A DNA stretch of 64,000 nt from a virus, in the IMG/VR virus record IMGVR_UViG_3300035698_014365, positions 1-64,000 of that record, one strand, 5' to 3'. Within the stretch, counting starts at the first letter, position 1; each line of letters starts with the position of its first letter. Under the pieces are notes generated by a model. The model worked only from the letters and a program-made list of their open reading frames with translations, searched no databases and had not been told where the DNA came from. A program made the translations under genes and the position numbers. This document shows, piece by piece, positions 1 through 64,000 of the stretch.

Positions 1-2
1 AC

Positions 3-137
3 ACAGAGGTTCCATGGTGCAATTCTGGGGGCGTAATGAGAGCGGGCCACGCCGAAGACTGCCGATGCCTAAAGTGCCACAGAGAACACAAGGGAGCATT
101 CGTGCCCACCCCAACAGGAGAGAGTGATGAAGTGTAG
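3..137 (+). CDS. Partial small Cys/His-rich protein, 5' end outside window
   Basis: The reading frame is open from the left edge and ends in the residues PTPTGESDEV before a TAG, so only the C-terminal 44 residues are seen. They contain a CxCxxCH cluster (CRCLKCH) that looks like a metal site. The ending is one copy of the junction repeat that closes most genes of this array, and the ribosome binding site and ATG (127) of the next gene lie inside it, overlapping by 11 bases. Function is unknown; by analogy with its neighbours it is a small early phage protein. Confidence 0.55.
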   Translation, partial: TEVPWCNSGGVMRAGHAEDCRCLKCHREHKGAFVPTPTGESDEV

Positions 138-336
138 AAACTATCTGTGTGTCGGCTTCTATGGAGCCAGCAATGAGGTGTGTGGTATGTCTGGCCGTGC
201 CGTTCGCAACTGCAAACACCGCAAGGATTTCGAGCGCATCGTTCGCGCTGGCCATGGGATGCAGTCGGAGTCCAATGCAGACGAAGCCCGTGGTGGGCAA
301 TTTATGATGGAGTTAACCCGTTCCAAGGAGAAGTAG
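127..336 (+). CDS. Small hypothetical early protein (69 aa)
   Basis: Start chosen at the ATG at 127, just after AGGAGAG of the junction repeat; a GTG one codon earlier (124) is possible. The protein has five cysteines but no clear CxxC pair, and is basic in its middle part. It does not carry the PTGESDNG ending; instead its last codons (TTCCAAGGAG) provide the ribosome binding site for the gene at 339, two bases downstream. No family recognised. Confidence 0.5.
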   Translation: MKCRNYLCVGFYGASNEVCGMSGRAVRNCKHRKDFERIVRAGHGMQSESNADEARGGQFMMELTRSKEK

Positions 337-338
337 TT

Positions 339-626
339 ATGAGCAAGAAAATCGAGTATGTGGTAGAGGTTCGCGTATCGGCAGAAGAAGACGGACAGGC
401 GATTGCGTTCGTCAAGGCAGTACAGAAGTGGTGTGAGGATGAAGAACAGACGCTGGTGGAGACATCGGGCGTCTCGCTGGGGCCATGGCCGCGCGACTCA
501 GAAACCTTGAGCGACGGACAGATAAAGAAGCGGGCCGCCAAGCTGCTCCAGCGGCACAGTGCCTACTCCATCGGCGACTGTGATGTGGCCATTGCCGAAA
601 TCAACGGCATTGTGTCGGCCGCCTAG
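339..626 (+). CDS. Hypothetical protein (95 aa), possible short alpha/beta regulator
   Basis: Starts at ATG 339 preceded by AAGGAG at ideal spacing; longer in-frame extensions upstream have no ribosome binding site. The N-terminus (KIEYVVEVRVSAEEDGQAIAF) reads as a beta strand plus helix, the middle is acidic with a single Trp-Cys pair, and the C-terminus (IKKRAAKLLQRHS) is a basic helix. The end runs into the predicted structured RNA at 632-744. No function assigned. Confidence 0.55.
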   Translation: MSKKIEYVVEVRVSAEEDGQAIAFVKAVQKWCEDEEQTLVETSGVSLGPWPRDSETLSDGQIKKRAAKLLQRHSAYSIGDCDVAIAEINGIVSAA

Positions 627-631
627 CAAAC

Positions 632-744
632 GGGTGACGTTTAGGGTGGCGTGGACTGTCCAGTAGCCTGGAATGTGGCCGAAAGGCTAGGAGCAACATG
701 TATCGCGGCGTAGCGTCCGCGCAGAAAGCACCACCCTGTCACCT
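632..744 (+). ncRNA. Predicted multi-branched structured RNA / leader element
   Basis: A long-range helix is visible: GGTGAC (633-638) pairs with GTCACC (738-743), and after a 4-base bulge AGGGTGG (643-649) pairs with CCACCCT (731-737), 13 base pairs in all. The enclosed segment folds into local hairpins: TGGA-CTG-TCCA (652-662), TGGCC-GAAA-GGCTA with a GNRA loop (676-689), and CGCGG...CCGCG (704-708 with 717-721). A ribosome binding site and start of a 25-codon reading frame (698) lie inside. It does not match a known riboswitch or ribozyme core that I can recall. It sits just before the main cassette array, so a cis-regulatory role is plausible but inferred. Confidence 0.45.
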
Positions 745-775
745 AACCACCCCAACAGGAGAGAGTGACACATGA
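698..775 (+). CDS. Candidate 25-aa leader peptide within the structured RNA
   Basis: ATG 698 is preceded by AGGAG (689-693) at a short 4-base spacing. The frame encodes MYRGVASAQK then APPCHLTTPTGESDT, so it ends in the same PTGESD junction as the neighbouring genes, with its TGA overlapping the ATG of the next gene (772). The shared ending argues for real translation and coupling to the downstream gene; it could equally be a decayed remnant of a longer cassette gene whose N-terminal part was replaced. Confidence 0.4.
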   Translation: MYRGVASAQKAPPCHLTTPTGESDT

Positions 776-1026
776 ACAAGACTGAATGGATAACAGAGAG
801 AACCCGCATCATATCTGACATGCTGGACAACCCAGACGAGAACGGTATCTACCCCACCACCAAGTGCTACGAAGAGCTTGACGCGCTCTACGACGCCATA
901 GCCCCCACCGCTACGACTGAGGGGGAGACTTGCGACAACTGTGGACGCGGTGACTGTCGGTTTGCGCGCCCGAACGAGGGGACCTCTTGTCGCTACTACA
1001 CCCCAACAGGAGATGACAATGGCTGA
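772..1026 (+). CDS. Cassette-array small protein with PTATTEG linker and Cys cluster (84 aa)
   Basis: Two-part protein: an N-terminal alpha-helical half (1-43, NKTEWITERTRIISDML...), the linker PTATTEG (45-51), then a cysteine-rich tail (C54, C57, C62, C73) that looks like a small metal-binding knuckle, ending in TPTGDDNG. The final codons contain the ribosome binding site and the next start; here the junction is a variant (AACAGGAGATGACAATGG) that also creates a second ATG at 1013. Function unknown. Confidence 0.6.
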   Translation: MNKTEWITERTRIISDMLDNPDENGIYPTTKCYEELDALYDAIAPTATTEGETCDNCGRGDCRFARPNEGTSCRYYTPTGDDNG

Positions 1027-1528
1027 ACTGAGCGAGGCATACGAACAGCAAGTGGGGGAGTCTGCCACGTATCGCAAGCTATCCAGCACCTACCACACGC
1101 TCAGATATGTGCGGTGGTTGGAGGCCATTGCCACACCCCTGATGAAAAGTAAGGAATGCCCGCATTGTGGTGGTGATGGGAAGTTCATGGACAAGGGGGA
1201 GTCGTACCCCTGCACGCTTTGCGAGGGCTCTGGCCGCGTCATGGCCGTTGAGAGCCGCACCCCCACCGCTACGACTGAGGGGTGGGTGGCAGTGGAGGAC
1301 GGGCTGCCACACGACGATATGTGGTGTGCCCTTCTCAACCACGGGAATCAGAGAATGCTTGGGTGGTGGAATGCCACGCACGAATGTTGGTGCTACCGGG
1401 GCAGATGGCGCCAAGGAATAGCGGCGTGGCTCCCATTGCCAGAGGCACCACCAGAAGCGGTCTGTGGTGAATGCGGACAGCGACTCCCCGACGCCCCGCC
1501 CCCAACAGGAGAGAGTGACAATGGCTGA
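1019..1528 (+). CDS. DnaJ-type zinc finger plus DUF551 fusion protein (169 aa)
   Basis: Starts at ATGGCTGAA (1019), overlapping the previous stop by 8 bases. Residues 47-72 carry two CxxCxGxG units (CPHCGGDG, CTLCEGSG) as in half of a DnaJ central zinc finger. The PTATTEG linker (82-88) follows, then residues 89-145 (WVAVEDGLPHDD ... AAWLPLPEAPPE) match the DUF551 family common in phages, and a CGECG knuckle precedes the PPTGESDNG end. No enzyme activity can be assigned. The fusion through the repeated linker is good evidence that array genes are mosaics of separate domains. Confidence 0.7.
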   Translation: MAELSEAYEQQVGESATYRKLSSTYHTLRYVRWLEAIATPLMKSKECPHCGGDGKFMDKGESYPCTLCEGSGRVMAVESRTPTATTEGWVAVEDGLPHDDMWCALLNHGNQRMLGWWNATHECWCYRGRWRQGIAAWLPLPEAPPEAVCGECGQRLPDAPPPTGESDNG

Positions 1529-1784
1529 ACAAGAGACGGTGATTGAAATACTTGAGGACTACGCCGACACGCGGGACAGGTGGAACACCGTGCCCAACAA
1601 GTACCCAGACCCCAGCGCATTCAACGAGCGAATTAGGGCCGTGTTCCGCACCCCCGCCGCTACGACTGAGGGGTGTGAGGGGTGTGACAGCATCGGCTCA
1701 ATCGTATTTTGCCCGCCATGTGAACGCTACCCCAAGAAGCGCATCGACTGCTTCACCCCAACAGGAGAGAGTGACAATGGCTGA
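1521..1784 (+). CDS. Cassette-array small protein, helical half plus Cys-rich half (87 aa)
   Basis: Start ATGGCTGAA at 1521 overlaps the preceding TGA by 8 bases and uses the AGGAGAG of the junction repeat. The first 43 residues are predicted helical and acidic; the linker is the variant PAATTEG (45-51); the C-terminal part has CEGCDS and CPPCER pairs plus another Cys, likely binding one metal ion. Ends in TPTGESDNG. No known family. Confidence 0.6.
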   Translation: MAEQETVIEILEDYADTRDRWNTVPNKYPDPSAFNERIRAVFRTPAATTEGCEGCDSIGSIVFCPPCERYPKKRIDCFTPTGESDNG

Positions 1785-2043
1785 ACGATACCTAACACAC
1801 GGGAAGGTGGTGTGGGATACCAAGAAGGGGCCAGCCAACCCCCTCTGCAAGTGCGAACAGGAAGAGGTGAGCCGCCATATAGCCAAGGCCCTCAACGAAT
1901 CCGAGACAGTGCTGGCACTTATGGACGAACTCGAAGAGCGCAACACCTACGGGGCCAAGTACCACATTGGGAGTATCCAAGAGGTAATCGACGCCATCCG
2001 TGCCGCACTTGCCACCCCAACAGGAGAGAGTGACAATGGATAG
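1777..2043 (+). CDS. Cassette-array small protein with RHIAKALN motif (88 aa)
   Basis: Starts at ATGGCTGAACG (1777) with the repeat-encoded ribosome binding site. It contains the motif SRHIAKALNESE, shared with the gene at 2340 (HRIAKALNAT) and seen in many small phage proteins of unknown function, followed by a leucine-rich amphipathic helix and another helix (EVIDAIRAAL). It lacks the PTATTEG linker and Cys tail but keeps the TPTGESDNG end. Two cysteines (CKC) lie near residue 25. Confidence 0.6.
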   Translation: MAERYLTHGKVVWDTKKGPANPLCKCEQEEVSRHIAKALNESETVLALMDELEERNTYGAKYHIGSIQEVIDAIRAALATPTGESDNG

Positions 2044-2347
2044 CACAGACGGTTGCACATGCCAGTCATGTGGTAGAACTTACAAGGTTGACCTGCTGGT
2101 TTCCGATGAATTGTGGAAACGGATTAGGCCAGCGGGCAAGGCTGAAGGCGCTGGAATGCTTTGTGGTGGCTGCATGGTGTTACGCATTGAGGGGCTAGGG
2201 ATGTTCGGTGTGTATCGTGTTGGCGCTGTCAAAAAGGAGTGCGATGGGTGCGGGCGGGACCCGTTCAACGCCCTCTGTGATAAGTGTGACAGGCTGCCGC
2301 GTCCCGACCATTTCATCACCCCAACAGGGGAGAGTGACAATGGCTGA
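2036..2347 (+). CDS. Zinc-ribbon-like cassette-array protein (103 aa)
   Basis: Starts at ATGGATAGC (2036) overlapping the previous stop. Two cysteine pairs bracket a conserved-looking core: CTCQSCGRTYKVDLLV near the N-terminus and LCGGCMVLRIE near residue 43, followed by CDGCG and CDKC knuckles, so up to two zinc sites. The core resembles a small phage zinc-ribbon family I have seen next to early genes, function unknown. Ends in TPTGESDNG, which supplies the next start (2340). Confidence 0.6.
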   Translation: MDSTDGCTCQSCGRTYKVDLLVSDELWKRIRPAGKAEGAGMLCGGCMVLRIEGLGMFGVYRVGAVKKECDGCGRDPFNALCDKCDRLPRPDHFITPTGESDNG

Positions 2348-2642
2348 TAGGTACGAAGTAGACAAAGAGAGCTGCGACAGTTGGTGTGTGTGTGACACGA
2401 CCACCCCAGTGGGTAAGCCAGATATTTGGTGCCACTCTTCCAGCGAGACGCACGCTCACCGCATAGCTAAGGCTCTCAACGCCACCCCCACCGCTACGAC
2501 TGAGGGGTGTGAACACACGTGGCAAACGCCCATGTTCAAGGTTGAGCGTTGCAGAGACTGCGGTAAGCTCCGCGAATTGGCGTACCCCCCAACAGGAGAG
2601 AGTGGCAAGGGTGGCGCGAACGAGGGGAAAGGAGTAGATTAG
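2340..2642 (+). CDS. Last cassette-array protein, RHIAKALN-type plus Cys half (100 aa)
   Basis: N-terminal half (1-49) holds CxxxxCxC and HAHRIAKALNAT, related to the gene at 1777; the PTATTEG linker (50-56) joins it to a half with CEHTW and CRDCG pairs. The junction repeat is present at the end (PPTGESGKG) but mutated so that it no longer makes a start codon; the frame continues for ten more residues. This marks the right-hand boundary of the array. Confidence 0.6.
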   Translation: MADRYEVDKESCDSWCVCDTTTPVGKPDIWCHSSSETHAHRIAKALNATPTATTEGCEHTWQTPMFKVERCRDCGKLRELAYPPTGESGKGGANEGKGVD

Positions 2643-2645
2643 TGC

Positions 2646-2716
2646 AGAGCCTGGAAACTCCGAATACAATAGGGTTGGCCCAGTCCATTAAACGAGTGCG
2701 ATATCTTCCAGGCTCT
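2646..2716 (+). repeat. 11-bp perfect inverted repeat upstream of HNH gene
   Basis: AGAGCCTGGAA (2646-2656) is repeated inverted as TTCCAGGCTCT (2706-2716), 49 bases apart, in the gap between the cassette array and the HNH gene. It could form a long stem in the leader of the HNH gene or mark the end of an inserted segment; the sequence alone does not tell which. Confidence 0.5.
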
Positions 2717-2752
2717 CGTACTCGGCCCTTATTGTGTGGGCCTGGAGGAGTT

Positions 2753-3241
2753 GTGGAAACGAAGTATTGTCCCGGGTGTAAAACGACAAAGCCCACCACC
2801 GCGTTTTCCAAGTCGCGGGGGCGCTACGATGGCCTACAGGGCTGGTGTAAGGCGTGCAAGGTCGAGCAGCAGCGGTCCACGCCAGAAAAGAGGCGGGTGT
2901 GGGACGCGGACTACCGGCGCAACAACCCCGAGAGCATCCACGAATCAAACACCCGCTGGGCACACAAGCCAGAGGTTATGAAAAGGAGGCGCGCGCGTGG
3001 TTTGGCGCGAATGAGGAGAGAGCGCTGGACGCCGGCCGCAGTGGCACGGCAAAGAGTGAGAAAGGCGTGCCGAAGAGGAGAGCTTGTGCGCCCCGAAATC
3101 TGTTCGCGATGCGGCAGGGCGCCCGTGAGGGGAACAATCCATGCCCACCACGAAGACTACGGCAAGCCACTGGAGGTGGTGTGGGTGTGCCAAAAATGTC
3201 ACACAGCAATTCACATATTAAAGGAGGGGCTGAATGAATGA
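2753..3241 (+). CDS. HNH endonuclease-like protein (162 aa)
   Basis: The likely start is GTG 2753, four bases after GGAGG, giving the usual N-terminus ETKYCPGCKTTKPTTAFSKS; the frame extends further upstream (GTG 2642) without support. An N-terminal zinc ribbon (CPGC ... CKAC) is followed by a very basic middle and a C-terminal HNH-like zinc core: ICSRCG, then IHAHHEDYGKPLEVVW, then CQKCHTAIH. The HH and second CxxCH are the metal and catalytic positions of phage HNH proteins. Its end overlaps the next gene by 8 bases. It may act as a free-standing homing or packaging-associated nuclease. Confidence 0.75.
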   Translation: METKYCPGCKTTKPTTAFSKSRGRYDGLQGWCKACKVEQQRSTPEKRRVWDADYRRNNPESIHESNTRWAHKPEVMKRRRARGLARMRRERWTPAAVARQRVRKACRRGELVRPEICSRCGRAPVRGTIHAHHEDYGKPLEVVWVCQKCHTAIHILKEGLNE

Positions 3242-4391
3242 TGCACCGATGGTAGTCGAACAGAGCGCGATGGAGATTGCCAACCGCGCTGATATTGAGA
3301 TGCAAATTTCCACAGCGCGCAAGTATCCGCGCAGCGTGCAAAAGGCGTCGCAGGCCATCGTTACCATGGCCACGATGGATGAAGACACCGCCGCCGCGTG
3401 CGGATACGTTATTCCTCGGGACGGGAAGGAGATCGACGGCCCCTCTGTGCGCTTGGCAGAGATAGCCGCCAGTCAGTGGGGCAATATGCGCATCAAAAGC
3501 TACGTGGTGGATATTGGACAGAAGTTTGTTACGGCAGAGGGCGTCGCCCATGACTTGGAGAGCAATATGGCATATTCAATTCAGGTCCGACGCCGCATCA
3601 CGAAGAGTAGCGGCCAGCGGTACAGTGACGACATGATTATGACGACCGCGAACGCTGCGTGTTCAGTAGCATTCCGCGAAGTTACGTTCAAGGCGATCCC
3701 GCGGGCCTATGTCAACAAAGCGTACCATGCGGCGCGCCGCATTGCCGTCGGCGACGAGTCCAAGCTCCCCGAACGCCGCGAGAAGATGCTCAAGCGCTTT
3801 GCTGTTCACGGCGTGACCTCGGTAATGATCCTACAGTTCGTCGCGCGTCCGTCTATCGAGGAGGTCGGACTCGCAGACCTGCAGAGATTAATGGGTGTGT
3901 ACACTGCGGTGGCAGACGGTGACGTATCTGTCCGAGAAGTTTTTGGCGGTCAGAAGTCAGAGCCGAAACCTGCTCCCGCTCCAAAATCAGAACCGGCCCC
4001 TGCGGCAGTGAAGCCTGAGCCTGTTGAGGCTGCTGCTCCGGCTGAGCAGAAGGAAGAGGTCCCTGCTGCTGCGCCACCGCCTGCCGAGGAAAAGCCCAAG
4101 GGGCGCGGCCGGCCCAAGGGTGCCAAGAATAAGGCAAAGGCTGAGCCCACTCCTCCTGCACAGGAAGAGGCACCTGTTGAGCCTGCACCCAAACAGGAAG
4201 CTCCCGCTGGCCAGTCTCCTCAGCAGGAATATGAGACCCTTCTGCTCCAGCTTGAGACACAGGGCAAGGGTGAGCAGTTGAGCACGGTGATGCAGCAGTC
4301 CGTCAAGGTGCTGGATAAAACCATCGACGAGTTCACTGACGACGACTACGTGCAGGTCAACGCCGAACTGAGGAAGGCTCTCAATGGGTGA
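3234..4391 (+). CDS. Putative single-strand annealing/recombination protein with AT-hook (385 aa)
   Basis: Residues 11-235 form a conserved phage core (QISTARKYPRSVQK, GPSVRLAEIAASQWGN, VEGVAHDLE-type segment, RRRITKSSGQRYSDDMI, TTANAACSVAFREV) that I know as a common phage protein found beside nucleases of the RecE/DUF2800 type; an annealing role is inferred from that partnership, not proven. Residues 240-330 are a Pro/Ala/Glu/Lys-rich linker with an AT-hook core (GRGRPKGAKNK, 290-300), and the acidic C-terminus resembles the protein-interaction tails of DNA-binding proteins. ATG 3234 has AAAGGAGG upstream. Confidence 0.6.
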   Translation: MNDAPMVVEQSAMEIANRADIEMQISTARKYPRSVQKASQAIVTMATMDEDTAAACGYVIPRDGKEIDGPSVRLAEIAASQWGNMRIKSYVVDIGQKFVTAEGVAHDLESNMAYSIQVRRRITKSSGQRYSDDMIMTTANAACSVAFREVTFKAIPRAYVNKAYHAARRIAVGDESKLPERREKMLKRFAVHGVTSVMILQFVARPSIEEVGLADLQRLMGVYTAVADGDVSVREVFGGQKSEPKPAPAPKSEPAPAAVKPEPVEAAAPAEQKEEVPAAAPPPAEEKPKGRGRPKGAKNKAKAEPTPPAQEEAPVEPAPKQEAPAGQSPQQEYETLLLQLETQGKGEQLSTVMQQSVKVLDKTIDEFTDDDYVQVNAELRKALNG

Positions 4392-5484
4392 GAACAAACA
4401 CGACTTGTTGGGTCCATCGAGCCTTGGTCTTCGCCACCTCTGCCCTGGGAGCGCTAATCTCCAACGCCAGAAGGAGGTTCCGGAGGAGGAAGAGTCCTCT
4501 GCTGCGGCCACTCGAGGAAGTGCGCTTCACAAATTGGCCGCGGATGCCCTTGGCGATGTGGATATCACCATATCGTTGGCGGCTATTGAGCAGGGTGATG
4601 TCAACGCGGTCAACTGGTGTGTCGAGCAGTGCCGCGAAATCCACAAGGACTTCCCGGGTATACTGAAAACCGAGCAGGAAATCTCGCTGAAGGATGTTGG
4701 CATAGAAAAAGGCACTATCGATGTGCTGATTGTCCAGCCCGGGGAAGGCGTCACTGTCATTGACCACAAATTTGGCATGATGGAGGTGCCACCACCTGAG
4801 TACAACTGGCAGATGAAGGCGTATGCATGGGCCGCGCGCAATAAATACGGTGGCGAGTCCGTGTCTGCTGTCATTCTCCAGCCAGAGCTCGAGCCGTCGC
4901 GCAGGTTCAAGGAACACACGTTCTCAGCGGAGGATATGGCCGCTATCGGCAAGGAAATAGCCGACACTGTGGACAGGTGCAATGCAGAGGACTCGCCGCT
5001 CGTCAAGGGCTGGTGGTGCACAGGCATGTTCTGCAAGTGCACTGACGTGTGCCCGCTGTGGATGAATGCCGTACTTGGGCTGCCACAGCACCTCGATATC
5101 ACCCAACACCTCGACACCCTTGAGCCAGACAAGCGTACGGACCTCTACGACACGCTGGTTGCGGCCAACAAGTGGAGCGAGAAGGCTATCGCCAAGTGTC
5201 AGGCGTGGATACATGGGGGTGGACACGTGCCCGGGTATGAGATACGGGACGGCAGAAAGTCCCGCGTGTGGGGTGACGCAGACGTTGCAGGCCCCGCACT
5301 CAGGGAAATGGCTGTGGACATGGGGGTGAACCCGGACGATCTGTTCGAGCCGGAGCACCTGAAGTCTATTGCCAAGGTCGAGGGAGTTGTTGGAACCTCA
5401 GATGCCGTTGCCGAGAAACTGTCGCCACTCATTCTCCACGTGCCAGGTAAGCCCGTTATCAGGCCCGCGCGCAAGAAAAAGTGA
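4384..5484 (+). CDS. PD-(D/E)XK exonuclease-like protein, DUF2800 type (366 aa)
   Basis: The N-terminus (LGPSSLGLRHLCPGSANL ... ATRGSALHKLAAD) and motifs GTID (111-113), VIDHK (125-129) and NWQMKAYA (141-147) fit the PD-(D/E)XK fold of DUF2800/RecB/Cas4-like phage nucleases: H49, D113, D127, K129 and Q143 are the expected active-site residues. A late cysteine-containing segment (CTGMFCKCTDVCP, about 206-218) may hold a metal or Fe-S site. It overlaps the annealing-protein gene by ATGGGTGA, as expected for an exonuclease/annealase pair making 3' single strands for recombination. Confidence 0.7.
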   Translation: MGENKHDLLGPSSLGLRHLCPGSANLQRQKEVPEEEESSAAATRGSALHKLAADALGDVDITISLAAIEQGDVNAVNWCVEQCREIHKDFPGILKTEQEISLKDVGIEKGTIDVLIVQPGEGVTVIDHKFGMMEVPPPEYNWQMKAYAWAARNKYGGESVSAVILQPELEPSRRFKEHTFSAEDMAAIGKEIADTVDRCNAEDSPLVKGWWCTGMFCKCTDVCPLWMNAVLGLPQHLDITQHLDTLEPDKRTDLYDTLVAANKWSEKAIAKCQAWIHGGGHVPGYEIRDGRKSRVWGDADVAGPALREMAVDMGVNPDDLFEPEHLKSIAKVEGVVGTSDAVAEKLSPLILHVPGKPVIRPARKKK

Positions 5485-5882
5485 CACGGCTCCCGCAATC
5501 CAATGGCACCGCCGGCGAGGACATGGCCCTGCACTGGGCCAAGCAACATGGCTGGCGGCTTTTCCGTCACCAGCCACCGACGAAGGTGGTGTACATAGAG
5601 AAGCGGGCGGTCACCATCCAGTGTAAGTCGGGTGGCATTTCAGACTTCACGGGGTATCGCCCGAGATTAATTAACATGTACGTTGCGGTCGAGGCCAAGG
5701 AGGCGACGGGCAAGACCATGATGTGCAGCAGGCTCGACAAGGATCAGCGGGACTGGATGAGCCGTCTGCCACCAGGCTGTGCGTACGTTGCCATCGCGTG
5801 GATGGATGGCGGTAACCCGTGGTGTGAGGTACACCCATTTAAGTACAAGGGCTCCTACAAACGAAACGAGGGCACGAAGTGA
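5481..5882 (+). CDS. RecU/Hjr-like PD-(D/E)XK nuclease (133 aa)
   Basis: GTG start overlaps the previous stop as GTGA. The pattern GEDMALHWA (helix with Glu), GGISDFTGY (D55) and VAVEAKEATG (E71, K73) followed by LDKDQRDWM and an alternating strand (CAYVAIAWM) is that of small Holliday-junction resolvase or RecU-type nucleases found in phage recombination operons. Active-site D, E and K are present. It probably resolves or trims recombination intermediates made by the two upstream proteins. Confidence 0.65.
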   Translation: MTRLPQSNGTAGEDMALHWAKQHGWRLFRHQPPTKVVYIEKRAVTIQCKSGGISDFTGYRPRLINMYVAVEAKEATGKTMMCSRLDKDQRDWMSRLPPGCAYVAIAWMDGGNPWCEVHPFKYKGSYKRNEGTK

Positions 5883-6130
5883 GCATCGAAGAACTCGTGA
5901 TTATACACGCCAAGACTAAGGTGGGCCATTTAAACCGCCAAATTCACACACAAAGGGGCTTCATTAAGCATCTTGAGGAGGAGAAAGAGGTGCTGGCGGT
6001 CGAGAATAAGCGCCTGCGGCATCGGATAACAGGCTACAAAGGCGCCATCTCCGTGTTCAGGACCAAGCTGGCGGCCGGGGTGGGCATTGTCATGGCCACA
6101 GTCCTTCCGGGCGATTTCTTGCCCCTTTAG
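5879..6130 (+). CDS. Small coiled-coil protein with hydrophobic C-terminus (83 aa)
   Basis: GTG start overlapping the upstream TGA (GTGA). Residues 20-50 form a heptad-like Glu/Lys/Leu coiled coil (HLEEEKEVLAVENKRLRHRI). The last 20 residues (LAAGVGIVMATVLPGDFLPL) are hydrophobic enough for a short membrane anchor. No family recognised; a spanin- or holin-like role is possible but unsupported beyond the topology. Confidence 0.5.
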   Translation: MSIEELVIIHAKTKVGHLNRQIHTQRGFIKHLEEEKEVLAVENKRLRHRITGYKGAISVFRTKLAAGVGIVMATVLPGDFLPL

Positions 6131-6168
6131 AGCGGGAAAAACGATACCCTTTCAACAAAGGAGAGGTG

Positions 6169-6459
6169 ATGGCGACGTACACCAAGCGAGGGGTTTATGG
6201 AATAGACGATCTTGTGCCGGAGGCCGCCGAGGGGTTGCGTGTGGTGTCCCGGCTGTTCAGGAAGAAAGATCAAGACCTGTATTTAACGTCCGGCAGTGAG
6301 GGTACGCACCTCATGGAGAGCTACCATTACACGCACAGGGCGTGGGATCAGAGGCCGAACCCCAAGATAAGCACAAAAATGCTCAAAGTGGCCCTTGGGA
6401 AAGCGTTTCAGGTAGTAGACGAGGGCGACCACATCCACATCCAGCGCAGGGCTACTTGA
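6169..6459 (+). CDS. Small M15-like (VanY/Hedgehog-fold) peptidase-like protein (96 aa)
   Basis: ATG 6169 follows AAAGGAGAG. The pattern LYLTSGSEGTHLMESYHYTHRAWD keeps S51-x-H53, A58 and D60 of the SxHxxGxAxD zinc motif of D,D-carboxypeptidases, with His in place of Gly, and the closing zinc ligand motif EGDHIHIQ (H88, H90). At 96 residues it is shorter than bacterial VanY but similar to small phage members. It may cut cell-wall peptides during lysis or entry. Its stop overlaps the convergent minus-strand gene by 8 bases. Confidence 0.65.
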   Translation: MATYTKRGVYGIDDLVPEAAEGLRVVSRLFRKKDQDLYLTSGSEGTHLMESYHYTHRAWDQRPNPKISTKMLKVALGKAFQVVDEGDHIHIQRRAT

Positions 6460-6994
6460 GATTCATCAGGCCACCGCATGTCTGCAGATCGTACGGCGAC
6501 ACCTTGATATTGAATATTTCCGGCCCGTCCCAGCCGTACTTGAACAGCATGTGGTTGGCCAGCTCACTGCAGTAGTACGCCCCCGGCCTGTCCTTGGCCT
6601 TCGGGTTAATGAACTCGAACAGGCCCGGGAAGTCGTAGTTCAGGGTCTGGCGCCACATATAGGCCAGTTCGTCCTGCGCGGCCTCTCGCTTGCCCACATC
6701 ATCAAATATTGACGCCCTGCGGAACCCCAGAATAAATCTCTTGCGCTTGCCTACCAGATCCTCCATGGAATCGACACTGAGGCCGTCGTTGGTGAGCATC
6801 TGAGCGATCAGGAGCTGGCCCCGGCACTCGAATACAATGCCCGTGTGCACGGAGATATTGCGGTCAAATATGTGCCTGCGGCCTGCGGTGACGCCACGGA
6901 TTATCATTGGGCTGGGGATAACCCGTCCGCCACCGCAGATAACGAGGTCCATGCCACGCAGCTTCGGATACCAGCGCTTCATGGAGTTGATCAC
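6452..6994 (-). CDS. YiiX-like permuted NlpC/P60 cysteine peptidase (180 aa)
   Basis: The order His first, Cys last is visible: SVHTGIVFE (H50) and AYYCSELANHML (C142, E144), as in the circularly permuted papain-like YiiX/YebB amidases. The N-terminal GMDLVICGGG strand leads into it. Such enzymes cleave amide bonds in peptidoglycan or lipids. It is the last gene of the minus-strand late region, directly after a carbohydrate-binding-type protein, so host-wall work at lysis or adsorption is the best guess. Start ATG overlaps the upstream stop as ATGA. Confidence 0.6.
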   Translation of the reverse strand: MINSMKRWYPKLRGMDLVICGGGRVIPSPMIIRGVTAGRRHIFDRNISVHTGIVFECRGQLLIAQMLTNDGLSVDSMEDLVGKRKRFILGFRRASIFDDVGKREAAQDELAYMWRQTLNYDFPGLFEFINPKAKDRPGAYYCSELANHMLFKYGWDGPEIFNIKVSPYDLQTCGGLMNLK

Positions 6995-7698
6995 AGCGAA
7001 AGTCCTGAGTTGAGGCTAAGGCGCGAAGGAGAATGACGAGCAGCGGAACCTGCTACGACGGCACCACCAGTAGTTACCACAGTAAGCAATGGTCGCTCTG
7101 CCGCAGTTACTGACTCTTGGGAGTCGAATGTCCCCTGGTTGGCATTGTTACCAATGAGAACAATCCCGTAGTTTGGCTGTGCGCCAGCGTGCCACTCGCC
7201 GACAGCCGTAGCCAAGTCCCACGTTATTGGATCTCCCGCACCCTCTGCGCCGGTCATTGCGGTAGTAGCTTCCGCTACACCATCGTAATCCCCTGCCGCC
7301 AAACTTCCACCAGCACCAACAGCCCAAGGCGTATCAGTTGGATTGGCAAACGCACGGGCATTCGTCGCCTGTGAACTTGCGGCAGGAGACTCGCTGGCTC
7401 CTTCTGCGGTATTTGTTACACCCCAATTTGTGGTAAGGCGATGGGCGGAAAGGCTAGAACCACCAAACGGGGCAAAATTGACGTATAGTGTCAATACCGC
7501 AGATGCTATTGTTTCGCCAGCAGGAATGCTGGATATGTCAAAGCGCATCAGCGTGAGCGCACCATCGCCATTGTCCACCAGTAGCGTAGCCTCGGTTCCA
7601 AACGCATCGTTGGCCGAAATAAACCTATCTATGTACGTATCCTTATGCGTGCCACTGACTGTAGCCGTTGGGCCTTCACCGAATATGTACGTTGGCAT
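6991..7698 (-). CDS. DNRLRE-domain (carbohydrate-binding-type) protein (235 aa)
   Basis: Residues 15-205 match the DNRLRE/CBM96-type beta-sandwich: DTYIDRFISANDAFG, LLVDNGDGALTLMRFDIS, IPAGETIASAVLTLYV, WAVGAGGSLAAGDYD and ITWDLATAVGEWHAG. No transmembrane segment or signal peptide. The C-terminus (residues 206-235) is a Ser/Arg-rich tail. This family binds or caps polysaccharide in surface proteins, so it is likely a virion or receptor-binding component encoded between the tail fibre and the YiiX-like peptidase. Confidence 0.7.
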   Translation of the reverse strand: MPTYIFGEGPTATVSGTHKDTYIDRFISANDAFGTEATLLVDNGDGALTLMRFDISSIPAGETIASAVLTLYVNFAPFGGSSLSAHRLTTNWGVTNTAEGASESPAASSQATNARAFANPTDTPWAVGAGGSLAAGDYDGVAEATTAMTGAEGAGDPITWDLATAVGEWHAGAQPNYGIVLIGNNANQGTFDSQESVTAAERPLLTVVTTGGAVVAGSAARHSPSRLSLNSGLSL

Positions 7699-7699
7699 A

Positions 7700-8023
7700 T
7701 TACCCCTTTTCTGCTATAATTTCCCTGCGCACACCGATGTTCTGCATGGCGCCGGCCTTCATGTTGGCCGCCTGCTGCTCCATGGCCTTGGCCTGCCGCT
7801 CCATACCCTCTGCCTGCTCAACGGTGGAATAAAAGTCTGCGATGTCCCCCTTGAGTTCCAACACCGACTTCTCACGCAACTGTTTCTTGACTTCCAGCAT
7901 CGACTGCGCCTGTTTCTGCTCACGACGCACCTGTTTCCTGTCAGCCTTCACGGGAACAGCTTTGTCAGCGACTTTCTTCACGACCTTCTTGGCCGATTTC
8001 TTCAGCTTTGCCTTGCCACCCAT
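7700..8023 (-). CDS. Basic coiled-coil protein (107 aa)
   Basis: Start ATG 8023 follows AGGAGGAGTAAC. Residues 1-45 are Lys/Arg/Ala/Val-rich (GGKAKLKKSAKKVVKK), the rest is a charged coiled coil with many Gln and Met (EQAEGMERQAKAMEQQAANM). Looks like a small virion-associated or DNA-binding structural protein; no family recognised. It is the first gene after the promoter at 8070-8099. Confidence 0.5.
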   Translation of the reverse strand: MGGKAKLKKSAKKVVKKVADKAVPVKADRKQVRREQKQAQSMLEVKKQLREKSVLELKGDIADFYSTVEQAEGMERQAKAMEQQAANMKAGAMQNIGVRREIIAEKG

Positions 8024-8069
8024 GTTACTCCTCCTCGAGTTTCGCCTGCGCTTTCGCAAACGTGTTAAT

Positions 8070-8099
8070 ATAATACGACGCCCGATTTTTGGCCGTCAA
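8070..8099 (-). promoter_or_regulatory. Sigma70-type promoter for 8023-6452 genes
   Basis: On the minus strand TTGACG (8094-8099) is separated by 18 bases from TATTAT (8070-8075), pointing at the basic coiled-coil gene about 40 bases on. The -35 lies in an imperfect dyad TTTTGRC/GYCAAAA and in the recurring element GACTTTTGACGG found at three other places in the window. Confidence 0.55.
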
Positions 8100-8154
8100 A
8101 AGTCCTGAGTTCAAACTACCTTTTTCCGCGGGCGGATTGTTGCCTGTGTCTTGT

Positions 8155-11100
8155 TCATGCCGCCCTCTCCAGTTGTTCTATGCGCTCAACCAGCCGTTCA
8201 ATCATGTCCCGATTCTGGTACACCCCACCAGCGGTCAGCTTTGCCATGTTGTTAAGATTCATGTGCCACTTGTCGCCGGTCTTGCTGTATATGCCCATTT
8301 CCAATCCGCGTGCCAAATTCTGCTCGCGAAGAATAGTCGATAGCTCCTTGGGGTCATCGTAGTCATCGAAGACGGTGACGCTTCCAGTTCCACCACCAAG
8401 GTCAGCGTGTATCTGTCCAGTAGCAGTGAAAAACACACAGGGGTCATTTGACCCATTTTGAAAATGAAGGTCGCCGTCGCCTTGAGAGGCAAGGAATTTC
8501 CATTTGTCTATGAGGTCATCCCCGTTGTCTGCCCACAACTCCAGTTGGGCATTTGTTCCGTTTGGAGCAACAATAGTAACGTTACCAGCAAAGATTACGT
8601 CCTGACTGAAAGTCACATCTCCACCAGCAGCAATCTGTATTGCATCCGTGTCACTGGCAGAGCCAATGTACCCAGCGTCAGGGATGGTCAGACCACCCCC
8701 CCCCACCACTACGGTCAGGCCCGTTCCGTTGAACTCAGCAACCTTGACTCCACCCTGCGTGTAGGCCCAATCTGAGCCGTCCAGATACCAACCATTGGTT
8801 AGTGCGCCAGTCAGGGCAAACGCCGGAGTAGCGATACCGCCAGCCTTGCCGGTTATTCGACCAGCAGCAGTTACTAGACCGGCAAACGAGGCATCCTGCG
8901 AGGTATCTATCGTCAGCGCCAGCGTGTCGTTGGTTCCGAAGTAAAGGTTGTCTGCCGCCTGTGTACCAATTGCCAGTGGCGTGTGGTACGAAGAGAGGTC
9001 GGCAAGGTCTGTCTTCAACTGCCCGTACAGGCTCCCCGCCGCAGTCGTACCCCACATCTTCAGAGCCACAATCTCAGAGTTGTCATTCAGAGCAAGAAAA
9101 GCACCATCGTGGGCCGATGAGTTGCTGGTGGAGGCGACAATGCATTCTGCCGCAGCATCGTAAGCGTCCACATCATATATCGGGGTGCGACCAACCCCCA
9201 GCGCACCGCCAGAAACAAATATATCACCGTTGAGGAAGTGGTAGTCACCCGTGCCCACGAGCTGGCTGTCGAAAATCCAGTTGGTGCCATCGTAGGTGTG
9301 GCCAGCGTCCTGAGCCGCACCAACAGTAACCCCCTCTGAGTCGGCGTCAATAACAAGCGTCTTGACAAAGGTAATATCGTCAGAAGTTGTGAACGGGAAC
9401 GCCCCACCGTTGGAGTTAATCTCATCCAACTGGAGGGTGTCGCCGTCGTGCGTGTGAGCAGTAGGAGCAGCACCTGCAGCGGCACCACCGATATCAGACA
9501 GCACCTCGGCTCCGGTGCGGTAGTCCACGCGGTTTCCAGCGTCCAGCACAAGGAACTTGTCTACGTCGGCGGCAGCGTTGATGCAGGTAGTTAGGGCCGT
9601 CGTGTTGGAGAAAGTAAGTGTGCCCGAGGTGGTAAACGCAAATGCACCCCCGTCAGAGTTGACAGCATCATGCTCAAGTGTCTGGGTATCGTGTAGGTGG
9701 GTGCTGGCAGACGCCCCAAGTGTAGCCAGCCCTGCTGCAGCGTTTGCGTCATCTATCAGTGAGCGGCCAAAGGCTGTCAACACTGTCTCAGCCCACGTAT
9801 CCACGCCCGTAGTGTACGCCAGCTTGTCAGCGGCTGTACCCAGCGCGGCTATACTCAACAGTGTCGCGTCATATGCCTGAACATTCGTTCCCGGCACGAG
9901 GGCCAGTGTCGCTTGCACAGCCGCTTGGTTGGCGTCATCCAAAATGGTTCTGGCAAATGCAGTTAAGGCGGTCTCTGCGGCAGTGTCTACGCCAGTAGCA
10001 TAAATCATCTTGTCCGCAGCAGTCCCTAGCAGCGCTATGGAGGTGAGCCATGCGTCATACACCTGCACATTAGTGCCCGGGACAACTGCCAGTGTCGCTT
10101 GCACGGTGGCTTGGTCTGCATCGTCCAGAATGGTGCGTGCAAAGGCAGTCAGTGCTGTCTCTGCCCACGTATCCACACCAGTGGCATAAGCCATCTTGTC
10201 CGCAGCCGTACCCAGCAGGGCAAGGCTCGTCAGCGTAGCGTCTAGGGGCTGTATGCCAGCGGTTGCCAGCGAGGCCCACGCAACGTCTGCACCGTCACTC
10301 CTCAGCAGTGTCCCCGCTCCACCTATCACAAGCTCCGCCCACTTGGGAGTGCCATTGCCATATACCAGTGACCCCTGAGATACTGCCGCCGCCAGAGTGT
10401 CACCATGGGACAGGCTCAGAATATCATGGGCAGCAGGAGCAGCACCAGCAGCCAGTGTGTACGTGTTCGCAGCGCTCACTGCTACGACCTTGCCCACATC
10501 GCCAGCGCCGGGGTCAAGCCCAGCAAGGCTTGCCAAGTCCGCCCCGCCAATGGTTGTAAGCACCGTAGCCGCATCAGCATCGTCAAGTATGGTGCGTGCA
10601 AACGCAGTCAACACAGTCTCCGCAGCGGTGTCTACACCAGTAGCATAAATCATCCTGTCAGCGGCGGTGCCCAGTAGTGCTATAGAGGTAAGCCACGCAT
10701 CGTAGGCTTGCACATTGGTGCCAATCACTAATCCCAACGTGGCCTGTGCTGTGGCCGCGTCAGCATCATCCACCAGTGAGCGCCCGAAGGCCGTGATAGC
10801 CGTCTCTGCTGCCACATCCACCCCTGTGGTGTAAACCATCCTGTCTGCCGCTGTACCCAACAGTCCTATACTGGTCAGGAATGCGTCAATAGGCTGGAAT
10901 GCCGCTGCGTGGTTCCCGTCCAGCAAGTCAGCATTCAGGTTGGTGTTCAGTGTAGTCGAGGCGACAACGAGAGGTGCTGTGCCTGTGGCTATCGTGCTTA
11001 CCAGGCTCTCGCCTGTTATCGTGCCACTCGCGCCGAAGTCGCCGTCCGCAAACGAAGAGGCATATTCTATCGTGCCTGCCCCAGCGTTCCCACCATCGGC

Positions 11101-12768
11101 CACCACATCGTCAAGGTGGGAGGAAACCAAATCGCCAGCGGCTACCTGTATGCCTATATTGTTCGTAAATCCCTCTATAAGCACGCGGTTGGCAGTGGTG
11201 TGTATCTCACCCCCGCCCGCGCTGTTGATATACATGCCGTAGAACGTGCCGTTCCCCGCAGTCTCACAGTGAACATGGTTGTTCTCAAGAGCCTTCTCTG
11301 TCCCAAGCCCCAATATGTAGAACAGTGCGCCAATGCCCGAATACGCCGCGTGGCTCATATTGACGTGGAACACGCAGTCCTTAACCATCGCCTCGGTAAT
11401 ATTGGCCGCGCCAGTTTCGCGCATCACCATAAGGCTATCGTTCGTGTCGGCAACCTCTATTTCCCAATGGCACTGGAAGAAGTCATACTTGCCCGTGCCA
11501 GTAACATCCACAAGGGCGTGTGTGCCAACCCCCGCAGCGGTGCCGCTAAAATCGTACTTGAGCTTACAGTTCTGGAGGAACAACTCTCCACCTGAGTGAG
11601 CTATCAGCGTCCCCACAATACCATTGGTGGCAGACGCTTGCTCAATGTAGCAATTGTATATGTCTACTTCCCCAGCCGTCATGGCCAGCACAATAGCACC
11701 ATTGGCGGTCGGGGCAGAGGACAGTTTAATGTTTTCGATAGACGCATCACTCGCACCGGGAGGACAGGTGAGCGTAGTGCCCGCCACACTGGTAATCTCC
11801 GTGACCTCGTGCCCACCCCTGCCAACGAGGGACACGTACTCTTTCATCACCACGTTCTCAGTGTAGACGCCGGGGGAGATGACAACTGCGTACCGCTTAT
11901 TGGTGGTGTTGTCGAGGATGGAATCAATTGCGCCCTGCACCGTGGTGAACTGTGCGCCAGCCTTTGCCACGGTAACAATCTGCTGGTGAAAGCCTACGCC
12001 ACCTATGTCACTCAGAACCTCAGCACCCGTGCGGAAGTCTATGCGGTCCCCTGCGTCGAGGACGAGGAACTTGTCGGTGTCCACACCCGCGTTGACACAG
12101 GTGGTCAGCGCAACCGTGTTGGAAAATGTGACGGCGCCGGTTGTATCAAACGCAAAAGCACCCCCGTTGGAGTTGACGCCATCGAGTAGCAGTGTTTGGG
12201 TGTCGTGCAAGTGAGCCACCGCAGCAAACGCCGCCGCGTGTTGTCCATCCAGTAAGTCGGCGTTGAGGTTGGTTACCATCACATTGGAGGCAATGACCAA
12301 TGGTGCCGCCGGGGCAGCCACGTCGCTCTGGAATGTCTCGGCCCGGATCTGCCATGCGCCCGCGTCCCACGCAGCAGTCAGCGGTCGCGTACCATCAATC
12401 AGAAGGGCCCAGGCATGGTCGGCAGAATCTGCCAGCCCTCCGATAGAGCCGTGGTCTATTTGCGCCTGAACAACGTCGAGGTCGATCTCATTGTTTGGGG
12501 CATCGAGCACCACAGACAGTCGAGCGGAGGCCGTGTTGATATTTCTGAACTGAAGGTCAACACCAACCTTGGCATTGTATGGCCCAACCCCGCCAACGCC
12601 AACATTGGAAGCCGTGTTGACCTCTCCGGCCCCGCCTCCACCACCACCAAACGATGCGCGCCTGAGTTCGTCCTCGAGCGCGTCTATCTGGCGTTGCAGA
12701 GAGTGGGCAGCCTTGTCGAGGCCCGACCAGTTCTCTATAACAACATTGCTGACTTTACGGATGGTCAC
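8155..12768 (-). CDS. Long repetitive tail fibre/spike with beta-helix segment (1,537 aa)
   Basis: GTG start overlaps the upstream stop as GTGA. N-terminal coiled coil (residues 12-40), Gly-rich hinge, then a segment typical of pectate-lyase-like beta helices (FTTVQGAIDSILDN ... VISPGVYTENVVMKEYVSLVGRGG). The middle has five imperfect repeats of about 64 residues built on LTSIALLGTAADKM-YATGVDT-AET-LTAF-R-ILDDAD-AT-QATL-GTNVQAYDA, two copies of NLNADLLDGxHAAAF and two to three copies of a DTQTL-D-VNS-GGAFAF module. The C-terminus ends in a trimer-like coiled coil (RDMIERLVERIEQLERAA). It likely forms the distal adsorption fibre. Confidence 0.8.
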   Translation of the reverse strand: MTIRKVSNVVIENWSGLDKAAHSLQRQIDALEDELRRASFGGGGGGAGEVNTASNVGVGGVGPYNAKVGVDLQFRNINTASARLSVVLDAPNNEIDLDVVQAQIDHGSIGGLADSADHAWALLIDGTRPLTAAWDAGAWQIRAETFQSDVAAPAAPLVIASNVMVTNLNADLLDGQHAAAFAAVAHLHDTQTLLLDGVNSNGGAFAFDTTGAVTFSNTVALTTCVNAGVDTDKFLVLDAGDRIDFRTGAEVLSDIGGVGFHQQIVTVAKAGAQFTTVQGAIDSILDNTTNKRYAVVISPGVYTENVVMKEYVSLVGRGGHEVTEITSVAGTTLTCPPGASDASIENIKLSSAPTANGAIVLAMTAGEVDIYNCYIEQASATNGIVGTLIAHSGGELFLQNCKLKYDFSGTAAGVGTHALVDVTGTGKYDFFQCHWEIEVADTNDSLMVMRETGAANITEAMVKDCVFHVNMSHAAYSGIGALFYILGLGTEKALENNHVHCETAGNGTFYGMYINSAGGGEIHTTANRVLIEGFTNNIGIQVAAGDLVSSHLDDVVADGGNAGAGTIEYASSFADGDFGASGTITGESLVSTIATGTAPLVVASTTLNTNLNADLLDGNHAAAFQPIDAFLTSIGLLGTAADRMVYTTGVDVAAETAITAFGRSLVDDADAATAQATLGLVIGTNVQAYDAWLTSIALLGTAADRMIYATGVDTAAETVLTAFARTILDDADAATVLTTIGGADLASLAGLDPGAGDVGKVVAVSAANTYTLAAGAAPAAHDILSLSHGDTLAAAVSQGSLVYGNGTPKWAELVIGGAGTLLRSDGADVAWASLATAGIQPLDATLTSLALLGTAADKMAYATGVDTWAETALTAFARTILDDADQATVQATLAVVPGTNVQVYDAWLTSIALLGTAADKMIYATGVDTAAETALTAFARTILDDANQAAVQATLALVPGTNVQAYDATLLSIAALGTAADKLAYTTGVDTWAETVLTAFGRSLIDDANAAAGLATLGASASTHLHDTQTLEHDAVNSDGGAFAFTTSGTLTFSNTTALTTCINAAADVDKFLVLDAGNRVDYRTGAEVLSDIGGAAAGAAPTAHTHDGDTLQLDEINSNGGAFPFTTSDDITFVKTLVIDADSEGVTVGAAQDAGHTYDGTNWIFDSQLVGTGDYHFLNGDIFVSGGALGVGRTPIYDVDAYDAAAECIVASTSNSSAHDGAFLALNDNSEIVALKMWGTTAAGSLYGQLKTDLADLSSYHTPLAIGTQAADNLYFGTNDTLALTIDTSQDASFAGLVTAAGRITGKAGGIATPAFALTGALTNGWYLDGSDWAYTQGGVKVAEFNGTGLTVVVGGGGLTIPDAGYIGSASDTDAIQIAAGGDVTFSQDVIFAGNVTIVAPNGTNAQLELWADNGDDLIDKWKFLASQGDGDLHFQNGSNDPCVFFTATGQIHADLGGGTGSVTVFDDYDDPKELSTILREQNLARGLEMGIYSKTGDKWHMNLNNMAKLTAGGVYQNRDMIERLVERIEQLERAA

Positions 12769-13046
12769 TTCTTATGGCTCCTGCCATTGCCGTTACGAGC
12801 TGCCGCCACCAACCACTTCACATCTGTCTGCACCGCGATGGACACCTCTTTGGTCTTCCTCACGTCACGCGCCAACTCCTTGTGGTCATTGCAGTGCCCG
12901 TTCACACCAGAACACGCCTCTGCGCTGCCATTCTTCCCGCCGCGGACCTTGAATGCAAAGACGGTGACTACTATGCCACCCACCAGTCCGATTGAACCTT
13001 CGAGTACTCCACCTAAAATATTCGACAGTGCGTTCGGGTCCATCAT
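12765..13046 (-). CDS. Holin-like one-TM protein (93 aa)
   Basis: ATG 13046 follows AAGGAGTAGTTT. Residues 9-33 (NILGGVLEGSIGLVGGIVVTVFAF) make one membrane helix; a basic/Cys segment and a coiled-coil helix (ELARDVRKTKEVSIAVQTDVKWL) follow. The coiled-coil resembles the XhlA-type holin-associated region but in inverted order. A holin or membrane-anchored lysis regulator is plausible; a virion channel protein is the alternative because it lies between tail and internal-protein genes. Confidence 0.5.
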   Translation of the reverse strand: MMDPNALSNILGGVLEGSIGLVGGIVVTVFAFKVRGGKNGSAEACSGVNGHCNDHKELARDVRKTKEVSIAVQTDVKWLVAAARNGNGRSHKK

Positions 13047-13049
13047 AAA

Positions 13050-16000
13050 CTACTCCTTGAGCAAGTCATTGTCAGATACAGAGTATGCCTTTATCTTGCC
13101 AAGTTTCTTCAGCAGGAATTGTTGCCGTGCCATCTCGCCTACAAAACTCACGTGCTTCGCCAGTATCTTCTCCTGTACCTCCGGAGACTTGTTTTTCCAT
13201 GCGTCCTTTCCAGTGGCTCCCTGCTGTCTCTTGAGGGCACGCCGGAACTGTCGCGTCAGTAGCTCAGCCATGTACTTCTGCAGAGCCGCGCGCTCCTCAC
13301 CAGAGATGTTGAACTCAATGCGGTCCTTCGCCTTCGAGGCACCAATCTTTGCCAGCTCTTTGACATCCGCAGGGTCTACGCCCAGCTTGCTGATTGCATC
13401 CTTCTTGCTGAACGTGAGCTTTCTCGGTGCACGCCTCGGAATCTGACCCGTTCTGCGCTCAGCCTCGTATGGGGTGAGCACCATTTCTATCATCGGGTCC
13501 ACGTCGTACTTGGTTACGAACGCCGGGTTCAAGAACACATTGAACAGCGAGTTGCTGCCGCTCTTGAATATCTGCTTCTTGTCCAACCCCAGCGTGTTGT
13601 ACGCCTCGGGGAGCATCTTCTCAACAAACGGGAGCTTATTTATTACGTTATTCAGGGCGCGTTTGAATGTGTTGGGGTCGTGCTTCTCCCGGGCGGTGTT
13701 ATCCATAGCCTGGCGAACCTGATACACGAACGTCGGCACGAATGATGCCGGTGCCTGCTCAAACACCCGGGCAAGGGCGCGGGTGTACTGCTTCCCCTCG
13801 TCGCCTGGTACGCCACGACCGAACAGGGTCTGCAGCCCAGCCAGCGCAGGGGTCTCAGCAATGGACTGGGCGCCACCAGAGAACGCATCAACCGTGTTGT
13901 CGAATGCTGCCCCGTAGTCGCCACTCTCAAACGCACGCTCCTGTCGAGCCTGTGCAATATTCGCACCCAGCGACAGGGATATGGCAAGCGGCTGTGCCCA
14001 GTCGTAGGACACAAGCATGTCGTCTTTTCTCTTCTTCGCAGCCTCGGCATCGGTGAACCCAGAGAAAACCCATCGCTTGAGCCCGGACACGTTCACCCGA
14101 TATGGGCCGCCACCCGTCTGCTCGCGCTCGAAGGCCGTGACGTTGTAGTTCTCTGCATCCCCAGTGATTATTCCCATGTTGTACATGGCGTAACCCATGC
14201 CAGTGAGGCCACCACCACCAACGACCGCCCTTGTGAGCGACCGGACGAACTCGCGCTGATTAAACTCGTGTCCTGCAACCGCACGGCCGAGGTGGTACAT
14301 CGACTTCACCATGCCTGCCGGCGAGTACTCAAGCGCACGGGCCAGAAGGTTGGCCGGCGTCTTCGGATACTTCAGCACGAGGTCGCCAACACCGAAATCT
14401 TTCTTCGCATTCAGCAATTTCTTGAGTGCAACGGCTCCCTCGGAAAGAAAGTTGTCGTCTTGGAACGTGACATACTTGCCGTACTGGTGAGCCAATTCAA
14501 TGGCCGCATCCGGGGCGTTCTTCATAAAGTCCTGAACGTATGCCTTGCGGTCTGCCTTCGGAACCTTGTTGTTGATCGCTGCCAGCTCGGCTATCTCCCC
14601 AACCAACTGGTTCTTTACCGTCTCGTACACGGCGCGGTCAGTGGCACCAAGCGACACACCAAGGGCCTTCTCGAGGAAGCCGAGTGTCTTCTCAGCATAC
14701 TTGAACGGACCCTCTGCACCCTTGCCGCGGAACGCAGCTCCCTGTATCTGGAACTTGGTTGAAACGTCGCCAGTGGGGAGCCCTTTTATGGAGCGCCGGG
14801 CGCCCTTCATAAACCCCTTGTACATCTCCTCAAAGGCGTGCGTGCCACCCTTGCCGAGCGTCACTGAGCGTTCTCCGGTCACCCTGGAAACACCAATGTC
14901 TATGGCTGTCGCCGGAAGGTCTATAACTCGCTCTGCCGCCTGCATGAGTGAGTTGCCAATAACATTCCTGCCAAGCGTCTTTACGTTTAGGAGCTGTGCT
15001 ATTGTCTGGAGCGCGCTGACCCTGCGCCAGAACTTCGGGGGTTTCAGCAACTCAAGCGTCTGTTGCACCTCAAGGATGGCCTCGGTACGCGCGTCGCCGG
15101 TCAGTTCCTCAATTGATGCAGTGCGCTCCTTCAGGTGCTCAAACATTTCCTGCGGCACGCTCTCGTCAGACTCAATGCGCTTCACCAGACGGTCAACAGC
15201 AGTTGCCTGCTCCCACAGGGCCTGCGTACGGGCACGCTCAGTCTTCAGAACCTTGCGAGCACGACGGTATATCTTCTGGAGGTGAGGCTGAACACGCTCA
15301 TCCAGGTCACCCATCATGGACTTCGACCACTCGCCAAACTTCAGCCCGGTCTCGCCAAGTTTCGCAGCACCGATAATCGCCAGGTCTGCCATCTCGTCAC
15401 CCGGGAGCCCTGCGCGGGTCTTCGCCTGCGTCAGAGACTTCTTGTACTTGTCCATGCGCTCGGCAGCCATGGTGTTGAGGCGGCCCTGCAGCATCTTATT
15501 GAGGCTCGGCTTCTTTGCCTTACCCTTCAGAGGAACAGGCTCACTGCCAACCGCGTCGTGAATCTTTGTCTGCATCAGCTTCAGCGACTCAACGTCCGAA
15601 GACGTGAGCTCTCCGCTGCTGACCACGCGCTCGAGGACACCGAGAACCTGTTTGGTTTCCTTGTCCAACGTGTCCCATGTCTGAGCAATCTTAGCGAGCC
15701 TCTGCAGCTCCTTTGCGTCCTTGGTCTGCAGCACGAGCTTGCGCTTGTCGGGGCGAGTCTTATTTATCTGATCGAGGCGTCTCTGCCCAGCGACAAGCAC
15801 GCCGGCGGGGTCTTTGAGAAGGCGCCCAAACACTCTGGCGGCCTGAATCTCCTGGCCAGCCTTGGTGAGGGCAACCGACGTTTCGGTAGCAATTTCAATA
15901 GCCTTCGACATCGCCGCATCGGCGCGCGCAGGATTGCCTGTGCCAGCCTTATTTGACACGGACTGATAGTGGTCAATAAGTCGCATGGCCACAACGGTCT

Positions 16001-19000
16001 TCTCAGAGCCGCTGGACTCGTCGGACTTCACCCACTGCTCAGCACCTTCCCACCCGCGCTCCCTAATGACCGCGTCGGCGTTCTTAATGCTCTCAACATT
16101 TGACTTGGGGGTATACAGACGCGAAGTTCCGCCAGGGCGACCCTTTTTCTCGGCCGTCTTGGGGAAACTGCGTTCTTTCTGCTTTGGCTGCTGCTTGGGC
16201 TTGGCCCCTGCCTTGGGTGGCGGGGGCTTCTTGGGCGGTTCAGCCTTGGGCGTTACTGGCTCTGGGGTTGGGGCTGGCTTCGGCGCTTCTGGCGTTCCGC
16301 CAGGCGCTTGTCCATCATCTCCAGATACTCCTCGTGTGTCAGCTTGTCCCAGCCGGCCCGCTTGTTCGCCATCTCCGTGGACATAATCTGAGTTCTCCTT
16401 CCATCGGCCCGCACGTGTCTCGTCTTCAATATATCGACGATTCCCGCCTGCGTCAATGTCTCTATTTGATACATCCCTCAAATACTGCTGTTTTGCGTCC
16501 TCTGCGTCAGCGCCTGCACTACCAGATGTGGCCATTGGGTCGCGCCCGACCACATGATCTGCTGCCCCAACGTCCATTCCAACGCCTGTGGGCATGCCAC
16601 CGTTCTTTGGGTGAGAAAGTTCGTGCAGGCCAAGTCCTCGGATATACCCATCGTACTCTGAGGACGCCCTCTCTGCTGCCGCACGTGATTCGTCGGCAAC
16701 ACGGGCAGCATCAGCACCATTGAGCTCGTCACCACCAGTGCGGTCAATCTTGGACTCCGGCGTGTCGAGCTCCTGCTTCAGGAAGTCGCCCCCTTTTCGC
16801 ATGGCAATATTGGCAGCATCGTGCCCCTTCAGCGGGTTGCCATCGGCATCCAAGTACTCAGGGTGCTTGCTTGCCCATTCTTTGCTGTAGTACTCACCGT
16901 TGGCGTCTGGTAGCTTGCCCTCAAAAAAGTCGTTGAGGCCACCGAGGTTGCGGAAGTCCACCGAGACTATCGAAAAGGGCTTCTTCAGGCTTGCGAGTCT
17001 GTATATCGAATTGACATAGATAGGCCGCGTCGGCATATCCATGACCTCGTCGTGCGAAAGGTCGGCCAGCGCCTCGGTGTTTTTGCGAATCTTGTCGGAA
17101 ACGCCGGGCTGCTGGGCTTCACGCACGAACGCAAGCGTCGGGTCAAGAATTTCCGCGGTGTTTTCTGGCTCGGTTGTGCCCTCAAACTTCTTCAGGACGC
17201 GCGCGCCTATCTTGTCGGCCGCATCTACCTCGGGGCTCTTTGAAGTGCTTTCTGTGAGATTCTTTGTGGCATTTTCCGTGACCTTTGCCAGTTCCTGCGG
17301 TGTCGCTGGGGCCTTGAACTCCGGTTCGGGCTTTGTGTCCCCCGGCTTGGCGATATCCAATGTTGGCTGCTTCGGCCCCGCCCCGGGCTTTGGCTGCTCA
17401 AACTGTGCTCCGGGTTGCATCTTCGGCAGGGCGTCCCCGGCGAGCTTGTCTGCGACTGGCTCGAACAGCTCGTCTCTGCGGGCACCAAACTCGTCAACCT
17501 TCGCATCGGAAACGACTGCAAACCCCTCTTTGCCCTTGCCCTTGATCCATCCCTTTATCTCGGCGCGCTGCGCGCCCTGCAGAACCTTGAATTTGGCACC
17601 AGACGCCACGTCGCGGATGGAAAACCCCTCTGCAATGGCGAGGTTCAGGAGCTCTTGCTTCATCCACTCCGCCGAGACAACATTTTCCCCGACAGCGCTC
17701 CCAACCCAAGCGTCATATGCGAGGTCGGCCAGCGGCTGTGCGAGAAGCTGCAGGGCGCCCGCGGGAGCATACACCTCTGGAATCACTGACACGAAGCCGG
17801 CGCCAGCACCACGGGCGGCCGCAAAGAGGGCGTCGCCTAGTGCCACCTTGCCCTCTGTCAGGTCGTCGATAGTGCGTGCGCCAGACAGGCCACCCGCAAC
17901 AATGGTTCTGGTCAGTGCAGATGTGAGAAATTTCGACTTAGCAATCCACGGAACGGTTTGGAGTCCCTTGCCCACAAGCCCCGCCATCCCAATGGACTGC
18001 AAAACTGTGCCAGAAATCTGTCCACCGACAAACAACTCGGGGTTTTCCTTGCGTGCCTGATCCACCATACGGTCTACGGCGCGGACATTCGTTGCAACCG
18101 AACGGCCAGCCTTACCAACTGCCCCGGGAACCTTGCCAACGGTTCCTTCGGCAAGGGATGCGATGCCCTTTCGGAGCAGACGGCTGCCCGGGACAGATTC
18201 ACTAATTCCGGCAACGGTCGATACGAACGGGTTGACCCTCTCCTCAATTGCAACGTCTTCGATTAGCTGCTGGTTCACAGTCCGCTGTACATTGTCCCCC
18301 GAGCGGTCAAGGACCAATCTTTGCTGGTTCTCAGGCAGAGAGGCCAGCCAGCCCGCTGTGCCAACTTCACCGTCACCCTCAAGCCCTTGTGACTTCGCCA
18401 GATTGCGTAGCTCGCGCGCGCTGACACCGACCAGCGGTTTACGCGAAGCCTCATTGCGACTGTTCGCAACAACAGTTTCTTCGCGCTCGGGAAGGGCGGG
18501 CGCCACAGGATCGTCAGACGCCGCAACAAAGTCCTCGCCAGCGTAGAGGTGCCCGGGGGGCGCCTCCTCCTGCCCCACGCGCAACTGGCGCTCCTCCTCT
18601 GTCTCTGCTGGAGGGGTTGTTGGCTCAATGTCAACACGAGTGGCGTCAGGAACAGCAGCCTCAGTAAGGGTGCGCTCGGGGCCCGGGGGAGCCATGGGGC
18701 CTTCGCCAAGAACCTCTCCTAGAATTCCGGTGCGGTCCGGTCCAGCAGGTTCAGGTGCAGGCGCTGGAGCAGGGGCACTCGGGGCTGCCGCGCCCGGCTC
18801 AACGAATATCTCTGACAGGTTCTGGGAGATGGCCTGTGACTCCCACCCGCCGTAGGCATCGAGACCACCAAGGGCAGACGACAGACCCGCAATACGCCCC
18901 TCGTCCCCAGAGGACAACACCTCTGTGACGTTGGAGCGGATGTCGTCCGGAGACCACCCTGAGTATGCAGGGAGTGCGGACGCCGCGCCAAGAAAACTAT

Positions 19001-19025
19001 CCTGACGTGCGATATCGAGAGGCAC
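13050..19025 (-). CDS. Giant virion polyprotein with degenerate GGDEF-like domain (1,991 aa)
   Basis: GTG start inside TAGTG after GGAGG. Order: two short N-terminal repeats (about 12-40 and 48-75), Pro/Ala/Glu-rich linker (78-190), helical and hydrophobic segment (265-450), linker, a GGDEF-like domain (about 660-850: VDFRNLGGLNDFF, GHDAANIAMRKGGDFL, IDRTGGDELNG), a Pro/Lys-rich linker (910-955), helical middle with long coiled coils, and a C-terminal half with membrane-like stretches (VGGGGLTGMGYAMYNMGII). The make-up fits the large polyvalent or internal virion proteins ejected with podovirus DNA. Enzyme activity of the GGDEF-like part is not shown. Confidence 0.7.
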   Translation of the reverse strand: MPLDIARQDSFLGAASALPAYSGWSPDDIRSNVTEVLSSGDEGRIAGLSSALGGLDAYGGWESQAISQNLSEIFVEPGAAAPSAPAPAPAPEPAGPDRTGILGEVLGEGPMAPPGPERTLTEAAVPDATRVDIEPTTPPAETEEERQLRVGQEEAPPGHLYAGEDFVAASDDPVAPALPEREETVVANSRNEASRKPLVGVSARELRNLAKSQGLEGDGEVGTAGWLASLPENQQRLVLDRSGDNVQRTVNQQLIEDVAIEERVNPFVSTVAGISESVPGSRLLRKGIASLAEGTVGKVPGAVGKAGRSVATNVRAVDRMVDQARKENPELFVGGQISGTVLQSIGMAGLVGKGLQTVPWIAKSKFLTSALTRTIVAGGLSGARTIDDLTEGKVALGDALFAAARGAGAGFVSVIPEVYAPAGALQLLAQPLADLAYDAWVGSAVGENVVSAEWMKQELLNLAIAEGFSIRDVASGAKFKVLQGAQRAEIKGWIKGKGKEGFAVVSDAKVDEFGARRDELFEPVADKLAGDALPKMQPGAQFEQPKPGAGPKQPTLDIAKPGDTKPEPEFKAPATPQELAKVTENATKNLTESTSKSPEVDAADKIGARVLKKFEGTTEPENTAEILDPTLAFVREAQQPGVSDKIRKNTEALADLSHDEVMDMPTRPIYVNSIYRLASLKKPFSIVSVDFRNLGGLNDFFEGKLPDANGEYYSKEWASKHPEYLDADGNPLKGHDAANIAMRKGGDFLKQELDTPESKIDRTGGDELNGADAARVADESRAAAERASSEYDGYIRGLGLHELSHPKNGGMPTGVGMDVGAADHVVGRDPMATSGSAGADAEDAKQQYLRDVSNRDIDAGGNRRYIEDETRAGRWKENSDYVHGDGEQAGRLGQADTRGVSGDDGQAPGGTPEAPKPAPTPEPVTPKAEPPKKPPPPKAGAKPKQQPKQKERSFPKTAEKKGRPGGTSRLYTPKSNVESIKNADAVIRERGWEGAEQWVKSDESSGSEKTVVAMRLIDHYQSVSNKAGTGNPARADAAMSKAIEIATETSVALTKAGQEIQAARVFGRLLKDPAGVLVAGQRRLDQINKTRPDKRKLVLQTKDAKELQRLAKIAQTWDTLDKETKQVLGVLERVVSSGELTSSDVESLKLMQTKIHDAVGSEPVPLKGKAKKPSLNKMLQGRLNTMAAERMDKYKKSLTQAKTRAGLPGDEMADLAIIGAAKLGETGLKFGEWSKSMMGDLDERVQPHLQKIYRRARKVLKTERARTQALWEQATAVDRLVKRIESDESVPQEMFEHLKERTASIEELTGDARTEAILEVQQTLELLKPPKFWRRVSALQTIAQLLNVKTLGRNVIGNSLMQAAERVIDLPATAIDIGVSRVTGERSVTLGKGGTHAFEEMYKGFMKGARRSIKGLPTGDVSTKFQIQGAAFRGKGAEGPFKYAEKTLGFLEKALGVSLGATDRAVYETVKNQLVGEIAELAAINNKVPKADRKAYVQDFMKNAPDAAIELAHQYGKYVTFQDDNFLSEGAVALKKLLNAKKDFGVGDLVLKYPKTPANLLARALEYSPAGMVKSMYHLGRAVAGHEFNQREFVRSLTRAVVGGGGLTGMGYAMYNMGIITGDAENYNVTAFEREQTGGGPYRVNVSGLKRWVFSGFTDAEAAKKRKDDMLVSYDWAQPLAISLSLGANIAQARQERAFESGDYGAAFDNTVDAFSGGAQSIAETPALAGLQTLFGRGVPGDEGKQYTRALARVFEQAPASFVPTFVYQVRQAMDNTAREKHDPNTFKRALNNVINKLPFVEKMLPEAYNTLGLDKKQIFKSGSNSLFNVFLNPAFVTKYDVDPMIEMVLTPYEAERRTGQIPRRAPRKLTFSKKDAISKLGVDPADVKELAKIGASKAKDRIEFNISGEERAALQKYMAELLTRQFRRALKRQQGATGKDAWKNKSPEVQEKILAKHVSFVGEMARQQFLLKKLGKIKAYSVSDNDLLKE

Positions 19026-20431
19026 TAAAATCCTCCGCCACGGTTATCCGCTGGTGCGCCGCCTCCCCCTCCACCGCTCTGCTGTGCAAGAATAGCCTGC
19101 ACGGCCTTCAAGTCCTCCGGTGTTGGCTGTGGCATCTCCGAGTCCTCGGCCAGCTTTGGAGAATACATGTGTGCAAGGGCCGCACGATACCGAGGAACAG
19201 CCCACACCTGTGCCGCTGCCGAGTTGGGGAGAATGCGATAAGTCGTCTTGCCAAATGCATCAGTGTCAGCCTGAACACTCTTCGGGAATATTGCTTGGAG
19301 CTCACGCTTCAAGACTGTGCTCAAATCCTTCTCGGACTGGCCGGCAGTCTTCGGAGTCGGCGACTTGGGTGCAGCCGCACCGCTGGCCTTCTGTGTCGCC
19401 AGCTTTTTCTGCTCCTCGGCAGCCTTGATTTCTCCCTGGTAGCGAATCCCATCATTCTCGAGCTTGCCTTTGAGGTCCAGCAACTCGTCCTTGTCAGTGG
19501 GCAGCCCGGTCTCCTGCGCCATCTGCTGTATTTTGATGTTCGCCTTCTCGTCAGGCCCACCAGCCATGAGCTTCAGGAGCTTGTCAACATCCGAGGTTTT
19601 TTTCTTTGACCCTGCGAGCTGTTCCTGCTTGCCGTACACATAGAAGTTGGCACCCGTAATGGACTGGAGCCCGCCACGCGCCTTCGTCTCAGTAAGGAGC
19701 TGCTGATCAGGGTCTTGGCCCATCTCGGGAGTGCGGCCCTGCTGAATAAGCTGCTTTTCTTTCTCCTGAAGCTGAGAGCCGGGGCCGGTGGCGGCAATCT
19801 CTTGTCCAGTCACATCGGGGACCGACCCAGCGACCTGTTGGGTAAGCTCCTGCGTGCTCTGTGCCCCGGGAATCAACTGGCTCGGTGGCTCCTGTGGAGG
19901 CAAATCATCTGCAGGCCCGAGCCTCTGGGCGAGCTCCGGGTTCTCAACATTGCTCCTGCCAATATCCTCGTCGGTTGGAGCGGCGCCCTGTGGCCCCATC
20001 ATACTCACCTGCGAGGACTGGCCGGCGATGTTGGCCGTCTCGGCTATTGTGCTCTTGCGGCGATCCTTGGCCTGTTTCTCCCATATAGGAAAGCTCATAC
20101 CAAAAATGGGGGGCGTGTCAAGCCCAAGCTCGGCAACAGCCCTCTTCTGAAGCTCGTACTGGGCGACGTAGTTAAGGAACTTATCAGGCTCCTCTATTGA
20201 GTCCACCCTCTTTTTCATTGCCGAGCGCTTCTGCTGGCTCCAGTCCGACGCCGTAGGAGAGGCCAATAGCTGGGCTGTAAATTCGCTCTTTGTGGCAGTG
20301 AAGTTCTTCATCTTCTTGCGCAGCTCGGCCGCAGCAACCGTGTTGTCAGCAGATCTTCCAACCTTGCCGAGTTGCGACGCTATCTTACCAAAACCGCCAA
20401 TAAAGTCTGTTACAGGGTATGGAGCGCCCAT
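19025..20431 (-). CDS. Virion-associated protein, Gln/Pro-rich (468 aa)
   Basis: ATG 20431 follows GGGAGGTAGCAG. The N-terminal 130 residues are helical (KIASQLGKVGRSADNTVAAAELRKK), the middle (130-260) is Gln/Pro/Glu-rich low complexity, residues 275-345 are a charged coiled coil and the C-terminus is Gly-rich (GGGGGGAPADNRGGGF). Flanked by the giant polyprotein and a small internal protein with one-base or few-base spacing, so it is probably part of the same ejected or tail-core set. No family recognised. Confidence 0.5.
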   Translation of the reverse strand: MGAPYPVTDFIGGFGKIASQLGKVGRSADNTVAAAELRKKMKNFTATKSEFTAQLLASPTASDWSQQKRSAMKKRVDSIEEPDKFLNYVAQYELQKRAVAELGLDTPPIFGMSFPIWEKQAKDRRKSTIAETANIAGQSSQVSMMGPQGAAPTDEDIGRSNVENPELAQRLGPADDLPPQEPPSQLIPGAQSTQELTQQVAGSVPDVTGQEIAATGPGSQLQEKEKQLIQQGRTPEMGQDPDQQLLTETKARGGLQSITGANFYVYGKQEQLAGSKKKTSDVDKLLKLMAGGPDEKANIKIQQMAQETGLPTDKDELLDLKGKLENDGIRYQGEIKAAEEQKKLATQKASGAAAPKSPTPKTAGQSEKDLSTVLKRELQAIFPKSVQADTDAFGKTTYRILPNSAAAQVWAVPRYRAALAHMYSPKLAEDSEMPQPTPEDLKAVQAILAQQSGGGGGGAPADNRGGGF

Positions 20432-20434
20432 CTG

Positions 20435-20797
20435 CTACCTCCCGGTTTTCCAAACTTGCATAAGGTTGTTGCGCAGCCCAGGGGATTTGTTGAGAACCCC
20501 ATTAAAGTTCTGCTGAAAGGCCTGGGCTTTCTGGTAGTCGCCCTCCTCTTCCCTCCACTTCCACTCGCGTGCACTCTGCTGTCTCTGGAACGCCAACTGG
20601 CTACGCTGTGCCGCGATAGATGAGGCGAGGCTTCTTTTTTTGAGAGAAAAGTCCCGCGCATTTATCATCATTGCCTCGCGGCGAGCCTCCTCGTCGGCTT
20701 CTTCCTGCTTGGACATCCCAATGGCGCTCAATACGAGGCCACCGATATCCGCAATGGTACTGAGTGTGCCCGCTCCCGCCACTGTTCCTACACCCAT
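20435..20797 (-). CDS. Small virion/internal protein with N-terminal hydrophobic helix (120 aa)
   Basis: ATG 20797. Residues 1-27 are Gly/Ala/Ile-rich and hydrophobic (VGTVAGAGTLSTIADIGGLVLSAIG), followed by a long charged helix (EEADEEARREAMMINARDF) and Gln-rich segment. This hydrophobic-then-helical plan is common in DNA-ejection proteins of podoviruses. A run of nine Gs in the transcript precedes the start and may act as ribosome binding site. Confidence 0.5.
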   Translation of the reverse strand: MGVGTVAGAGTLSTIADIGGLVLSAIGMSKQEEADEEARREAMMINARDFSLKKRSLASSIAAQRSQLAFQRQQSAREWKWREEEGDYQKAQAFQQNFNGVLNKSPGLRNNLMQVWKTGR

Positions 20798-20811
20798 ATC
20801 ATACCCCCCCC

Positions 20812-23025
20812 CTAGAAAGTCCCTACTGCGTTTTCGCCTACGAGGGCGCCCTCAAGACCACTCCTGTTTTCGCTGCTCCAAAGGTGGCGAGACACCCCCA
20901 TCGAATAGAACTTCCACATACTTACGATCTGGGACTCGCCCCAGCCCTTGGCGGCAAAGTTGTCGTAAACGGCCATCGGAACGACCTCTGTCAACGTAGT
21001 CCCGTCTGCCACCATTGTTGCGAGTTCGTCAGGCGAATATCCATAGTTGTCAAACCACCCAAGCTCTACCTGTCTTGCTGTTATTGGATCTCCAGCAGTG
21101 GTCGGTTCAATATTTCTACGGATGTCATCAGAAACAAGTGGTGCAACAGTGTCGTTCATCCACCGCCCGGTCCTCGCCCAGTCCTCAACTGTCATATTCG
21201 GGGCTATTTCTGACAGCAGGTTAGAAAGCTCAAGAGAGTTGGCCGCCTTCTTATCAGGGTTATCGGTTGAATTGTGCTCTGAGGTAAGACGCCAAATGCG
21301 CTCAAACTCGGCCTCAAAGTCGGCGGGGTTTGACATGATTGTAAGCATGTTTTGGCCTCCGCTATTGTACCATGTCTCAAACTCCTGCGTTGTCGGCTGA
21401 CCAAGGTTCTCCCACACGCTCTGGGTAGCGTTCTCCGCAAGCTCAGGGTTCAGGTTCTCGGTGAAAGTACCGAAGGCAGTCGCTCGCTGCTCTGGCGTCA
21501 CGGCTAGACCACCGCCGGGGCCCCCACCGCCCCCAGGAACGCTGAGTCCAAGACTCTCAAGCATGTCGTAGTCTATCTGGAACTTGCCATCTGCGTCGAA
21601 CGTCCCAACGCCAAGGAGATGCATCTTCCCAATCGTGGACCGGGCTTCCGCGGGGTCCATGTCCGGGAACAGCGTTGCAAGCGTATCGTCGTCCAGGGAA
21701 TTCATGGCCTGGTAGACAGGGTCTCCGTTGAGTGCCATCTTCTCATACATAGCCTTGGCCGACTCTGGCGCCATCCCAAGCATGTCGATGGTCCCGTCGT
21801 TCTGCATTGCGGTGAATGCATCGTCCCAGCCCATGCCGCTTGCAATGTACTTGGTTATATTCTCCATGCCAGACGCAAAGTCAGCACGCGACTCTGCGGT
21901 CAGCATCCTGTCGGTGTTCAGCGGAACCCCATACAAGGACTCAAACGCAGTAGACGCCTGTGCGAAGTTGTCTGCTCCGCCAGCCTCTATGAGGGCCTGT
22001 GCGGCATCTACCTTTCGAGTGTACTCCTGCTGAGACTTCTGCAGGCCAAGTGTCGCCATGCTGTTCACCGCCTGCATCTGACGCGCAGCGGCCTGCTCGT
22101 TGATGCCGCGCATCGCTTCGACTTCCTGCCCACCAAACTGGCCCTGAAGCATCGCGCGCTCAGTAAGGCCCTCGCGACCAGTCATGCCAAGCTGAGACAT
22201 GTCCTGCGCAAGCGCACCAGAGGCAGCCTGCTCCTCGCCCTTCAAACGCATGCGCTCCGACTGGCGTTGCTGGTCAAGCTGCGGGTCTTGCCCTGCGGCA
22301 ATCTGGCTCATAATACCAGTGCTCTGATTGAACAGGCTGTCGCCCTGGCCAACCTGTGCCACGGGTGTCGTAGCAGCGGGGTCTGCCGGGGGGTTATTCA
22401 ATGCATCCAAGTTCGCGTTAGGCGCATTGGGGTCACCGGTGGCGCTCAGATCAAGGTTCAAATTCCCCATCTGTGTCGATGGTACAGCGCCCGCACCTGC
22501 TGCCACCCCGTCAGAGGTTGCCAGTGGAAGATCCAGGTTTCCCATCTGTGCCGATGACCTACCTCCCCTCAGGCTACCCTTCGCAACGGCTGCAGGGGGC
22601 CTTGCCCCACCCAAAACACGCGGGTCAACTCCCGCAGCAGCCCTTCCACCGGACCCCTTGGCTTCGGCTGCTGATGGCCTAAATGTCCCGCCCCTCTGCG
22701 CCCCTGGAATCCCATAATCCCGTTCAATTCCCTTGAGCTGCGACTGGCTGACCGGAGTAACCGTCATGCTGCCATCGGGGTTGCGCGTCAAGTCCTCTCC
22801 TTCATGGAGCATCAGGGGGCCTTCCTGCGTCCCGACCATCTGTGTCGGGTTGGATGGCTGTAGTTGCCCATCTTCACCGAGACCAGTGTTGCCAAGGGCC
22901 TGTGAGCCAAGCGGCGGCCCCGCGGCCACTGCCAACTGCTTGCGCAGCTCCTTCAGGGACTTCGACTCTTTGCGCGAAGCGCGAGTCTGTTCTTCCTTGA
23001 GCCACTTATATCTCGACTTAGCCAT
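20812..23025 (-). CDS. Large virion protein of unknown fold (737 aa)
   Basis: ATG 23025 follows AAGGAGTAGTCA. Basic helical N-terminus (1-33), long Gly/Ala/Pro/Asn linker (35-235), helical region rich in Gln and Met (250-480: SQIAAGQDPQLDQQRQSERM), Gly-rich hinge (VPGGGGGPGGGLAV, about 495-508), and an aromatic C-terminal domain ending FAAKGWGESQIVSMWKFYSMG. Position between tail spike and internal proteins suggests a tail or ejection protein. No recognisable enzyme motif. Confidence 0.5.
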   Translation of the reverse strand: MAKSRYKWLKEEQTRASRKESKSLKELRKQLAVAAGPPLGSQALGNTGLGEDGQLQPSNPTQMVGTQEGPLMLHEGEDLTRNPDGSMTVTPVSQSQLKGIERDYGIPGAQRGGTFRPSAAEAKGSGGRAAAGVDPRVLGGARPPAAVAKGSLRGGRSSAQMGNLDLPLATSDGVAAGAGAVPSTQMGNLNLDLSATGDPNAPNANLDALNNPPADPAATTPVAQVGQGDSLFNQSTGIMSQIAAGQDPQLDQQRQSERMRLKGEEQAASGALAQDMSQLGMTGREGLTERAMLQGQFGGQEVEAMRGINEQAAARQMQAVNSMATLGLQKSQQEYTRKVDAAQALIEAGGADNFAQASTAFESLYGVPLNTDRMLTAESRADFASGMENITKYIASGMGWDDAFTAMQNDGTIDMLGMAPESAKAMYEKMALNGDPVYQAMNSLDDDTLATLFPDMDPAEARSTIGKMHLLGVGTFDADGKFQIDYDMLESLGLSVPGGGGGPGGGLAVTPEQRATAFGTFTENLNPELAENATQSVWENLGQPTTQEFETWYNSGGQNMLTIMSNPADFEAEFERIWRLTSEHNSTDNPDKKAANSLELSNLLSEIAPNMTVEDWARTGRWMNDTVAPLVSDDIRRNIEPTTAGDPITARQVELGWFDNYGYSPDELATMVADGTTLTEVVPMAVYDNFAAKGWGESQIVSMWKFYSMGVSRHLWSSENRSGLEGALVGENAVGTF

Positions 23026-23035
23026 TGACTACTCC

Positions 23036-23440
23036 TTACAGGCGAACGCTGCCAAGGAACTTGATTTCACGTGCATCGGTATCAGCATGCCGACTTTCGG
23101 TGCCGCGCTTCCATGAGGTGCCAAAGTAGATGCGCATGAAGCACAACGGGTGTGTCTGGCGACCGGCCAGAACGTACCGGTCAATCTCTTGCTCTGTCTG
23201 CCCCATCAGGTAACCGACAACAGACTCGCCCTTGTCGGTGTCCCCAAGCACAACCCCCATGTCAACGAAGTTCGCGCGGGTCGTCTCGACGACGGCGCTG
23301 AGCCCCATCTCCGTGACGTAGGCACTTGTGCCCTTGCGAATCTCGTCGATGTCCACATAGTCACCCGAGACACGCGCCGGATTGTCGAACCAGCCATTCA
23401 AAATCGGGTAAGACATACTTGCTCTCTCGCGTACAGCCAT
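23036..23440 (-). CDS. Hypothetical structural protein (134 aa)
   Basis: ATG 23440 with GGAGGATGGC. Alpha/beta protein without low complexity: SYPILNGWFDNPARVSGDYVDIDEIRKG, EMGLSAVVETTRANFVDMGVVLG, and a C-terminal strand pair around CFMRIYFGTSWKRG. Size and position suit a tail completion or head-tail joining protein, but no family is recognised. Confidence 0.5.
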   Translation of the reverse strand: MAVRERASMSYPILNGWFDNPARVSGDYVDIDEIRKGTSAYVTEMGLSAVVETTRANFVDMGVVLGDTDKGESVVGYLMGQTEQEIDRYVLAGRQTHPLCFMRIYFGTSWKRGTESRHADTDAREIKFLGSVRL

Positions 23441-23449
23441 GCCATCCTC

Positions 23450-23614
23450 CTATTGCTTTACTTTGTCCTCAAGCTCTTTGACGCGATGTCTCAGAGCCGT
23501 GACTTGTGCGTTCAGTTGGTTTGCCAGGTCAATCACCTTGCGCTGCGACTCCGGATCGGCAGGGTCAATGTCCCGGACAATATTCTGATACTGTTCATCT
23601 ACCAAATTGGGCAT
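23450..23614 (-). CDS. Small coiled-coil protein (54 aa)
   Basis: A complete frame MPNLVDEQYQ... to ...KELEDKVKQ lies in the gap between two structural genes. ATG 23614 is preceded by AGGGAGACACGAC and overlaps the upstream spike gene by 16 bases. The second half is a regular heptad coil (VIDLANQLNAQVTALRHRV). It may be an oligomerisation or chaperone-type accessory of the spike. Confidence 0.6.
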   Translation of the reverse strand: MPNLVDEQYQNIVRDIDPADPESQRKVIDLANQLNAQVTALRHRVKELEDKVKQ

Positions 23615-25908
23615 GTCGTGTCTCCCTGGTGCTCAGTCATGTCTCGGTGCATGTACAGCACCGACTCGAGGTCCGGAGCATTCGACACTATCCGCAAGTC
23701 GCTGAATTGGCAGCCACCAGACAGCAGCGTAACCGCCCCACCATAGCTCTCCGTCGAATCGGGCAGGTTGGCAGTGTTGGTAAGGGCCCCGTTCTCATAT
23801 ACAATCAACGATGAGCCGTCACGAACCACCACCAGGTGCGTCCAGGCAGCATATGTTTCATTAAGATACACTCTTATGTCGTTGTTATCATCCTCAAATC
23901 GCAATGCGTACCCTTCGTCTTGAAAACGGACACGCAATCGCAGTTCTCCGTCGTCGAATATCACCACTTCATCGGACAGGCTGCGAAGCCACACGCCAAC
24001 AGCGAAGTCGCCGGAGCCAGTTGCTGCCATTGTGGCAGTCAGGCTGTCTGTGATGCCCATCACAACGGCGCTCCCCGACTTCCCGTCAGGGCCAATCGTA
24101 GTATTCGAGAACGATCCACCGGCAGCAACACCGGTTGCGCGGTCCATTGTCGGCGACAACTGGTCTCTGCCAATCCACAACAGAGGCGTTGACCATGCCA
24201 GCGCCCACGACATCTCACTCATCAGCTTCTTGGGTGGCGCACTGCCCTTGCTGAACAGCTTTGCCCACATCTGCGTCATAACCAGGCGCCATGGAGCCAC
24301 AACCACGCGAGTCACGAGCTGGATGAACTTCGACTCAAAGTGTCTGTCAGCCACAATCTGGCCATCAATAGGCACTTCCCGGGTCACCACAAAGTCTGTC
24401 GGCAGAGAGTCTTGGCGCAGCGCAGCGTCCATCGACATGCCCGGGCGGTATCCATCGGCATCAAACTCGCCCACAGAGCGCACGTTTTTGTACCACGGCT
24501 TCACATTGATATGCGTCTCACTGTGCCGGTAGATGTCGGAGCCCAGCTTCGCGTACAGCTCGGGGTATATCACCTCGCTCTCAATCTCAGAGCCAGCGTA
24601 CTCATCTTCCCCGTCTTTCCACTGGTCGTCACGCCCCATCTCGTGGATCTTGAACGTCGTGGCGTCCATCACCAGCGGCACACTCTCATCCACAGGACTC
24701 TGCAGCTCAATGGTGCCCGTCTTACCAATGGGGTACGGGAATGCCTCCCCGTTGTAGAACGACCACCCAACGCCCTGAGAGGGCTGCTGAGGGATGGCGT
24801 GGCGTGCACAGAAGTCGGTCTTACTCACGACATACCCTGAGCCGTAGTCCCAGTTGTGGATGTAGATGGTGAGGGTCGTCGTCGAGGTGTTGCCCAAGGC
24901 GTCGGTGATTACGTACGTTACTTCGTATTCGCCAGGCGACTCGTAGGTGTGGGCCGGGTCTTTCTCGTCGCTCGTTGTGCCATCCCCAAAGTCCCAGAAG
25001 TGCCCCGTGACAGCCGCATCCTCGGTTCCGGTGAACTGCTTGTTGTCAGGAGCGGCGCCGGTCTCTGAGTCCACCGATGCAGACGCTGCGGGGATGCCAA
25101 AGTAGAACGCCCCAACACCCTGCCTGTCCTCGTCGGCATACCCGTGGTCGTATCCGGTGAACGCATTGTCCTGCTCCGGCAGCCCAAACAGCGAGTAGCG
25201 CATGTTCTGCGTGGTGAACGTAGTGATGTCGCTCGGGATGTCGCGAGACAGCGTAACGCTGAACGTACACCCAATATACGTGATGTTGGTGCCGTTGCCG
25301 ACCTGTGACTGCGTCTTGCCCACGAAGGTGCAGTTGGTGCAAATCACCGTGTAGTTGCTGGCCACATCGAATTCGCAGTCAAGGAACAGGCAGTCGGTGA
25401 ACCGGTATACGTTGCCTATCTGGCCGTTGTACCCCACGGCGAACAGCGGCGAGTGGATTGTGCACCCCTCAAACCTGAATACACAGCTACTGTGGTCCAC
25501 GTCGACCTGCAGAGAGGTCGCGTGGCGCATGTAGCACGACTTCCAGGCGTACTCATTGCTATCAGAAATTACCCGCATTGTAAGCGTGAGGTTGCCCAGA
25601 ACCCCTCGCGCCGTGGTAAGGCCATCGGCGTTTTTATCCGAGCCGTAGTAGTCAAACTCGTCAGTGATTATCCACGCATCAAACCCACCCTCTGACCGAT
25701 TCCACCCGTCAAGTGTTTGGTTGGGATTACCCATGAAAACGTCTACATCAAGGTAATCATATGTCCCATTCATGCGGAAAATGGAGCCTGCGGCATCCCC
25801 ACCATTCTCTATGAACGTAAGCCACCGAGGATACCCCCACGGATCGGCGGAAGTACCAGGATTCATCCCCGTTCCAAGGGTGCTAAAGTCTGTGTAGAAC
25901 GTCGCCAT
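23599..25908 (-). CDS. Tail spike with beta-helix, PKD and LamG-like domains (769 aa)
   Basis: Start set at ATG 25908 (an in-frame TTG two codons upstream is less likely). Residues 40-260 are a Thr/Asn/Cys-rich right-handed beta-helix-like segment (CVFRFEGCTIHS, CTNCTFVGKT, YIGCTFSVT). Residues 273-350 are a PKD domain (HFWDFGDGTTSDEKDPAHTY, GEYEVTYVITDALGN). The C-terminal 170 residues look like a LamG/concanavalin-type sandwich (FAVGVWLRSLSD, AAWTHLVVVRDGSSLIVYENG). Such parts bind carbohydrate, so this is probably a receptor-binding or depolymerase-type spike. Confidence 0.75.
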   Translation of the reverse strand: MATFYTDFSTLGTGMNPGTSADPWGYPRWLTFIENGGDAAGSIFRMNGTYDYLDVDVFMGNPNQTLDGWNRSEGGFDAWIITDEFDYYGSDKNADGLTTARGVLGNLTLTMRVISDSNEYAWKSCYMRHATSLQVDVDHSSCVFRFEGCTIHSPLFAVGYNGQIGNVYRFTDCLFLDCEFDVASNYTVICTNCTFVGKTQSQVGNGTNITYIGCTFSVTLSRDIPSDITTFTTQNMRYSLFGLPEQDNAFTGYDHGYADEDRQGVGAFYFGIPAASASVDSETGAAPDNKQFTGTEDAAVTGHFWDFGDGTTSDEKDPAHTYESPGEYEVTYVITDALGNTSTTTLTIYIHNWDYGSGYVVSKTDFCARHAIPQQPSQGVGWSFYNGEAFPYPIGKTGTIELQSPVDESVPLVMDATTFKIHEMGRDDQWKDGEDEYAGSEIESEVIYPELYAKLGSDIYRHSETHINVKPWYKNVRSVGEFDADGYRPGMSMDAALRQDSLPTDFVVTREVPIDGQIVADRHFESKFIQLVTRVVVAPWRLVMTQMWAKLFSKGSAPPKKLMSEMSWALAWSTPLLWIGRDQLSPTMDRATGVAAGGSFSNTTIGPDGKSGSAVVMGITDSLTATMAATGSGDFAVGVWLRSLSDEVVIFDDGELRLRVRFQDEGYALRFEDDNNDIRVYLNETYAAWTHLVVVRDGSSLIVYENGALTNTANLPDSTESYGGAVTLLSGGCQFSDLRIVSNAPDLESVLYMHRDMTEHQGDTTCPIW

Positions 25909-26377
25909 GGGCAAAGTGCTCGCTCTCTATTACGCCAACTTTTCCGAGAAGTCTCTGGTTCAAAACCTGGTGTGCATCCGCGTAAGCCATTATCATCCTG
26001 CCTGCCCTCAAGCAACGCAGCATCAGCGTGGCAAACAAGTCCTTCAACGCCTTGCAGTCTCCCGTGTAGAACAGAAAGTGGTCTATCTGATGCTTCCCGT
26101 ATCTGGCGAAGTGTGCCTTACCGTTGAGAGGGGGGAGCGAACGCACCGCGCAGTCGAAGTCCCGGTACAACCACCCGGGGCGCCGCATTCCCTCGTAAAT
26201 TCTCACGATATCTGACAACACTCGCAACCCCTTTTCGCCTTCCGGCAGCTCCGCACCAGCCATCGCTGGCTGAATAGCACTCGGCACCTCTGTCACCACC
26301 TCGTCAAAGGCGCCTCCCGGCACGGGCTCGTCGCCCAGCCAGACCCCGTAAGTCCTTATACCTTCTGCTTTTCCCAT
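25883..26377 (-). CDS. Hypothetical protein between hub and spike genes (164 aa)
   Basis: ATG 26377 lies inside the end of the upstream gene (22-base overlap); an upstream in-frame start is deeper in that gene and less likely. Alpha/beta protein with GIRTYGVWLGDEPVPGGAFDEVV, a hydrophobic aromatic segment (GKHQIDHFLFYTGDCKALKDLFATLMLRCL) and a basic C-terminus. It overlaps the spike start by 26 bases. Not recognised; a tail chaperone or adaptor is plausible by position. Confidence 0.5.
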   Translation of the reverse strand: MGKAEGIRTYGVWLGDEPVPGGAFDEVVTEVPSAIQPAMAGAELPEGEKGLRVLSDIVRIYEGMRRPGWLYRDFDCAVRSLPPLNGKAHFARYGKHQIDHFLFYTGDCKALKDLFATLMLRCLRAGRMIMAYADAHQVLNQRLLGKVGVIESEHFAHGDVLHRL

Positions 26378-28938
26378 AGCACGTATCCAAGGTTTCCGCG
26401 GGTACTGTACACGCCAGCGCTCTGCGGCCACGTTTCTCCAAGGTCTTTGCGGACACGATCCTGCTGTGTCTGCGGGTCCATTGTCAGGTCACCAAGGTTC
26501 ATGTCGTACACGGTCCCGTTGAACTGGCGCACAGAGCCATCCTGGCAGCGCATCTCAAACACGCCATCTCCGAGGTCGGCAATGCTCCCAACGTCCACAA
26601 CACCAATGCTCTCACTCAGAACGTCAGCATAGATAACGGCGTACTGAATATTGGTGTTCGGGATGCTCTTGATATTCGAGTCAGACACGTTCGTCGGCCC
26701 ACCCCATGTCGAGTCACGACACCACACAATGAACTTGTTGGGGGCCTTCCTGATGCCCTGAATTGCACCCTCTATGCGGTCATTTACCTGCCTGTTGGGG
26801 AAGTAATAGCCACACATGTACTTCGTGGACACGCCCAGCTCAGAGTAATGGAGCAGACTGCCGTTTTGGTTGCCGCCGATGGCAAAGCCAGGGACGACAA
26901 TTCCGAGCGCGAGGTTGGGCAGCCTGCTCTTGTACCGGTGGACAAAGAACCCAACGTGGCGCTCGCCCGCACGATTGCGCAGCGTTCCGTCGGGAATGGT
27001 GTCGTTGATTACTCTGCCAGTGGGAACGCACGTAAACCCTTGAATTGTGCGCGTCCCGGATGTGGTCACCCGAACCTCCGTGTCGCTGATAACCTCTTCG
27101 ATCACCAGTTCATGCCCATCTGATGTCCACAGCGTCTCTCCCGGAGTCAGCCCAGAGAAGTCGTCGCCGGATATCCATGTGACAATGTAGCCCTCCTGTG
27201 ACGCCCTGGTGACACGGCCGCCCCCGATCGCCGCGGCCTGTATGTCCTTAGCTTCGCCATAGTAGTAGTCGCCACCACGCACAAGCATATGAGTGCTATC
27301 GATATAGGTGCCAAGCGTATCGGTCTCGCCATCTTCCCAGTCGAATGGTGTGCCCTCGTCCTTGTGCTCAAACTCCCCAATGATGGCGGTGATGACCCCG
27401 CTGGTATCCTTGGAGGCCCAGAAGGCCCCGGCGCAGCGCGCATCCATGACCCAAATAACCTCAACCGGAGGCAGAATCTCTCCGCTGATGTCGTCAACGC
27501 GCGACTCGCGCCCTTCGGGCCCAATGTCTTCACTTCGAATCACCACATAATGCGTCCAGTGGCGCTCCCTTACCGTCTTTTCAATCCCAGACGAGAACTC
27601 CTGGAGCGGTGGGCGCAGTATTCCGACCTCTATATCCTGCTGATACGCATAGGCATTGTCCACTTCGGCGTCGTCAGCAAGCGTTATGTTGAGCCAGCCA
27701 GACACATCTGTCCCACCGGTGCCGGCGCTGCCGTAACCAATGGTGCTCCCAGCGATATTCCCCGCGGTGAATATGAAGCGCTCGTTTGCAGAGTCGTATT
27801 CACTCGTGGCGTAGCGAAAGACCTTCCTGATTTCTGTCTGGTTGGCCAGCGCAACGTCGCCAAGGCTCTGCACGTTGTACCCGTCTGTGCCGTATTCCAC
27901 GCAGAACTGTGCCTCAACACCGTTTATCAGCAGCGTGAATGACCCACCAGGAGACGCGAGGGCCGACCACTGAGTTGGGTCTTTATACGTGTCGTTCAGG
28001 GCCTTACACACAAGGCGCCCTGTCGTAAGGCTGCCATCACCAACCGGCCGCGCAGTCCACATGTCCCCATAGTCTCGGACGACAACACCCTCTTCAACAA
28101 GTTTATTGCTCCCCGACTGCTGCAAAATGTCGGCGCCAGGGGTGGTCCGATCGCGAAGGCCCTGCCCATCCAGCTTCGCCATAGCATACAAGTACGAGTA
28201 CCTGTGCGGGAGGCTAGGCGTTCTACTGTTTGGAATAACAAGGGCTTGCGGGACAGGCGTGTTGCGTTTCCAGTACTCTGTCTTGTCGAAATCAACGGCA
28301 AACATGCCGCCCGGGTTGAATATCAGGCCCTGCCTGTCAACCTGGTCCCACGTACTATCTGAATTTTGAAGGGATTCTGATGAGCGGCAGAGGAGCAGCG
28401 TTCGGTTGGTGAATTGCACCACGCCGTCGCCGGACAGCTCTACATCTGCCTGATAGAGTGAGCTGCCCCACTGGAAAACGACCTTGCGAGCCACATTGTG
28501 GTACTCCCAAAGGTTGATTCTGGCATGCATCCAGCACCCGGAAGTCCACGCAATGTCTCCAGATGTACCAGTGCGCACCTCGGTAGGACTCACGTACTGC
28601 TGAATTTCGTCGTGCTGATCCCCGAGTTCGCCAGGCCACACCCACCAGTGGCTGATGTCGGCAACGCTGAATATGGCGGTGTCAGAAATTATCCGATTCC
28701 CCACCTTGTAAGCGCGGTAACCACTGCGCCCTGACAATGTAGGGGGTATGGGACACTCGACTATTCTGGTGCCATTCCGTGGGCGAATTTCCGTAGGGTA
28801 TGCAAGAGCATTGGTGAGGCTGGCAAGCGCGCCTTCAGGCAAGTCCTCGTGAGGGGCGTTGTGTATCATGCCCCGAGGAGCACCCTCGTAGGTAACTGGC
28901 TTATTGTTCCGGGGGTTGACTTCCCGCGCAGTACTCAT
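26356..28938 (-). CDS. Tail hub/stabilisation protein, P22 gp10-like by position (860 aa)
   Basis: Begins TAREVNPRNNKPVTYEGAPRGM, then many beta repeats with aromatic and Gly turns (HWWVWPGELGD, SLPHRYSYLYAMAKLDGQG, HWTHYVVIRSEDIGPEG, FFVHRYKSRLPNLALGIVVPG). Size, all-beta character and placement right after the connector gene fit the DNA-plugging hub or tail tubular protein of short-tailed phages, as in P22 gp10 or T7 gp12. The assignment is by gene order and fold impression only. Confidence 0.5.
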   Translation of the reverse strand: MSTAREVNPRNNKPVTYEGAPRGMIHNAPHEDLPEGALASLTNALAYPTEIRPRNGTRIVECPIPPTLSGRSGYRAYKVGNRIISDTAIFSVADISHWWVWPGELGDQHDEIQQYVSPTEVRTGTSGDIAWTSGCWMHARINLWEYHNVARKVVFQWGSSLYQADVELSGDGVVQFTNRTLLLCRSSESLQNSDSTWDQVDRQGLIFNPGGMFAVDFDKTEYWKRNTPVPQALVIPNSRTPSLPHRYSYLYAMAKLDGQGLRDRTTPGADILQQSGSNKLVEEGVVVRDYGDMWTARPVGDGSLTTGRLVCKALNDTYKDPTQWSALASPGGSFTLLINGVEAQFCVEYGTDGYNVQSLGDVALANQTEIRKVFRYATSEYDSANERFIFTAGNIAGSTIGYGSAGTGGTDVSGWLNITLADDAEVDNAYAYQQDIEVGILRPPLQEFSSGIEKTVRERHWTHYVVIRSEDIGPEGRESRVDDISGEILPPVEVIWVMDARCAGAFWASKDTSGVITAIIGEFEHKDEGTPFDWEDGETDTLGTYIDSTHMLVRGGDYYYGEAKDIQAAAIGGGRVTRASQEGYIVTWISGDDFSGLTPGETLWTSDGHELVIEEVISDTEVRVTTSGTRTIQGFTCVPTGRVINDTIPDGTLRNRAGERHVGFFVHRYKSRLPNLALGIVVPGFAIGGNQNGSLLHYSELGVSTKYMCGYYFPNRQVNDRIEGAIQGIRKAPNKFIVWCRDSTWGGPTNVSDSNIKSIPNTNIQYAVIYADVLSESIGVVDVGSIADLGDGVFEMRCQDGSVRQFNGTVYDMNLGDLTMDPQTQQDRVRKDLGETWPQSAGVYSTRGNLGYVLWEKQKV

Positions 28939-28940
28939 GC

Positions 28941-29618
28941 CTAGAATGCCCGTTTTCTATTAAATCTCGGAACACCTTGTTCGCCTTCGCCAAGTCTCCG
29001 CATGACAAGCGGCTTGAGCGTGGTTTCAATATATGCCCTTGCGGCTTCCATTTGCTGGTGGTCGTCAACTGCATCTATCAGCTTTGCCGTCGCCTGCAAC
29101 AGGTAGTCGTCGGCTCCGATAGGCATTTGATGCTGAATTGCGTCACTGGTAATCTGGCGTGGTCTCGCATAGGCCATGCGCCGGAACGTAGAGATTGTGT
29201 CGCCCGGGTCGAGGCCACCAAAGAACTGCAGCCACGCATCTTCGCTGGAGGTTGCCTGCTGAGAGCGCACGTTGAGAATGCGTCGGTATTCCTTGCCACC
29301 GAACCACTTGAGCTCAGCAGACCAATCGACGTTCTCGCTCCAGGACAGGTCATATCCGAGCGATACGTGCGAATCGACAAGCACGGAATCGACAAGCCAC
29401 ACCGCGGACGGGGCCGCATAACGGTATGTGCCTGCCACAGTTGTGAAGAATGGCAAGTCGCCCGTTGTCTCGTCGATGATAATGTTGTCTTCAGAACGGC
29501 GCGCAATGAGAATCGTGTGCGCCTCATTAAACAGGGCCCGAGAGCCACGGGCGCCCTCGCGCTGCCACCCGTGACACTCAAGCTCAATCCAAGTCAGCAA
29601 CTGACTGGTTGTGGCCAA
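28941..29618 (-). CDS. Head-tail connector/adaptor, P22 gp4-like by position (225 aa)
   Basis: TTG start three bases after the upstream stop, with GAGGTG just before; the N-terminus ATTSQLLTWIELECHG fits an adaptor helix. The body has long helices (DDYLLQATAKLIDAVDDHQQMEAARAYIETTL) and a basic tail. Size and place between the head genes and the tail hub match the ring of adaptors that closes the portal. Not identified by motif. Confidence 0.5.
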   Translation of the reverse strand: MATTSQLLTWIELECHGWQREGARGSRALFNEAHTILIARRSEDNIIIDETTGDLPFFTTVAGTYRYAAPSAVWLVDSVLVDSHVSLGYDLSWSENVDWSAELKWFGGKEYRRILNVRSQQATSSEDAWLQFFGGLDPGDTISTFRRMAYARPRQITSDAIQHQMPIGADDYLLQATAKLIDAVDDHQQMEAARAYIETTLKPLVMRRLGEGEQGVPRFNRKRAF

Positions 29619-29619
29619 T

Positions 29620-30252
29620 TTACACCTCGTCGTTCAGGCGATCCGAATCCTCTTTGCGCTTTGCCTTCGGCGGTCTGCCTCTGGGGCGCTTGGGTGGCTC
29701 CTGCTCTGGCGCAGGGGTCGGCGGTTCGTCTGCTTCAGGTGTTTCCACAACGGGTTCTTCAGGCGAGACTTCAGTAGGTTCTCCCTCGACTGCTTCCTCA
29801 GTGGCAATTTCCCGGTCAAGACGCTCCTTGTCACGCTTCAACTGATCCAACTTGGAGACCTCGACCTTGAACTCCTTCTTGCTGAGTGCTGCAATCTCGC
29901 GTTTTACTGCCGGCTCATCTATCTCCAGTTCCCCACTCGGAGGCAGATGGCGTGACAGCCAGAACCTATTGTATTCGCAATCGAGCACATCTGCTACCAG
30001 GGCGCCCACGGAGTCTTCCTGAAACTCGAGGACAGCAGATTCCTCTGCGGTCTTCCACTCCTGCTTGCCGCTGATGTCGGTGTACGGATACGCTCGCACC
30101 CCGTATGTCCCATGAATCCTTGGCATCTGCCCGCCACCGAGATACCTCACCCGGATGAACGTGCGGCCAAGTTTCTTGAGTTGCTCAATGCGCTGAATCT
30201 CTTTCTTTTCTTCCTGACTTTTGAAAAAATCACCCATTATCGGTGCACCCAT
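29620..30252 (-). CDS. Capsid-associated protein with C-terminal AT-hook (210 aa)
   Basis: ATG 30252 after AAGGAGTAGTGTC. N-terminal part is alpha/beta (FIRVRYLGGGQMPRIHG), then a coiled coil (KEFKVEVSKLDQLKRDKERLDREI), a Glu/Pro-rich linker, and the end PKRPRGRPPKAKRK, a classical AT-hook core. It may be a head protein that touches packaged DNA. It lies directly downstream of the capsid gene behind a stable hairpin. Confidence 0.55.
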   Translation of the reverse strand: MGAPIMGDFFKSQEEKKEIQRIEQLKKLGRTFIRVRYLGGGQMPRIHGTYGVRAYPYTDISGKQEWKTAEESAVLEFQEDSVGALVADVLDCEYNRFWLSRHLPPSGELEIDEPAVKREIAALSKKEFKVEVSKLDQLKRDKERLDREIATEEAVEGEPTEVSPEEPVVETPEADEPPTPAPEQEPPKRPRGRPPKAKRKEDSDRLNDEV

Positions 30253-30281
30253 GACACTACTCCTTGAGAGTTGTTTTCAGA

Positions 30282-30303
30282 GAGGGAGCCCGAAGGCCCC
30301 CTC
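30282..30303 (-). other. UUCG-tetraloop hairpin after capsid gene
   Basis: On the minus-strand transcript GAGGGGGCC pairs with GGCTCCCTC (one G-U) around a TTCG loop, a very stable hairpin. No T-run follows, so it is probably a 3'-end protector, RNase site or partial terminator that sets the level of capsid versus downstream mRNA rather than a full terminator. Confidence 0.6.
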
Positions 30304-30326
30304 CCCATTCAGTCAACCCACCAAAC

Positions 30327-31619
30327 CTACGCAGTGCGCGAGGTCTGACGGTAACGGCCGCCAATGACAAGCGCCGACCCGAAGTACTCACGCCCGACGC
30401 CCGTTGCATCCACAGGGGATGTATCGAACTGGAGCTGCTGAATACCACGCACACCAGCATAGCCGTAGCCATTGCGGATGTTGTAGTCGTAGTTGTCGTT
30501 GACGTAATGCATCGGTTCCGGCTCCCATTTCACGAGCGCACCAGCACCATGAAGAACCATGGCATCGCGCACGAGCGGGTTGTCCAGCCGGCGGTCGTCG
30601 TTGTCTGTCGGCCACATGTAGTGAGCCGTCAGCCCGAACGGTTCGGCGCTACCGGACGGGAGCAGTGTAGCAAGGCGCTCGTCCAGAACGACGTAGATAT
30701 CAGCACCAGCAGCCGACATCCACTTGCCCAGGGTTCCATACCAGTTCTGCGCCGGCTCGTCCTTGAGACGATTCATTGCAGTCCAGCGGTCACCAAGGGT
30801 GTCCGTGAAGTTCGGGTTGGAGAAGTACGCGGCCTGCACCTGTGAAACGGTGAGAACGTACCACGGACGTTTCCCAGGAAGCGGGATAATCCGACGGCGA
30901 AGCGCAAAGATGGCCATCTCATCCATGGCCCAGCCACTCAACATCTGAGGCTGCGTCTGGGTGAAGGCGCCTGCTCCGCCACTCACGGTGTCCATCGCAC
31001 TCACGATGCGATTGGTGTACGTCGCGTACGTCGGGTGGAACGCCGGCTGAGTGTCGGCATTGAGGCCCACCACGAAGGCGTGACGGTTCCACTGGGCGGG
31101 AGCCAGGTTGGCGGTTGAGCCAGCCATAAGGTTCCAGCCGTTCGTCTCGATCAGCGCCATGCGGATTTCCAGACCTTCCTCAGCCGCAGCATGAGGGGAG
31201 AGGTCGTCCACGTGAGCCTGATAGAGCCGGTAGGGTTCGGCGTCCAGCTTGTCCTCACCGTAGCCAGGCTCATCCTGAATAACGAAGCGGTATGGCGCGC
31301 GATACAGAGTACCCGTCTTCACCTGCGGCGGAACCTCAGTACCCAACGCAACCGTGCGACCACGCAGGATGTTGGCGTTGATGGGGAGCTTCATCGTGAC
31401 ACGAATGTTATTCGCGCCAGCGCTGTCTTTCGGAGCAATCGGCTGGTAGATCCCCGCAGGGATTTCCAGACGCTGACCATCATAAAGAATGGTCTTGGCC
31501 CGCAGGTTCGTGTAGATATCCCGCGGGAGGGCACGTCTTCGCAGTTCCCTTGAGAAGTTGCGAATAACGCTCTGACCACCGGACATGGTGCCCAGATCGG
31601 TGTACTGGCTGAGAGCCAT
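30327..31619 (-). CDS. Major capsid protein, DUF4043/N4-gp56 type (430 aa)
   Basis: The N-terminus ALSQYTDLGTMSGGQSVIRNFSRELRR and motifs RVTMKLPINANILRGRTVALG, YQAHVDDLSPHAAAEEGLEIRM, VLTVSQVQAAYFSNPNF and EYFGSALVIGGRYRQTSRTA are those of the DUF4043 capsid family. Length is usual for the family. It follows the scaffold gene in the standard portal-scaffold-capsid order. GGAGGATGCCTT precedes ATG 31619; this ribosome site can pair with an upstream CCTCC. Confidence 0.8.
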   Translation of the reverse strand: MALSQYTDLGTMSGGQSVIRNFSRELRRRALPRDIYTNLRAKTILYDGQRLEIPAGIYQPIAPKDSAGANNIRVTMKLPINANILRGRTVALGTEVPPQVKTGTLYRAPYRFVIQDEPGYGEDKLDAEPYRLYQAHVDDLSPHAAAEEGLEIRMALIETNGWNLMAGSTANLAPAQWNRHAFVVGLNADTQPAFHPTYATYTNRIVSAMDTVSGGAGAFTQTQPQMLSGWAMDEMAIFALRRRIIPLPGKRPWYVLTVSQVQAAYFSNPNFTDTLGDRWTAMNRLKDEPAQNWYGTLGKWMSAAGADIYVVLDERLATLLPSGSAEPFGLTAHYMWPTDNDDRRLDNPLVRDAMVLHGAGALVKWEPEPMHYVNDNYDYNIRNGYGYAGVRGIQQLQFDTSPVDATGVGREYFGSALVIGGRYRQTSRTA

Positions 31620-31626
31620 AAGGCAT

Positions 31627-31666
31627 CCTCCGACTAAAGATTTACGTTACTTGGTGCGCTCGGAGG
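31627..31666 (-). promoter_or_regulatory. Inverted repeat that can hide the capsid ribosome binding site
   Basis: In the transcript CCTCCGA (from 31660-31666) can pair with TCGGAGG (from 31627-31633), 26 bases apart. The second arm contains the GGAGG used by the capsid gene 7 bases before its ATG. Pairing would lower capsid translation unless ribosomes finishing the scaffold gene (stop at 31680-31682) melt it. Confidence 0.4.
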
Positions 31667-31679
31667 TCGCGTTTCATCC

Positions 31680-33347
31680 CTATACAGCCGGGACACCCTG
31701 CTGCTGTGGAAGTGCAGGCCAGTGATCGGGGACCGGGAGCTTTATACCCATGCTCACGAAGTATGCCTTTGCATACCGGCTCCACAATTGGCGGTCACCT
31801 GCAGACCCCAGTTTCTCCATTTCTGCCAAATCAATCCGGTTGAGCTCTGCTTCCGCCTGCTCTGCCGTCATTTCACCACCGGCACTTTCCGGACCCGCTG
31901 CACCATCAGAGCCGATTGTCTTGGCACTGGTGGCTGCTCTCTGCACGGCTGACTCCAGTTTCTGCTCTCCCCGCAATTCCGCTTGGGCGAGGGCGTCTTC
32001 CTGACGCTTCTTTGTGATGCCTCCCTGCGAGAGCATGTATTGGTAAGCGGCTTCAATCGATGGAAAATTGACCGGCTTACCGAAAGGATTCCGCATCTGC
32101 TCAAGCTGCCCAGTGAATCTATTGAACTGCTTGCCCTGAACCATGTTGTACGCATTCACAATCGTAGCGTAGCCTTGCAGGTCGTCGGGTGTAATCCCTG
32201 CATCCGCAGGAGAGATACCGCTGTTCTGGCAAAAAGCCATGAGTTCGGTGTCTTCTCCATTGAACTGGTTCACTACAGCATTTACTTCGTCCCATCCGCG
32301 TGGACCGCTTCCCCTCTTCATCGTGAGGATCTTGTTTGCAAAAGTCCATGCGGCATTTTCAACCGCTCCGCCATTTCCATCCGGTGAAAACACCGGCTTT
32401 GACGTATCCAGCTCAGGGTGTTCGCCCTGAAGCGACCGAACTTCGGCGGTTACCGTTACCGCTGTGGTCTTTGAATCAGCTTCGTTCTTCCACTTCTCAA
32501 GAAGTTCCTTCTGAGCCTTTGAGTCACCAGAAACCGCATCGAGCTGCTGGCTGAAGTCCTGCTTTTGCTGCACAACCAGCGTTTGCAGTGACGCATTTTC
32601 CTGGTACATCGACTTAACGCTCTCACCAAGCGTCTTGAGGATAGCCTTTGTCTTCTTCTGCTGATCGGTATCTACAAGCGGGTCTTCCTCTATGCCCTCA
32701 ATTTCAGCAAGCATAGCATCGACCGCAACAACCTGCTCATTCGGCACACCCGGTGCAACTGGGGGCTGAATGGGCGCCTGCGCATACCCAGAGGGCTGCA
32801 TCATCCCAACCGGCAACGCTGTCGGCGGAACTGCTGCTGCGCCTCCCTTTTTCAGCGCTTCAAGCTCCTCTCGCAACTGGCGCTGGTCTTCTTGACCCTT
32901 TGCAAACTCCGTGGTCAACTCCGTAAGGCGCGTCTCGGCTACGTTCGCATACTTGCGTGCGTGTCCGAACTGTTTCAGCACCTCTCTCGGATCGGCATAG
33001 CCACGAAGCTCTTCGGGCAGATCCTCCTGGCGGACCTGAGTACCGTCGGGCAGTGTGAAGTAAACCTGGCCTTCGCCGACTGGCGCCTGCTGTGGTTCCG
33101 GGGCTGGCGGGGCAGGGGCTGGGGGCTCCTGTGTCGGCTCCTGGACAACGGGCGTCTCTTGCGGCGACGGTTCCGGAGGGGGCTCTTGGGGAGCGCCTTC
33201 TGGAACAATCTCGGCCGACAGGATTTCGTCTCTTGCTTCTGTCTGTTCTACCTGCCACTGGTCTACGTCAGCACCAGACGGTGGTGTCTCAGGCAGAGCG
33301 TCGAGAGCGGCCTGTCGCTCCTCTTCACTCGTGAATGTCCTCGGCAT
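31680..33347 (-). CDS. Scaffolding protein (555 aa)
   Basis: Start ATG 33347 after AAAAGGAG; a longer in-frame extension has no ribosome site. Acidic and Gln-rich throughout; Pro/Glu/Gln-rich segment (40-100), coiled coil (130-185), helical C-terminal half with ELMAFCQNSGISPADAGITPDDLQGYATIVNAYNM. No catalytic motif, ends in a small hydrophobic tail. Position between portal and capsid and this composition are typical of P22-like scaffold proteins. Confidence 0.7.
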   Translation of the reverse strand: MPRTFTSEEERQAALDALPETPPSGADVDQWQVEQTEARDEILSAEIVPEGAPQEPPPEPSPQETPVVQEPTQEPPAPAPPAPEPQQAPVGEGQVYFTLPDGTQVRQEDLPEELRGYADPREVLKQFGHARKYANVAETRLTELTTEFAKGQEDQRQLREELEALKKGGAAAVPPTALPVGMMQPSGYAQAPIQPPVAPGVPNEQVVAVDAMLAEIEGIEEDPLVDTDQQKKTKAILKTLGESVKSMYQENASLQTLVVQQKQDFSQQLDAVSGDSKAQKELLEKWKNEADSKTTAVTVTAEVRSLQGEHPELDTSKPVFSPDGNGGAVENAAWTFANKILTMKRGSGPRGWDEVNAVVNQFNGEDTELMAFCQNSGISPADAGITPDDLQGYATIVNAYNMVQGKQFNRFTGQLEQMRNPFGKPVNFPSIEAAYQYMLSQGGITKKRQEDALAQAELRGEQKLESAVQRAATSAKTIGSDGAAGPESAGGEMTAEQAEAELNRIDLAEMEKLGSAGDRQLWSRYAKAYFVSMGIKLPVPDHWPALPQQQGVPAV

Positions 33348-33384
33348 CTCTTCAACTCCTTTTGCCGTACGGGGGGATCGAATG

Positions 33385-33400
33385 TGGCTGTTGGCAGCCA
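33385..33400 (-). other. Short hairpin in the portal-scaffold gap
   Basis: TGGCTG (33385-33390) and CAGCCA (33395-33400) form a perfect 6-bp stem with a 4-base loop in the 81-base gap. Neither strand has a T-run after it. Role unknown; it may separate translation of the two genes. Confidence 0.4.
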
Positions 33401-33428
33401 ATCCGCCGCTTGGGCGTTGGGGTCACGT

Positions 33429-35570
33429 TTATTCCGCACCCTCTTGCGGAATTTCCATATACTGCTCCTCTGGGGACGAGAAATCACCCCCGCCCTCGGG
33501 GGGAGCAACCTGTTCTGGCTGCGAGTTGGTAGGCTGACCCTGTGAAGGGCCACCAGGAGCTGCGCCTTGGGGGGCACCGCCTGGCTGCGCACCAGCTTGC
33601 TGAGCCATCTGCTTTAGCATCTGTAGGGCCTGTTTCTGCATCAGAATTGACTGTGCAGTCTGGGCCTTTGTACCTTCAATCTCAGAAATCGCCTGCAGCA
33701 TGTCGCGCATTTCCTTGAGCTTGCCAAGCATCTCGACCTTTTTCTTCTCCTGCGGATCAAGCTCTATGGTCTGGAGAATGCGGTTGGTCAGAATGCGAAT
33801 CTCTGCCTGGAACAGCTCTGGGTGCGCCGACAATATCTTGGTGATATCATAAAGCATGGCCTGCTCACCAATGCGCTGAGTTGGGCTGTCCTTGCGCAGG
33901 GTCACATACACGTTGGCCCGCGGCAAATCAGAGATACTGTTCTCGTAGAGCCGTTCTGTGCTCTCGCCGTCAACGCGGTACTGCGGACGGTTGAACTCGA
34001 TTTCCTCGTCAGTGTCGCCGTCGCGAATCTTGCGGTACTGGTCCTTATAGGTGATGCGCGCCTGATTGTACCACGCCTCGCCCTTGTTCATAAGATGCTG
34101 GCGCCAGTTGTCATACAGAACCAGGGTGCCGAGCTTCGTGACCGCATGCCGCATTTCGAATAGAACGCCGGACTCAGACTGTGGGCCCGTGCCCTCGAGC
34201 GCTGGCGTGACCGGGAGGACTTCGTTGAACAGGCTCAGGGTCTGCCCTATGTCCTGCATAATCGACGACGGAACCTCTTTGTTGGCAACCTGCCCCATCA
34301 CAAGGCGGGGGTCACCGTGCGCAGCGACCATGAATCCAGGCTTCGTAGCATTCTCGCTGATTTCACGGAACGTGGTCTGCGAGGTGTCGAGTGCATCGAC
34401 GTTGACGATCTTCATGTCAGACGCCAGCGACGCAATAATGTCGTCTTTCTTGGCTTCTCGGTAGTTCAGGGTGCGCACGAGGTCGATTGCGGCATCCATG
34501 ACGCCCTTATCGATACCCATCTCGCGGCATGCACTGAAGGGGAAGTAGCCGATAAACCCGCACTGAACGTCGTGGTCGCCCTCATACAGGAACGTCGTAC
34601 GCGAGATGTCGGGGCAGCACACGCCGAGCTTCAGCGTACGAGAGGTGTATGGAAATTCCTTGACGTTGCTGAAATCGGTGATTTTGTAGCGCTTCATGTA
34701 CTTCTGAACGTCGGCACGGCCCTCAATATCCAGCGGAAATTCAATCCAATCGCCATTTTCGTTCTTGCCGTACAGCCTGGTTGTCTTCTTTTCCTCTATC
34801 CAGCGGTACTCAATGACCAGATACTTGTCACCCCATCGGTTCGGGACGCGCTCAAACGTATCGACGTTATCAGAAAAGCCCACATCCTCCTGAGAATTGC
34901 TCTGGTCCCGAGCAATGCTGCGGAACGTGTCGTCGCGGATGTCCCACTTGTCGATCATTTCCTGTGGGGTGAACCATGCGTGCTTGATTGCGCGCTTCCA
35001 GTCCTTCAGGTCATCGGTAATCCAGTAGGGGTCTTTCAGTACCATGCCGCTCTGGGGCGACGTAAACGCAAGCGCACCCTGTGGGCGGAGGTCGTAGCGG
35101 ACCGTAAGCTCCTCGTACCCGCTGTGCAGGAGGCCGCGGAGGCAACATCGATTCTCACTGTTGTGGTAGTTGTATTGCTCAGCGTCTGCATGATACCAGT
35201 GCTTGAGCTTCTGGAGGGTCCAACTGTTTTCCTGATCGAGGGCCTGAAAGTCGAAGTCCCACTTTTCAGACAAGATTGAGCCTGCGAGGGTGTCTATTTT
35301 GCGGCTCGCTACATCGATGCTTACCGGGTGGCGACCGTCCTCTACGATTTTGCTGTACGATTCGCGGTCCCAGGAACTGCCGTCTACGGGCACGTAGGCC
35401 CGGATGTTGCGGAAAAGCCTGTCTCGTTGAGAGCGCGTCTTGGTGAGCCAGTCGTCGTTCTTGCGCTCTATGTCATTGATGAAGTCGTTACTCGAACTCT
35501 CCAGCTCCCGATAAGGGATGTTGGTGGAGATATTCGGAGCACGAATTTCCTTGGTATCAGCCATCCCCAT
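33429..35570 (-). CDS. Portal protein, P22 type (713 aa)
   Basis: The pattern DWLTKTRSQRDRLFRNIRAYVPVDGSSWD, HPVSIDVASRKIDTLAGSI, HNSENRCCLRGLLHSGYEEL, DKGVMDAAIDLVRTLNYREAKKDD and the late segment RANVYVTLRKDSPTQRIGEQAM is that of P22-like portal proteins. The C-terminus is a helix plus Gly/Pro/Gln-rich tail, as in long-barrel portals. Two starts are possible, ATG 35570 or 35564. It forms the dodecameric DNA channel and docks the terminase. Confidence 0.8.
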   Translation of the reverse strand: MGMADTKEIRAPNISTNIPYRELESSSNDFINDIERKNDDWLTKTRSQRDRLFRNIRAYVPVDGSSWDRESYSKIVEDGRHPVSIDVASRKIDTLAGSILSEKWDFDFQALDQENSWTLQKLKHWYHADAEQYNYHNSENRCCLRGLLHSGYEELTVRYDLRPQGALAFTSPQSGMVLKDPYWITDDLKDWKRAIKHAWFTPQEMIDKWDIRDDTFRSIARDQSNSQEDVGFSDNVDTFERVPNRWGDKYLVIEYRWIEEKKTTRLYGKNENGDWIEFPLDIEGRADVQKYMKRYKITDFSNVKEFPYTSRTLKLGVCCPDISRTTFLYEGDHDVQCGFIGYFPFSACREMGIDKGVMDAAIDLVRTLNYREAKKDDIIASLASDMKIVNVDALDTSQTTFREISENATKPGFMVAAHGDPRLVMGQVANKEVPSSIMQDIGQTLSLFNEVLPVTPALEGTGPQSESGVLFEMRHAVTKLGTLVLYDNWRQHLMNKGEAWYNQARITYKDQYRKIRDGDTDEEIEFNRPQYRVDGESTERLYENSISDLPRANVYVTLRKDSPTQRIGEQAMLYDITKILSAHPELFQAEIRILTNRILQTIELDPQEKKKVEMLGKLKEMRDMLQAISEIEGTKAQTAQSILMQKQALQMLKQMAQQAGAQPGGAPQGAAPGGPSQGQPTNSQPEQVAPPEGGGDFSSPEEQYMEIPQEGAE

Positions 35571-35802
35571 GGTCCACCACCAATGCTGGCAAGTGCTTGA
35601 AATCGAAATGATAGCTCTTTGGCATACGCTTCAACTGCACCATCTCGCCCTCTGCGCGCATCTCAAACCACTGCCGACACTTCGCGTCCGGACAGTGTAT
35701 GTAAACCCTTGTTATTTCGCCCTTGTCCACCTCTATGCCCAGCAACAGCTTCTTGTAGCCCTTGTGTATGTCCTCCGGGCAATCAATCCTGTACTTGCGC
35801 AT
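35557..35802 (-). CDS. Small Com-like metal-binding protein, first late gene (81 aa)
   Basis: ATG 35802 directly follows the T-run of a terminator-like hairpin; no clear Shine-Dalgarno is present. The protein has CPEDIHKGYKKL, then IHCPDAKCRQWFEMRAEG, a Cys/His set that resembles small zinc-binding translational regulators. It overlaps the portal start by 14 bases, so it may couple portal translation. Function unproven. Confidence 0.5.
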   Translation of the reverse strand: MRKYRIDCPEDIHKGYKKLLLGIEVDKGEITRVYIHCPDAKCRQWFEMRAEGEMVQLKRMPKSYHFDFKHLPALVVDHGDG

Positions 35803-35803
35803 A

Positions 35804-35839
35804 GAAAAAGGGCCCTTCCCGTGTGACCAGAAAGAGCCC
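35804..35839 (-). terminator. Intrinsic terminator/attenuator in late-operon leader
   Basis: On the minus strand GGGCTCTTTCT pairs with GGGAAGGGCCC (three G-U pairs, 8-base loop) and is followed at once by TTTTTCT. It lies about 30 to 65 bases downstream of the predicted late promoter start site and ends at the ATG of the first late gene, so it would stop late transcripts unless bypassed. Confidence 0.65.
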
Positions 35840-35876
35840 TGGCGTGGGATGTTGGCGAATGACGCATTCAGGTATG

Positions 35877-35906
35877 AATATATCGACCATGTATGCGTAT
35901 CGTCAA
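35877..35906 (-). promoter_or_regulatory. Late promoter candidate (TTGACG-N18-TATATT)
   Basis: Minus strand: TTGACG (35901-35906), 18-base spacer, TATATT (35877-35882), predicted start near 35870. It points at the portal-capsid operon and sits between the terminator of the glycan island and the leader terminator. Confidence 0.65.
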
Positions 35907-35913
35907 GGCACCC

Positions 35914-35944
35914 AAAAATGCCGGTAGCAACATTATGTTGCTAC
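35914..35944 (-). terminator. Terminator of the glycan-island operon
   Basis: A perfect 10-bp inverted repeat GTAGCAACAT/ATGTTGCTAC (35924-35944) is followed on the minus strand, after five bases, by TTTTT (35914-35918). It lies 18 bases after the stop of the last island gene. A third half-copy, TTGTTGCTAC, is just upstream. It would isolate the island from the late operon. Confidence 0.6.
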
Positions 35945-35961
35945 ACGGACGCCATTTGTTG

Positions 35962-36381
35962 CTACGCGGTGCGGTTGTGCCCAGAGGCACATTGCAGCTC
36001 CACAGTGCCGTCTCCGCCCACTGCAACAATGCGAGAACTGGGGGTTTTGCACTGCGGGCACTCACCATATTCGGTAGTTAATCCATAGAACACCTCTTTG
36101 GCGAGAGCGGCAAGCTCTGGGGCATCCTCATCTGACACCATCGGCTCAGAAACCTCTGTATCATCGCCCTCAACCACGATTTTCTCAGGATCGACGACGA
36201 CTGCCTTCACCTTCTCGTCAGGCCCGGGCTCAGGCACATTGACCACCGCAGACGAGACGACCGGTTCTTCCGGCGTTTTCTCATCCCTTTTCCGCTTCTC
36301 CTTGTACGCAGCGAGTGCAGCCCCCTCTGGCACCCATCGAGCATCCTCGTCGCTTCCAGCGTAAACTCTGTCGCCTTTCAT
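35962..36381 (-). CDS. Acidic protein with C-terminal zinc ribbon (139 aa)
   Basis: ATG 36381 after AGGAGGAATAGC. Residues 1-30 are basic/charged, 35-95 Pro/Glu/Val-rich and disordered, and the end has CPQCKTPSSRIVAVGGDGTVELQCASGH, a four-ligand zinc ribbon. Last gene before the terminator. Could be a regulator or a virion DNA-binding accessory; no family recognised. Confidence 0.5.
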   Translation of the reverse strand: MKGDRVYAGSDEDARWVPEGAALAAYKEKRKRDEKTPEEPVVSSAVVNVPEPGPDEKVKAVVVDPEKIVVEGDDTEVSEPMVSDEDAPELAALAKEVFYGLTTEYGECPQCKTPSSRIVAVGGDGTVELQCASGHNRTA

Positions 36382-36391
36382 GCTATTCCTC

Positions 36392-37156
36392 CTATTTCAC
36401 CAGTTTCACCGTCCAGGTCCGCTCATCGAGCCAGTCCCTGACACGGCACAGTACTTGTTTGGCGCTCGCCCCGCCCTTCATTGGGATAACCCATCCCGGA
36501 TACCAGAAGTCGAGGCAGGCGCCGTAATTGACAGGAATATTGACCTTCAGGCCGTAGAACTCTATTTCCATCAGCTCTTCAAGGTGCTGCTGTGGGATGC
36601 CCTTCATTATCGCGTCGTCGGTCTTCTTGTCAAATTCAATCACATTCGGGTCGAATTTACGACGGGTCACCCAGCGACCGGCCTTTGTGTGCCAGTAGTA
36701 GCCATTCCACGGAAACATGAGCCAGTGGCAGAACTTGTTGTTGTCGCCGTGGTGGCGCAGTGTGAACCACGCCAGGCGATGCGGGCTTATCTCAGGGTTG
36801 ACCTCCTCAGCAAGGACAGCCTCCTCGCCACGCTTCACCTTTCTGGCAATGGCTGCAAAGTCTATCTGATGGCCATCAGGGCACTTTCTGGTACACCAGT
36901 GGCCCCGGGCAAAGAACATCCCGCACTCGCCCAGCAGGCGGAAATAGTCGGCCTCCTGCTCAGCGGTTATCTTGTCCGCGAGAATGCACATATCAACGTC
37001 GTCGTCGTGGCCAATGAAGTCGCCCTCCCTGATTATCCCAAGGAGAAGGCCAAACCCGATGAATAATGCGTGCCGTATGCCAGCCTTGTCGGCACAGCGC
37101 AGCATTATCTCGATGTCGTCGATCGCCTTTTTCTTCTTTTCTGGCGTATAGCTCAT
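36392..37156 (-). CDS. LicD-like nucleotidyltransferase-fold protein 1 (254 aa)
   Basis: Residues 18-60 carry the LicD signature: a helix, then GFGLLLGIIREGDFIGHDDDVDMCI with the metal-binding DDD-x-D. LicD proteins transfer phosphocholine or related groups to sugars of teichoic acid, LPS or glycoproteins, with a nucleotidyltransferase fold. The later NIPVNYGACLDFWYPGW motif is the family's C-terminal substrate part. ATGA overlap with the next island gene. One of four LicD-like genes in this island. Confidence 0.7.
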   Translation of the reverse strand: MSYTPEKKKKAIDDIEIMLRCADKAGIRHALFIGFGLLLGIIREGDFIGHDDDVDMCILADKITAEQEADYFRLLGECGMFFARGHWCTRKCPDGHQIDFAAIARKVKRGEEAVLAEEVNPEISPHRLAWFTLRHHGDNNKFCHWLMFPWNGYYWHTKAGRWVTRRKFDPNVIEFDKKTDDAIMKGIPQQHLEELMEIEFYGLKVNIPVNYGACLDFWYPGWVIPMKGGASAKQVLCRVRDWLDERTWTVKLVK

Positions 37157-37848
37157 AGATCCTCGCAGGACTTGACAACAACCTTCCCATCAGGGGACTG
37201 GCTCTGGCCACGGAAGTACTGCCGGAAGCGCCACCCGGGATACCACTGGTCGAGAAGTGTCCCGTACGCAAAGGGAATGCGCATTTTGTACGGCCCATGG
37301 TCCTCAAATACGTCATATCGCCAGATGCCGTCCTCTCCCAGCAACCGAGACGCCTCCGGGTGAGCGGCCCCGCGGATACGCGCAATGGTCTCTGGCGCCG
37401 GCTCAAGCAGCTCTTTCCGGGTCTTCTTGAACACGTACTTCGAAGGAACCTTCTTGCCCTCCCGGTTGTAATCGTACGTGTACAGGTAGTCGCCACCGCG
37501 CGGATAGAACGCATAGATGTCCACAGTGGGCGTCCCGTGCAGCCGCGACTCAGCCGGCACACAGTGAATATTGAGCGGGCGACCGTCCTTATCATTCTTG
37601 ATAGACGTGCTGACCTTGTAGCCAAGCGCATCAAATGCCTTCTGGAGCATGTCTTCGTCGAGTTCCTGGAAGAAAACCCCTATGTCGATGTCGTACGCAT
37701 CGATTGAGAAGGTGCGGTCGGCCACATACTCGAGCATTGTCCCGAACGCGTGGAACCAGCGCAGGGGCCTCCCGTGGCGCCCGGCGAGGCTGTCCATTGC
37801 TGAGGATATGCGCTCAAACACAGCGCGGGCAAGAATCTCGTTATTCAT
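37153..37848 (-). CDS. LicD-like protein 2, divergent (231 aa)
   Basis: ATG 37848 overlaps the upstream stop as ATGAATAA. It has the family layout AFGTMLEYVADRTFSIDAYDIDIGVF, keeping D-x-D but with Leu-Glu-Tyr in place of the usual LLG-Arg, and the C-terminal IPFAYGTLLDQWYPGWRFRQY like protein 1. The loop between them is longer (VDIYAFYPRGGDYLYTYDY). Probably a transferase for a phospho-linked group with another substrate than its paralogue. Confidence 0.6.
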   Translation of the reverse strand: MNNEILARAVFERISSAMDSLAGRHGRPLRWFHAFGTMLEYVADRTFSIDAYDIDIGVFFQELDEDMLQKAFDALGYKVSTSIKNDKDGRPLNIHCVPAESRLHGTPTVDIYAFYPRGGDYLYTYDYNREGKKVPSKYVFKKTRKELLEPAPETIARIRGAAHPEASRLLGEDGIWRYDVFEDHGPYKMRIPFAYGTLLDQWYPGWRFRQYFRGQSQSPDGKVVVKSCEDL

Positions 37849-38815
37849 GCTCAATGCTCCGAATAAGGGTTTTTAGGTACTTTGCGGCAACCGGGAGGGA
37901 CAGATCCTTCTCGTACATTTCCGAGTAATGATCCGGCTCCCCGGTGAGCGAATACGCCTTGTGTGTCCTGACCTGGTCCCAGAAATGGGCCTTGTCAGCG
38001 AGGATAACGGGGTATTTATAGCCCCATATCTGCAGACTGTCACGGGCAACGACGGGGAGTCCACAGGCAAGGAACTCAGAAACCACCCTCGGACAGCTAT
38101 CATCGCGATTGTACGGCGCTATGCCCACATGACACTTGCTCATGGCCTTCGGCATTGACTCACGTGAAACATGCTTGACTTTCACGTTCTTCGGCGGCCT
38201 CTTCCCCTTCAGAGGATTTCCGAGCTGGAGGACGGACAGATCCTTGGGCACGGTGTCCCATACCCAGCCCACCCGCTTCCTCTTGTCCTTCGGGTGAATT
38301 GCCACAAAGCACACGTCGTATTTTTTCTGCTGCCTGTCGCGATATCCAAATATGTGCGACGCAGGCTTTATCCACAGGCTCGTACGCATGTACGGGTAGA
38401 GCTCATTGACACGGGCCTTCTGCTTCTCGGAATCGACCAGCACCATGTCGTAGTCCAGAAACGACGACTCGGGGACAAATCTCTTGCCGGCGCCGTAGTA
38501 CACCTTTATTGCCCAGTGATATCGTTTGAATATCGGGATGTACTCAGGGAACCCTCCCCGGGCAATTATCATGTCGGGCTTCACGGGGTGGACGTAGCTC
38601 TGTAGCCGCTTCACGAACTTGACCTCGAAGTTCTCAGAGTACCGCACCGTGCGCTTGTGACCACCATAGAGGACGGTACACGTGTCTGAAGGCCCGGTCA
38701 TGGCGTAGGCAAGCTCCGTCCATTGATCTGTCTCGTCCTCGATGCTGTCGTACAGAATCTCTTTGGGGTTCTCCCGGTCCTTCGGAAAGAATCCGCGTAG
38801 GAACAGTATGTTCAT
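37841..38815 (-). CDS. GT-B glycosyltransferase-like protein (324 aa)
   Basis: ATG 38815 overlaps the aminotransferase stop (ATGA). N-terminus MNILFLRGFFPKD starts a Rossmann strand; the C-terminal half has YDVCFVAIHPKDKRKRVGW, a hinge region, and MPKAMSKCHVGIAPYNRDDSCPRVVSEFLACGLPVVAR, the donor-site E of GT4-type enzymes (VVSEFLACGLPVV). It transfers a sugar from a nucleotide donor; acceptor unknown. Confidence 0.7.
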   Translation of the reverse strand: MNILFLRGFFPKDRENPKEILYDSIEDETDQWTELAYAMTGPSDTCTVLYGGHKRTVRYSENFEVKFVKRLQSYVHPVKPDMIIARGGFPEYIPIFKRYHWAIKVYYGAGKRFVPESSFLDYDMVLVDSEKQKARVNELYPYMRTSLWIKPASHIFGYRDRQQKKYDVCFVAIHPKDKRKRVGWVWDTVPKDLSVLQLGNPLKGKRPPKNVKVKHVSRESMPKAMSKCHVGIAPYNRDDSCPRVVSEFLACGLPVVARDSLQIWGYKYPVILADKAHFWDQVRTHKAYSLTGEPDHYSEMYEKDLSLPVAAKYLKTLIRSIEHE

Positions 38816-39930
38816 TCGTTGATTATCTCCGTTACGTGCCACACCTCATCATTGTGCAGCATCGGGTGAATGGGAAGGGTGAGTTCGTGTTCCTCGTACC
38901 AGCGCGCACCGTCCAGCGTGCCGTCCTTTTCACACACGTCGTACATCGGATACCGGTGGTTTGATTTGTAGTGCATCCCTGCGTGAATATCCGCCATCGA
39001 CAGCCTGCGGTACACCGTGTTGCGGTCAGCGAAAAACACGGGAAAGAAGTGGTTGCTACTCAGCGACGGCGCATGGCTCGGAAATAGCGTTCCCTCAAGC
39101 GTGATGTTCTTCTTGTAGAACTCGGCAATCTCAGAGCGGCGCCGGTTGTGCTCGTCGAGAACCTTCAGTTGTTCAAGGGCAATCGTGGCCGTGATGTCGT
39201 TCATGTGGGCCTTCAGGCCAACCAGCGGAACGCCGTACTCCCACGAGTAGCCATCACTGTACATGCGGGAGATAGTGTCCTTGTCGATACCCAGCCAGCG
39301 CATCTTATTTGGCGGCTCACCCTTCCACGACGCCAGTGATGGAATCACGAGCGCGCCACCATCGCCAATGCCCAAATTCTTGACCGCATGGAAGCTGAAG
39401 CAGCACTGGTTCTGAGAACACCCGATCGGCTCGCCGCTCATATACGTGCTTCCCATGGCGTGCGCACAGTCCTCAATTATCGGAATCTCTGCTGCGAGAG
39501 CAATCCCATCTATTCTACGCATGTCGCACGGATACCCTCCGAGGTGCACAATGACAATAGCCTTGGCGTCAACCTCCTCAAGCATGCGCTCTATTGATTC
39601 AGGGTCGGCGCATCCCGTTGACCACGTCACGTCGTAGAACACCGGCTCCAGCCCCTCGTAGAGCAGGGCGTGGTTGGTGGACACAAAAGTCATTGGTGTG
39701 GTGAGCACCTTGTCGCCAGGCTGCAGTCCCAGATTTTTGACTGCGAGGTGAAGTGCCGACGTACAACTGTCTGTGGCCCACACGCGCTCGTGGTTGACAT
39801 GGAACCTCTCTGCCAGAGCCTTCTCAAATTCAGCGACCTTCGGCCCGAGGCCAATCCACCCACTGTCCAGCACCGGGCGCAGGGCCTCAAGGATGTTGTC
39901 TGTCTGCATTGCTGGTCGAAATACCTGCAT
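38812..39930 (-). CDS. DegT/DnrJ/EryC1-type sugar aminotransferase (372 aa)
   Basis: ATG 39930 after AAGGAGTAGAG. A PLP fold-I enzyme: GSGWIGLGPKVAEFE-type start, DSCTSALHLA (54-63), TTPMTFVSTNHAL (77-89), IIEDCAHAMGSTY (D154 for the pyridine nitrogen) and FSFHAVKNLGIGDGGAL with the Schiff-base lysine K184. It converts a keto-sugar nucleotide to an amino sugar. With the transferases it implies synthesis of an amino-deoxysugar, though no NDP-sugar dehydratase is seen, so the keto substrate must come from the host. Confidence 0.85.
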   Translation of the reverse strand: MQVFRPAMQTDNILEALRPVLDSGWIGLGPKVAEFEKALAERFHVNHERVWATDSCTSALHLAVKNLGLQPGDKVLTTPMTFVSTNHALLYEGLEPVFYDVTWSTGCADPESIERMLEEVDAKAIVIVHLGGYPCDMRRIDGIALAAEIPIIEDCAHAMGSTYMSGEPIGCSQNQCCFSFHAVKNLGIGDGGALVIPSLASWKGEPPNKMRWLGIDKDTISRMYSDGYSWEYGVPLVGLKAHMNDITATIALEQLKVLDEHNRRRSEIAEFYKKNITLEGTLFPSHAPSLSSNHFFPVFFADRNTVYRRLSMADIHAGMHYKSNHRYPMYDVCEKDGTLDGARWYEEHELTLPIHPMLHNDEVWHVTEIINE

Positions 39931-39932
39931 CT

Positions 39933-40568
39933 CTACTCCTTCACCCAAAGGACGAATTGGTGCTTATGTGGCTTCTTCGCTGTCCGCATCTCAACCCTGA
40001 ACCCCGCCTGCTTCATTCCCGCCCTGATCTCGTGTCTGATTCCGTCATACAGCAAGCCGTCAAACAGCCCCCCCTTGCAGTGCATGGTCAGCAGAACCAT
40101 CTTGGCCCTCTTCACAACTTCTGGGACCATATGCCAGAATATCTCATACTCGGCACCGTAGCAGTCAAAGCGGATGAAGTCCGGGCGCAGATCAATGTTG
40201 TCGCAGAAATCATCGAGCTTGCTGGAGGGCACCGTCTCCACCTTGCCCTTTGTTTTGCGCACCTTCCCAACCTCGCTGTACAACGAACTGTTCCGGCTGT
40301 CCTTCCCCGAGTAGCAGTTCACCCTGACTCTCCCGGTGACGCTGCCAATGGCAAGTATCCTGATGTCCACATGCCGCGGCACATTCGCCATGAGCTTCGG
40401 GAAGTTTGACGGGTCGGCCTCCACAGCACAGACGCTGGCCTTGGGACACGCCTCGAGCATTGCATTTACGCCGTCGCCCTGGTGGCTGCCTATCTCAAGG
40501 ACAACCGGAGACTCGCCAAGGCTCGGCAGCAACTCAAGCGCGCGGACAAATTCAGCTCGTAACGACAT
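39933..40568 (-). CDS. FkbM-type methyltransferase 1 (211 aa)
   Basis: ATG 40568 with GAGG seven bases before; the frame is open further but only inside the previous gene. VVLEIGSHQGDGVNAML (SAM site), CAVEADPSNFPKLM, then DFIRFDCYGAEYEIFWHM, the FkbM block that positions the acceptor, and a C-terminal strand pair (KHQFVLWVKE). Such enzymes O-methylate sugars or polyketides. Confidence 0.7.
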   Translation of the reverse strand: MSLRAEFVRALELLPSLGESPVVLEIGSHQGDGVNAMLEACPKASVCAVEADPSNFPKLMANVPRHVDIRILAIGSVTGRVRVNCYSGKDSRNSSLYSEVGKVRKTKGKVETVPSSKLDDFCDNIDLRPDFIRFDCYGAEYEIFWHMVPEVVKRAKMVLLTMHCKGGLFDGLLYDGIRHEIRAGMKQAGFRVEMRTAKKPHKHQFVLWVKE

Positions 40569-41421
40569 CAAATACCTCTGCAAGTTTTCTCCCGGAAATA
40601 CTCGGGTGGTAGTTGGTGGCATGCGCACGGAAATCAGCAGACACAGCTTTCCTGTCCGTGTTGAGACCATTCGACTCGACAAGCTCAGGGTGCCCACACT
40701 GTTCAACCGTTGAACGGTACGCGATGCAGTCAGACACAACTGCCGGCAGCCCTATGGCCATGCACACGAGAAGGCGATTATTTGACTTCATGTTCACGGC
40801 CCAGTGGGGGTGGTGGGCAAGCACGGCCAGATCGCAGTCGCGCAGAATATCGATAAGGGTGTCAGCCGACCAGCGCATGAATATCCAGTCCTTGAACCCG
40901 GGTAGCTTGCGGTCACAGATGTACACACGCTCTTCGTACAGCCCAACTCCCGGATAATCCTTTGCCGCCGCGACATTCTGCCAGCGCCCGAACGTGGCAA
41001 TGCGCGTTATCTTGTCGCGCAAAATCACGGGGGGCTCCTCCATGGCACCGTAATCAATTGTGTCAGGCACGACAAATACCGGGAGGTCAGTATGCTTCAT
41101 CAACTCGTGGCGCTTCTCCTCGGTGTCGGTTGTCACGGCATCACAATAGCGCATCATCTTGTCGTACGGCTTGTCGCTCCAGTTCTCCCGAATATCATCC
41201 ATGTCCAGAACAACGGCAACCCCTTTGCGTTGAGCCTTCTTTGCCGCAGAAATTGTCCAGTCCCTCAGCAGCTTCTGGATATAGAGCACCTGAAAGCCGT
41301 CAAACGTGCCCTTGTATTTGCTGTACGAGTACCCCTTGGGCAGCGCCTTCAGAAACGCCTTGTACCTGATGCGCCTGGACGCAGAGGTCTTGTCCTCAAT
41401 CGGAATGGTTGCTATTCTCAT
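40552..41421 (-). CDS. GT-B glycosyltransferase-like protein (289 aa)
   Basis: ATG overlaps the upstream stop (ATGA). RIATIPIEDKTSASRRIRY start, VVLDMDDIRENW, DAVTTDTEEKRHELMK, VPDTIDYG, and CDLAVLAHHPHWAVNMKSNNRLLVCMAIGLPAVVSD, the donor-binding half of GT4-like enzymes. The usual E-x7-E is replaced by a K-S-N-N-R-L segment seen in some phage or marine GT-B proteins. Substrate unknown. Confidence 0.6.
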   Translation of the reverse strand: MRIATIPIEDKTSASRRIRYKAFLKALPKGYSYSKYKGTFDGFQVLYIQKLLRDWTISAAKKAQRKGVAVVLDMDDIRENWSDKPYDKMMRYCDAVTTDTEEKRHELMKHTDLPVFVVPDTIDYGAMEEPPVILRDKITRIATFGRWQNVAAAKDYPGVGLYEERVYICDRKLPGFKDWIFMRWSADTLIDILRDCDLAVLAHHPHWAVNMKSNNRLLVCMAIGLPAVVSDCIAYRSTVEQCGHPELVESNGLNTDRKAVSADFRAHATNYHPSISGRKLAEVFDVVTS

Positions 41422-42071
41422 TTCTTCCAGAACTCCCATAAGTGGTCGCCGCGCGACTCTTTTGTTATCCGCTTGAACCCGTCAGACTTAAACTGTCGGC
41501 ACAACTCCTCGTACTTGCGCCGATACTGCTTGGTGTCGAATGGGGCATGAGAATGCCACGACACAAATATCGCACGAATCTCCTCTGGCACACCGTCAAG
41601 CACGTCGTACTCGGCGCCCTCAATATTGACCTTGAGCAAATCGACGGGACGACGGGTTCTCTTCTTCAGGGCATTCAGGAGGTCTGTCAGGCGATACGAC
41701 ATCACGGGAACCTTCCCGTACCCCGTAATCTTCCCGCTGCGCTTCTTCTCCTTCAGTGGCTCCCTGAATATTGTGCAGCCCTGAGAGCGGTCTTTCCCCT
41801 TGTACTTATCCGGGATATACAGTTGGGAGTACCCCTTGTCGGCAGCAACAACGCAGGCGGACACGACAACCCTCTCGTCACCCTTGAATCGCTCCTCAAG
41901 CCTGCATACGCTCCGAGGCAGCGGCTCCACAGCGACAACGAGTTTGGCGCCGGCATCCAGCCATATTTTCGTGGTCTTCCCCGTGTGGGCACCAAGGTCA
42001 ATGACAATAGGGCTTCTCTGCCCCATCAGGTAGCCTACGACCGTCTCAATGCCGGGGCGCTTCTCACTCAT
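41418..42071 (-). CDS. FkbM-type methyltransferase 2 (217 aa)
   Basis: ATG 42071 after GAGGAAGTGAT. IVIDLGAHTGKTTKIWL (SAM motif I), LVVAVEPLPRSVCRLEERF, and LLKVNIEGAEYDVLDGV, the FkbM signature K-x-x-x-E-G-A-E. Homologous in layout to the enzyme at 39933 but only distantly similar. Likely methylates a sugar in the same glycan. Confidence 0.75.
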   Translation of the reverse strand: MSEKRPGIETVVGYLMGQRSPIVIDLGAHTGKTTKIWLDAGAKLVVAVEPLPRSVCRLEERFKGDERVVVSACVVAADKGYSQLYIPDKYKGKDRSQGCTIFREPLKEKKRSGKITGYGKVPVMSYRLTDLLNALKKRTRRPVDLLKVNIEGAEYDVLDGVPEEIRAIFVSWHSHAPFDTKQYRRKYEELCRQFKSDGFKRITKESRGDHLWEFWKK

Positions 42072-42072
42072 A

Positions 42073-42570
42073 TCACTTCCTCAGTACGAGGTTCGTGTAA
42101 AGGGCTCGCCCCAGATGCTTTGGCATAGGAGTTTTCCAGTCTGAATACACCCACTCCAAGTACTCCTCAATGGGGGAGTGGCACGGGTACTCGCGCCCGT
42201 AGCACACAATCTTACCGGGGTACTCAAAGAAGTGGGCGGGCATGCGCCATGTGTTGCGCACTCGGTAGGCCCCCTTCTTTTGAAACGCTGCGACTGCCAC
42301 CTCTATGTCTCCGCAGACACCGATTACCCGTAGTTTCTTCTTGGCACTGTGAACCTTGGTTTTGAAGTTGAGCTTGCGCAGCCCTCGCGCCACCATCTTT
42401 TCTTTCCCAAGCAAATCTTCTGTCTTGCAGCAAAAATCAAGGTCGTTGTCGCCCTGTATGACACCGCCTTCGCGATAGAACCCCAGAAGAGTGCCAAAGG
42501 AAATCCAGTACGGGACGCCTGCGGCGCGGAGAATTTTGTCCGTCTCGACCAATGCGTGCTCGTGGTTCAC
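42073..42570 (-). CDS. LicD-like protein 3 (165 aa)
   Basis: GTG start overlaps the methyltransferase stop (GTGA). VPYWISFGTLLGFYREGGVIQGDNDLDFCC is a good LicD core with D-x-D, and the end has YPCHSPIEEYLEWVYSDWKTPMP, the family's C-terminal motif. Shorter than bacterial LicD (about 260 residues) but complete in its core. Closest to protein 4 at 43289. Confidence 0.7.
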   Translation of the reverse strand: MNHEHALVETDKILRAAGVPYWISFGTLLGFYREGGVIQGDNDLDFCCKTEDLLGKEKMVARGLRKLNFKTKVHSAKKKLRVIGVCGDIEVAVAAFQKKGAYRVRNTWRMPAHFFEYPGKIVCYGREYPCHSPIEEYLEWVYSDWKTPMPKHLGRALYTNLVLRK

Positions 42571-43292
42571 TCTTTCACCCCCACCACGATGCAGGTTTGC
42601 CAATCCATGATGATATCTCCGTCCACAAAGCGCATGTTGTAGGCGTCCTTGACATACTGAGGGGCACCCTGGTGCAGCCACCAAATGCTGTCGCGCTTCG
42701 CTTGCTCCTTTTCGCTATTTCGCAGCCAGTTGTTGAGGCTCATTCCCTGCTGCACCACAACGTCAACGCGCTTCACCCTGCACTGCTCGTCAACAAGCCC
42801 AACAAGGGTGTCGGGGGTATAGCAATTTCTGGCTTCTTTCACCTTGAACATCTCAGTGAACCAGCCGAGGCAGCCACGCGGAGGCACGCCCTCAACAACA
42901 CACAGGCGCCCACCCGCGCTCAGAGAGCTCGCCACAGACGCCATGGCAACGACTTCGTCGGTCACTACGTGGTGAAGAACCATGCGCATGACCGCTATGT
43001 CGTAGGCGAGAACGTCGAGGCCGTGAACTATGTTGGCCGCCTCTATTGTGAACTTGTCGCCAATGCACCGCTCCCTGCACTTTTCAAGCATCTCTTCGCT
43101 CGAGTCGAGCATGTCCACGTGCTTCACGTAGGGGGAAAGTGCGGCACCCACCGCGCCGGTCCCACAGCCCGCGTCAAGCGCATAGTCGCCCGGCTTAGGA
43201 TCGACGCCGCGCAGGACCACAGAAAGGTCCGTGGCGTCATTCACCCACAGCAGGTTGTCGTAATTGTCCGCCCTTGAGTTGTCCCAGCTCAT
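42567..43292 (-). CDS. Class I SAM-dependent methyltransferase (241 aa)
   Basis: DYALDAGCGTGAVGAAL (motif I), DMLDSSEEMLEKC, DIAVMRMVLHHVVTDEVVAM, GGRLCVVEGVPP: a Methyltransf_11-type Rossmann enzyme with a C-terminal lid (SIWWLHQGAPQYVKDAYNMRF). ATGA overlap with the upstream LicD gene and GTGA overlap with the downstream one, so it is in the middle of a tightly coupled LicD-MTase-LicD set. Confidence 0.75.
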   Translation of the reverse strand: MSWDNSRADNYDNLLWVNDATDLSVVLRGVDPKPGDYALDAGCGTGAVGAALSPYVKHVDMLDSSEEMLEKCRERCIGDKFTIEAANIVHGLDVLAYDIAVMRMVLHHVVTDEVVAMASVASSLSAGGRLCVVEGVPPRGCLGWFTEMFKVKEARNCYTPDTLVGLVDEQCRVKRVDVVVQQGMSLNNWLRNSEKEQAKRDSIWWLHQGAPQYVKDAYNMRFVDGDIIMDWQTCIVVGVKE

Positions 43293-43858
43293 TTTCCCTT
43301 TACCTTTCGTTTATTCATGTACTTGTCACGGGCAGATGGGTTGCCAAAGTACGGCTTGCGCCAGTTCTTGTACTGCCATTCCAGATACTCCTCGACGGGG
43401 GACATGCACGGATACATCACATCCCCGTATCGGATGAAGTCCTTGCCAAACATCCTCGCTGGCACACGGCGCCCTTTGAATACGCGGTACTTTCCCTTGA
43501 GAAAGTGGCCCATCAGAGCCATGTCTTCGCCGCCCATGTAGGCCAGCAGGCGAGCCTTCTTGCTGTAGCTGCGCACATCGAACCCGCGCGCAAGCAGTAC
43601 CTGTTTGAGCACATTAATCTTCGGCACCAAGTCTTCGGCAAAACAGAAGAAATCAACGTCCTCATCACGCTCCAACAGGTGCCCCTCGCGGTGTATCCCC
43701 AACAGGGCGCTCATACCTATCCAGTGCCGCACTTCACAGGTGCTTAGGATGTCGTGAAATATCTCCATCACCGCGGCACGATGAGCTATCCCGGGGGAGT
43801 GCAGCAGCGAGTGGTACATCTTCAGCCACTTCTTTTCTGGCACCAAACTATAGTCCAC
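43289..43858 (-). CDS. LicD-like protein 4 (189 aa)
   Basis: GTG start at 43858 overlaps the upstream gene by 11 bases; an ATG at 43819 is an alternative. RHWIGMSALLGIHREGHLLERDEDVDFFC holds the LicD D-x-D-x-D set, and YPCMSPVEEYLEWQYKNWRKPYFG is nearly the same as the C-terminal block of protein 3 (42073), indicating a duplication. Predicted phospho-transferase on a cell-surface or virion sugar. Confidence 0.7.
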   Translation of the reverse strand: MDYSLVPEKKWLKMYHSLLHSPGIAHRAAVMEIFHDILSTCEVRHWIGMSALLGIHREGHLLERDEDVDFFCFAEDLVPKINVLKQVLLARGFDVRSYSKKARLLAYMGGEDMALMGHFLKGKYRVFKGRRVPARMFGKDFIRYGDVMYPCMSPVEEYLEWQYKNWRKPYFGNPSARDKYMNKRKVKGK

Positions 43859-44441
43859 ACTTCACCCCCACGTAGCACACCTCTTTGCCGTTCGGGATAA
43901 TGCCCTGCGACTTCGACTTCCCAAAGAAGTCCTCTCTGAAGCCCGCTGCGAGTGCCATGCCCCGGAACTCATTCTTGTGTGCGAAGTGCGCGAGGTGGTC
44001 GTTCTTCTTGCGCGCGCGCCACTCATCCGTTGTCTCAATGGGAAACGTGAGGAATATTCCACCGCCTGGCACAAGGAGACTCCAGCATGCGTCCAGAAAG
44101 GCCCCGGTACTCGCGCAGTGCTCAACACAGTGGCGGCTGAAGATGTAGTCGAACGACTCTTCTGCAAATATGGGGTGGAGGATATCGCCCTCGACGACAT
44201 TGCGTTTGCGCTCTTTGGCGTACCGTGCGTACTCAGGGACGAGCTCTACCCCAGTGGCAACGTATCCATGGCTGGCAAGCGCCTCTACGGCGTACCCGTC
44301 ACGAGAGCCAACGTCCAGAACAGTCCCCACAGACGGGAACCACCTGAAAAACGCCATCACCGTCGTGTCGATGTGGGGATGATACTTCTCTTTTTTCGAC
44401 AGGTCTTTCACTGGAAGGTCTCTGTTATCCCCGTACAGCAT
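43848..44441 (-). CDS. Class I SAM-dependent methyltransferase (197 aa)
   Basis: ATG 44441 after GGAGG. GTVLDVGSRDGYAVEALASHG (motif I), TGVELVPEYARYAKER, FDYIFSRHCVEHCASTGAFLDACWSLLVPGG: a Methyltransf_11/23-type enzyme with HCVEH as post-III motif. Ends overlapping the LicD 4 start by 11 bases. Substrate unknown; probably a glycan intermediate. Confidence 0.75.
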   Translation of the reverse strand: MLYGDNRDLPVKDLSKKEKYHPHIDTTVMAFFRWFPSVGTVLDVGSRDGYAVEALASHGYVATGVELVPEYARYAKERKRNVVEGDILHPIFAEESFDYIFSRHCVEHCASTGAFLDACWSLLVPGGGIFLTFPIETTDEWRARKKNDHLAHFAHKNEFRGMALAAGFREDFFGKSKSQGIIPNGKEVCYVGVKCGL

Positions 44442-45300
44442 CAAACGCCTCCTTGTACGCCTTGGCGGCGTGCTCTATGTCGAACCACTGCGATTCGGGC
44501 TTCTCAGCATTCAGTAGCGCATGCTCAATATCGGCCTCAGAGGCGTCCTGCGAAATTGGAGGCAGGCCCGCCGTAGACAGAAGCTCTCCGATGGCTGTCC
44601 CGGCATACCCAACAACAGGAAGCCCTGCACCCAGAGCCTCAACGGTCGCATTCGGGCACCAGTCGAGGTCACTCAGGTTCAGCATCACCGTGGAGGTCTC
44701 TATTATCGACAATAGCTCGTTGTCGTCAACCTGCCCGGTGTACAGCAGGCGGTCTGCATGCGGATGCCACGGAGTCTTCCCGGCGACAATGGCCATCCAG
44801 TCCTCGTGCTTCTCAAGGAACTTCATTGTGAACGACACCATTCTCTTGAGCCGCTTGTGCTTGCGCAGCCTCTTACCACCCCAGTTGCCCACCATGAGCA
44901 GCACATTCGGCTGTTCCCAGTACTTTCTCAGCGTGGAGGCGCGAGAAGTGTCTACTCCGTTGTGAATGACCACCGACTTCTTGGGAGCGACCAGGTGCGA
45001 TGAGACATAGTCGCGGGCAAAGGCCGACTGGAATATGACCAGATCGGAGCGCTTCATGCTCTTCTTCACCAGCTTGTTGTACCACTTGTCCTTCTTCTCG
45101 TCGCCAATCCTGATGCCGTCAATGCGCAGCACCTTCGGCAGATATGTGCTGTTGCGCCACCGGGAAATGCCAAGCGCCACCTGGGCCTTGTCCTGCTTGC
45201 TGGTGAACTTGGCCCCCATAGGCTCAAGGGCGGCCTCCAAGCGCCGCAGGAACTTGCCCTTCCCAGTTTCATCTGGCTCGTAGTCGAGATACACCTTCAT
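44425..45300 (-). CDS. GT4-family glycosyltransferase (291 aa)
   Basis: ATG overlaps the radical SAM stop (ATGA). VIFQSAFARDYVSSHL, VVIHNGVDTSRAS, LLMVGNWGGKRLRKHKRL, STVMLNLSDLDWCPNATVEALGAGLPVVGYAGTAIGELL: a full GT4 donor site (NATVEALGAGLPVV with the catalytic Glu). The N-terminal acceptor domain is short. Retaining GT-B enzyme acting in the cytoplasm. Confidence 0.8.
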   Translation of the reverse strand: MKVYLDYEPDETGKGKFLRRLEAALEPMGAKFTSKQDKAQVALGISRWRNSTYLPKVLRIDGIRIGDEKKDKWYNKLVKKSMKRSDLVIFQSAFARDYVSSHLVAPKKSVVIHNGVDTSRASTLRKYWEQPNVLLMVGNWGGKRLRKHKRLKRMVSFTMKFLEKHEDWMAIVAGKTPWHPHADRLLYTGQVDDNELLSIIETSTVMLNLSDLDWCPNATVEALGAGLPVVGYAGTAIGELLSTAGLPPISQDASEADIEHALLNAEKPESQWFDIEHAAKAYKEAFDAVRG

Positions 45301-46130
45301 GGTCGGTCACATCCATTGCAAAGGGGAACAGAATGGCGGTCGCTCAGGCGATTCACCTCGTCTTTGTACCACTGCGATTTTCTCATCTGCACGTATGTGC
45401 CCTCCAGCAGGTTGCCCAAAACAAGGGCGCGGGGATGGTGGCAGCACGGAACCACGGTGCCGTCGATGTCCACATATAGTCGCCTGCCCTTGCGCTTCCC
45501 CACAAACAGACACTTCCCTGTGGGAATTTTGCGGGGCTTTTCATACTCCTTGGCCTCCGGAAGCTCCCACTTGCCTCTGAATAGCGGCCGCCAGCCAAGC
45601 GGGTTTACGAGCTTTTTCCACCGCCTTTTCCCGTTGACGGAGGTGCAGATGGTGCGGGTGACCAGTTCGAGGCGCGGATTGTACTTCCGCCTCAGCTTGC
45701 CGACATACTCCAGAAACTCCATCAGCTTGTCCCATTTGGCCGGAGTGTGCCATGCCTCGTACTCCTCCGGTGTGCCATTGCCATGACAGCTCACGGCGAG
45801 GCGGGTCACAATGCGGCCCCTGACAAGCGCTTTCAGGTCGTCTTTGCGCAGAACCTGTGCATTGGTGGATATCTCGACCTCTTTTGGCTTCCACGGGGCC
45901 TGTTTAATCAGCTTGATCAGATGAACAACCTCTGGATGCAGTAGCGGCTCCCCAAAATTGAACAGGCGCAGGAGGTCAACCTCGCCCACATCCACGTTGT
46001 GCAGGATTTTGAGGAAGTCGCCGGGCTCGATGAACTCGATCTTCGGCTTCAGCGTCGATATGGGACAGCCGACGCACCTAAGTTGGCAACCGCGGACTAT
46101 GTCAATCCCGAATTTATGCAGTGTGCGCAT
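45297..46130 (-). CDS. Radical SAM enzyme with SPASM-like C-terminus (277 aa)
   Basis: CQLRCVGC (C15, C19, C22) is the CX3CX2C that binds the 4Fe-4S cluster; LFNFGEPLLHPEV is the GEP SAM motif. The C-terminal part has CLFVGKRKGRRLYVDIDGTVVPCCHHPRALVLGNLLEG and CNGCDRP, a SPASM-like auxiliary cluster region. Such enzymes modify peptides or sugars by radical chemistry. Its place between a GT4 gene and a methyltransferase suggests an unusual sugar modification. Confidence 0.8.
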   Translation of the reverse strand: MRTLHKFGIDIVRGCQLRCVGCPISTLKPKIEFIEPGDFLKILHNVDVGEVDLLRLFNFGEPLLHPEVVHLIKLIKQAPWKPKEVEISTNAQVLRKDDLKALVRGRIVTRLAVSCHGNGTPEEYEAWHTPAKWDKLMEFLEYVGKLRRKYNPRLELVTRTICTSVNGKRRWKKLVNPLGWRPLFRGKWELPEAKEYEKPRKIPTGKCLFVGKRKGRRLYVDIDGTVVPCCHHPRALVLGNLLEGTYVQMRKSQWYKDEVNRLSDRHSVPLCNGCDRP

Positions 46131-46794
46131 CTGGCTTCTTCTTCCATGTATCCTTGAGTGTTCCGTGCTTGGAGGCAGACGTGCGCCGTATCAGCGCAAG
46201 GCCAAACCCGTAGGGCAGTGTGAGGGTTTCTATGTCGTTTTGGTACTTTCTCTGGAGATTGCCAACAGCAGTCGCCACATTGTACTTGCCGGGGAGCGCA
46301 TCGTGAACCGCGATGATACCGTTCCGGGCCATCAGCTTCACCGCGCGCTTCAGATCCTTGTAGCAGCTCTCGACAGACTTCTTGCGGGTGCTCATGTAGT
46401 CCAGAAACAGGAAGTCAAATCCCTTGAGTGACTGTGGGTGTGTCCAGAAATCACCACTGTCGCCCTGCAGGTACGTCACCCAGTCGATGCCTGCGGCGTC
46501 GAGCATATAGCTATAGTCGAAGCGGTCGCAGGTGATGAAGTCGCCACCATTGAGAAGGGCCACGTGGCCAAGGACAAAGGACGAGCGGCCAAAGCCAATC
46601 TCGCCAATGCGCGTAGCGCCCAAACCAAAGCATATGTCCACAAGCGTGCAGAGGTGCGCGGATGTTGAATACCCGAGGCTGGGATCGATGTTGAGCGCCC
46701 AGCACGCCAGCATGTACCGAAGCGGGTGTGCTTGGGCGCTGACGATTGGGAGTTCTTCAAGGAGCGTCTCCTGGCAATGCATTCTCTTAGGCAT
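46114..46794 (-). CDS. Class I SAM methyltransferase, Methyltransf_24-like (226 aa)
   Basis: ATG 46794 is chosen because it overlaps the stop of the small upstream gene (ATGCCTAA). RIGEIGFGRSSFVLGHVALLNGGDFITCDRF is motif I, GFDFLFLDYMSTRKKSVESCYKDLKRAVKLMARNGIIAVHDA is the class's strand 4 with the aspartate-histidine pair. Some members make sugar methyl ethers. Basic C-terminal tail. Confidence 0.65.
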   Translation of the reverse strand: MPKRMHCQETLLEELPIVSAQAHPLRYMLACWALNIDPSLGYSTSAHLCTLVDICFGLGATRIGEIGFGRSSFVLGHVALLNGGDFITCDRFDYSYMLDAAGIDWVTYLQGDSGDFWTHPQSLKGFDFLFLDYMSTRKKSVESCYKDLKRAVKLMARNGIIAVHDALPGKYNVATAVGNLQRKYQNDIETLTLPYGFGLALIRRTSASKHGTLKDTWKKKPDAHTA

Positions 46795-46966
46795 CACTAC
46801 CGTCCCCGGCATTGTTCAACAACGCGCAATACGCCTCGCCAAGGGACTCTACGGATTTGGCAAGAGCGGGATTGCAGTCAAACTCGCTACTCTTTATGAG
46901 GTTGCGGATCTTTGCAAGAACTTCCATGCGTGTCTCTAAACGGACTTTCGTTTCATTGTCTCCCAC
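46787..46966 (-). CDS. Small helical protein (59 aa)
   Basis: A complete frame found in the gap: GTG 46966 five bases after AGGAGG, encoding GDNETKVRLETRMEVLAKIR and ending in a Gly/Asp tail. Its TAA overlaps the ATG of the methyltransferase at 46794, the same coupling used elsewhere in the island. Two helices (RMEVLAKIRNLIKSS and KSVESLGEAYCALL). No function assigned. Confidence 0.6.
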   Translation of the reverse strand: MGDNETKVRLETRMEVLAKIRNLIKSSEFDCNPALAKSVESLGEAYCALLNNAGDGSDA

Positions 46967-46980
46967 AACACCCTCCTCGC

Positions 46981-47733
46981 TTAGGTGAACTTCGTATTCT
47001 CTCGGGTAATACCTTCCCGCTTGAGTTGTTTGATGCGCTTCTTGAACTGCTTCTTCAGTTCCGCGTTCTTCTTCTCGTCCAGCCGGCGAACCTTGTGCAT
47101 CTGGCCCTCGTGCTTCCGATAACGCGCCACCACCTTCTTGAGCTTGTAATCCTTCACGAGCTTCGGTAGCGGGCTGTCAGGGTGCACGCCCAGCCGATAG
47201 ATAAATTCCTTGTCCCCCATCGACCTCAGTGCCTCGTAGTACAGCCCAAACCTGTCGTACACTGAGCGGCGCCACATGCGTCCCTGCGCGTGGCAGAAAG
47301 TTTTTTTGTTTACACCGCGGAAGTCGTCGCCACCGTACCAACGGTCTGCGTAGCCATGGACAAGGTCAACCTCCGGGTGTTCGTCAAATATGCGCACGGC
47401 ATCTTCCAGCGCATTCGGTGTTAAGACGTCGTCGGCGTCTATCAGGCGGATGAATTCTCCCTGAGATGCGAGTATTCCGGTGTTCTTGGCGGTGTTGTAG
47501 CCAAAATTCCTTGGGTGCTCTATAATGTGAAAGCGCCCACGGGGCTTGCCTGTGTCGGCAACGCTGTAGTAGAGCATGTACGAGCCAATTTCATCGAGTT
47601 CTTCCGGGCGGCTCCCATCATCAACGATAATGCACTCAAAGTCCTCGAACGCCTGCGCCTCAATACTCTCAAGGCAGTCGTCCAAATAAGTGGCATAATT
47701 GAAATGGGGCACCACGATCGATACCCTAGGCAT
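46981..47733 (-). CDS. GT2-family glycosyltransferase (250 aa)
   Basis: VSIVVPHFNYATYLDDCLESI, FECIIVDDGSRPEEL, NTGILASQGEFIRLIDADDVLTPNALE: the GT-A fold with the DADD metal site of GT2 enzymes, followed by a shorter acceptor region (GRMWRRSVYDRFGLY) and a Lys/Arg-rich tail. Inverting transferase, soluble (no membrane helix). Confidence 0.85.
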   Translation of the reverse strand: MPRVSIVVPHFNYATYLDDCLESIEAQAFEDFECIIVDDGSRPEELDEIGSYMLYYSVADTGKPRGRFHIIEHPRNFGYNTAKNTGILASQGEFIRLIDADDVLTPNALEDAVRIFDEHPEVDLVHGYADRWYGGDDFRGVNKKTFCHAQGRMWRRSVYDRFGLYYEALRSMGDKEFIYRLGVHPDSPLPKLVKDYKLKKVVARYRKHEGQMHKVRRLDEKKNAELKKQFKKRIKQLKREGITRENTKFT

Positions 47734-48304
47734 ATTTCTTCGCCTCCCTTATCCAGCGACTGTCCTCACGCGAGTGGCCCTTGCCATGCCAAATCACAGA
47801 CTCGCGGTCAAAATGGTTGTCATTGAACTTGGTCTCCAGTGGAATCAATCTCACAACAGACTTCTTCCACACCTTCCACAGGTATCGCTGGTCGTCAAGC
47901 CACTTCTTGGCTTTCATCACACCACGCAGCCAGTTGGCAACCAGTTCCTCTGTCTCAGGTGAGCGCCCGATTGCCATGACGCCGGTGTTGAATATCGAGC
48001 AGTCGGCTATTCCGGGGCGATACATCACCTTCAGCGTCCCGGGCTCCACATCTGACCAAAAATCATCGAGTGGCGCACGCACGATGGTGTCAACGTCCAC
48101 CCACCCCACCCGTGTCCACCCGCGCTGAAACGCTTGGTGAAACAGCTTCACGCGACCCATTGCTGCCTCAATGCGATCGCCGGTGGGAAATGTGACCTCC
48201 TTGAGATCCTGATCGGGGTCATTCCTCTTGATAGAGGCCACGCACACCTTGCGCATCTCCATGCATTCGGTGTTCTCGTTACATCCTGTGAGTAGCAGGC
48301 CCAA
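47726..48304 (-). CDS. GT-A type glycosyltransferase-like protein (192 aa)
   Basis: The best start is TTG 48304, five bases after AGGAGG, though ATG 48226-region starts (MEMRKVCVASIK) are possible. VCVASIKRNDPDQDL, GWTRVGWVDVDTIVRAPLDDFW with the D-V-D metal motif, FNTGVMAIGRSPETEELVANW, and NDNHFDRESVIWHGKG at the end fit GT8/GT32-like sugar transferases. Overlaps the next gene by 8 bases. Confidence 0.6.
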   Translation of the reverse strand: MGLLLTGCNENTECMEMRKVCVASIKRNDPDQDLKEVTFPTGDRIEAAMGRVKLFHQAFQRGWTRVGWVDVDTIVRAPLDDFWSDVEPGTLKVMYRPGIADCSIFNTGVMAIGRSPETEELVANWLRGVMKAKKWLDDQRYLWKVWKKSVVRLIPLETKFNDNHFDRESVIWHGKGHSREDSRWIREAKKYA

Positions 48305-48312
48305 AAGTCCTC

Positions 48313-48948
48313 CTATGCGCAGTCCACACACCACCAGCGCTTGGTTTTTGTACAGTAGACAATGTCCCCCAGTTTTGGAATCTTGTCGCCGCCGCAAATC
48401 GTTATGCCGAGCTTCTTTGTCGCCTTGTACACTTTTCTCGCAAATGCCAGATATCCCTCGGGTGTATGGAGCGGGTGCTCGGCCCTGTCGAGGCAATTGA
48501 AATCATACGGCAGCCCGCTCGCATACACGTTCCAAGCATCTTCAGGATAGTGGACGTGCACCATCTTTATTGCCCACGCCTTCGCCGACCTTCTTTTTCC
48601 TCGGACGAGGAGATCGAGCTTTACGTGGACTATTTTTGTTGCCTTCGGGGTTATCCCCGCCGCCGCCATCCGCACTCGGTTCTTCCAGTCCTTCATCAGG
48701 GCTCTCTTCTTGTACACCTTGAACTCCGGGAGCTGGACAAACACCTTCATCCCCTTGTCCTTCTTGTACCGGAAGTACGCTCCCGTCATCCCCTTCGGGA
48801 CTACCTTCTCCGTCCCGTCCGGCAGCGTCCACAGCAGGCTGTGCACTCCCTTGATCAGGCCGTCCTTGTCCGAGTTCCGGTGTATCCCGTCCAGCGGAGC
48901 CTTCACCCTCGACCTCTTTATCTCCGTCAGTGTCCCCTGAATCTTCAT
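48313..48948 (-). CDS. Hypothetical basic protein in glycan island (211 aa)
   Basis: ATG 48948 after AGGAGGAAGA, a strong ribosome site. Alpha/beta protein: KIQGTLTEIKRSRVKAPLDGIHRNSDKDGL, HSLLWTLPDGTEKVVPKG, a Lys-rich middle, and a C-terminal CVDCA pair. The 5' two thirds is overlapped in another frame by the tail of the methyltransferase gene at 48542. No family recognised. Confidence 0.55.
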   Translation of the reverse strand: MKIQGTLTEIKRSRVKAPLDGIHRNSDKDGLIKGVHSLLWTLPDGTEKVVPKGMTGAYFRYKKDKGMKVFVQLPEFKVYKKRALMKDWKNRVRMAAAGITPKATKIVHVKLDLLVRGKRRSAKAWAIKMVHVHYPEDAWNVYASGLPYDFNCLDRAEHPLHTPEGYLAFARKVYKATKKLGITICGGDKIPKLGDIVYCTKTKRWWCVDCA

Positions 48949-49573
48949 TCTTCCTCCTGCCAATAACGTCCGCGAACCTCTTTTCAAGGCCCCAGTGCAC
49001 CTCACACTCAAACCCGGCCTCCTCCAGCCACGTAATAACGGTGCTGTTCTTCTCGAAATGCTGGGAGTTGTGCTCGCGCCAGTCCTTCCCCTTCTTGCGA
49101 TTGGTGCGTTCCTTCGTGCGGTTCTGGATAATCACGAGGCTGCAGTGCGGAAGAATGTGCTCTGCCACTGCGGCGAGCTCTTTGTTGGACAGGTGGTACA
49201 GGACAAAGCTGGCGTACATGGCGTTCACCTTGGCTTCCCGCTGCCCCTTGCGTATCTCCCTGCAGAAGTCCTTGGTTGACATCTTGAGAAACTCGACGTT
49301 TTGATTGAACTTCTCGATGTGCTGTGCCGTGACCTGTGCCTGCCCCATGTATCTGTCTGAGAGGTCGATGCCAATCACACTCTTGGCGTAGTGAGCCACC
49401 TCCCACACGTACAGGCCGGCGTTGCAGCCTATCTCCAGCACGTCCATGCCCTCAAACAGGGGGGCAAACTGGGAAAAGAACCTCAGCCTGATGTCGAGCC
49501 TGGGCCAGCGCTGGTAGGCTTTCTCTTTCCACTTTGCCGCGATTTTATCGTACTTATCCTTTGTGAGTTTCAT
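48542..49573 (-). CDS. SAM methyltransferase with long overprinted acidic tail (343 aa)
   Basis: Residues 1-208 are a normal class I methyltransferase (MDVLEIGCNAGLYVWEVAHYAKSVIGIDLS, NAMYASFVLYHLSNKELAAV). From about residue 209 the frame enters the next gene: residues 209-343 are Gly/Glu/Asp/Pro/Arg-rich low complexity read one frame off from the gene at 48313-48948 over 407 bases. Shifting by one base near 48948 would give the ATGA ending seen at other junctions, so the tail may come from a frameshift, a sequence error or true overprinting. Confidence 0.6.
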   Translation of the reverse strand: MKLTKDKYDKIAAKWKEKAYQRWPRLDIRLRFFSQFAPLFEGMDVLEIGCNAGLYVWEVAHYAKSVIGIDLSDRYMGQAQVTAQHIEKFNQNVEFLKMSTKDFCREIRKGQREAKVNAMYASFVLYHLSNKELAAVAEHILPHCSLVIIQNRTKERTNRKKGKDWREHNSQHFEKNSTVITWLEEAGFECEVHWGLEKRFADVIGRRKNEDSGDTDGDKEVEGEGSAGRDTPELGQGRPDQGSAQPAVDAAGRDGEGSPEGDDGSVLPVQEGQGDEGVCPAPGVQGVQEESPDEGLEEPSADGGGGDNPEGNKNSPRKARSPRPRKKKVGEGVGNKDGARPLS

Positions 49574-50120
49574 CCCATACCCCTTTCACGAACATAAGTT
49601 TTTTGTCGAACTTCCCTTTATCCATTGAGCCCGGGTGGCGGTCCTCATACCACTCGGCCCATATTGACCTTTTCCCCAAAACCCACCGTGATGCTGCGCG
49701 GCCGGCACCTGTCCATATCTCGGGTCCACCTACCCACGCATTCTTCAGCCCAAATCGGGTCACCCAGAACGGCTCCTCAAGTATCTCTATCGGCTGGCGC
49801 CGGTCGTACCCCTTCTTGCGGATGCTCTCAAACAGCTTGAATCGCTTGGGAAGGTGCACGTTGAGAATATATGCGTCCGTCCATTTGCTCATGCCAATCT
49901 TGAGCCGACGCTGGCGCTCCTTCACATAGCGAGTCTTCTTGAGCTTGCGCCAGTCGAATCCGTGCTTCTCGTACAGCTCCAGCATCTCAACGTGCGGGCT
50001 GTTCATCAGCGACAGATCCCCCTCGTAAATATCCATCGGTGTCACGACCGGGATATACCTGATGTGCAGAGCCTCCAATTGCACCTTCTCTTTGGTGCCC
50101 GTTGAGCGGATGTCACTCAT
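49554..50120 (-). CDS. ParB/sulfiredoxin-fold-like protein (188 aa)
   Basis: ATG 50120 overlaps the upstream stop (ATGAGTGA). The middle reads LFESIRKKGYDRRQPIEILEEPFWVTRFG and WVGGPEIWTGAGRAASRWVLGKRSIWAEWYED, which follows the ParB-domain plan (helix, P-I strand, G-x-R helix, strand). The GERR/GHRR-type nucleotide box is altered to GAGRAASR. Could be a CTP-binding-fold or DNA-binding protein; role in the island unknown. Confidence 0.4.
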   Translation of the reverse strand: MSDIRSTGTKEKVQLEALHIRYIPVVTPMDIYEGDLSLMNSPHVEMLELYEKHGFDWRKLKKTRYVKERQRRLKIGMSKWTDAYILNVHLPKRFKLFESIRKKGYDRRQPIEILEEPFWVTRFGLKNAWVGGPEIWTGAGRAASRWVLGKRSIWAEWYEDRHPGSMDKGKFDKKLMFVKGVWDETHKG

Positions 50121-50469
50121 TCTTGACCCCCACAAATTCATTCCACTTTGCCATCAGGCGCATGGGGCAGCTTCTCTTCTGACACTGAACATCGCCAGCG
50201 CCAATTTCCTCAATGAGTCCACAGGTGTCCTCGTGTGAGCCTTCTGTCACCCCGAAGAAGGGGCACTCCTGCTGGATGATATCTGGCCAGTCTAAATAGT
50301 TTTGGAGCGTGGGCATTGAGGAGCGCGCGTGTTCTAGTGGGCAATACTCTTTACAGCAAGAGGGTTCGCCCGGCGAGTACATGTCGGGAGAAATGAGCTC
50401 CTGAATGGAACAGCTCCCATCGTCACAAAGAATGCCAAACGTCGCACATCCTGATTTGTGGTCACCCAC
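50113..50469 (-). CDS. Cysteine-rich protein (118 aa)
   Basis: GTG 50469 six bases after AGGAGG, overlapping the GT4 stop by 8 bases. Thirteen or so cysteines: GCATFGILCDDGSC, SCCKEYCPLEHARSS, ECPFF, DTCGLIE, CQKRSCPMRLM. The spacing would suit two or three metal or Fe-S clusters. No family recognised; a small electron-transfer partner of the radical SAM enzyme is a speculative possibility. Confidence 0.55.
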   Translation of the reverse strand: MGDHKSGCATFGILCDDGSCSIQELISPDMYSPGEPSCCKEYCPLEHARSSMPTLQNYLDWPDIIQQECPFFGVTEGSHEDTCGLIEEIGAGDVQCQKRSCPMRLMAKWNEFVGVKNE

Positions 50470-51421
50470 CCAGCACCTCCTCAAAGAAGTTCAGGTAGTC
50501 GTTGGCCACATATCCTATGTCCAGCCTGTCCGGGCGCACAGCCGGCTTCCAGTTCTGGTCTGCCGACATTATCATCGCATTGGCCAGTATGACACGGTCG
50601 AGGCGCGGAGGCTTGCCAAGGTCGATGGGTTTGAACTTGAATTTCTTGTCCTGAATGGAGATGTAATTCCACCCCTCCAGCATCTCCGCTGTGCCACCCT
50701 GGTTGGTGCAAAGCACCGGGGCTCCGGCTCCGACGGCCTCGGCAACACTGTTCGGGCAGGCGTCGAGGTGCACCACGTGAACAAATGTCGATGCTGCCTT
50801 CAGATACGACGCGATGGTGACCTGATCGCACTCTCCCACATAGGTGACGTTGTCGCCCTTGTACTTCTTGTCCTGATCGAGCGCGTTGCCCAGAATGAAC
50901 AGCTTGGACTCCGGGATGCAGGCCATGTTAAACGACAGCACAATATCCTTCAGCCGCTTCTGCGCTATCCACTTGCGCGTACTGGCGACGAATATGTGTC
51001 CCTTCCCGAGGTCGCGTGCAGTGATGACATTGTCGTACCACTCGTAGTCCACACCGTTGTGGATAACCGTCTCTGGGCATTTCGGCTTGCACACGAACGC
51101 ATGGTTGACCTTGCGACTGTATTCTGACTGAAATACGACGGCATCAGCCAGCTTCACCGACTTCTTGCGCTTCGCATTGAGCTTTTCATAGTCCTCGTGC
51201 TTTGACACCCTCGCAGGGCCAATTCTCAGCACGTTCGCCCGGGCACGCGACTTGTACCTGATGTGCCCCACGTGGAGGGCAATATCCACCTTCTTGTCAG
51301 TGTCAGCCGTTACCTCTGCCCCGAGCTTCCCGAGAGCCGTAACGAGGCGCTGAACGAAGAAGCCCTTGCCACTCTTGGCAGCCGACCAGTCTCCATGCTT
51401 CGATGCTATGCAGATCTTCAT
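50462..51421 (-). CDS. GT4-family glycosyltransferase (319 aa)
   Basis: ATG overlaps the upstream stop (ATGA). KICIASKHGDWSAAKSGKGFFVQRL, VVFQSEYSRKVNHAF, TVIHNGVDYEWYDN, HIFVASTRKWIAQKRLKDIV, STFVHVVHLDACPNSVAEAVGAGAPVLCTNQGGTAEML: complete GT4 donor and acceptor parts, similar in layout to the gene at 44425. A paralogous pair is likely. Confidence 0.8.
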   Translation of the reverse strand: MKICIASKHGDWSAAKSGKGFFVQRLVTALGKLGAEVTADTDKKVDIALHVGHIRYKSRARANVLRIGPARVSKHEDYEKLNAKRKKSVKLADAVVFQSEYSRKVNHAFVCKPKCPETVIHNGVDYEWYDNVITARDLGKGHIFVASTRKWIAQKRLKDIVLSFNMACIPESKLFILGNALDQDKKYKGDNVTYVGECDQVTIASYLKAASTFVHVVHLDACPNSVAEAVGAGAPVLCTNQGGTAEMLEGWNYISIQDKKFKFKPIDLGKPPRLDRVILANAMIMSADQNWKPAVRPDRLDIGYVANDYLNFFEEVLGG

Positions 51422-52359
51422 CCCAGTAGCCTCGCCATCTTTGTCATGTTTTCGAGCCTGGTTCCGATGGCCAGCACCCGTTTTCTGCAGTCCGCCCACT
51501 CTGGCGGAACCTCTCGTGCTCGAATTCTCTCTGCTGCTTCTCCCAGCGATCGATAGACAATAGAGTTTGAATCAGTCGAGTAATCTGCCATCCCCCCACG
51601 AGCAGAATCACTGCGAACAATGATGCAGCCACTAAGAGCGGCCTGACTTGCGGCATTGTAGAATCCCTCCAGTTTGTTGGGGGCGAAGAAGTAGTCGCAG
51701 GCCCAGTAGAAATCTTGGAGCTGTTTGGGCTTTGGTTGCCGAATATGTGTCAGCCACCCCTTCTCGTAGCGACTGTTCCCAAACGTCAGCCACTCACACT
51801 CAGCCCCGAGTTTTCTGTGCAGCTTTTTGAAGGCCTTGAATTTCTTGCGCGGCAACTTTGAGTGTTGGCATCCAACAACAGCTCTTCCGCCGAACCGATC
51901 GCGCTCATAGAGGTACTGAAACTCGCTCTCCGCTAACCCCGCAAACACCACCTGCGCTTCCACTCCATGCTGTCGCAGCACCTCGGCGGGCCACGAGCTA
52001 TTGGCCATGACTATGCCACCCTTTTTGTGGAACTTCTTGAGCAGATGAATGATGTCGTGCTCGGGCATTGTCCACGTTTCGTACGGGCGTGCCCAATATG
52101 CCACCCGCTTCCCCTTGGCCTTCTCCATCACCAGCGGAACGTCGTGGATATGGACAGCCACAACCACGTCGGCGTTCTGTGGGATCGTCTCCTTTGGCTT
52201 CGGGTGCTTGAACCATGTGAATCCGTCGTGCGTCGCCACCACCGACACCTTATGCCCCAGATCGCGCAGGGCCTGAGCAGACAACAGGATGGTGCGCGTG
52301 CCACCCGTGTTGTTGAGCTGCCCCCAATAATGGTGGTCGTTGTAGAAGCATATGTTCAT
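51418..52359 (-). CDS. GT4-family glycosyltransferase (313 aa)
   Basis: ATG overlaps the GT9-like gene stop (ATGA). NICFYNDHHYWGQLNNTGGTRTILLSAQALRDLGHKVSVVATHDG is a typical GT4 N-terminus; later KLEGFYNAASQAALSGCIIVRSDSARGGMADY is the donor-site block with E (LEGF) and the ribose/phosphate loop. Soluble enzyme. Confidence 0.8.
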   Translation of the reverse strand: MNICFYNDHHYWGQLNNTGGTRTILLSAQALRDLGHKVSVVATHDGFTWFKHPKPKETIPQNADVVVAVHIHDVPLVMEKAKGKRVAYWARPYETWTMPEHDIIHLLKKFHKKGGIVMANSSWPAEVLRQHGVEAQVVFAGLAESEFQYLYERDRFGGRAVVGCQHSKLPRKKFKAFKKLHRKLGAECEWLTFGNSRYEKGWLTHIRQPKPKQLQDFYWACDYFFAPNKLEGFYNAASQAALSGCIIVRSDSARGGMADYSTDSNSIVYRSLGEAAERIRAREVPPEWADCRKRVLAIGTRLENMTKMARLLG

Positions 52360-53150
52360 AGGAATTTCCCCAGCGCCTTGACGACCTTCTTCACCGGAGG
52401 CTGCCAGTTGTGATCTTGTAAGATTTTGCACGGCGTACCAAATGGTGACCATAGCTTTTTGTACCTGTCTTTATTCGTCCCCTTGATGGCCTTCTCGTAC
52501 TTGTCGTAGGTCATCACAACATGTGGTAGCCCACACAGGCTCGCCAAATGCGCCGGGCCCGACGACGGGCTGAGCATCACCTTGCTCGAGGCCATAATAT
52601 CACACAGCCTTCTCAGCGAAATCCCTCTGAGGTCTTCTGTCCCGGGCACATGATACGCCCCCTTCGTTGTTCCAATACTGCACACGGTGTGTGGCTTCAG
52701 CGCCTCGACAACCTTCACATAGTTCTTCAGCGGCCAGTTGCGATTCTTGTGGTTCGACTTATGGGCGAATTTTGTCTCAGCGCGCGCGTGAATCACAAGG
52801 TTGTACTTCCACGCCCCACTCACCTCGCCGTACTTCACATACTCTCTCGCCCACTTGCAGCACACCTTGCGCCCGGGAGACAGGTGAATGACCTCTCCCA
52901 CCACGGGAATCGGCACATCGAACGACGGCTTAATGCGCAATTTCTTCCCGTTGAAAAACCATCGGTCGGCAACCCCGTCTGGGCTGTATGAAATAAAGTC
53001 GGTCGCAAACTCGTACAGAAACTCGTGCTCAGGCCGACATATCACCGTCACGCGCTCGAATCGTGGGGCAATATGGCGCAACGCTGGAATCCAGGTGGCG
53101 ACACACCATCCAAATTCCATAGAGTCAGGGCCTGCGACGAGGTGTCTCAT
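52356..53150 (-). CDS. GT9-like (heptosyltransferase-fold) glycosyltransferase (264 aa)
   Basis: Start ATG 53150 overlaps the small upstream gene (ATGA). N-terminal PDSMEFGWCVATWIPALRHIAP, VTVICRPEHEFLYE, then NWPLKNYVKVVEAL, CSIGTTKGAYHVPGTEDLRGISLRRLCDIMASSKVMLSPSSGPAHLASLCGLPHVVM: the last block is the GT9 donor motif (S-SGPAHLA). It probably adds a sugar to a lipid-linked or LPS-like acceptor. Confidence 0.65.
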   Translation of the reverse strand: MRHLVAGPDSMEFGWCVATWIPALRHIAPRFERVTVICRPEHEFLYEFATDFISYSPDGVADRWFFNGKKLRIKPSFDVPIPVVGEVIHLSPGRKVCCKWAREYVKYGEVSGAWKYNLVIHARAETKFAHKSNHKNRNWPLKNYVKVVEALKPHTVCSIGTTKGAYHVPGTEDLRGISLRRLCDIMASSKVMLSPSSGPAHLASLCGLPHVVMTYDKYEKAIKGTNKDRYKKLWSPFGTPCKILQDHNWQPPVKKVVKALGKFL

Positions 53151-53320
53151 GGTGTGAATCTTACGCACTCTGGTGGGTATTCTGATTCCTGCCCGTTTCC
53201 AGCAGCATCAAACCATTCACAGCAGACGTAGTTGTCGCCAACAAACGTAATAGTCATGTCTGGGCCGCCGCTGTTCAGACAAACCACATAGCCAACTTTC
53301 ATTTTTTCGTCGTCGCTCAT
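53147..53320 (-). CDS. DUF2158/YodC-like small protein (57 aa)
   Basis: A short gene read in the gap: ATG 53320 overlaps the upstream stop by one base (TGATG) and its TGA overlaps the GT9-like start. KVGYVVCLNSGGPDMTITFVG, then YVCCEWFDAAGNGQESEYPP, is the YodC/DUF2158 beta-barrel signature (VV-L-SGGP-MT, WF). It is a small SH3-like protein of unknown use found in enterobacteria and phages. Confidence 0.7.
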   Translation of the reverse strand: MSDDEKMKVGYVVCLNSGGPDMTITFVGDNYVCCEWFDAAGNGQESEYPPECVRFTP

Positions 53321-54081
53321 CACCACACCGCCTTTCTCATGGGCTTCTTTGCCCGGACAATTTTCTCACATCGCTTCTCAACGACACGCTTCTTCTTCGT
53401 CTTCACATCGCGATAATAGTAGATGAGCCTGTGGATGTGCACACATCGGCTGAGCCCAGCCAGTTCTATCGCCGGCATCATCAGCGCCAAGTCGGAGCAC
53501 GCTGGCAGCCACGCGCCCTTGTGCTTGAAACAATCCTCCGGAATCTGCCTGAACAGCTTCCATTTCATTGTCTTGAGGTGCGAGCCGCGCCACGGATGCT
53601 TCCTGACATTGGCCCCGTCGGGGTAGGCATTCGAAATCTTCGTTCTGCGGCCGACCGACTTCTTCAAATACGAGCCGTAGGTCAGCAGGCACTTCGGGTT
53701 CTTCTGGTAGGCGCGCTCAACAATGCGCAGAGCCTTCGGGTCGAGCTTATCGCCATCCCCGTCCAGAAACACCAGGATATCCTCTGGGTCGAACGGAATA
53801 CTCTCATAGGACGTGTCGCAGTGTTGCTTCTGAATCCAAGGGGCCTTGTATATCTGGCGCGCGACACCGTAGTTCTTCTCACTAACCGATATGGATATCT
53901 TCCCCAGAGGCAGATTTGCATTCCTGCGGAAGCTGTCAACGGCCGTGAGCGTCCTGTCCTCCGGCGCATCCAGTGCTACGTGCGCAACCCACTTCTCACA
54001 CGTCTGGCCGACGAGACTCTTCAGAGTCTTGCCGATCAGATGCTCTGCATTGCGAGCGCGCATGATTACGCGGAACAGCAT
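53320..54081 (-). CDS. GT2-like glycosyltransferase (253 aa)
   Basis: ATG 54081 at TGATG after AAAGGTGAT. FRVIMRARNAEHLIGKTLKSLVGQ, HVALDAPEDRTL, EDILVFLDGDGDKLDPKALRIVERAY: GT-A fold with DGDGD as metal site. YGSYLKKSVGRR and HLKTMKWKLFRQI suggest the acceptor loop seen in GT2 enzymes. Very basic C-terminus. Confidence 0.75.
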   Translation of the reverse strand: MLFRVIMRARNAEHLIGKTLKSLVGQTCEKWVAHVALDAPEDRTLTAVDSFRRNANLPLGKISISVSEKNYGVARQIYKAPWIQKQHCDTSYESIPFDPEDILVFLDGDGDKLDPKALRIVERAYQKNPKCLLTYGSYLKKSVGRRTKISNAYPDGANVRKHPWRGSHLKTMKWKLFRQIPEDCFKHKGAWLPACSDLALMMPAIELAGLSRCVHIHRLIYYYRDVKTKKKRVVEKRCEKIVRAKKPMRKAVW

Positions 54082-54986
54082 CAGCAAATCACCTTTCTGG
54101 AGTTGTGCAGGAGCTTCTTTGTCCCCTTGTCGCTCCCCATGCACGCCTTGGCAATAGCAATCCACTCAGGGTCTTTCCACAGCCTCTTATAGCGCTTCAC
54201 GGCCGTCTCGGTGATGAGTTTGCTGCGACGCCCCTCTTTGAGCCTTCTGGCAAACTTGAAGTCCCCAAGATGGATGTCGCGGTAGCTCGCACTCGACTTC
54301 TGACCATTTGGCATCTCGTTCTTGTGCTTCGGAACCTTGATTCCTGACCCGCGCAGCATCCGGCAGTGCATGACCTCGTCGTACTCCCGATAGCTGCCAA
54401 ACTTGTGCTTATCGAGACCATCCCTCTTCTGTCCGGTCGCAACAGCCTTGTAGAGCGCGCGCTGAGCCTTCACGGCCTTCAGCCATTGTTTCACGTGAAT
54501 CATCACTGTACCACCGCAGATGCGCATGTAGTGGTCGCGCCAGCCGTGCTCACCGTGAATCTTCGGGCGCCAGGGGCGAGTAGACGGGCCCCGGAACGCA
54601 CTGTACGGAACTCCGCCCTTTTTCATCACAGACACGTGGTACTGGAGGTGTGTTGGCGTGTGACGGAAAACGACGAAATCCACGTCCGTGATATACGCAT
54701 ATTTGTAAGGCTTCAGGTAAGCTCGCGGTATCAGCAACCGACAGGCGCCACAGGTTCCCTTCCCGTTCCGATAATTCAGGAATTGATTCTCTATCACATC
54801 CCAGCCCACCATAGACTGAAACGGCTTCGTATTGAGAATCGCAGCAACCCCTGGCAGCAACTTCCCTCGGATTAGTACCTTCACGTCCCACTCTGGGTAC
54901 GCTCGTTTTACCGAGTATATCCACAGGGGAATGAAGAATTCAAACCCGTCGGCGCTGACAACCGTGAATGCACACACCTTCGCCAT
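54081..54986 (-). CDS. GT8-like glycosyltransferase (301 aa)
   Basis: AKVCAFTVVSADGFEFFIPLWIYSVKRAYPEW, then CGACRLLIPRAYLKPYKYAYITDVDFVVFRHTP with the D-V-D metal motif, and ICGGTVMIHVKQWLKAV as the conserved GG-MI block. These are the hallmarks of GT8-like or related GT-A galactosyl/glucosyl-transferases. First gene of the island proper, transcribed right after the sponge candidate. Confidence 0.65.
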   Translation of the reverse strand: MAKVCAFTVVSADGFEFFIPLWIYSVKRAYPEWDVKVLIRGKLLPGVAAILNTKPFQSMVGWDVIENQFLNYRNGKGTCGACRLLIPRAYLKPYKYAYITDVDFVVFRHTPTHLQYHVSVMKKGGVPYSAFRGPSTRPWRPKIHGEHGWRDHYMRICGGTVMIHVKQWLKAVKAQRALYKAVATGQKRDGLDKHKFGSYREYDEVMHCRMLRGSGIKVPKHKNEMPNGQKSSASYRDIHLGDFKFARRLKEGRRSKLITETAVKRYKRLWKDPEWIAIAKACMGSDKGTKKLLHNSRKVIC

Positions 54987-54987
54987 C

Positions 54988-55359
54988 TTAGACCGTGTGC
55001 GTCCCTTCTACACCCCGGGCCTGACGCGCAGCCGTACGGTGGTTGAGCCAGTGCATGGCCTCTTCCAGCTTCGTGAGCGCCAAGGCGTTCTCGCGGCACG
55101 AGTAGTCACCGGACTGGAACCCCTGAAGCCGGTCGATGACGATGGCGATCAGGTCTTCGTTGTGGCACCCGTTGACATCCCCTTCTTTGATTGGGCCGTT
55201 CTGAAACTCGACCCAGGCAAACGTCGTGGGTGGCGTGTCCTTGTCAGAAGGCTTGTCCACCTCTCCAACCTGATACCTGTGGCACGCATTCCCCGCGCCC
55301 GGCTTGTCGAGGCACACAACCTTTGTGTAGCGCTGGCTTCCAATGCCCAGTGTTCTCAT
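54988..55359 (-). CDS. Possible Acb2/Tad1-type cyclic-nucleotide sponge (123 aa)
   Basis: ATG 55359 overlaps the upstream stop (ATGA). Residues 22-65 (AGNACHRYQV ... FQNGPIKEGDVNGCHNEDL) are a beta part with conserved Gly/Asn; residues 66-112 (LIAIVIDRLQGFQSG, CRENALALTKLEEAMHWLNHRT) are a two-helix hairpin; then RGVEGTH. The hairpin fits my memory of the Acb2/Tad1 hairpin domain of phage proteins that bind signalling nucleotides of CBASS or Thoeris. This is inference by pattern, so a plain conserved phage protein of unknown function remains the alternative. Confidence 0.45.
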   Translation of the reverse strand: MRTLGIGSQRYTKVVCLDKPGAGNACHRYQVGEVDKPSDKDTPPTTFAWVEFQNGPIKEGDVNGCHNEDLIAIVIDRLQGFQSGDYSCRENALALTKLEEAMHWLNHRTAARQARGVEGTHTV

Positions 55360-55505
55360 TTCTTCTTTCTCCTCTTCTTTTTTTTCGACTTACCGGCCTT
55401 GTCAAGCGCGATAGCCACTCTCTGTTTTTTGGGATACCCTTCGCCAGCGAGCTTCTTGATATTCTTGCTGATGGAAACGGGCGACTTTCCACTTGCGAGC
55501 GGCAT
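55356..55505 (-). CDS. Small very basic protein, DUF6496-like (49 aa)
   Basis: Found in the gap: ATG 55505 after GGAGG, TGA overlapping the next ATG. PLASGKSPVSISKNIKKL then GYPKKQRVAIALDKAGKS and a C-terminal run of Lys/Arg. Such small basic phage proteins are common (DUF6496-like pattern SKNI..L..EG.P.KQA.AIAL.KAG) and have no known function. Confidence 0.65.
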   Translation of the reverse strand: MPLASGKSPVSISKNIKKLAGEGYPKKQRVAIALDKAGKSKKKKRRKKK

Positions 55506-55518
55506 AGCCGCCTCCTCT

Positions 55519-55710
55519 CTACTTAGCCTTCTTCCGGGCCTTCCGGGCCTTGCGAATCTTCTTCAGGAGCTTGTCCATCTTCGCTTCCAGGGCTGCCACT
55601 CGCTTCTCCAGCTCCTCGATCACAATTTCCTTCCCCGACACCCGAATCTTCGCCGGCGCCTTCTTCAGCACGACCTTCTTCTTTGCTGCCACTTTCCTTG
55701 CTACCGCCAT
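55519..55710 (-). CDS. Small Lys/Ala-rich coiled-coil protein (63 aa)
   Basis: ATG 55710 seven bases after AAGGAGG. Basic N-terminus (AVARKVAAKKKVVLKKAPAK), central heptad coil (VIEELEKRVAALEAKMDKLLKKI) and basic C-terminus. It lies entirely inside the 3' end of the GNAT-like gene in a different frame. DNA-binding or histone-like by composition only. Confidence 0.5.
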   Translation of the reverse strand: MAVARKVAAKKKVVLKKAPAKIRVSGKEIVIEELEKRVAALEAKMDKLLKKIRKARKARKKAK

Positions 55711-56062
55711 CCTCTTCCTCCTTCTGATAGACAAGCAATGGCTTGCCTGCTTTGTGCAGTGGCTTGACCATCTTGAAGCCATGCTTCAAACACAGGTCGC
55801 GCCCTGCCGTGGATAACCAAGAGGTCCATATTGCATCGAACCTCTGGGTCAAGTACCACATGAGCCTGTCTGCAAACCCCTTTTGGCGGTCCTCTTCGTG
55901 GTACACGTAGATATCGAGAAGCACGAGCCCTTCGCGGTCACTCGGGTTGATCACGAGCGCGCGACCAATCATACGCTCTTCCTCGTACAGTGGAATATTG
56001 TAAATGCCGTAGCACTCAATGTACTCTTCCTCGACCGACACTTCCTTGACTTTCTGAATCAT
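55523..56062 (-). CDS. GNAT-like acetyltransferase with overprinted acidic tail (179 aa)
   Basis: ATG 56062 overlaps the terminase stop (ATGA). Residues 1-117 look like a compact GNAT fold: RMIGRALVINPSDREGLVLLDIYVYHEEDRQKGFADRLMWYL is strand-turn-helix with a loose acetyl-CoA loop (EEDRQKGFADRL), and LCLKHGFKMVKPLH the last strand. Residues 118-179 are Glu/Gly/Ser/Asp-rich and arise from reading the 55519-55710 gene in the shifted frame. The tail is likely not part of the ancestral protein. Confidence 0.55.
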   Translation of the reverse strand: MIQKVKEVSVEEEYIECYGIYNIPLYEEERMIGRALVINPSDREGLVLLDIYVYHEEDRQKGFADRLMWYLTQRFDAIWTSWLSTAGRDLCLKHGFKMVKPLHKAGKPLLVYQKEEEDGGSKESGSKEEGRAEEGAGEDSGVGEGNCDRGAGEASGSPGSEDGQAPEEDSQGPEGPEEG

Positions 56063-58146
56063 CTCGCCATCCACCTTTCGGGTCTTTTCGTCCGATCTGT
56101 CTTCGGAGCCTCTACTCGCTGGTATTCTCTACGACTCGCCACGTGCGGCGCTGGCCGCTTCTTCCTTCTGACCTCGCTCAGGATGAGCAGGAGGGCTTTG
56201 CACATCAGCGCCTCTTCGTCCTGAATTTTCTTGTCACGCACACTCCACAGACTCAACTGCTTGCGGGCAATCGGGCACTTATTGTGGATAACCACGCGGT
56301 CGTCGTTGAACATCTGGACGCCAAGGGCAATCGCGCCGAACTCGTCGTACCTGACGGGCTCCCGGGTCACCACCCCAGCCTGCTCACGGAACACATCGGA
56401 CAACGGGCGCCGGCCACCCGACTCTTTGAACATTAGATCGTTGCCAATCACGTTTGCCTGGCGGTAGTCGTGGAGATACACGCCGTATCGCGACTCTTCG
56501 CGCAGGGACGCCGCCATTTCGGTCACCAAGGGGGTGTCCTGCCAGAATTCAGTGTACACCCACAGCTTATTGCGGTAATACTCGTAAATTGCGCCAATTC
56601 CGCCCAGCGTAAGGTCTTTTCCGAGAACGAGGGCCACAAAATGCAGTATTTCGACTGCCACCGGCCCATTCCAGGTAGGATCGAAGGCGTGGCGCACGTC
56701 CCAGTCCACTGTGAACGCTGAGCTCATCACATTTGAGGACGTTTGGGTGAATATCTTCTTGGGTCCGCCGGCAAAGGCCAGCACACAGGCGTCTCCCTTG
56801 TCCGGAGAGCGTGATATGCGGGCCTTAAAGTCGGTTTTCGACTCCATCTTGATAGCAGTGCCGTCACCCGGGCGCCATTCGCGTCCACTGAGCTCGTCAA
56901 GCAGAAATTCGTCGCGGCACAGCACCATGTCGTCGATGTCGGCACCCACATTGAACCACATCTCTGTGGCATACCCCTTGTACTCAGGATTTGAGGACTT
57001 GGCGTTGCTGTAAATCGGCACCACTTCGAGATTGTCGGCCTCGTTGAGGGTCAGAAACTCGATAAGCGCAGCCCCGTACCCGCCATGGGCATCCACCTTG
57101 ACCTTTATCCGGTCGGTCGGGCTCTTGAAGTCGCGCCTGGCGTCCCGAATGTCCTGCAGCACGAACCGGTTGAGCTCCTGTGGGGTTGCCTTGGGGTGAG
57201 TGGCTATGCGGTGGAGTATGTTCCCCTGCCGGACTGCCACTGTGGCCAGGTCGTCACCCTCAAATGCAGGGTCAACGCCTACCTCGAGCGGACCCGACGC
57301 CGACCACTCGCCATTCTCGTAGCGCACCATTGCCGCATTGACCCTGTCCCACGCCATGATTGCCCGCGGGTTGGAGGGCGGGAACTCGCCGAGCACACGC
57401 ACCATATACTGTGGGCTGTCGCGGTTGTATTTGCGGCGCCAGTATTCAATCGATTCTGGGGTTACGAGGCTGGATTCCTCGGCATTGTAGTGCAGATGCT
57501 TCCACAGGCCCGCATCGGTGTGGAAGGTGTCGAAAAACCACCCCTGTGTGCGCGTAGGGTTACCGCAGAGCAGAATGTGGTTATTGGGTCCAGTCAGGCA
57601 GCCCATGAGGCCGTCACGCATCTTATCGATGTTTTCGCCACTGGCCTCGTCCACCACCACGAGCACATGATCTTCATGGAGGCCGGTGATTGACTCCTGG
57701 TCGCGCGCGGTCACGATATTGGCAAACCACGTCTGCGGTGAATCGACGAACACCAATTTCTCCGCCGTGTACTCCAGCTTGTCCTTTATGGTGCTGCGAT
57801 TGTACCACTTGCCCACTTCGGCCCAGGTGGTCATTTTGAGCTGGTCATACTTGGAGCCGGTGATGATTATTCTGGCGTTCTCGTACAGATAGATGAATGT
57901 GAGGACAATGAGGGCCACAGATCCCGTTTTCCCAATTCCATGACCTGAGCGGGCGCACACGCGCGGAAAGTCCTGAACGGCCGTAATGAGCTCTACCTGC
58001 TCTGGCTCAACCCGCCGACCCTGCACCTGTGCCGCGACATCTTCCGGACTCAGGCACATTATCTGATCTTCGATGAACGCCACCCAGTTTGACTGGTAGT
58101 AGCGCAGCTCTTCAATCGACAGGTCTATGAGGGAGTTCTTAGCCAA
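56059..58146 (-). CDS. terL: Terminase large subunit (695 aa)
   Basis: ATPase part: ARSGHGIGKTGS (Walker A, 65-76), VLVVVDEASG (Walker B with Glu, 161-170) and LLCGNPTRTQGWFF (coupling motif C). Nuclease part: VGVDPAFEGDDLATVAVRQ, KVDAHGGYGAALIEFL, SPDKGDACVLAFA with the three acidic residues. Start is uncertain: TTG 58146 (overlapping the HNH stop) is preferred over TTG 58164. It cuts and pumps DNA into the head. It is divided from the small subunit gene by about 4.7 kb of small genes and from the portal gene by the glycan island. Confidence 0.85.
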   Translation of the reverse strand: MAKNSLIDLSIEELRYYQSNWVAFIEDQIMCLSPEDVAAQVQGRRVEPEQVELITAVQDFPRVCARSGHGIGKTGSVALIVLTFIYLYENARIIITGSKYDQLKMTTWAEVGKWYNRSTIKDKLEYTAEKLVFVDSPQTWFANIVTARDQESITGLHEDHVLVVVDEASGENIDKMRDGLMGCLTGPNNHILLCGNPTRTQGWFFDTFHTDAGLWKHLHYNAEESSLVTPESIEYWRRKYNRDSPQYMVRVLGEFPPSNPRAIMAWDRVNAAMVRYENGEWSASGPLEVGVDPAFEGDDLATVAVRQGNILHRIATHPKATPQELNRFVLQDIRDARRDFKSPTDRIKVKVDAHGGYGAALIEFLTLNEADNLEVVPIYSNAKSSNPEYKGYATEMWFNVGADIDDMVLCRDEFLLDELSGREWRPGDGTAIKMESKTDFKARISRSPDKGDACVLAFAGGPKKIFTQTSSNVMSSAFTVDWDVRHAFDPTWNGPVAVEILHFVALVLGKDLTLGGIGAIYEYYRNKLWVYTEFWQDTPLVTEMAASLREESRYGVYLHDYRQANVIGNDLMFKESGGRRPLSDVFREQAGVVTREPVRYDEFGAIALGVQMFNDDRVVIHNKCPIARKQLSLWSVRDKKIQDEEALMCKALLLILSEVRRKKRPAPHVASRREYQRVEAPKTDRTKRPERWMAR

Positions 58147-58843
58147 CGGCGTTTGCCCGTTCAATGTGCCCGTGGTGGATTACAACCTCATCGAACGCTT
58201 GGGCCGCCTCTTCTTCATCCTTGAAGGTGCCTATCTCAATATCCTTGCCATCTATGCGCGCGACGACCTCAAACTTGCCATCTGTGCCGCGCTGCCACAC
58301 CCCCCGGTATTTCGATGTCTTGAAGGCCACCCTGTGCTCCCCACCCGGGAACTCTCTGGCTTGGCTCGCCGGCAGGAAGGAAATGTCGTTGATATCCGCC
58401 CCGGGACCGAACGCCTCAATTGCAGTGGCATTGTACGCCCTGGCAGCATCCGTCTCGTTATCGAACAACCCTATGTGGCAATTGTTGAAATGGGATTCCC
58501 ACAGACCCCGATTGTCGTACCAGCGCACCCCAGCGTACTCAGACTTGCCCACACCACTCACCCAGCGCTCAGATTTACCACTGAGGTTGATTGGCAGCAT
58601 GTTTCCCTTGCGACAGTCGAGGGAGTTGCCGTTGATGAATTTAATGAGGAAATATGGGGGGTAACCGCAGATTAAACGATGGAGATAAACCTTCTTGTAC
58701 CTGCCTTCGATGCGCATGCCGCGGGTGGCATACTTGTGCTTCTCGTCGCGTATGAGGGCCGACCAGTTGTAGTCCGAGAGCCAGTCGTAGACCTTCGAGT
58801 CTACAAGCGCGCGCTCATTCTTCGTCAGGAGAAGGCTCTTCAC
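58139..58843 (-). CDS. HNH-type homing endonuclease-like protein with two AP2 domains, catalytic pair lost (234 aa)
   Basis: N-terminus LLLTKNERALVDSKVYDWLSDYNW and HRLICGYPPY ... INGNSLDCRKGNM follow phage HNH homing enzymes, but the usual Asp-His before INGN is Lys-Phe (residues 68-69), so cutting is unlikely. Two AP2 DNA-binding domains follow: YAGVRWYDNRGLWESHFNN ... (about 102-145) and YRGVWQRGTDGKFEVVARI ... (about 177-222). Overlaps the terminase start by 8 bases and the upstream gene by 29. Confidence 0.75.
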   Translation of the reverse strand: MKSLLLTKNERALVDSKVYDWLSDYNWSALIRDEKHKYATRGMRIEGRYKKVYLHRLICGYPPYFLIKFINGNSLDCRKGNMLPINLSGKSERWVSGVGKSEYAGVRWYDNRGLWESHFNNCHIGLFDNETDAARAYNATAIEAFGPGADINDISFLPASQAREFPGGEHRVAFKTSKYRGVWQRGTDGKFEVVARIDGKDIEIGTFKDEEEAAQAFDEVVIHHGHIERANAVG

Positions 58844-59000
58844 GTTGCTCGTACTCCCGGTTGATTACCTGACGTATCCACGCGGCCGGGGAGAGCTTGT
58901 CCTCTACCCACTCACAGATGGCTTCCTGAAGCCTGATCGTGGTTTTGAGGCGCCTGCTCTTAGTGCCATATCCCGCTACTGGTGGACGACCCTCACGCAT
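58815..59000 (-). CDS. Ribbon-helix-helix-like DNA-binding protein (61 aa)
   Basis: ATG 59000 after AGGG. Basic N-terminus (REGRPPVAGYGTKSRRL), then KTTIRLQEAICEWVEDKLSPAAWIRQVINREY, a beta strand plus two helices in the MetJ/Arc pattern. Acidic end. Probably a small transcription regulator of the packaging region. Confidence 0.5.
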   Translation of the reverse strand: MREGRPPVAGYGTKSRRLKTTIRLQEAICEWVEDKLSPAAWIRQVINREYEQREEPSPDEE

Positions 59001-59005
59001 TGACC

Positions 59006-59131
59006 CTACTTCCGCGACTTGCGCTGTGTTGCTGCACGCTTCTTCTGGCGAGCAACAAGGGCCTTCTTCTCGCGCTCCATGATGCTGTCACCTTTTCTCT
59101 GTGTAGATGTCTTCTTGGCCATGTTCGGCAT
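59006..59131 (-). CDS. Small basic peptide (41 aa)
   Basis: ATG 59131 overlaps the upstream stop (TAATG). Encodes PNMAKKTSTQRKGDSIMERE then KKALVARQKKRAATQRKSRK; Lys/Arg/Gln-rich helix. Two later in-frame ATGs exist. No function assigned; composition suggests nucleic-acid binding. Confidence 0.5.
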   Translation of the reverse strand: MPNMAKKTSTQRKGDSIMEREKKALVARQKKRAATQRKSRK

Positions 59132-59394
59132 TATTTCTTCCCCTTTTTTGATTTGTCGATTTTCACGTCTTTGGGAGAAACCCGCTTAGACCCATAAAAC
59201 AGCTTCTTTGTAACGTGCTCATCCTTCTGTGCTTGGGTCTTGAACGTCTTCCCGTATGTCAAGGAGTCCGTTAGGGCGCCGGCCCGCCTGTCCAGCGCAG
59301 CCCTTTTCTTCGAATCCCGCCTTTTAAGCGCGGCCCGATCCTTGGCTATTTTCTTCATCTCGGAGTCGTACTTCTTTTCTGACAGCTTTGCCAT
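59131..59394 (-). CDS. Basic coiled-coil protein (87 aa)
   Basis: ATG 59394 after GGAGGAAGGT. Heptad-like basic coil (KYDSEMKKIAKDRAALKRRDSKKRAAL), then FYGSKRVSPKDVKIDKSKKGKK. No cysteine, no membrane segment. Function unknown. Confidence 0.55.
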   Translation of the reverse strand: MAKLSEKKYDSEMKKIAKDRAALKRRDSKKRAALDRRAGALTDSLTYGKTFKTQAQKDEHVTKKLFYGSKRVSPKDVKIDKSKKGKK

Positions 59395-59405
59395 ACCTTC
59401 CTCCT

Positions 59406-59588
59406 CTACGCTCCGCGTAGGTCGTTTGGGCCGCGCTGAGGGGGTCCGCCATTCATCATGCGAACCTGCTCAAGGTCGTCCCCCGACATCGGGTGTGATT
59501 TGTGACACTTCTCGCAGTACCACTCCGACGCCTTGGGGTAGTGGTCGCTGATAAGCGGTCTGCAGGCTTTGCCACATGCGCACTTCAT
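59406..59588 (-). CDS. Small zinc-ribbon protein (60 aa)
   Basis: ATG 59588 after GGAGACCTT. Four cysteines, KCACGKACRPL and YCEKCHKSHP, form one zinc site; the rest (GDDLEQVRMMNGGPPQRG) is flexible. Typical of tiny phage early proteins. Confidence 0.6.
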   Translation of the reverse strand: MKCACGKACRPLISDHYPKASEWYCEKCHKSHPMSGDDLEQVRMMNGGPPQRGPNDLRGA

Positions 59589-59596
59589 AAGGTCTC

Positions 59597-59770
59597 CTAT
59601 GTCCTCTCAAGGAACTTTTCGAATGACTCCTCTGTCTCCAGAGCAATCTTCAGGTTGATAACATCTTCCTTGGAAATGGGCGTATCGCGCCCCTCGACCT
59701 CATCAGGGTTTCTGACGGTGCCGTCGGCATGCAGGTATCGCAGCCTGCGATGGTCCACTGAATTGAGCAT
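59597..59770 (-). CDS. Hypothetical protein (57 aa)
   Basis: ATG 59770 is preferred because GAGGAAGGG precedes it; a longer frame begins at 59818 without ribosome site. LNSVDHRRLRYLHADGTVRNPDEVEGRD and a C-terminal acidic helix (DVINLKIALETEESFEKFL). No family recognised. Confidence 0.5.
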   Translation of the reverse strand: MLNSVDHRRLRYLHADGTVRNPDEVEGRDTPISKEDVINLKIALETEESFEKFLERT

Positions 59771-59777
59771 CCCTTCC

Positions 59778-59957
59778 TCACAATGATTCGGCCACCCGCC
59801 GAAACTCATCCACGCCAATTTCCTTCGCCAAAGCCTTCAGGTCAAATCTTCCACTATGATACGCGGCCGCCAGCTCTTCATTTCTGTCGCTTCGGCCCAG
59901 AAGCTCGTCGGCCAGCTCCATAATCGTTGCTTCTTCCAGTGATACGAATTCCTCCAC
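59778..59957 (-). CDS. Small acidic helical protein (59 aa)
   Basis: Found by reading the gap: GTG 59957 after GGAGGG, encoding EEFVSLEEATIMELADELLG and RNEELAAAYHSGRFDLKALAKEI. It is overlapped for 80 bases by the tail of the zinc-ribbon gene at 59878 in another frame. A later ATG (59921) with the same frame is possible. Confidence 0.5.
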   Translation of the reverse strand: MEEFVSLEEATIMELADELLGRSDRNEELAAAYHSGRFDLKALAKEIGVDEFRRVAESL

Positions 59958-60093
59958 TCTTACCCTCCGGTCTCTTGTAAAACTCCGGCTTCACGGGAGC
60001 GTACGTCCCGCACTTATTGCAAATCGGCCCCTTGCGATACCAGGAGTGGCACCCCTCCTTCGGACACGCCCTGTCAGCCTGCCGGGCAAGCAT
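59878..60093 (-). CDS. Small zinc-ribbon protein with basic tail (71 aa)
   Basis: ATG 60093 after AGGAGG. RACPKEGCHSWYRKGPICNKCG gives a four-cysteine zinc ribbon; the tail (GGIRITGRSNDYGAGRRASG) is read one frame off from the gene at 59778. Another case of a tail running into the next gene in the shifted frame. Confidence 0.5.
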   Translation of the reverse strand: MLARQADRACPKEGCHSWYRKGPICNKCGTYAPVKPEFYKRPEGKSGGIRITGRSNDYGAGRRASGPKRQK

Positions 60094-60307
60094 CGAGCAA
60101 GTCCTCCTGCACCGCCCAGATGCCATCAAAGCACTCTGCGAACCGATATCCGGTGATTCCGCGGTGCCGAGCGTACGATCTGAAGCTCTGAGCAGCCGCC
60201 TCCTTCGTCCACGGATACGGGCCCTCGCTGTGCCCGGCAATACTCCCAACCCGCCACGTCCAGCGCCCGGGCTTCACCTCTTCGAATTTTACGAGTATCA
60301 GTGCCAT
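60074..60307 (-). CDS. Hypothetical protein (77 aa)
   Basis: ATG 60307 five bases after AGGAG. ALILVKFEEVKPGRWTWRVGSIAGHSEGPYPWTKEAAAQSF: two strands with aromatic residues and a helix, ending in CFDGIWAVQEDLLDACPAG. Directly behind the promoter at 60318-60346. Function unknown. Confidence 0.5.
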   Translation of the reverse strand: MALILVKFEEVKPGRWTWRVGSIAGHSEGPYPWTKEAAAQSFRSYARHRGITGYRFAECFDGIWAVQEDLLDACPAG

Positions 60308-60317
60308 GATTTCTCCT

Positions 60318-60346
60318 AATATCGTCTTTTGGCGGTCGAAAGTCAA
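60318..60346 (-). promoter_or_regulatory. Promoter candidate (TTGACT-N17-GATATT)
   Basis: Minus strand TTGACT (60341-60346), 17-base spacer, GATATT (60318-60323), just before the gene at 60307. The spacer contains the recurring element (GACTTTCGACCG) shared with the promoters at 8070 and 62503. Confidence 0.5.
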
Positions 60347-60349
60347 GCC

Positions 60350-60751
60350 CTAAAGTGAATCTTCGCGCACAACCTTGCCGCCGATGGTCACCGTGAACCC
60401 GTGGCCGTAGTACCCATTGTGGGAGTTGAAGAGGTGTAGGTAGAGGACCTTTTTGCCCTTCACGAGCTTGAATGCCACCATTCCTCCCGCGTCGAGGGCG
60501 CTGTATCCGTGTTCGCGCGCCTCAAGAACAACCTCCTGAAAAAACTCTGGGTCGAACTGCCAGCCGTCCAAATCTCTCGGTTGGCTCAGCTCCCCATCGT
60601 AGTCGTAAGTAGTGGCGATCTCTTTGGTGATGAACCAGTCGGCTCTCTCGCAGCAAGACTGGCCCATGTCGTATCCGACGAGCACGTTGTTGTCGTCTAC
60701 AAAATTAACCTTTTGTGCCCACCCTCCGTCGTTGCTGTCGAAAATTTTCAT
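60350..60751 (-). CDS. Hypothetical beta-rich protein (133 aa)
   Basis: ATG 60751 after GAGGGG. KIFDSNDGGWAQKVNFVDDNNVLVGYDMGQSCCERADWFI, then YDYDGELSQPRDLDGW and two C-terminal strands (KKVLYLHLFNSHNGYYGHGFTVTIGGK). It looks like a phage protein family I have met without known role. No catalytic motif. Confidence 0.55.
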   Translation of the reverse strand: MKIFDSNDGGWAQKVNFVDDNNVLVGYDMGQSCCERADWFITKEIATTYDYDGELSQPRDLDGWQFDPEFFQEVVLEAREHGYSALDAGGMVAFKLVKGKKVLYLHLFNSHNGYYGHGFTVTIGGKVVREDSL

Positions 60752-60763
60752 AGCTTTTTCCCC

Positions 60764-60904
60764 TCAGAACGTCACCGCGACAGTGAGAACCGCTGCCGCT
60801 ATCCAGTACACCACTCGCCGCACGTCGCCGTCGATCCCGCACACCACGGCCGCGCCCACATCACAAACTATCAGTATGCACGGGAATATCTGTGTGCGGT
60901 TCAT
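60764..60904 (-). CDS. Small two-TM membrane protein (46 aa)
   Basis: Found in the gap: ATG 60904, AAGGGGTG before it. NRTQIFPCILIVCDVGAAVV and YWIAAAVLTVAVTF are two hydrophobic helices joined by a basic loop (GDVRRVV). The same two-helix peptide plan is widespread in phages and unnamed; it may act as an accessory membrane or lysis peptide. Confidence 0.6.
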   Translation of the reverse strand: MNRTQIFPCILIVCDVGAAVVCGIDGDVRRVVYWIAAAVLTVAVTF

Positions 60905-60913
60905 CGCCACCCC

Positions 60914-61324
60914 TTATCCATTCTTCCTCCCGGGCACGCCCAGCCGGTCACAGGCTCTGTCGTAGGCCACACCCGCCTCATCCTGCCCATCAAACGTCCC
61001 CAGGAACTCCCTCACCCCGCCAACACAAATATCCGCCCGGAACCCACCCCGAAAACCCCTGACCCCCTTGGGCTTGCTTCGCCCCGGGCAATATTTCGCC
61101 GCCGCACACCCGGAAACCACACACAACCCCAGCGACACTTCCCTCCCCACCTTCACAAGCACAGCCCCCGCAGCGCGGGCAGCCGAGAAAACACCCTCCT
61201 CACCCACCGGCCACATACCCTCCGGAACCAGCACCGCCCATGGGTTACCTTCGACCATACCAGTTTTTCGGGCATACGCCAGCATCTTGCCAAACCACTC
61301 TGCATTTAATCGTTTTCCGTTCAT
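60914..61324 (-). CDS. AP2-domain protein (136 aa)
   Basis: Residues 88-130 (GVRGFRGGFRADICVGGVREFLGTFDGQDEAGVAYDRACDRLG) are an AP2 DNA-binding domain. The N-terminal half has a helix (RLNAEWFGKMLAYARKTG) and a Gly/Val-rich segment with CAAAKYCPG, a likely zinc knuckle. No HNH part is present, so it may be a regulator or a truncated homing-type protein. Confidence 0.6.
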   Translation of the reverse strand: MNGKRLNAEWFGKMLAYARKTGMVEGNPWAVLVPEGMWPVGEEGVFSAARAAGAVLVKVGREVSLGLCVVSGCAAAKYCPGRSKPKGVRGFRGGFRADICVGGVREFLGTFDGQDEAGVAYDRACDRLGVPGRKNG

Positions 61325-61327
61325 GGG

Positions 61328-62449
61328 CTATTCCACCTCCATGTATGCCTGAATAAATTCAGCCGCTACTTGCGGAACGATTGCATTGCCGTAACCCCGC
61401 AGCAGGCCCACTCTTCCGGGTAGCCCATCAACCAGCGGGGCAAGTCCGGGTTTAATTGGCCGCGCTTTCCCGTCCGCACAGGGGATGTAGATGCAGTCTG
61501 CCCAAGCACAGTGGCGGCCGCCTGGAGGTCTCCCCCGCCGCTCTGCGTCCGGCCCAGCTCCTGCTTGCGTTCTGCACTCTCCGCTCCCCCCGTTATCGCT
61601 CTGGGTGTCGGCCATCCCGCTACCGCTGCTTGTCTGGGAAGCTGATCCACCCTCGCTCTCTTCGACCCGTCCGGGTTCACCCCCTCCTGACTCATTCCCG
61701 AGGTGTCCTTCCAGTCCCTGCTTGAGGGCGTCACCCACCCCGTCGCCAGGTGTATTTGATCCCTCAGTTTGTACCGGCCCTGGGCGTCCGGGCGTATCTC
61801 CATTACTCCGCCTTCGCCGTCCGTGTGGTTTGGGGTTCTCCACCCCGCCTGCTGCCCCATGTACTCCAGATCCCCCATCGTCACCCGGTTCGCAAATGAC
61901 GAGTTCTGATCTTTCCGGTTCGCCGTACCCTGCCGTTTGACATTTGCCTTGACCGTCGGCCACCCACCAGAGCCTTTGTCTGATGTGCGGAGTCCCGAGG
62001 CCCGCAGCGCACAGATCGGCACCCCCGAATCCATATCCCAATGCTTCCATTTCAGAGCGTACTCCGGTGAGCCATAGCCTGCCAGCCTTGCTCGCAACCT
62101 GCTCTCCAAACACGACTGCAGGGTTTCCTTCGCTGATAATTCGTCGGAAATCAGGCCACAGGTGTCTGGGGTCGTCGGTTCCACCACCCTTTCCCGCTGC
62201 GCTGAAGGGCTGACAGGGACAGCTCCCGGTCCAAACAGGTCGGTCTGCTGGCCATCCTGCGAGCCGCAACGCAAGGGCCCATCCCCCGATTCCGGCAAAG
62301 AAGTGGCACTGCCTGTATTTCCCGAGTTCCCCACCATCCACCTCCTTTATACTCCGGCAGTCCACATACCCCCACGGCAAATGGCCGGCCTTAATCAACT
62401 CTCGCAACCACTGACACGATTTCGGGTCATTGTCGTTGTAATAAACCAT
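61328..62449 (-). CDS. DNA (cytosine-5-)-methyltransferase (373 aa)
   Basis: Motif I FAGIGGW (51-57), motif IV GSCPCQPFS with catalytic Cys79, motif VI GEQVASK (E116), motif VIII QRLWWVA (158-164), and motif IX-X RGYGNAIVPQVAAEFIQAYM near the end. The target-recognition part (165-330) is Gly/Ser/Glu/Pro-rich and low in structure. Methylation likely protects the genome from host restriction. A second gene is nested in another frame (61366-62337). Confidence 0.85.
   Translation of the reverse strand: MVYYNDNDPKSCQWLRELIKAGHLPWGYVDCRSIKEVDGGELGKYRQCHFFAGIGGWALALRLAGWPADRPVWTGSCPCQPFSAAGKGGGTDDPRHLWPDFRRIISEGNPAVVFGEQVASKAGRLWLTGVRSEMEALGYGFGGADLCAAGLGTPHIRQRLWWVADGQGKCQTAGYGEPERSELVICEPGDDGGSGVHGAAGGVENPKPHGRRRRSNGDTPGRPGPVQTEGSNTPGDGVGDALKQGLEGHLGNESGGGEPGRVEESEGGSASQTSSGSGMADTQSDNGGSGECRTQAGAGPDAERRGRPPGGRHCAWADCIYIPCADGKARPIKPGLAPLVDGLPGRVGLLRGYGNAIVPQVAAEFIQAYMEVE
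61366..62337 (-). CDS. Nested alternate-frame protein inside methyltransferase gene (323 aa)
   Basis: Frame differs from the methyltransferase by one base; ATG/GTG at 62337 is preceded by AAGGAGG. The product has a pattern I know from separately annotated phage proteins: SLPESGDGPLRC, SRLRARLAGYGSPEYALKWKHWDMDSGVPICALRASG, GWPTVKAN ... GWPTPRAI and QLNPDLPRWLMGYPEEWACCG. That pattern points to real selection on this frame. Function unknown. It has nearly full overlap with an essential-looking enzyme gene, so the two proteins share mutations. Confidence 0.6.
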   Translation of the reverse strand: MVGNSGNTGSATSLPESGDGPLRCGSQDGQQTDLFGPGAVPVSPSAQRERVVEPTTPDTCGLISDELSAKETLQSCLESRLRARLAGYGSPEYALKWKHWDMDSGVPICALRASGLRTSDKGSGGWPTVKANVKRQGTANRKDQNSSFANRVTMGDLEYMGQQAGWRTPNHTDGEGGVMEIRPDAQGRYKLRDQIHLATGWVTPSSRDWKDTSGMSQEGVNPDGSKRARVDQLPRQAAVAGWPTPRAITGGAESAERKQELGRTQSGGGDLQAAATVLGQTASTSPVRTGKRGQLNPDLPRWLMGYPEEWACCGVTAMQSFRK

Positions 62450-62502
62450 CCCACCCCTTCAGGGTTATTTTCGCCACAAATGGTTTTCGGCCCCCCAGAG
62501 CA

Positions 62503-62531
62503 AAGATACTGTTCTGACCGCCAAAAGTCAA
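62503..62531 (-). promoter_or_regulatory. Promoter of methyltransferase operon (TTGACT-N17-TATCTT)
   Basis: Minus strand TTGACT (62526-62531), 17-base spacer, TATCTT (62503-62508); start near 62496 gives a leader of about 47 bases before ATG 62449. The spacer begins TTTGGCGGTC, part of the recurring element. Confidence 0.6.
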
Positions 62532-62824
62532 TAGTGAATATTCACACGGGTAATTAAAAAGCGACCTTGAATACATGGACAGGTGGATTTAATGGGAGAT
62601 TTAATGGGAGGCACAATGGGAGGGGAGTTGCGACGGTCAAAAGTCGTTCGTGGAAATACACAGCAGTGGGGAGGAGGTGATATATATAAATCTCAAGCAC
62701 GGGGATCGTATATGGGGGAGACCCCCCCCCCCACCCCTTTGGATCTGTGTGTGCCAGTGTGCGCAGAACAGGCCCTACTATACATATTAAACATTATGCG
62801 ACACGCAACAGGCCCGTATGCACT
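62532..62824. other. Non-coding region with 12-bp tandem repeats and C11 tract
   Basis: No convincing gene. AATGGGAG occurs at 62591-62598, 62603-62610 and 62615-62622 with a 12-base period (iteron-like). A further copy of the element CGGTCAAAAGTC is at 62634-62645. A run of eleven Cs lies at 62722-62732. The plus-strand frame from 62583 is built on these repeats and runs into the antisense of the small terminase, so it is not taken as a gene. Confidence 0.55.
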
Positions 62825-63421
62825 CTATTCATCACTCGCTTGTGCTTTCGACACGTCCGTGATGTCTGCACCCACATCCCTCGCAATTCTTCGCGCCTCC
62901 TGGTTAGCACTGAATGCCTGCCTCCGTGCCTCGCCAGGCTGTAGGCCTATGTTAACGTCTACGGTGCTGTGTTCACCGAATAGCTGAGGGTTCCACTTGG
63001 CAGCACGCCACTGTGCACCCCTGTCTATCACGCTCCATATGCGGCTCTTAAGGTCTATCTTGCGCATATTGCCCACATCCTGTGGGGATACCTCATCTGC
63101 CTCCATGGCTATATTTCGCTGTTTCTCTTTTACGGCCTGAACCTGTGCGATGCTGCGAACGGCCATTGCGCGCTTGTATGGCGCAAGCATTCCGGTTAAC
63201 CCACTTAGCCACAAATAGAACCCCTGGCGCGATATTCCATGTTTCTTGCATATCTCAGATACTGTTAAATCCGTGTTCGCTGCAATCTCTCTGAGGATGC
63301 TCTTTGCAAGGGAGGGGGAATATATTTGGTAGGGGTGCCCGCCATGGTTTTTCTTTGGTGGGATAGCTGGCACGTCGTCGAAGCTATCAACTGGCTGTGT
63401 GTTGTCTTGTAGTTGTTCCAT
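62825..63421 (-). CDS. terS: Terminase small subunit (198 aa)
   Basis: ATG 63421. Helix-turn-helix region DLTVSEICKKHGISRQGFYLWLSG (about residues 50-75), then helices and the family block KIDLKSRIWSVIDRGAQWRAAKWNPQLFGEHSTVDVNIG, matching the R-K-W-x-A-K-x-x-P-x-x-Y/F-G motif of phage small terminases. It binds the packaging site and loads the large subunit. The nearby tandem repeats (62591-62622) are possible binding sites. Confidence 0.75.
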   Translation of the reverse strand: MEQLQDNTQPVDSFDDVPAIPPKKNHGGHPYQIYSPSLAKSILREIAANTDLTVSEICKKHGISRQGFYLWLSGLTGMLAPYKRAMAVRSIAQVQAVKEKQRNIAMEADEVSPQDVGNMRKIDLKSRIWSVIDRGAQWRAAKWNPQLFGEHSTVDVNIGLQPGEARRQAFSANQEARRIARDVGADITDVSKAQASDE

Positions 63422-63428
63422 AGAGAAC

Positions 63429-63458
63429 AAGATATGGCATGGGGGTATTGACTGTCAA
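63429..63458 (-). promoter_or_regulatory. Promoter of terS (TTGACA-N18-TATCTT), near-leaderless
   Basis: Minus strand TTGACA (63453-63458), 18 bases, TATCTT (63429-63434), only 7 bases before the ATG, so transcription would begin at or next to the start codon. No Shine-Dalgarno is present. The -35 is inside the palindrome TTGACAGTCAA, a possible operator. Confidence 0.6.
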
Positions 63459-63722
63459 TAGAAAGAGTAAGGGAAGGAGAGAGGCGTTTAGGTAGGTACT
63501 AGGTAAAGGTTAGTTCTATATATAGCTTTATAGGTGGCTGTGGGATGGGATACGCGGTGTATCATTTCCATACGTACTATATGGTGGGTTCTGTGGGGAT
63601 TTATTATTTGTTGGGGCACAAGATATAGAATGTGCGTTTTGTTGTTGGTACTTCGTTCTAGTTGGGGTAGATTGTTGATATCAGAACGATATCAGGCACC
63701 ACTTATAAAGGAAGGGAAACAC
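63459..63722. other. Divergent intergenic region, AT-rich, with spaced direct repeats
   Basis: No gene seen. It contains an AT-rich stretch (CTATATATAGCTTTATAG near 63513-63530) and two copies of GATATCAG at 63677-63684 and 63688-63695, 11 bases (one helical turn) apart, just before the plus-strand gene. These suit a regulator or origin-type site. AAGGAAGGG (63707-63715) is the ribosome site of the next gene. Confidence 0.45.
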
Positions 63723-63998
63723 ATGACACGCAAAGATTACACAGAGTACCAGGAAGCGGTCGCGGCATTCTTCGCCAACGAGGGAATAAGCAACCTGTCC
63801 GCAACCGACGCAGAGTCCAGCTTTTCCTGGCGCCAGTGTGAATGTTGCGGCAGTACCTTGGGCGGCGATCGTTATGAATGCACAGGATATCACTCAACGT
63901 CCGGCGACGTGTTCGAGTACGAAGTATGCTCAGATTGCGTGTACTACGCCGAATATGGCCAGCTCGACGATATGACAATGATGGACATGGGCAACTAG
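63723..63998 (+). CDS. Small zinc-binding early protein (91 aa)
   Basis: ATG 63723 after AAGGAAGGG. TRKDYTEYQEAVAAFFANEGISNLSA, then CECCGSTLGGDRYECTGYHS and VCSDCVYYAEYGQLDDMTMMDM: a CxxC ... CxxC zinc ribbon in a small protein of a kind common in phage early regions, function unknown. The stop is 2 bases before the window end. It begins a plus-strand unit opposite in direction to terS. Confidence 0.65.
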   Translation: MTRKDYTEYQEAVAAFFANEGISNLSATDAESSFSWRQCECCGSTLGGDRYECTGYHSTSGDVFEYEVCSDCVYYAEYGQLDDMTMMDMGN

Positions 63999-64000
63999 TA

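Follow-up and report, generated by a model that had tools for sequence, protein, structure and literature searches.

We identified an island of sugar-modifying genes that extends from position 36392 to position 54986 of a phage genome, entirely on the minus strand, and that accounts for approximately 24% of that genome. We interpret the island as a phage-owned virion glycosylation operon whose glycan is made in the cytoplasm from host precursors, and we estimate the probability of this reading at roughly 0.55. Judging from the predicted enzymes, the product is probably a methylated, phosphate-substituted glycan on virion proteins. The window that we analyzed, a stretch of 64,000 nt, is part of a virus record of 76,709 bases. 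Both ends of the record carry an identical 95-bp terminal repeat; therefore, the record is probably the full phage genome. The phage is rare and uncultured.

Location and gene content of the island

The initial annotation had described a sugar-enzyme island of approximately 19 kb within a packaging and structural region, and this description holds: the small terminase (TerS), the large terminase (TerL), the island, and a P22-type portal gene are all in place, with TerL and portal flanking the island on the same strand. The background of this phage is thus a P22-type portal with an Sf6-type TerS, not a T4-like genome. The neighboring genes are listed here.

62825..63430, minus: small terminase, Sf6 TerS-like, context (PF20901, E 1e-5, slightly under the cut-off)
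56059..58164, minus: large terminase subunit TerL, upstream border (phrog_2, E 2e-33)
54988..55359, minus: small protein carrying the Acb2/Tad1 hairpin domain, on the upstream side of the island at a distance of 1 nt (PF24729, 29.8 bits, which passes the cut-off)
33429..35570, minus: portal, downstream border (PF16510 P22_portal, E 2e-34)

A PKD/LamG protein is encoded at 23599 to 25914. The island borders lie 1 to 10 nt from the flanking genes. Most neighbors within the island overlap or abut within approximately 25 nt, in agreement with the earlier claim of tight overlap in one operon; the exceptions, assuming the longest starts, are two real intergenic gaps at 53169 to 53319 (approximately 150 nt) and 46813 to 46980 (approximately 170 nt). 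In GC content, GC3, and codon usage, the island is like the rest of the phage. We found no convincing insertion-type flanking repeats around it, and a promoter and terminator scan gave a signal no better than that of shuffled sequences.

The island contains 25 genes, approximately 22 of which likely encode enzymes on the basis of their sequences: four LicD-like proteins, ten glycosyltransferase (GT)-like proteins, one DegT aminotransferase, two FkbM methyltransferases, four other methyltransferases, and one radical SAM/SPASM enzyme, with three proteins of unknown type. At least 19 sugar enzymes had been proposed, including nine GT-like proteins where we count ten; the other classes agree. Pfam matches at E ≤ 0.01 were obtained for 17 island proteins, 13 of them above the curated cut-off (DegT, both FkbM proteins, LicD 42073, methyltransferases 42567, 43848, 46114, and 48542, GT4 44425 and 50462, GT2 46981 and 53320, and radical SAM/SPASM 45297), and the others were assigned through motifs or homologues. 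The genes are listed below from TerL toward the portal.

54081..54986, minus: GT8-like, weak call (DxD motif alone; no family or PDB match)
53320..54165, minus: GT2 glycosyltransferase (PF00535, 24.7 bits)
52356..53168, minus: GT9-like glycosyltransferase (motif G..HL....G.P; homologue in virus island L009, E 2e-43)
51418..52452, minus: GT4-like glycosyltransferase (PF13439, E 2e-4, below cut-off)
50462..51499, minus: GT4 glycosyltransferase (PF00534, 36.3 bits; paralogue of 44425, 80.5 bits)
50113..50484, minus: small Cys-rich protein (no family match)
49554..50141, minus: protein with pI 9.9 (sub-threshold CG-1 match only)
48542..49573, minus: SAM methyltransferase (PF13489, 37.6 bits; low-complexity C-terminal tail overlaps the next gene)
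48313..48948, minus: basic protein in an overlapping frame, the 25th gene (open frame, composition looks normal; no Pfam match)
47726..48496, minus: GT8-like, weak call (DxD motif alone; no family or PDB match)
46981..47733, minus: GT2 glycosyltransferase (PF00535, 97 bits)
46114..46812, minus: methyltransferase, Methyltransf_24 (PF13578, 30.6 bits)
45297..46130, minus: radical SAM/SPASM enzyme (PF04055, 41 bits; PF13186, 32.6 bits; CX3CX2C)
44425..45300, minus: GT4 glycosyltransferase (PF13439, 37.1 bits)
43848..44444, minus: SAM methyltransferase (PF08241, 56.8 bits)
43289..43858, minus: LicD-like phosphotransferase (no Pfam match; 92.6 bits to LicD 42073; motif LLG..RE..D.D.D)
42567..43292, minus: SAM methyltransferase (PF08242, 46.3 bits)
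42073..42684, minus: LicD-like phosphotransferase (PF04991, 28.2 bits)
41418..42071, minus: FkbM methyltransferase (PF05050, 52.2 bits)
40552..41439, minus: GT4-like glycosyltransferase, divergent (PF13692, E 0.0024, below cut-off)
39933..40739, minus: FkbM methyltransferase (PF05050, 29.3 bits)
38812..39948, minus: DegT/DnrJ/EryC1/StrS sugar aminotransferase (PF01041, 274 bits; ArnB and similar proteins lead the named PDB relatives)
37841..38842, minus: GT4-like glycosyltransferase (PF13692, 23.3 bits, below cut-off)
37153..37854, minus: LicD-like, divergent (no Pfam match; homologous to 36392; D.D motif)
36392..37156, minus: LicD-like phosphotransferase (PF04991, 22.1 bits against a cut-off of 22.6; motif G..LG..RE..D.D.D)

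Reading frames are open throughout, and active-site motifs are intact in most of the island enzymes. Among the four LicD-like proteins, only 42073 passes the curated PF04991 cut-off; 36392 falls 0.5 bit short of it and is homologous to 37153 at E 8e-6 in a 29-sequence set. The ten GT-like proteins are all basic (pI 8.1 to 10.1). PDB sequence searches with 37153, 47726, 52356, and 54081 returned chance-level matches only, and a fold prediction for 54081, made without relatives, had a pLDDT of 33.

Proposed function

The scheme that we infer covers late co-transcription, substrates, every chemical step, acceptor, and benefit. The island would be transcribed together with the packaging and head genes, and the infected host would supply nucleotide-activated sugars and probably CDP-alcohols as well. 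DegT would place an amino group on a host 4-keto sugar nucleotide, after which as many as ten GTs, working in the cytoplasm, would assemble at least one short chain on a virion protein. Hydroxyls could then be capped by FkbM and the other methyltransferases, the LicD-type enzymes could add phosphodiester-linked groups, and the radical SAM/SPASM enzyme may modify the sugar or the acceptor. Once built into the particle, the decorated protein would alter its surface, with possible effects on how stable it is, how it adsorbs, or whether it evades binding molecules.

The position between TerL and portal, the shared strand, and the nearly continuous gene overlap support virion glycosylation, as do the codon usage like that of the phage core, the lack of multi-span membrane proteins in the record, and the comparators described below (Corndog, L054, L003, ct7QV12, and L022/L021). 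The following observations count against it: some similar viral islands sit outside structural modules (L009, P-SSM2), the basic pI of the GTs also suits peripheral membrane enzymes working on lipid-linked acceptors, no acceptor was recognized, and none of the virion proteins of this phage is rich in Ser/Thr (at most 37.5% within 40 aa). A more far-reaching form of the same reading, which we rate as possible but clearly less likely than not, is that a tailed phage wears a capsule-like coat: more than 20 dedicated enzymes, all working in the cytoplasm, would assemble several methylated phosphodiester heteroglycans on its virion proteins, as a counterpart in a bacterial virus to the giant-virus glycan coat.

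Alternative explanations

The absence of a flippase, a polymerase, and membrane proteins, noted earlier for the island, extends to the whole record: none of the ORFs across the 76.7 kb has the appearance of a multi-span membrane protein, and no scanned protein matches the flippase, polymerase, or ligase families. The traits of an exported-polysaccharide locus (Wzx/Wzy or ABC, that is, a flippase, polymerase, or transporter, and a membrane initiating GT) were likewise not found, and no sugar-donor synthesis enzyme such as a dehydratase or epimerase was detected in the record beyond DegT. The absence of multi-span ORFs and export families supports the proposal that the sugar product is made in the cytoplasm and that the phage brings no export machinery for it. 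The missing flippase is also compatible with modification of host lipopolysaccharide (LPS) or teichoic precursors, because the host could do the export. This host-surface modification is a serious rival, possible if somewhat unlikely: the enzymes would work on the inner face of the membrane, modifying the host's LPS core, O-antigen, or teichoic precursors, the host's own exporters would carry the product out, and the changed surface would block superinfection or re-adsorption to debris. LPS and teichoic pathways typically contain GT9-like and LicD-like enzymes, and the fact that the ten GT-like proteins all have a basic pI also fits. Such a role has been proposed by the authors who described the pelagimyophage clusters rich in GTs (PMC7029224), and likewise for the GTs of Gratiaviridae and the LicD of Flandersviridae (PMC8008677). 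However, the location of the island within packaging and head genes points to expression late in infection, a stage at which superinfection exclusion helps less; the record has neither a membrane-anchored GT of the GtrABS type nor a multi-span protein; and the GT-LicD pair of contig L054 sits in a head/tail module.

The initial annotation had named both virion proteins and DNA-bound acceptors. Virion proteins fit the position of the island and the comparators; DNA as the acceptor is not supported, because no hydroxylated-base gene was found and the DNA-modification gene that we detected is an ordinary C5-cytosine methylase. Glycosylation of a modified base in the phage DNA, as a defense against restriction, is very unlikely here. 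Hypermodification of DNA by GTs is cited for some phages (PMC12619734). Among the scanned proteins of the record, which include part of the small ORFs, however, we found no base-hydroxylating, thymidylate-synthase-like, or other DNA-base hypermodification gene. LicD, DegT, and FkbM enzymes are not known from DNA-sugar pathways. We consider it improbable that, instead of one virion glycan, the island makes a soluble small glycoconjugate or some metabolite of another kind, or that it carries out several modifications independently (e.g., of host proteins); the radical SAM/SPASM enzyme and the three proteins of no assigned family allow other chemistry, but ten GT-like proteins with decorating enzymes in a near-continuous operon better suit stepwise glycan assembly. 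Little credence is due to an assembly chimera or nonfunctional stuffer DNA. The island is known from one genome, our searches having found no island-bearing relative, and stuffer DNA has been raised as an idea for the LPS genes of cyanophages (PMC3037559); against this stand the phage-like GC, GC3, and codon usage, the close borders, the open genes with mostly intact motifs, and the exact terminal repeat. We rejected an assembly chimera as unlikely, the codon usage of the island being that of the phage core.

Comparison with known systems

P-SSM2 and the pelagimyophages already provide examples of large sugar clusters in phages, and the island is a further variant. The comparators that favor virion glycosylation are selected examples, not a rate. 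Mycobacteriophage Corndog (Cluster O) carries one O-methyltransferase and three GTs (gp35-38) between its portal and capsid protease genes (PMC4351075), and two further papers (PMC11600133, PMC12363180) cite glycosylation of capsid and tail tube by enzymes of this kind. Like Corndog, the island has GT and O-methyltransferase genes within a head/packaging operon; unlike the four Corndog genes, its 25 genes lie between TerL and portal and add LicD, DegT, FkbM, and radical SAM. The Corndog product is placed on virion proteins, and the island is likened to it by gene content and position.

The grouping of several GTs with other sugar enzymes in a single block is a further feature of the island, shared with T4-like marine LPS and host recognition clusters. 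In the cyanophage clusters of P-SSM2 and S-SSM7, the P-SSM2 run comprises 15 GT/sugar genes over approximately 12 kb; unlike the island, it includes a dehydratase and epimerases for donor synthesis, adjoins hli/psbA away from the head genes, and forms a small part of a 252-kb T4-like genome. The host recognition cluster of pelagimyophages (Mosig and relatives) shares many GTs, a MoaA-like radical SAM gene, an aminotransferase, and a methyltransferase and sits near tail-fiber genes, but it belongs to a T4-like genome, uses both strands, and includes nitroreductase, carbamoyltransferase, and dioxygenase genes; its authors proposed a change of the host O-chain (PMC7029224). Podovirus ct7QV12 (MW202713.1) has a "tibC" GT, a methyltransferase, and a DegT-type enzyme beside TerL, portal, and coat, although these are three genes directly upstream of TerL, not between TerL and portal. 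The Flandersviridae LicD/IspD insertion shares a phage LicD enzyme (PMC8008677) and differs in having two genes in the replication module without a GT island. By description, giant viruses (chlorovirus, mimivirus) resemble the island in their virus-encoded, clustered glycan synthesis and virion decoration (PMC9614988) and differ in having eukaryotic hosts and their own sugar-nucleotide pathways.

Relatives and recurring cassettes

Megablast, and tblastn searches of phages with the portal, GT9-like, GT8-like, and LicD proteins, found no relatives. Scans of viral and genome contigs recovered a sole relative of the phage, L043, a 4-kb TerL sister that stops before any island. GT9-like and GT8-like scans of viral contigs found nothing, partly because single-protein patterns demand exact 8-mers, and no relative turned up when genome contigs were scanned for LicD. 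Two LicD scans of viral contigs gave the same single contig, L054 (IMGVR_UViG_3300005782_000009), the closest LicD relative among those scanned, in which a GT2-like gene and a LicD gene lie between coat-like and tail-like genes; unlike the island, it has only these two genes, and its LicD is 28 to 32% identical to one of the island's LicD types. Aphanizomenon phage Yong-DA was dropped as support, its Wzy/Wzc-like genes, ParA/ParB, and replication protein giving it a plasmid-like look.

That phages carry sugar clusters has long been known, and few tests have addressed whether these decorate the host or the virion. What distinguishes this island is its share of a mid-sized genome, its terminase-portal site, and its four LicD-type enzymes, a class of which few cases have been described for phages. 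Should its product be placed on the virion, phages would be able to bear elaborate phospho-glycans, with consequences for adsorption, clearance, and the stability of the capsid. Across 39 other DegT-bearing viral records, we found LicD in 0, FkbM in 6, and GT2 in 36, tallies that come from 10 independent groups only and therefore are not a rate. A DegT/methyltransferase/GT cassette adjoins a head-tail connector gene in L003, and the sugar islands of L022 and L021 adjoin ORFs with up to 92% Ser/Thr. The recurrence of GT-LicD and DegT-GT-methyltransferase cassettes beside head genes (L054, L003, ct7QV12), together with the mucin-like ORFs of L022, suggests that this association may be a general rule.

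Gene content and integrity of the island

The island comprises 25 genes, which we assigned to four LicD-like proteins, 10 glycosyltransferase-like (GT-like) proteins, six methyltransferases, one DegT enzyme, one radical SAM/SPASM enzyme, and three unknowns, a tally that takes in sub-threshold and motif-based assignments. Thirteen assignments exceed Pfam cut-offs, four are weaker Pfam matches, and five rest on homology or motifs; the weakest are two GT8-like proteins. Naming genes by start coordinate, there are two clear paralogue pairs, LicD 42073/43289 and GT4 44425/50462. The 25th gene (48313-48948) lies under the low-complexity tail of a methyltransferase ORF (48542-49573). Within 48313-49573, this tail and that plausible gene occupy different frames, reflecting either overlap or a frameshift.

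Neighboring island genes overlap or abut in most cases, and active-site motifs were seen in most of the enzymes. Purpose-written patterns did not match the LicD-like 37153 or GT2 53320 proteins, both of which have Asp motifs visible by eye, and the usual Glu is absent from GT4-like 40552 and 51418. Codon usage in the island and the structural genes is correlated at 0.97, as high as the level between the phage's own parts. The island is likely neither a product of chance nor a chimera; chimeric or stuffer DNA is a highly improbable explanation, well behind glycosylation of virion proteins or modification of the host surface.

Genome context and lineage

The virus record totals 76,709 bases, with the window being its bases 1-64000. 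Because its first 95 bases exactly match its last 95, the record is probably a complete genome of ~76.6 kb. Genes around the island, in transcription order, are as follows.

Genes flanking the island
62825-63430, minus: TerS, Sf6-like, first in transcription order
61328-62449, minus: C5-cytosine DNA methylase, between TerS and TerL, followed by small genes
58139-58843, minus: HNH/AP2 protein, before TerL
56059-58164, minus: TerL, followed by three small genes, then the island
54988-55359, minus: Acb2/Tad1-hairpin protein, one of those three small genes, immediately upstream of the island
54986 down to 36392, minus: island, followed by two small genes, then the portal
33429-35570, minus: P22-type portal, downstream of the island
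31680-33347, minus: scaffold candidate (from order and size only)
30327-31619, minus: coat candidate (from order and size only)
23599-25914, virion region: protein with PKD and Laminin_G_3 (lectin-like) domains
8155-12768, minus: tail fibre, among further virion genes after the coat candidate

The Pfam alignment of the methylase is limited to the middle of the family profile. The hairpin protein is possibly a sponge of anti-CBASS or anti-Thoeris type, or has no more than the hairpin in common with such proteins. Plus-strand genes include DnaB, an exonuclease, and, in the early region, an RlaP-type nucleotidyltransferase of an RNA repair family (L002:14247-15026, record 71246-72025).

This lineage is rare in the collections searched. 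Neither a DNA-level search with 33.4-58.2 kb nor tblastn with the portal matched the phage collection, and the best TerL identity to known phages was ~33% among the matches listed. One 4-kb contig carries a TerL 80% identical, preceded by the same HNH/AP2 gene, and stops short of any island position.

Product and acceptor

We favor the reading that the island glycosylates virion proteins (probability roughly 0.55), because it sits among packaging and head genes, the pattern recurs in unrelated phages, such glycosylation is reported in mycobacteriophages, and membrane parts are absent. In a simple hydropathy scan of ORFs of at least 80 aa across the whole record, three hydrophobic segments was the maximum, reached by a single ORF that runs antisense to the portal. 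The initial annotation had proposed a product probably finished in the cytoplasm, for example on virion proteins or DNA-bound acceptors, and this proposal is supported in part. In keeping with it, no flippase or polymerase was matched among the scanned proteins; nor was a sugar dehydratase, epimerase, or sugar nucleotidylyltransferase, so we infer that the host must supply the sugar donors. Its DNA acceptor fares worse: the scanned proteins, which cover part of the small ORFs, include none that would make a hydroxylated base, and DNA glycosylation is very unlikely beside the virion or host-surface readings.

The general kind of island is already known; what sets this one apart is how much of the genome it takes up, where it lies, and its four LicD-type enzymes. 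Virion glycosylation is attributed to Che8, Corndog, and Myrna, as cited in PMC12363180 and PMC11600133. In Corndog, the genes for three GTs and one O-methyltransferase separate portal from protease; the enzymes were detected in infected cells but not in virions, and few capsid peptides were recovered (PMC4351075). The main rival, that the host surface is modified, is less likely but still plausible on sequence evidence. Its precedents are the host O-chain change preferred by the authors for pelagimyophages (PMC7029224) and Flandersviridae LicD, interpreted as teichoic acid modification (PMC8008677); cyanophage LPS clusters were assigned no definite function by their authors (PMC3037559). Some other product is improbable, less likely than either virion or host-surface modification.

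A DegT search gave 40 viral loci in 10 independent groups. In the other 39 DegT-bearing records, GT2 occurred in 36, FkbM in six, and LicD in none; DegT with GT2 is thus common in viral sugar clusters, and LicD is unusual. Among comparator loci, which are chosen examples and do not give a rate, the L003 cluster adjoins a gp6-like connector, the L011 group has a tail fibre within 10 kb, and podovirus ct7QV12 (MW202713.1) carries a 'tibC' GT, a methyltransferase, and a DegT-type enzyme immediately ahead of TerL and portal. The L009 DegT-GT9-like island adjoins, by eye, replication and nucleotide-metabolism genes, not virion genes. Viral contigs yielded a single LicD relative, on L054 (IMGVR_UViG_3300005782_000009); it is paired with a GT2-like gene at L054:9156-10579, in a head/tail module between coat-like and tail-like genes judged by eye.

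In viral contigs L022 and L021, sugar islands are followed by mucin-like ORFs reaching 92% Ser/Thr, one of which holds 92% across 1,249 aa immediately downstream of a ~19-gene sugar island.

Mucin-like ORFs
L022:16776-20525
L022:14045-14887
L021:14419-15723
L021:19537-20871

These may be O-glycosylated virion stalks or low-complexity artefacts. The circular 42.6-kb 'Aphanizomenon phage Yong-DA' (ON073792.1) has genes for exopolysaccharide alongside ParA/ParB and a replication protein, and the part viewed looks more plasmid-like than phage-like.
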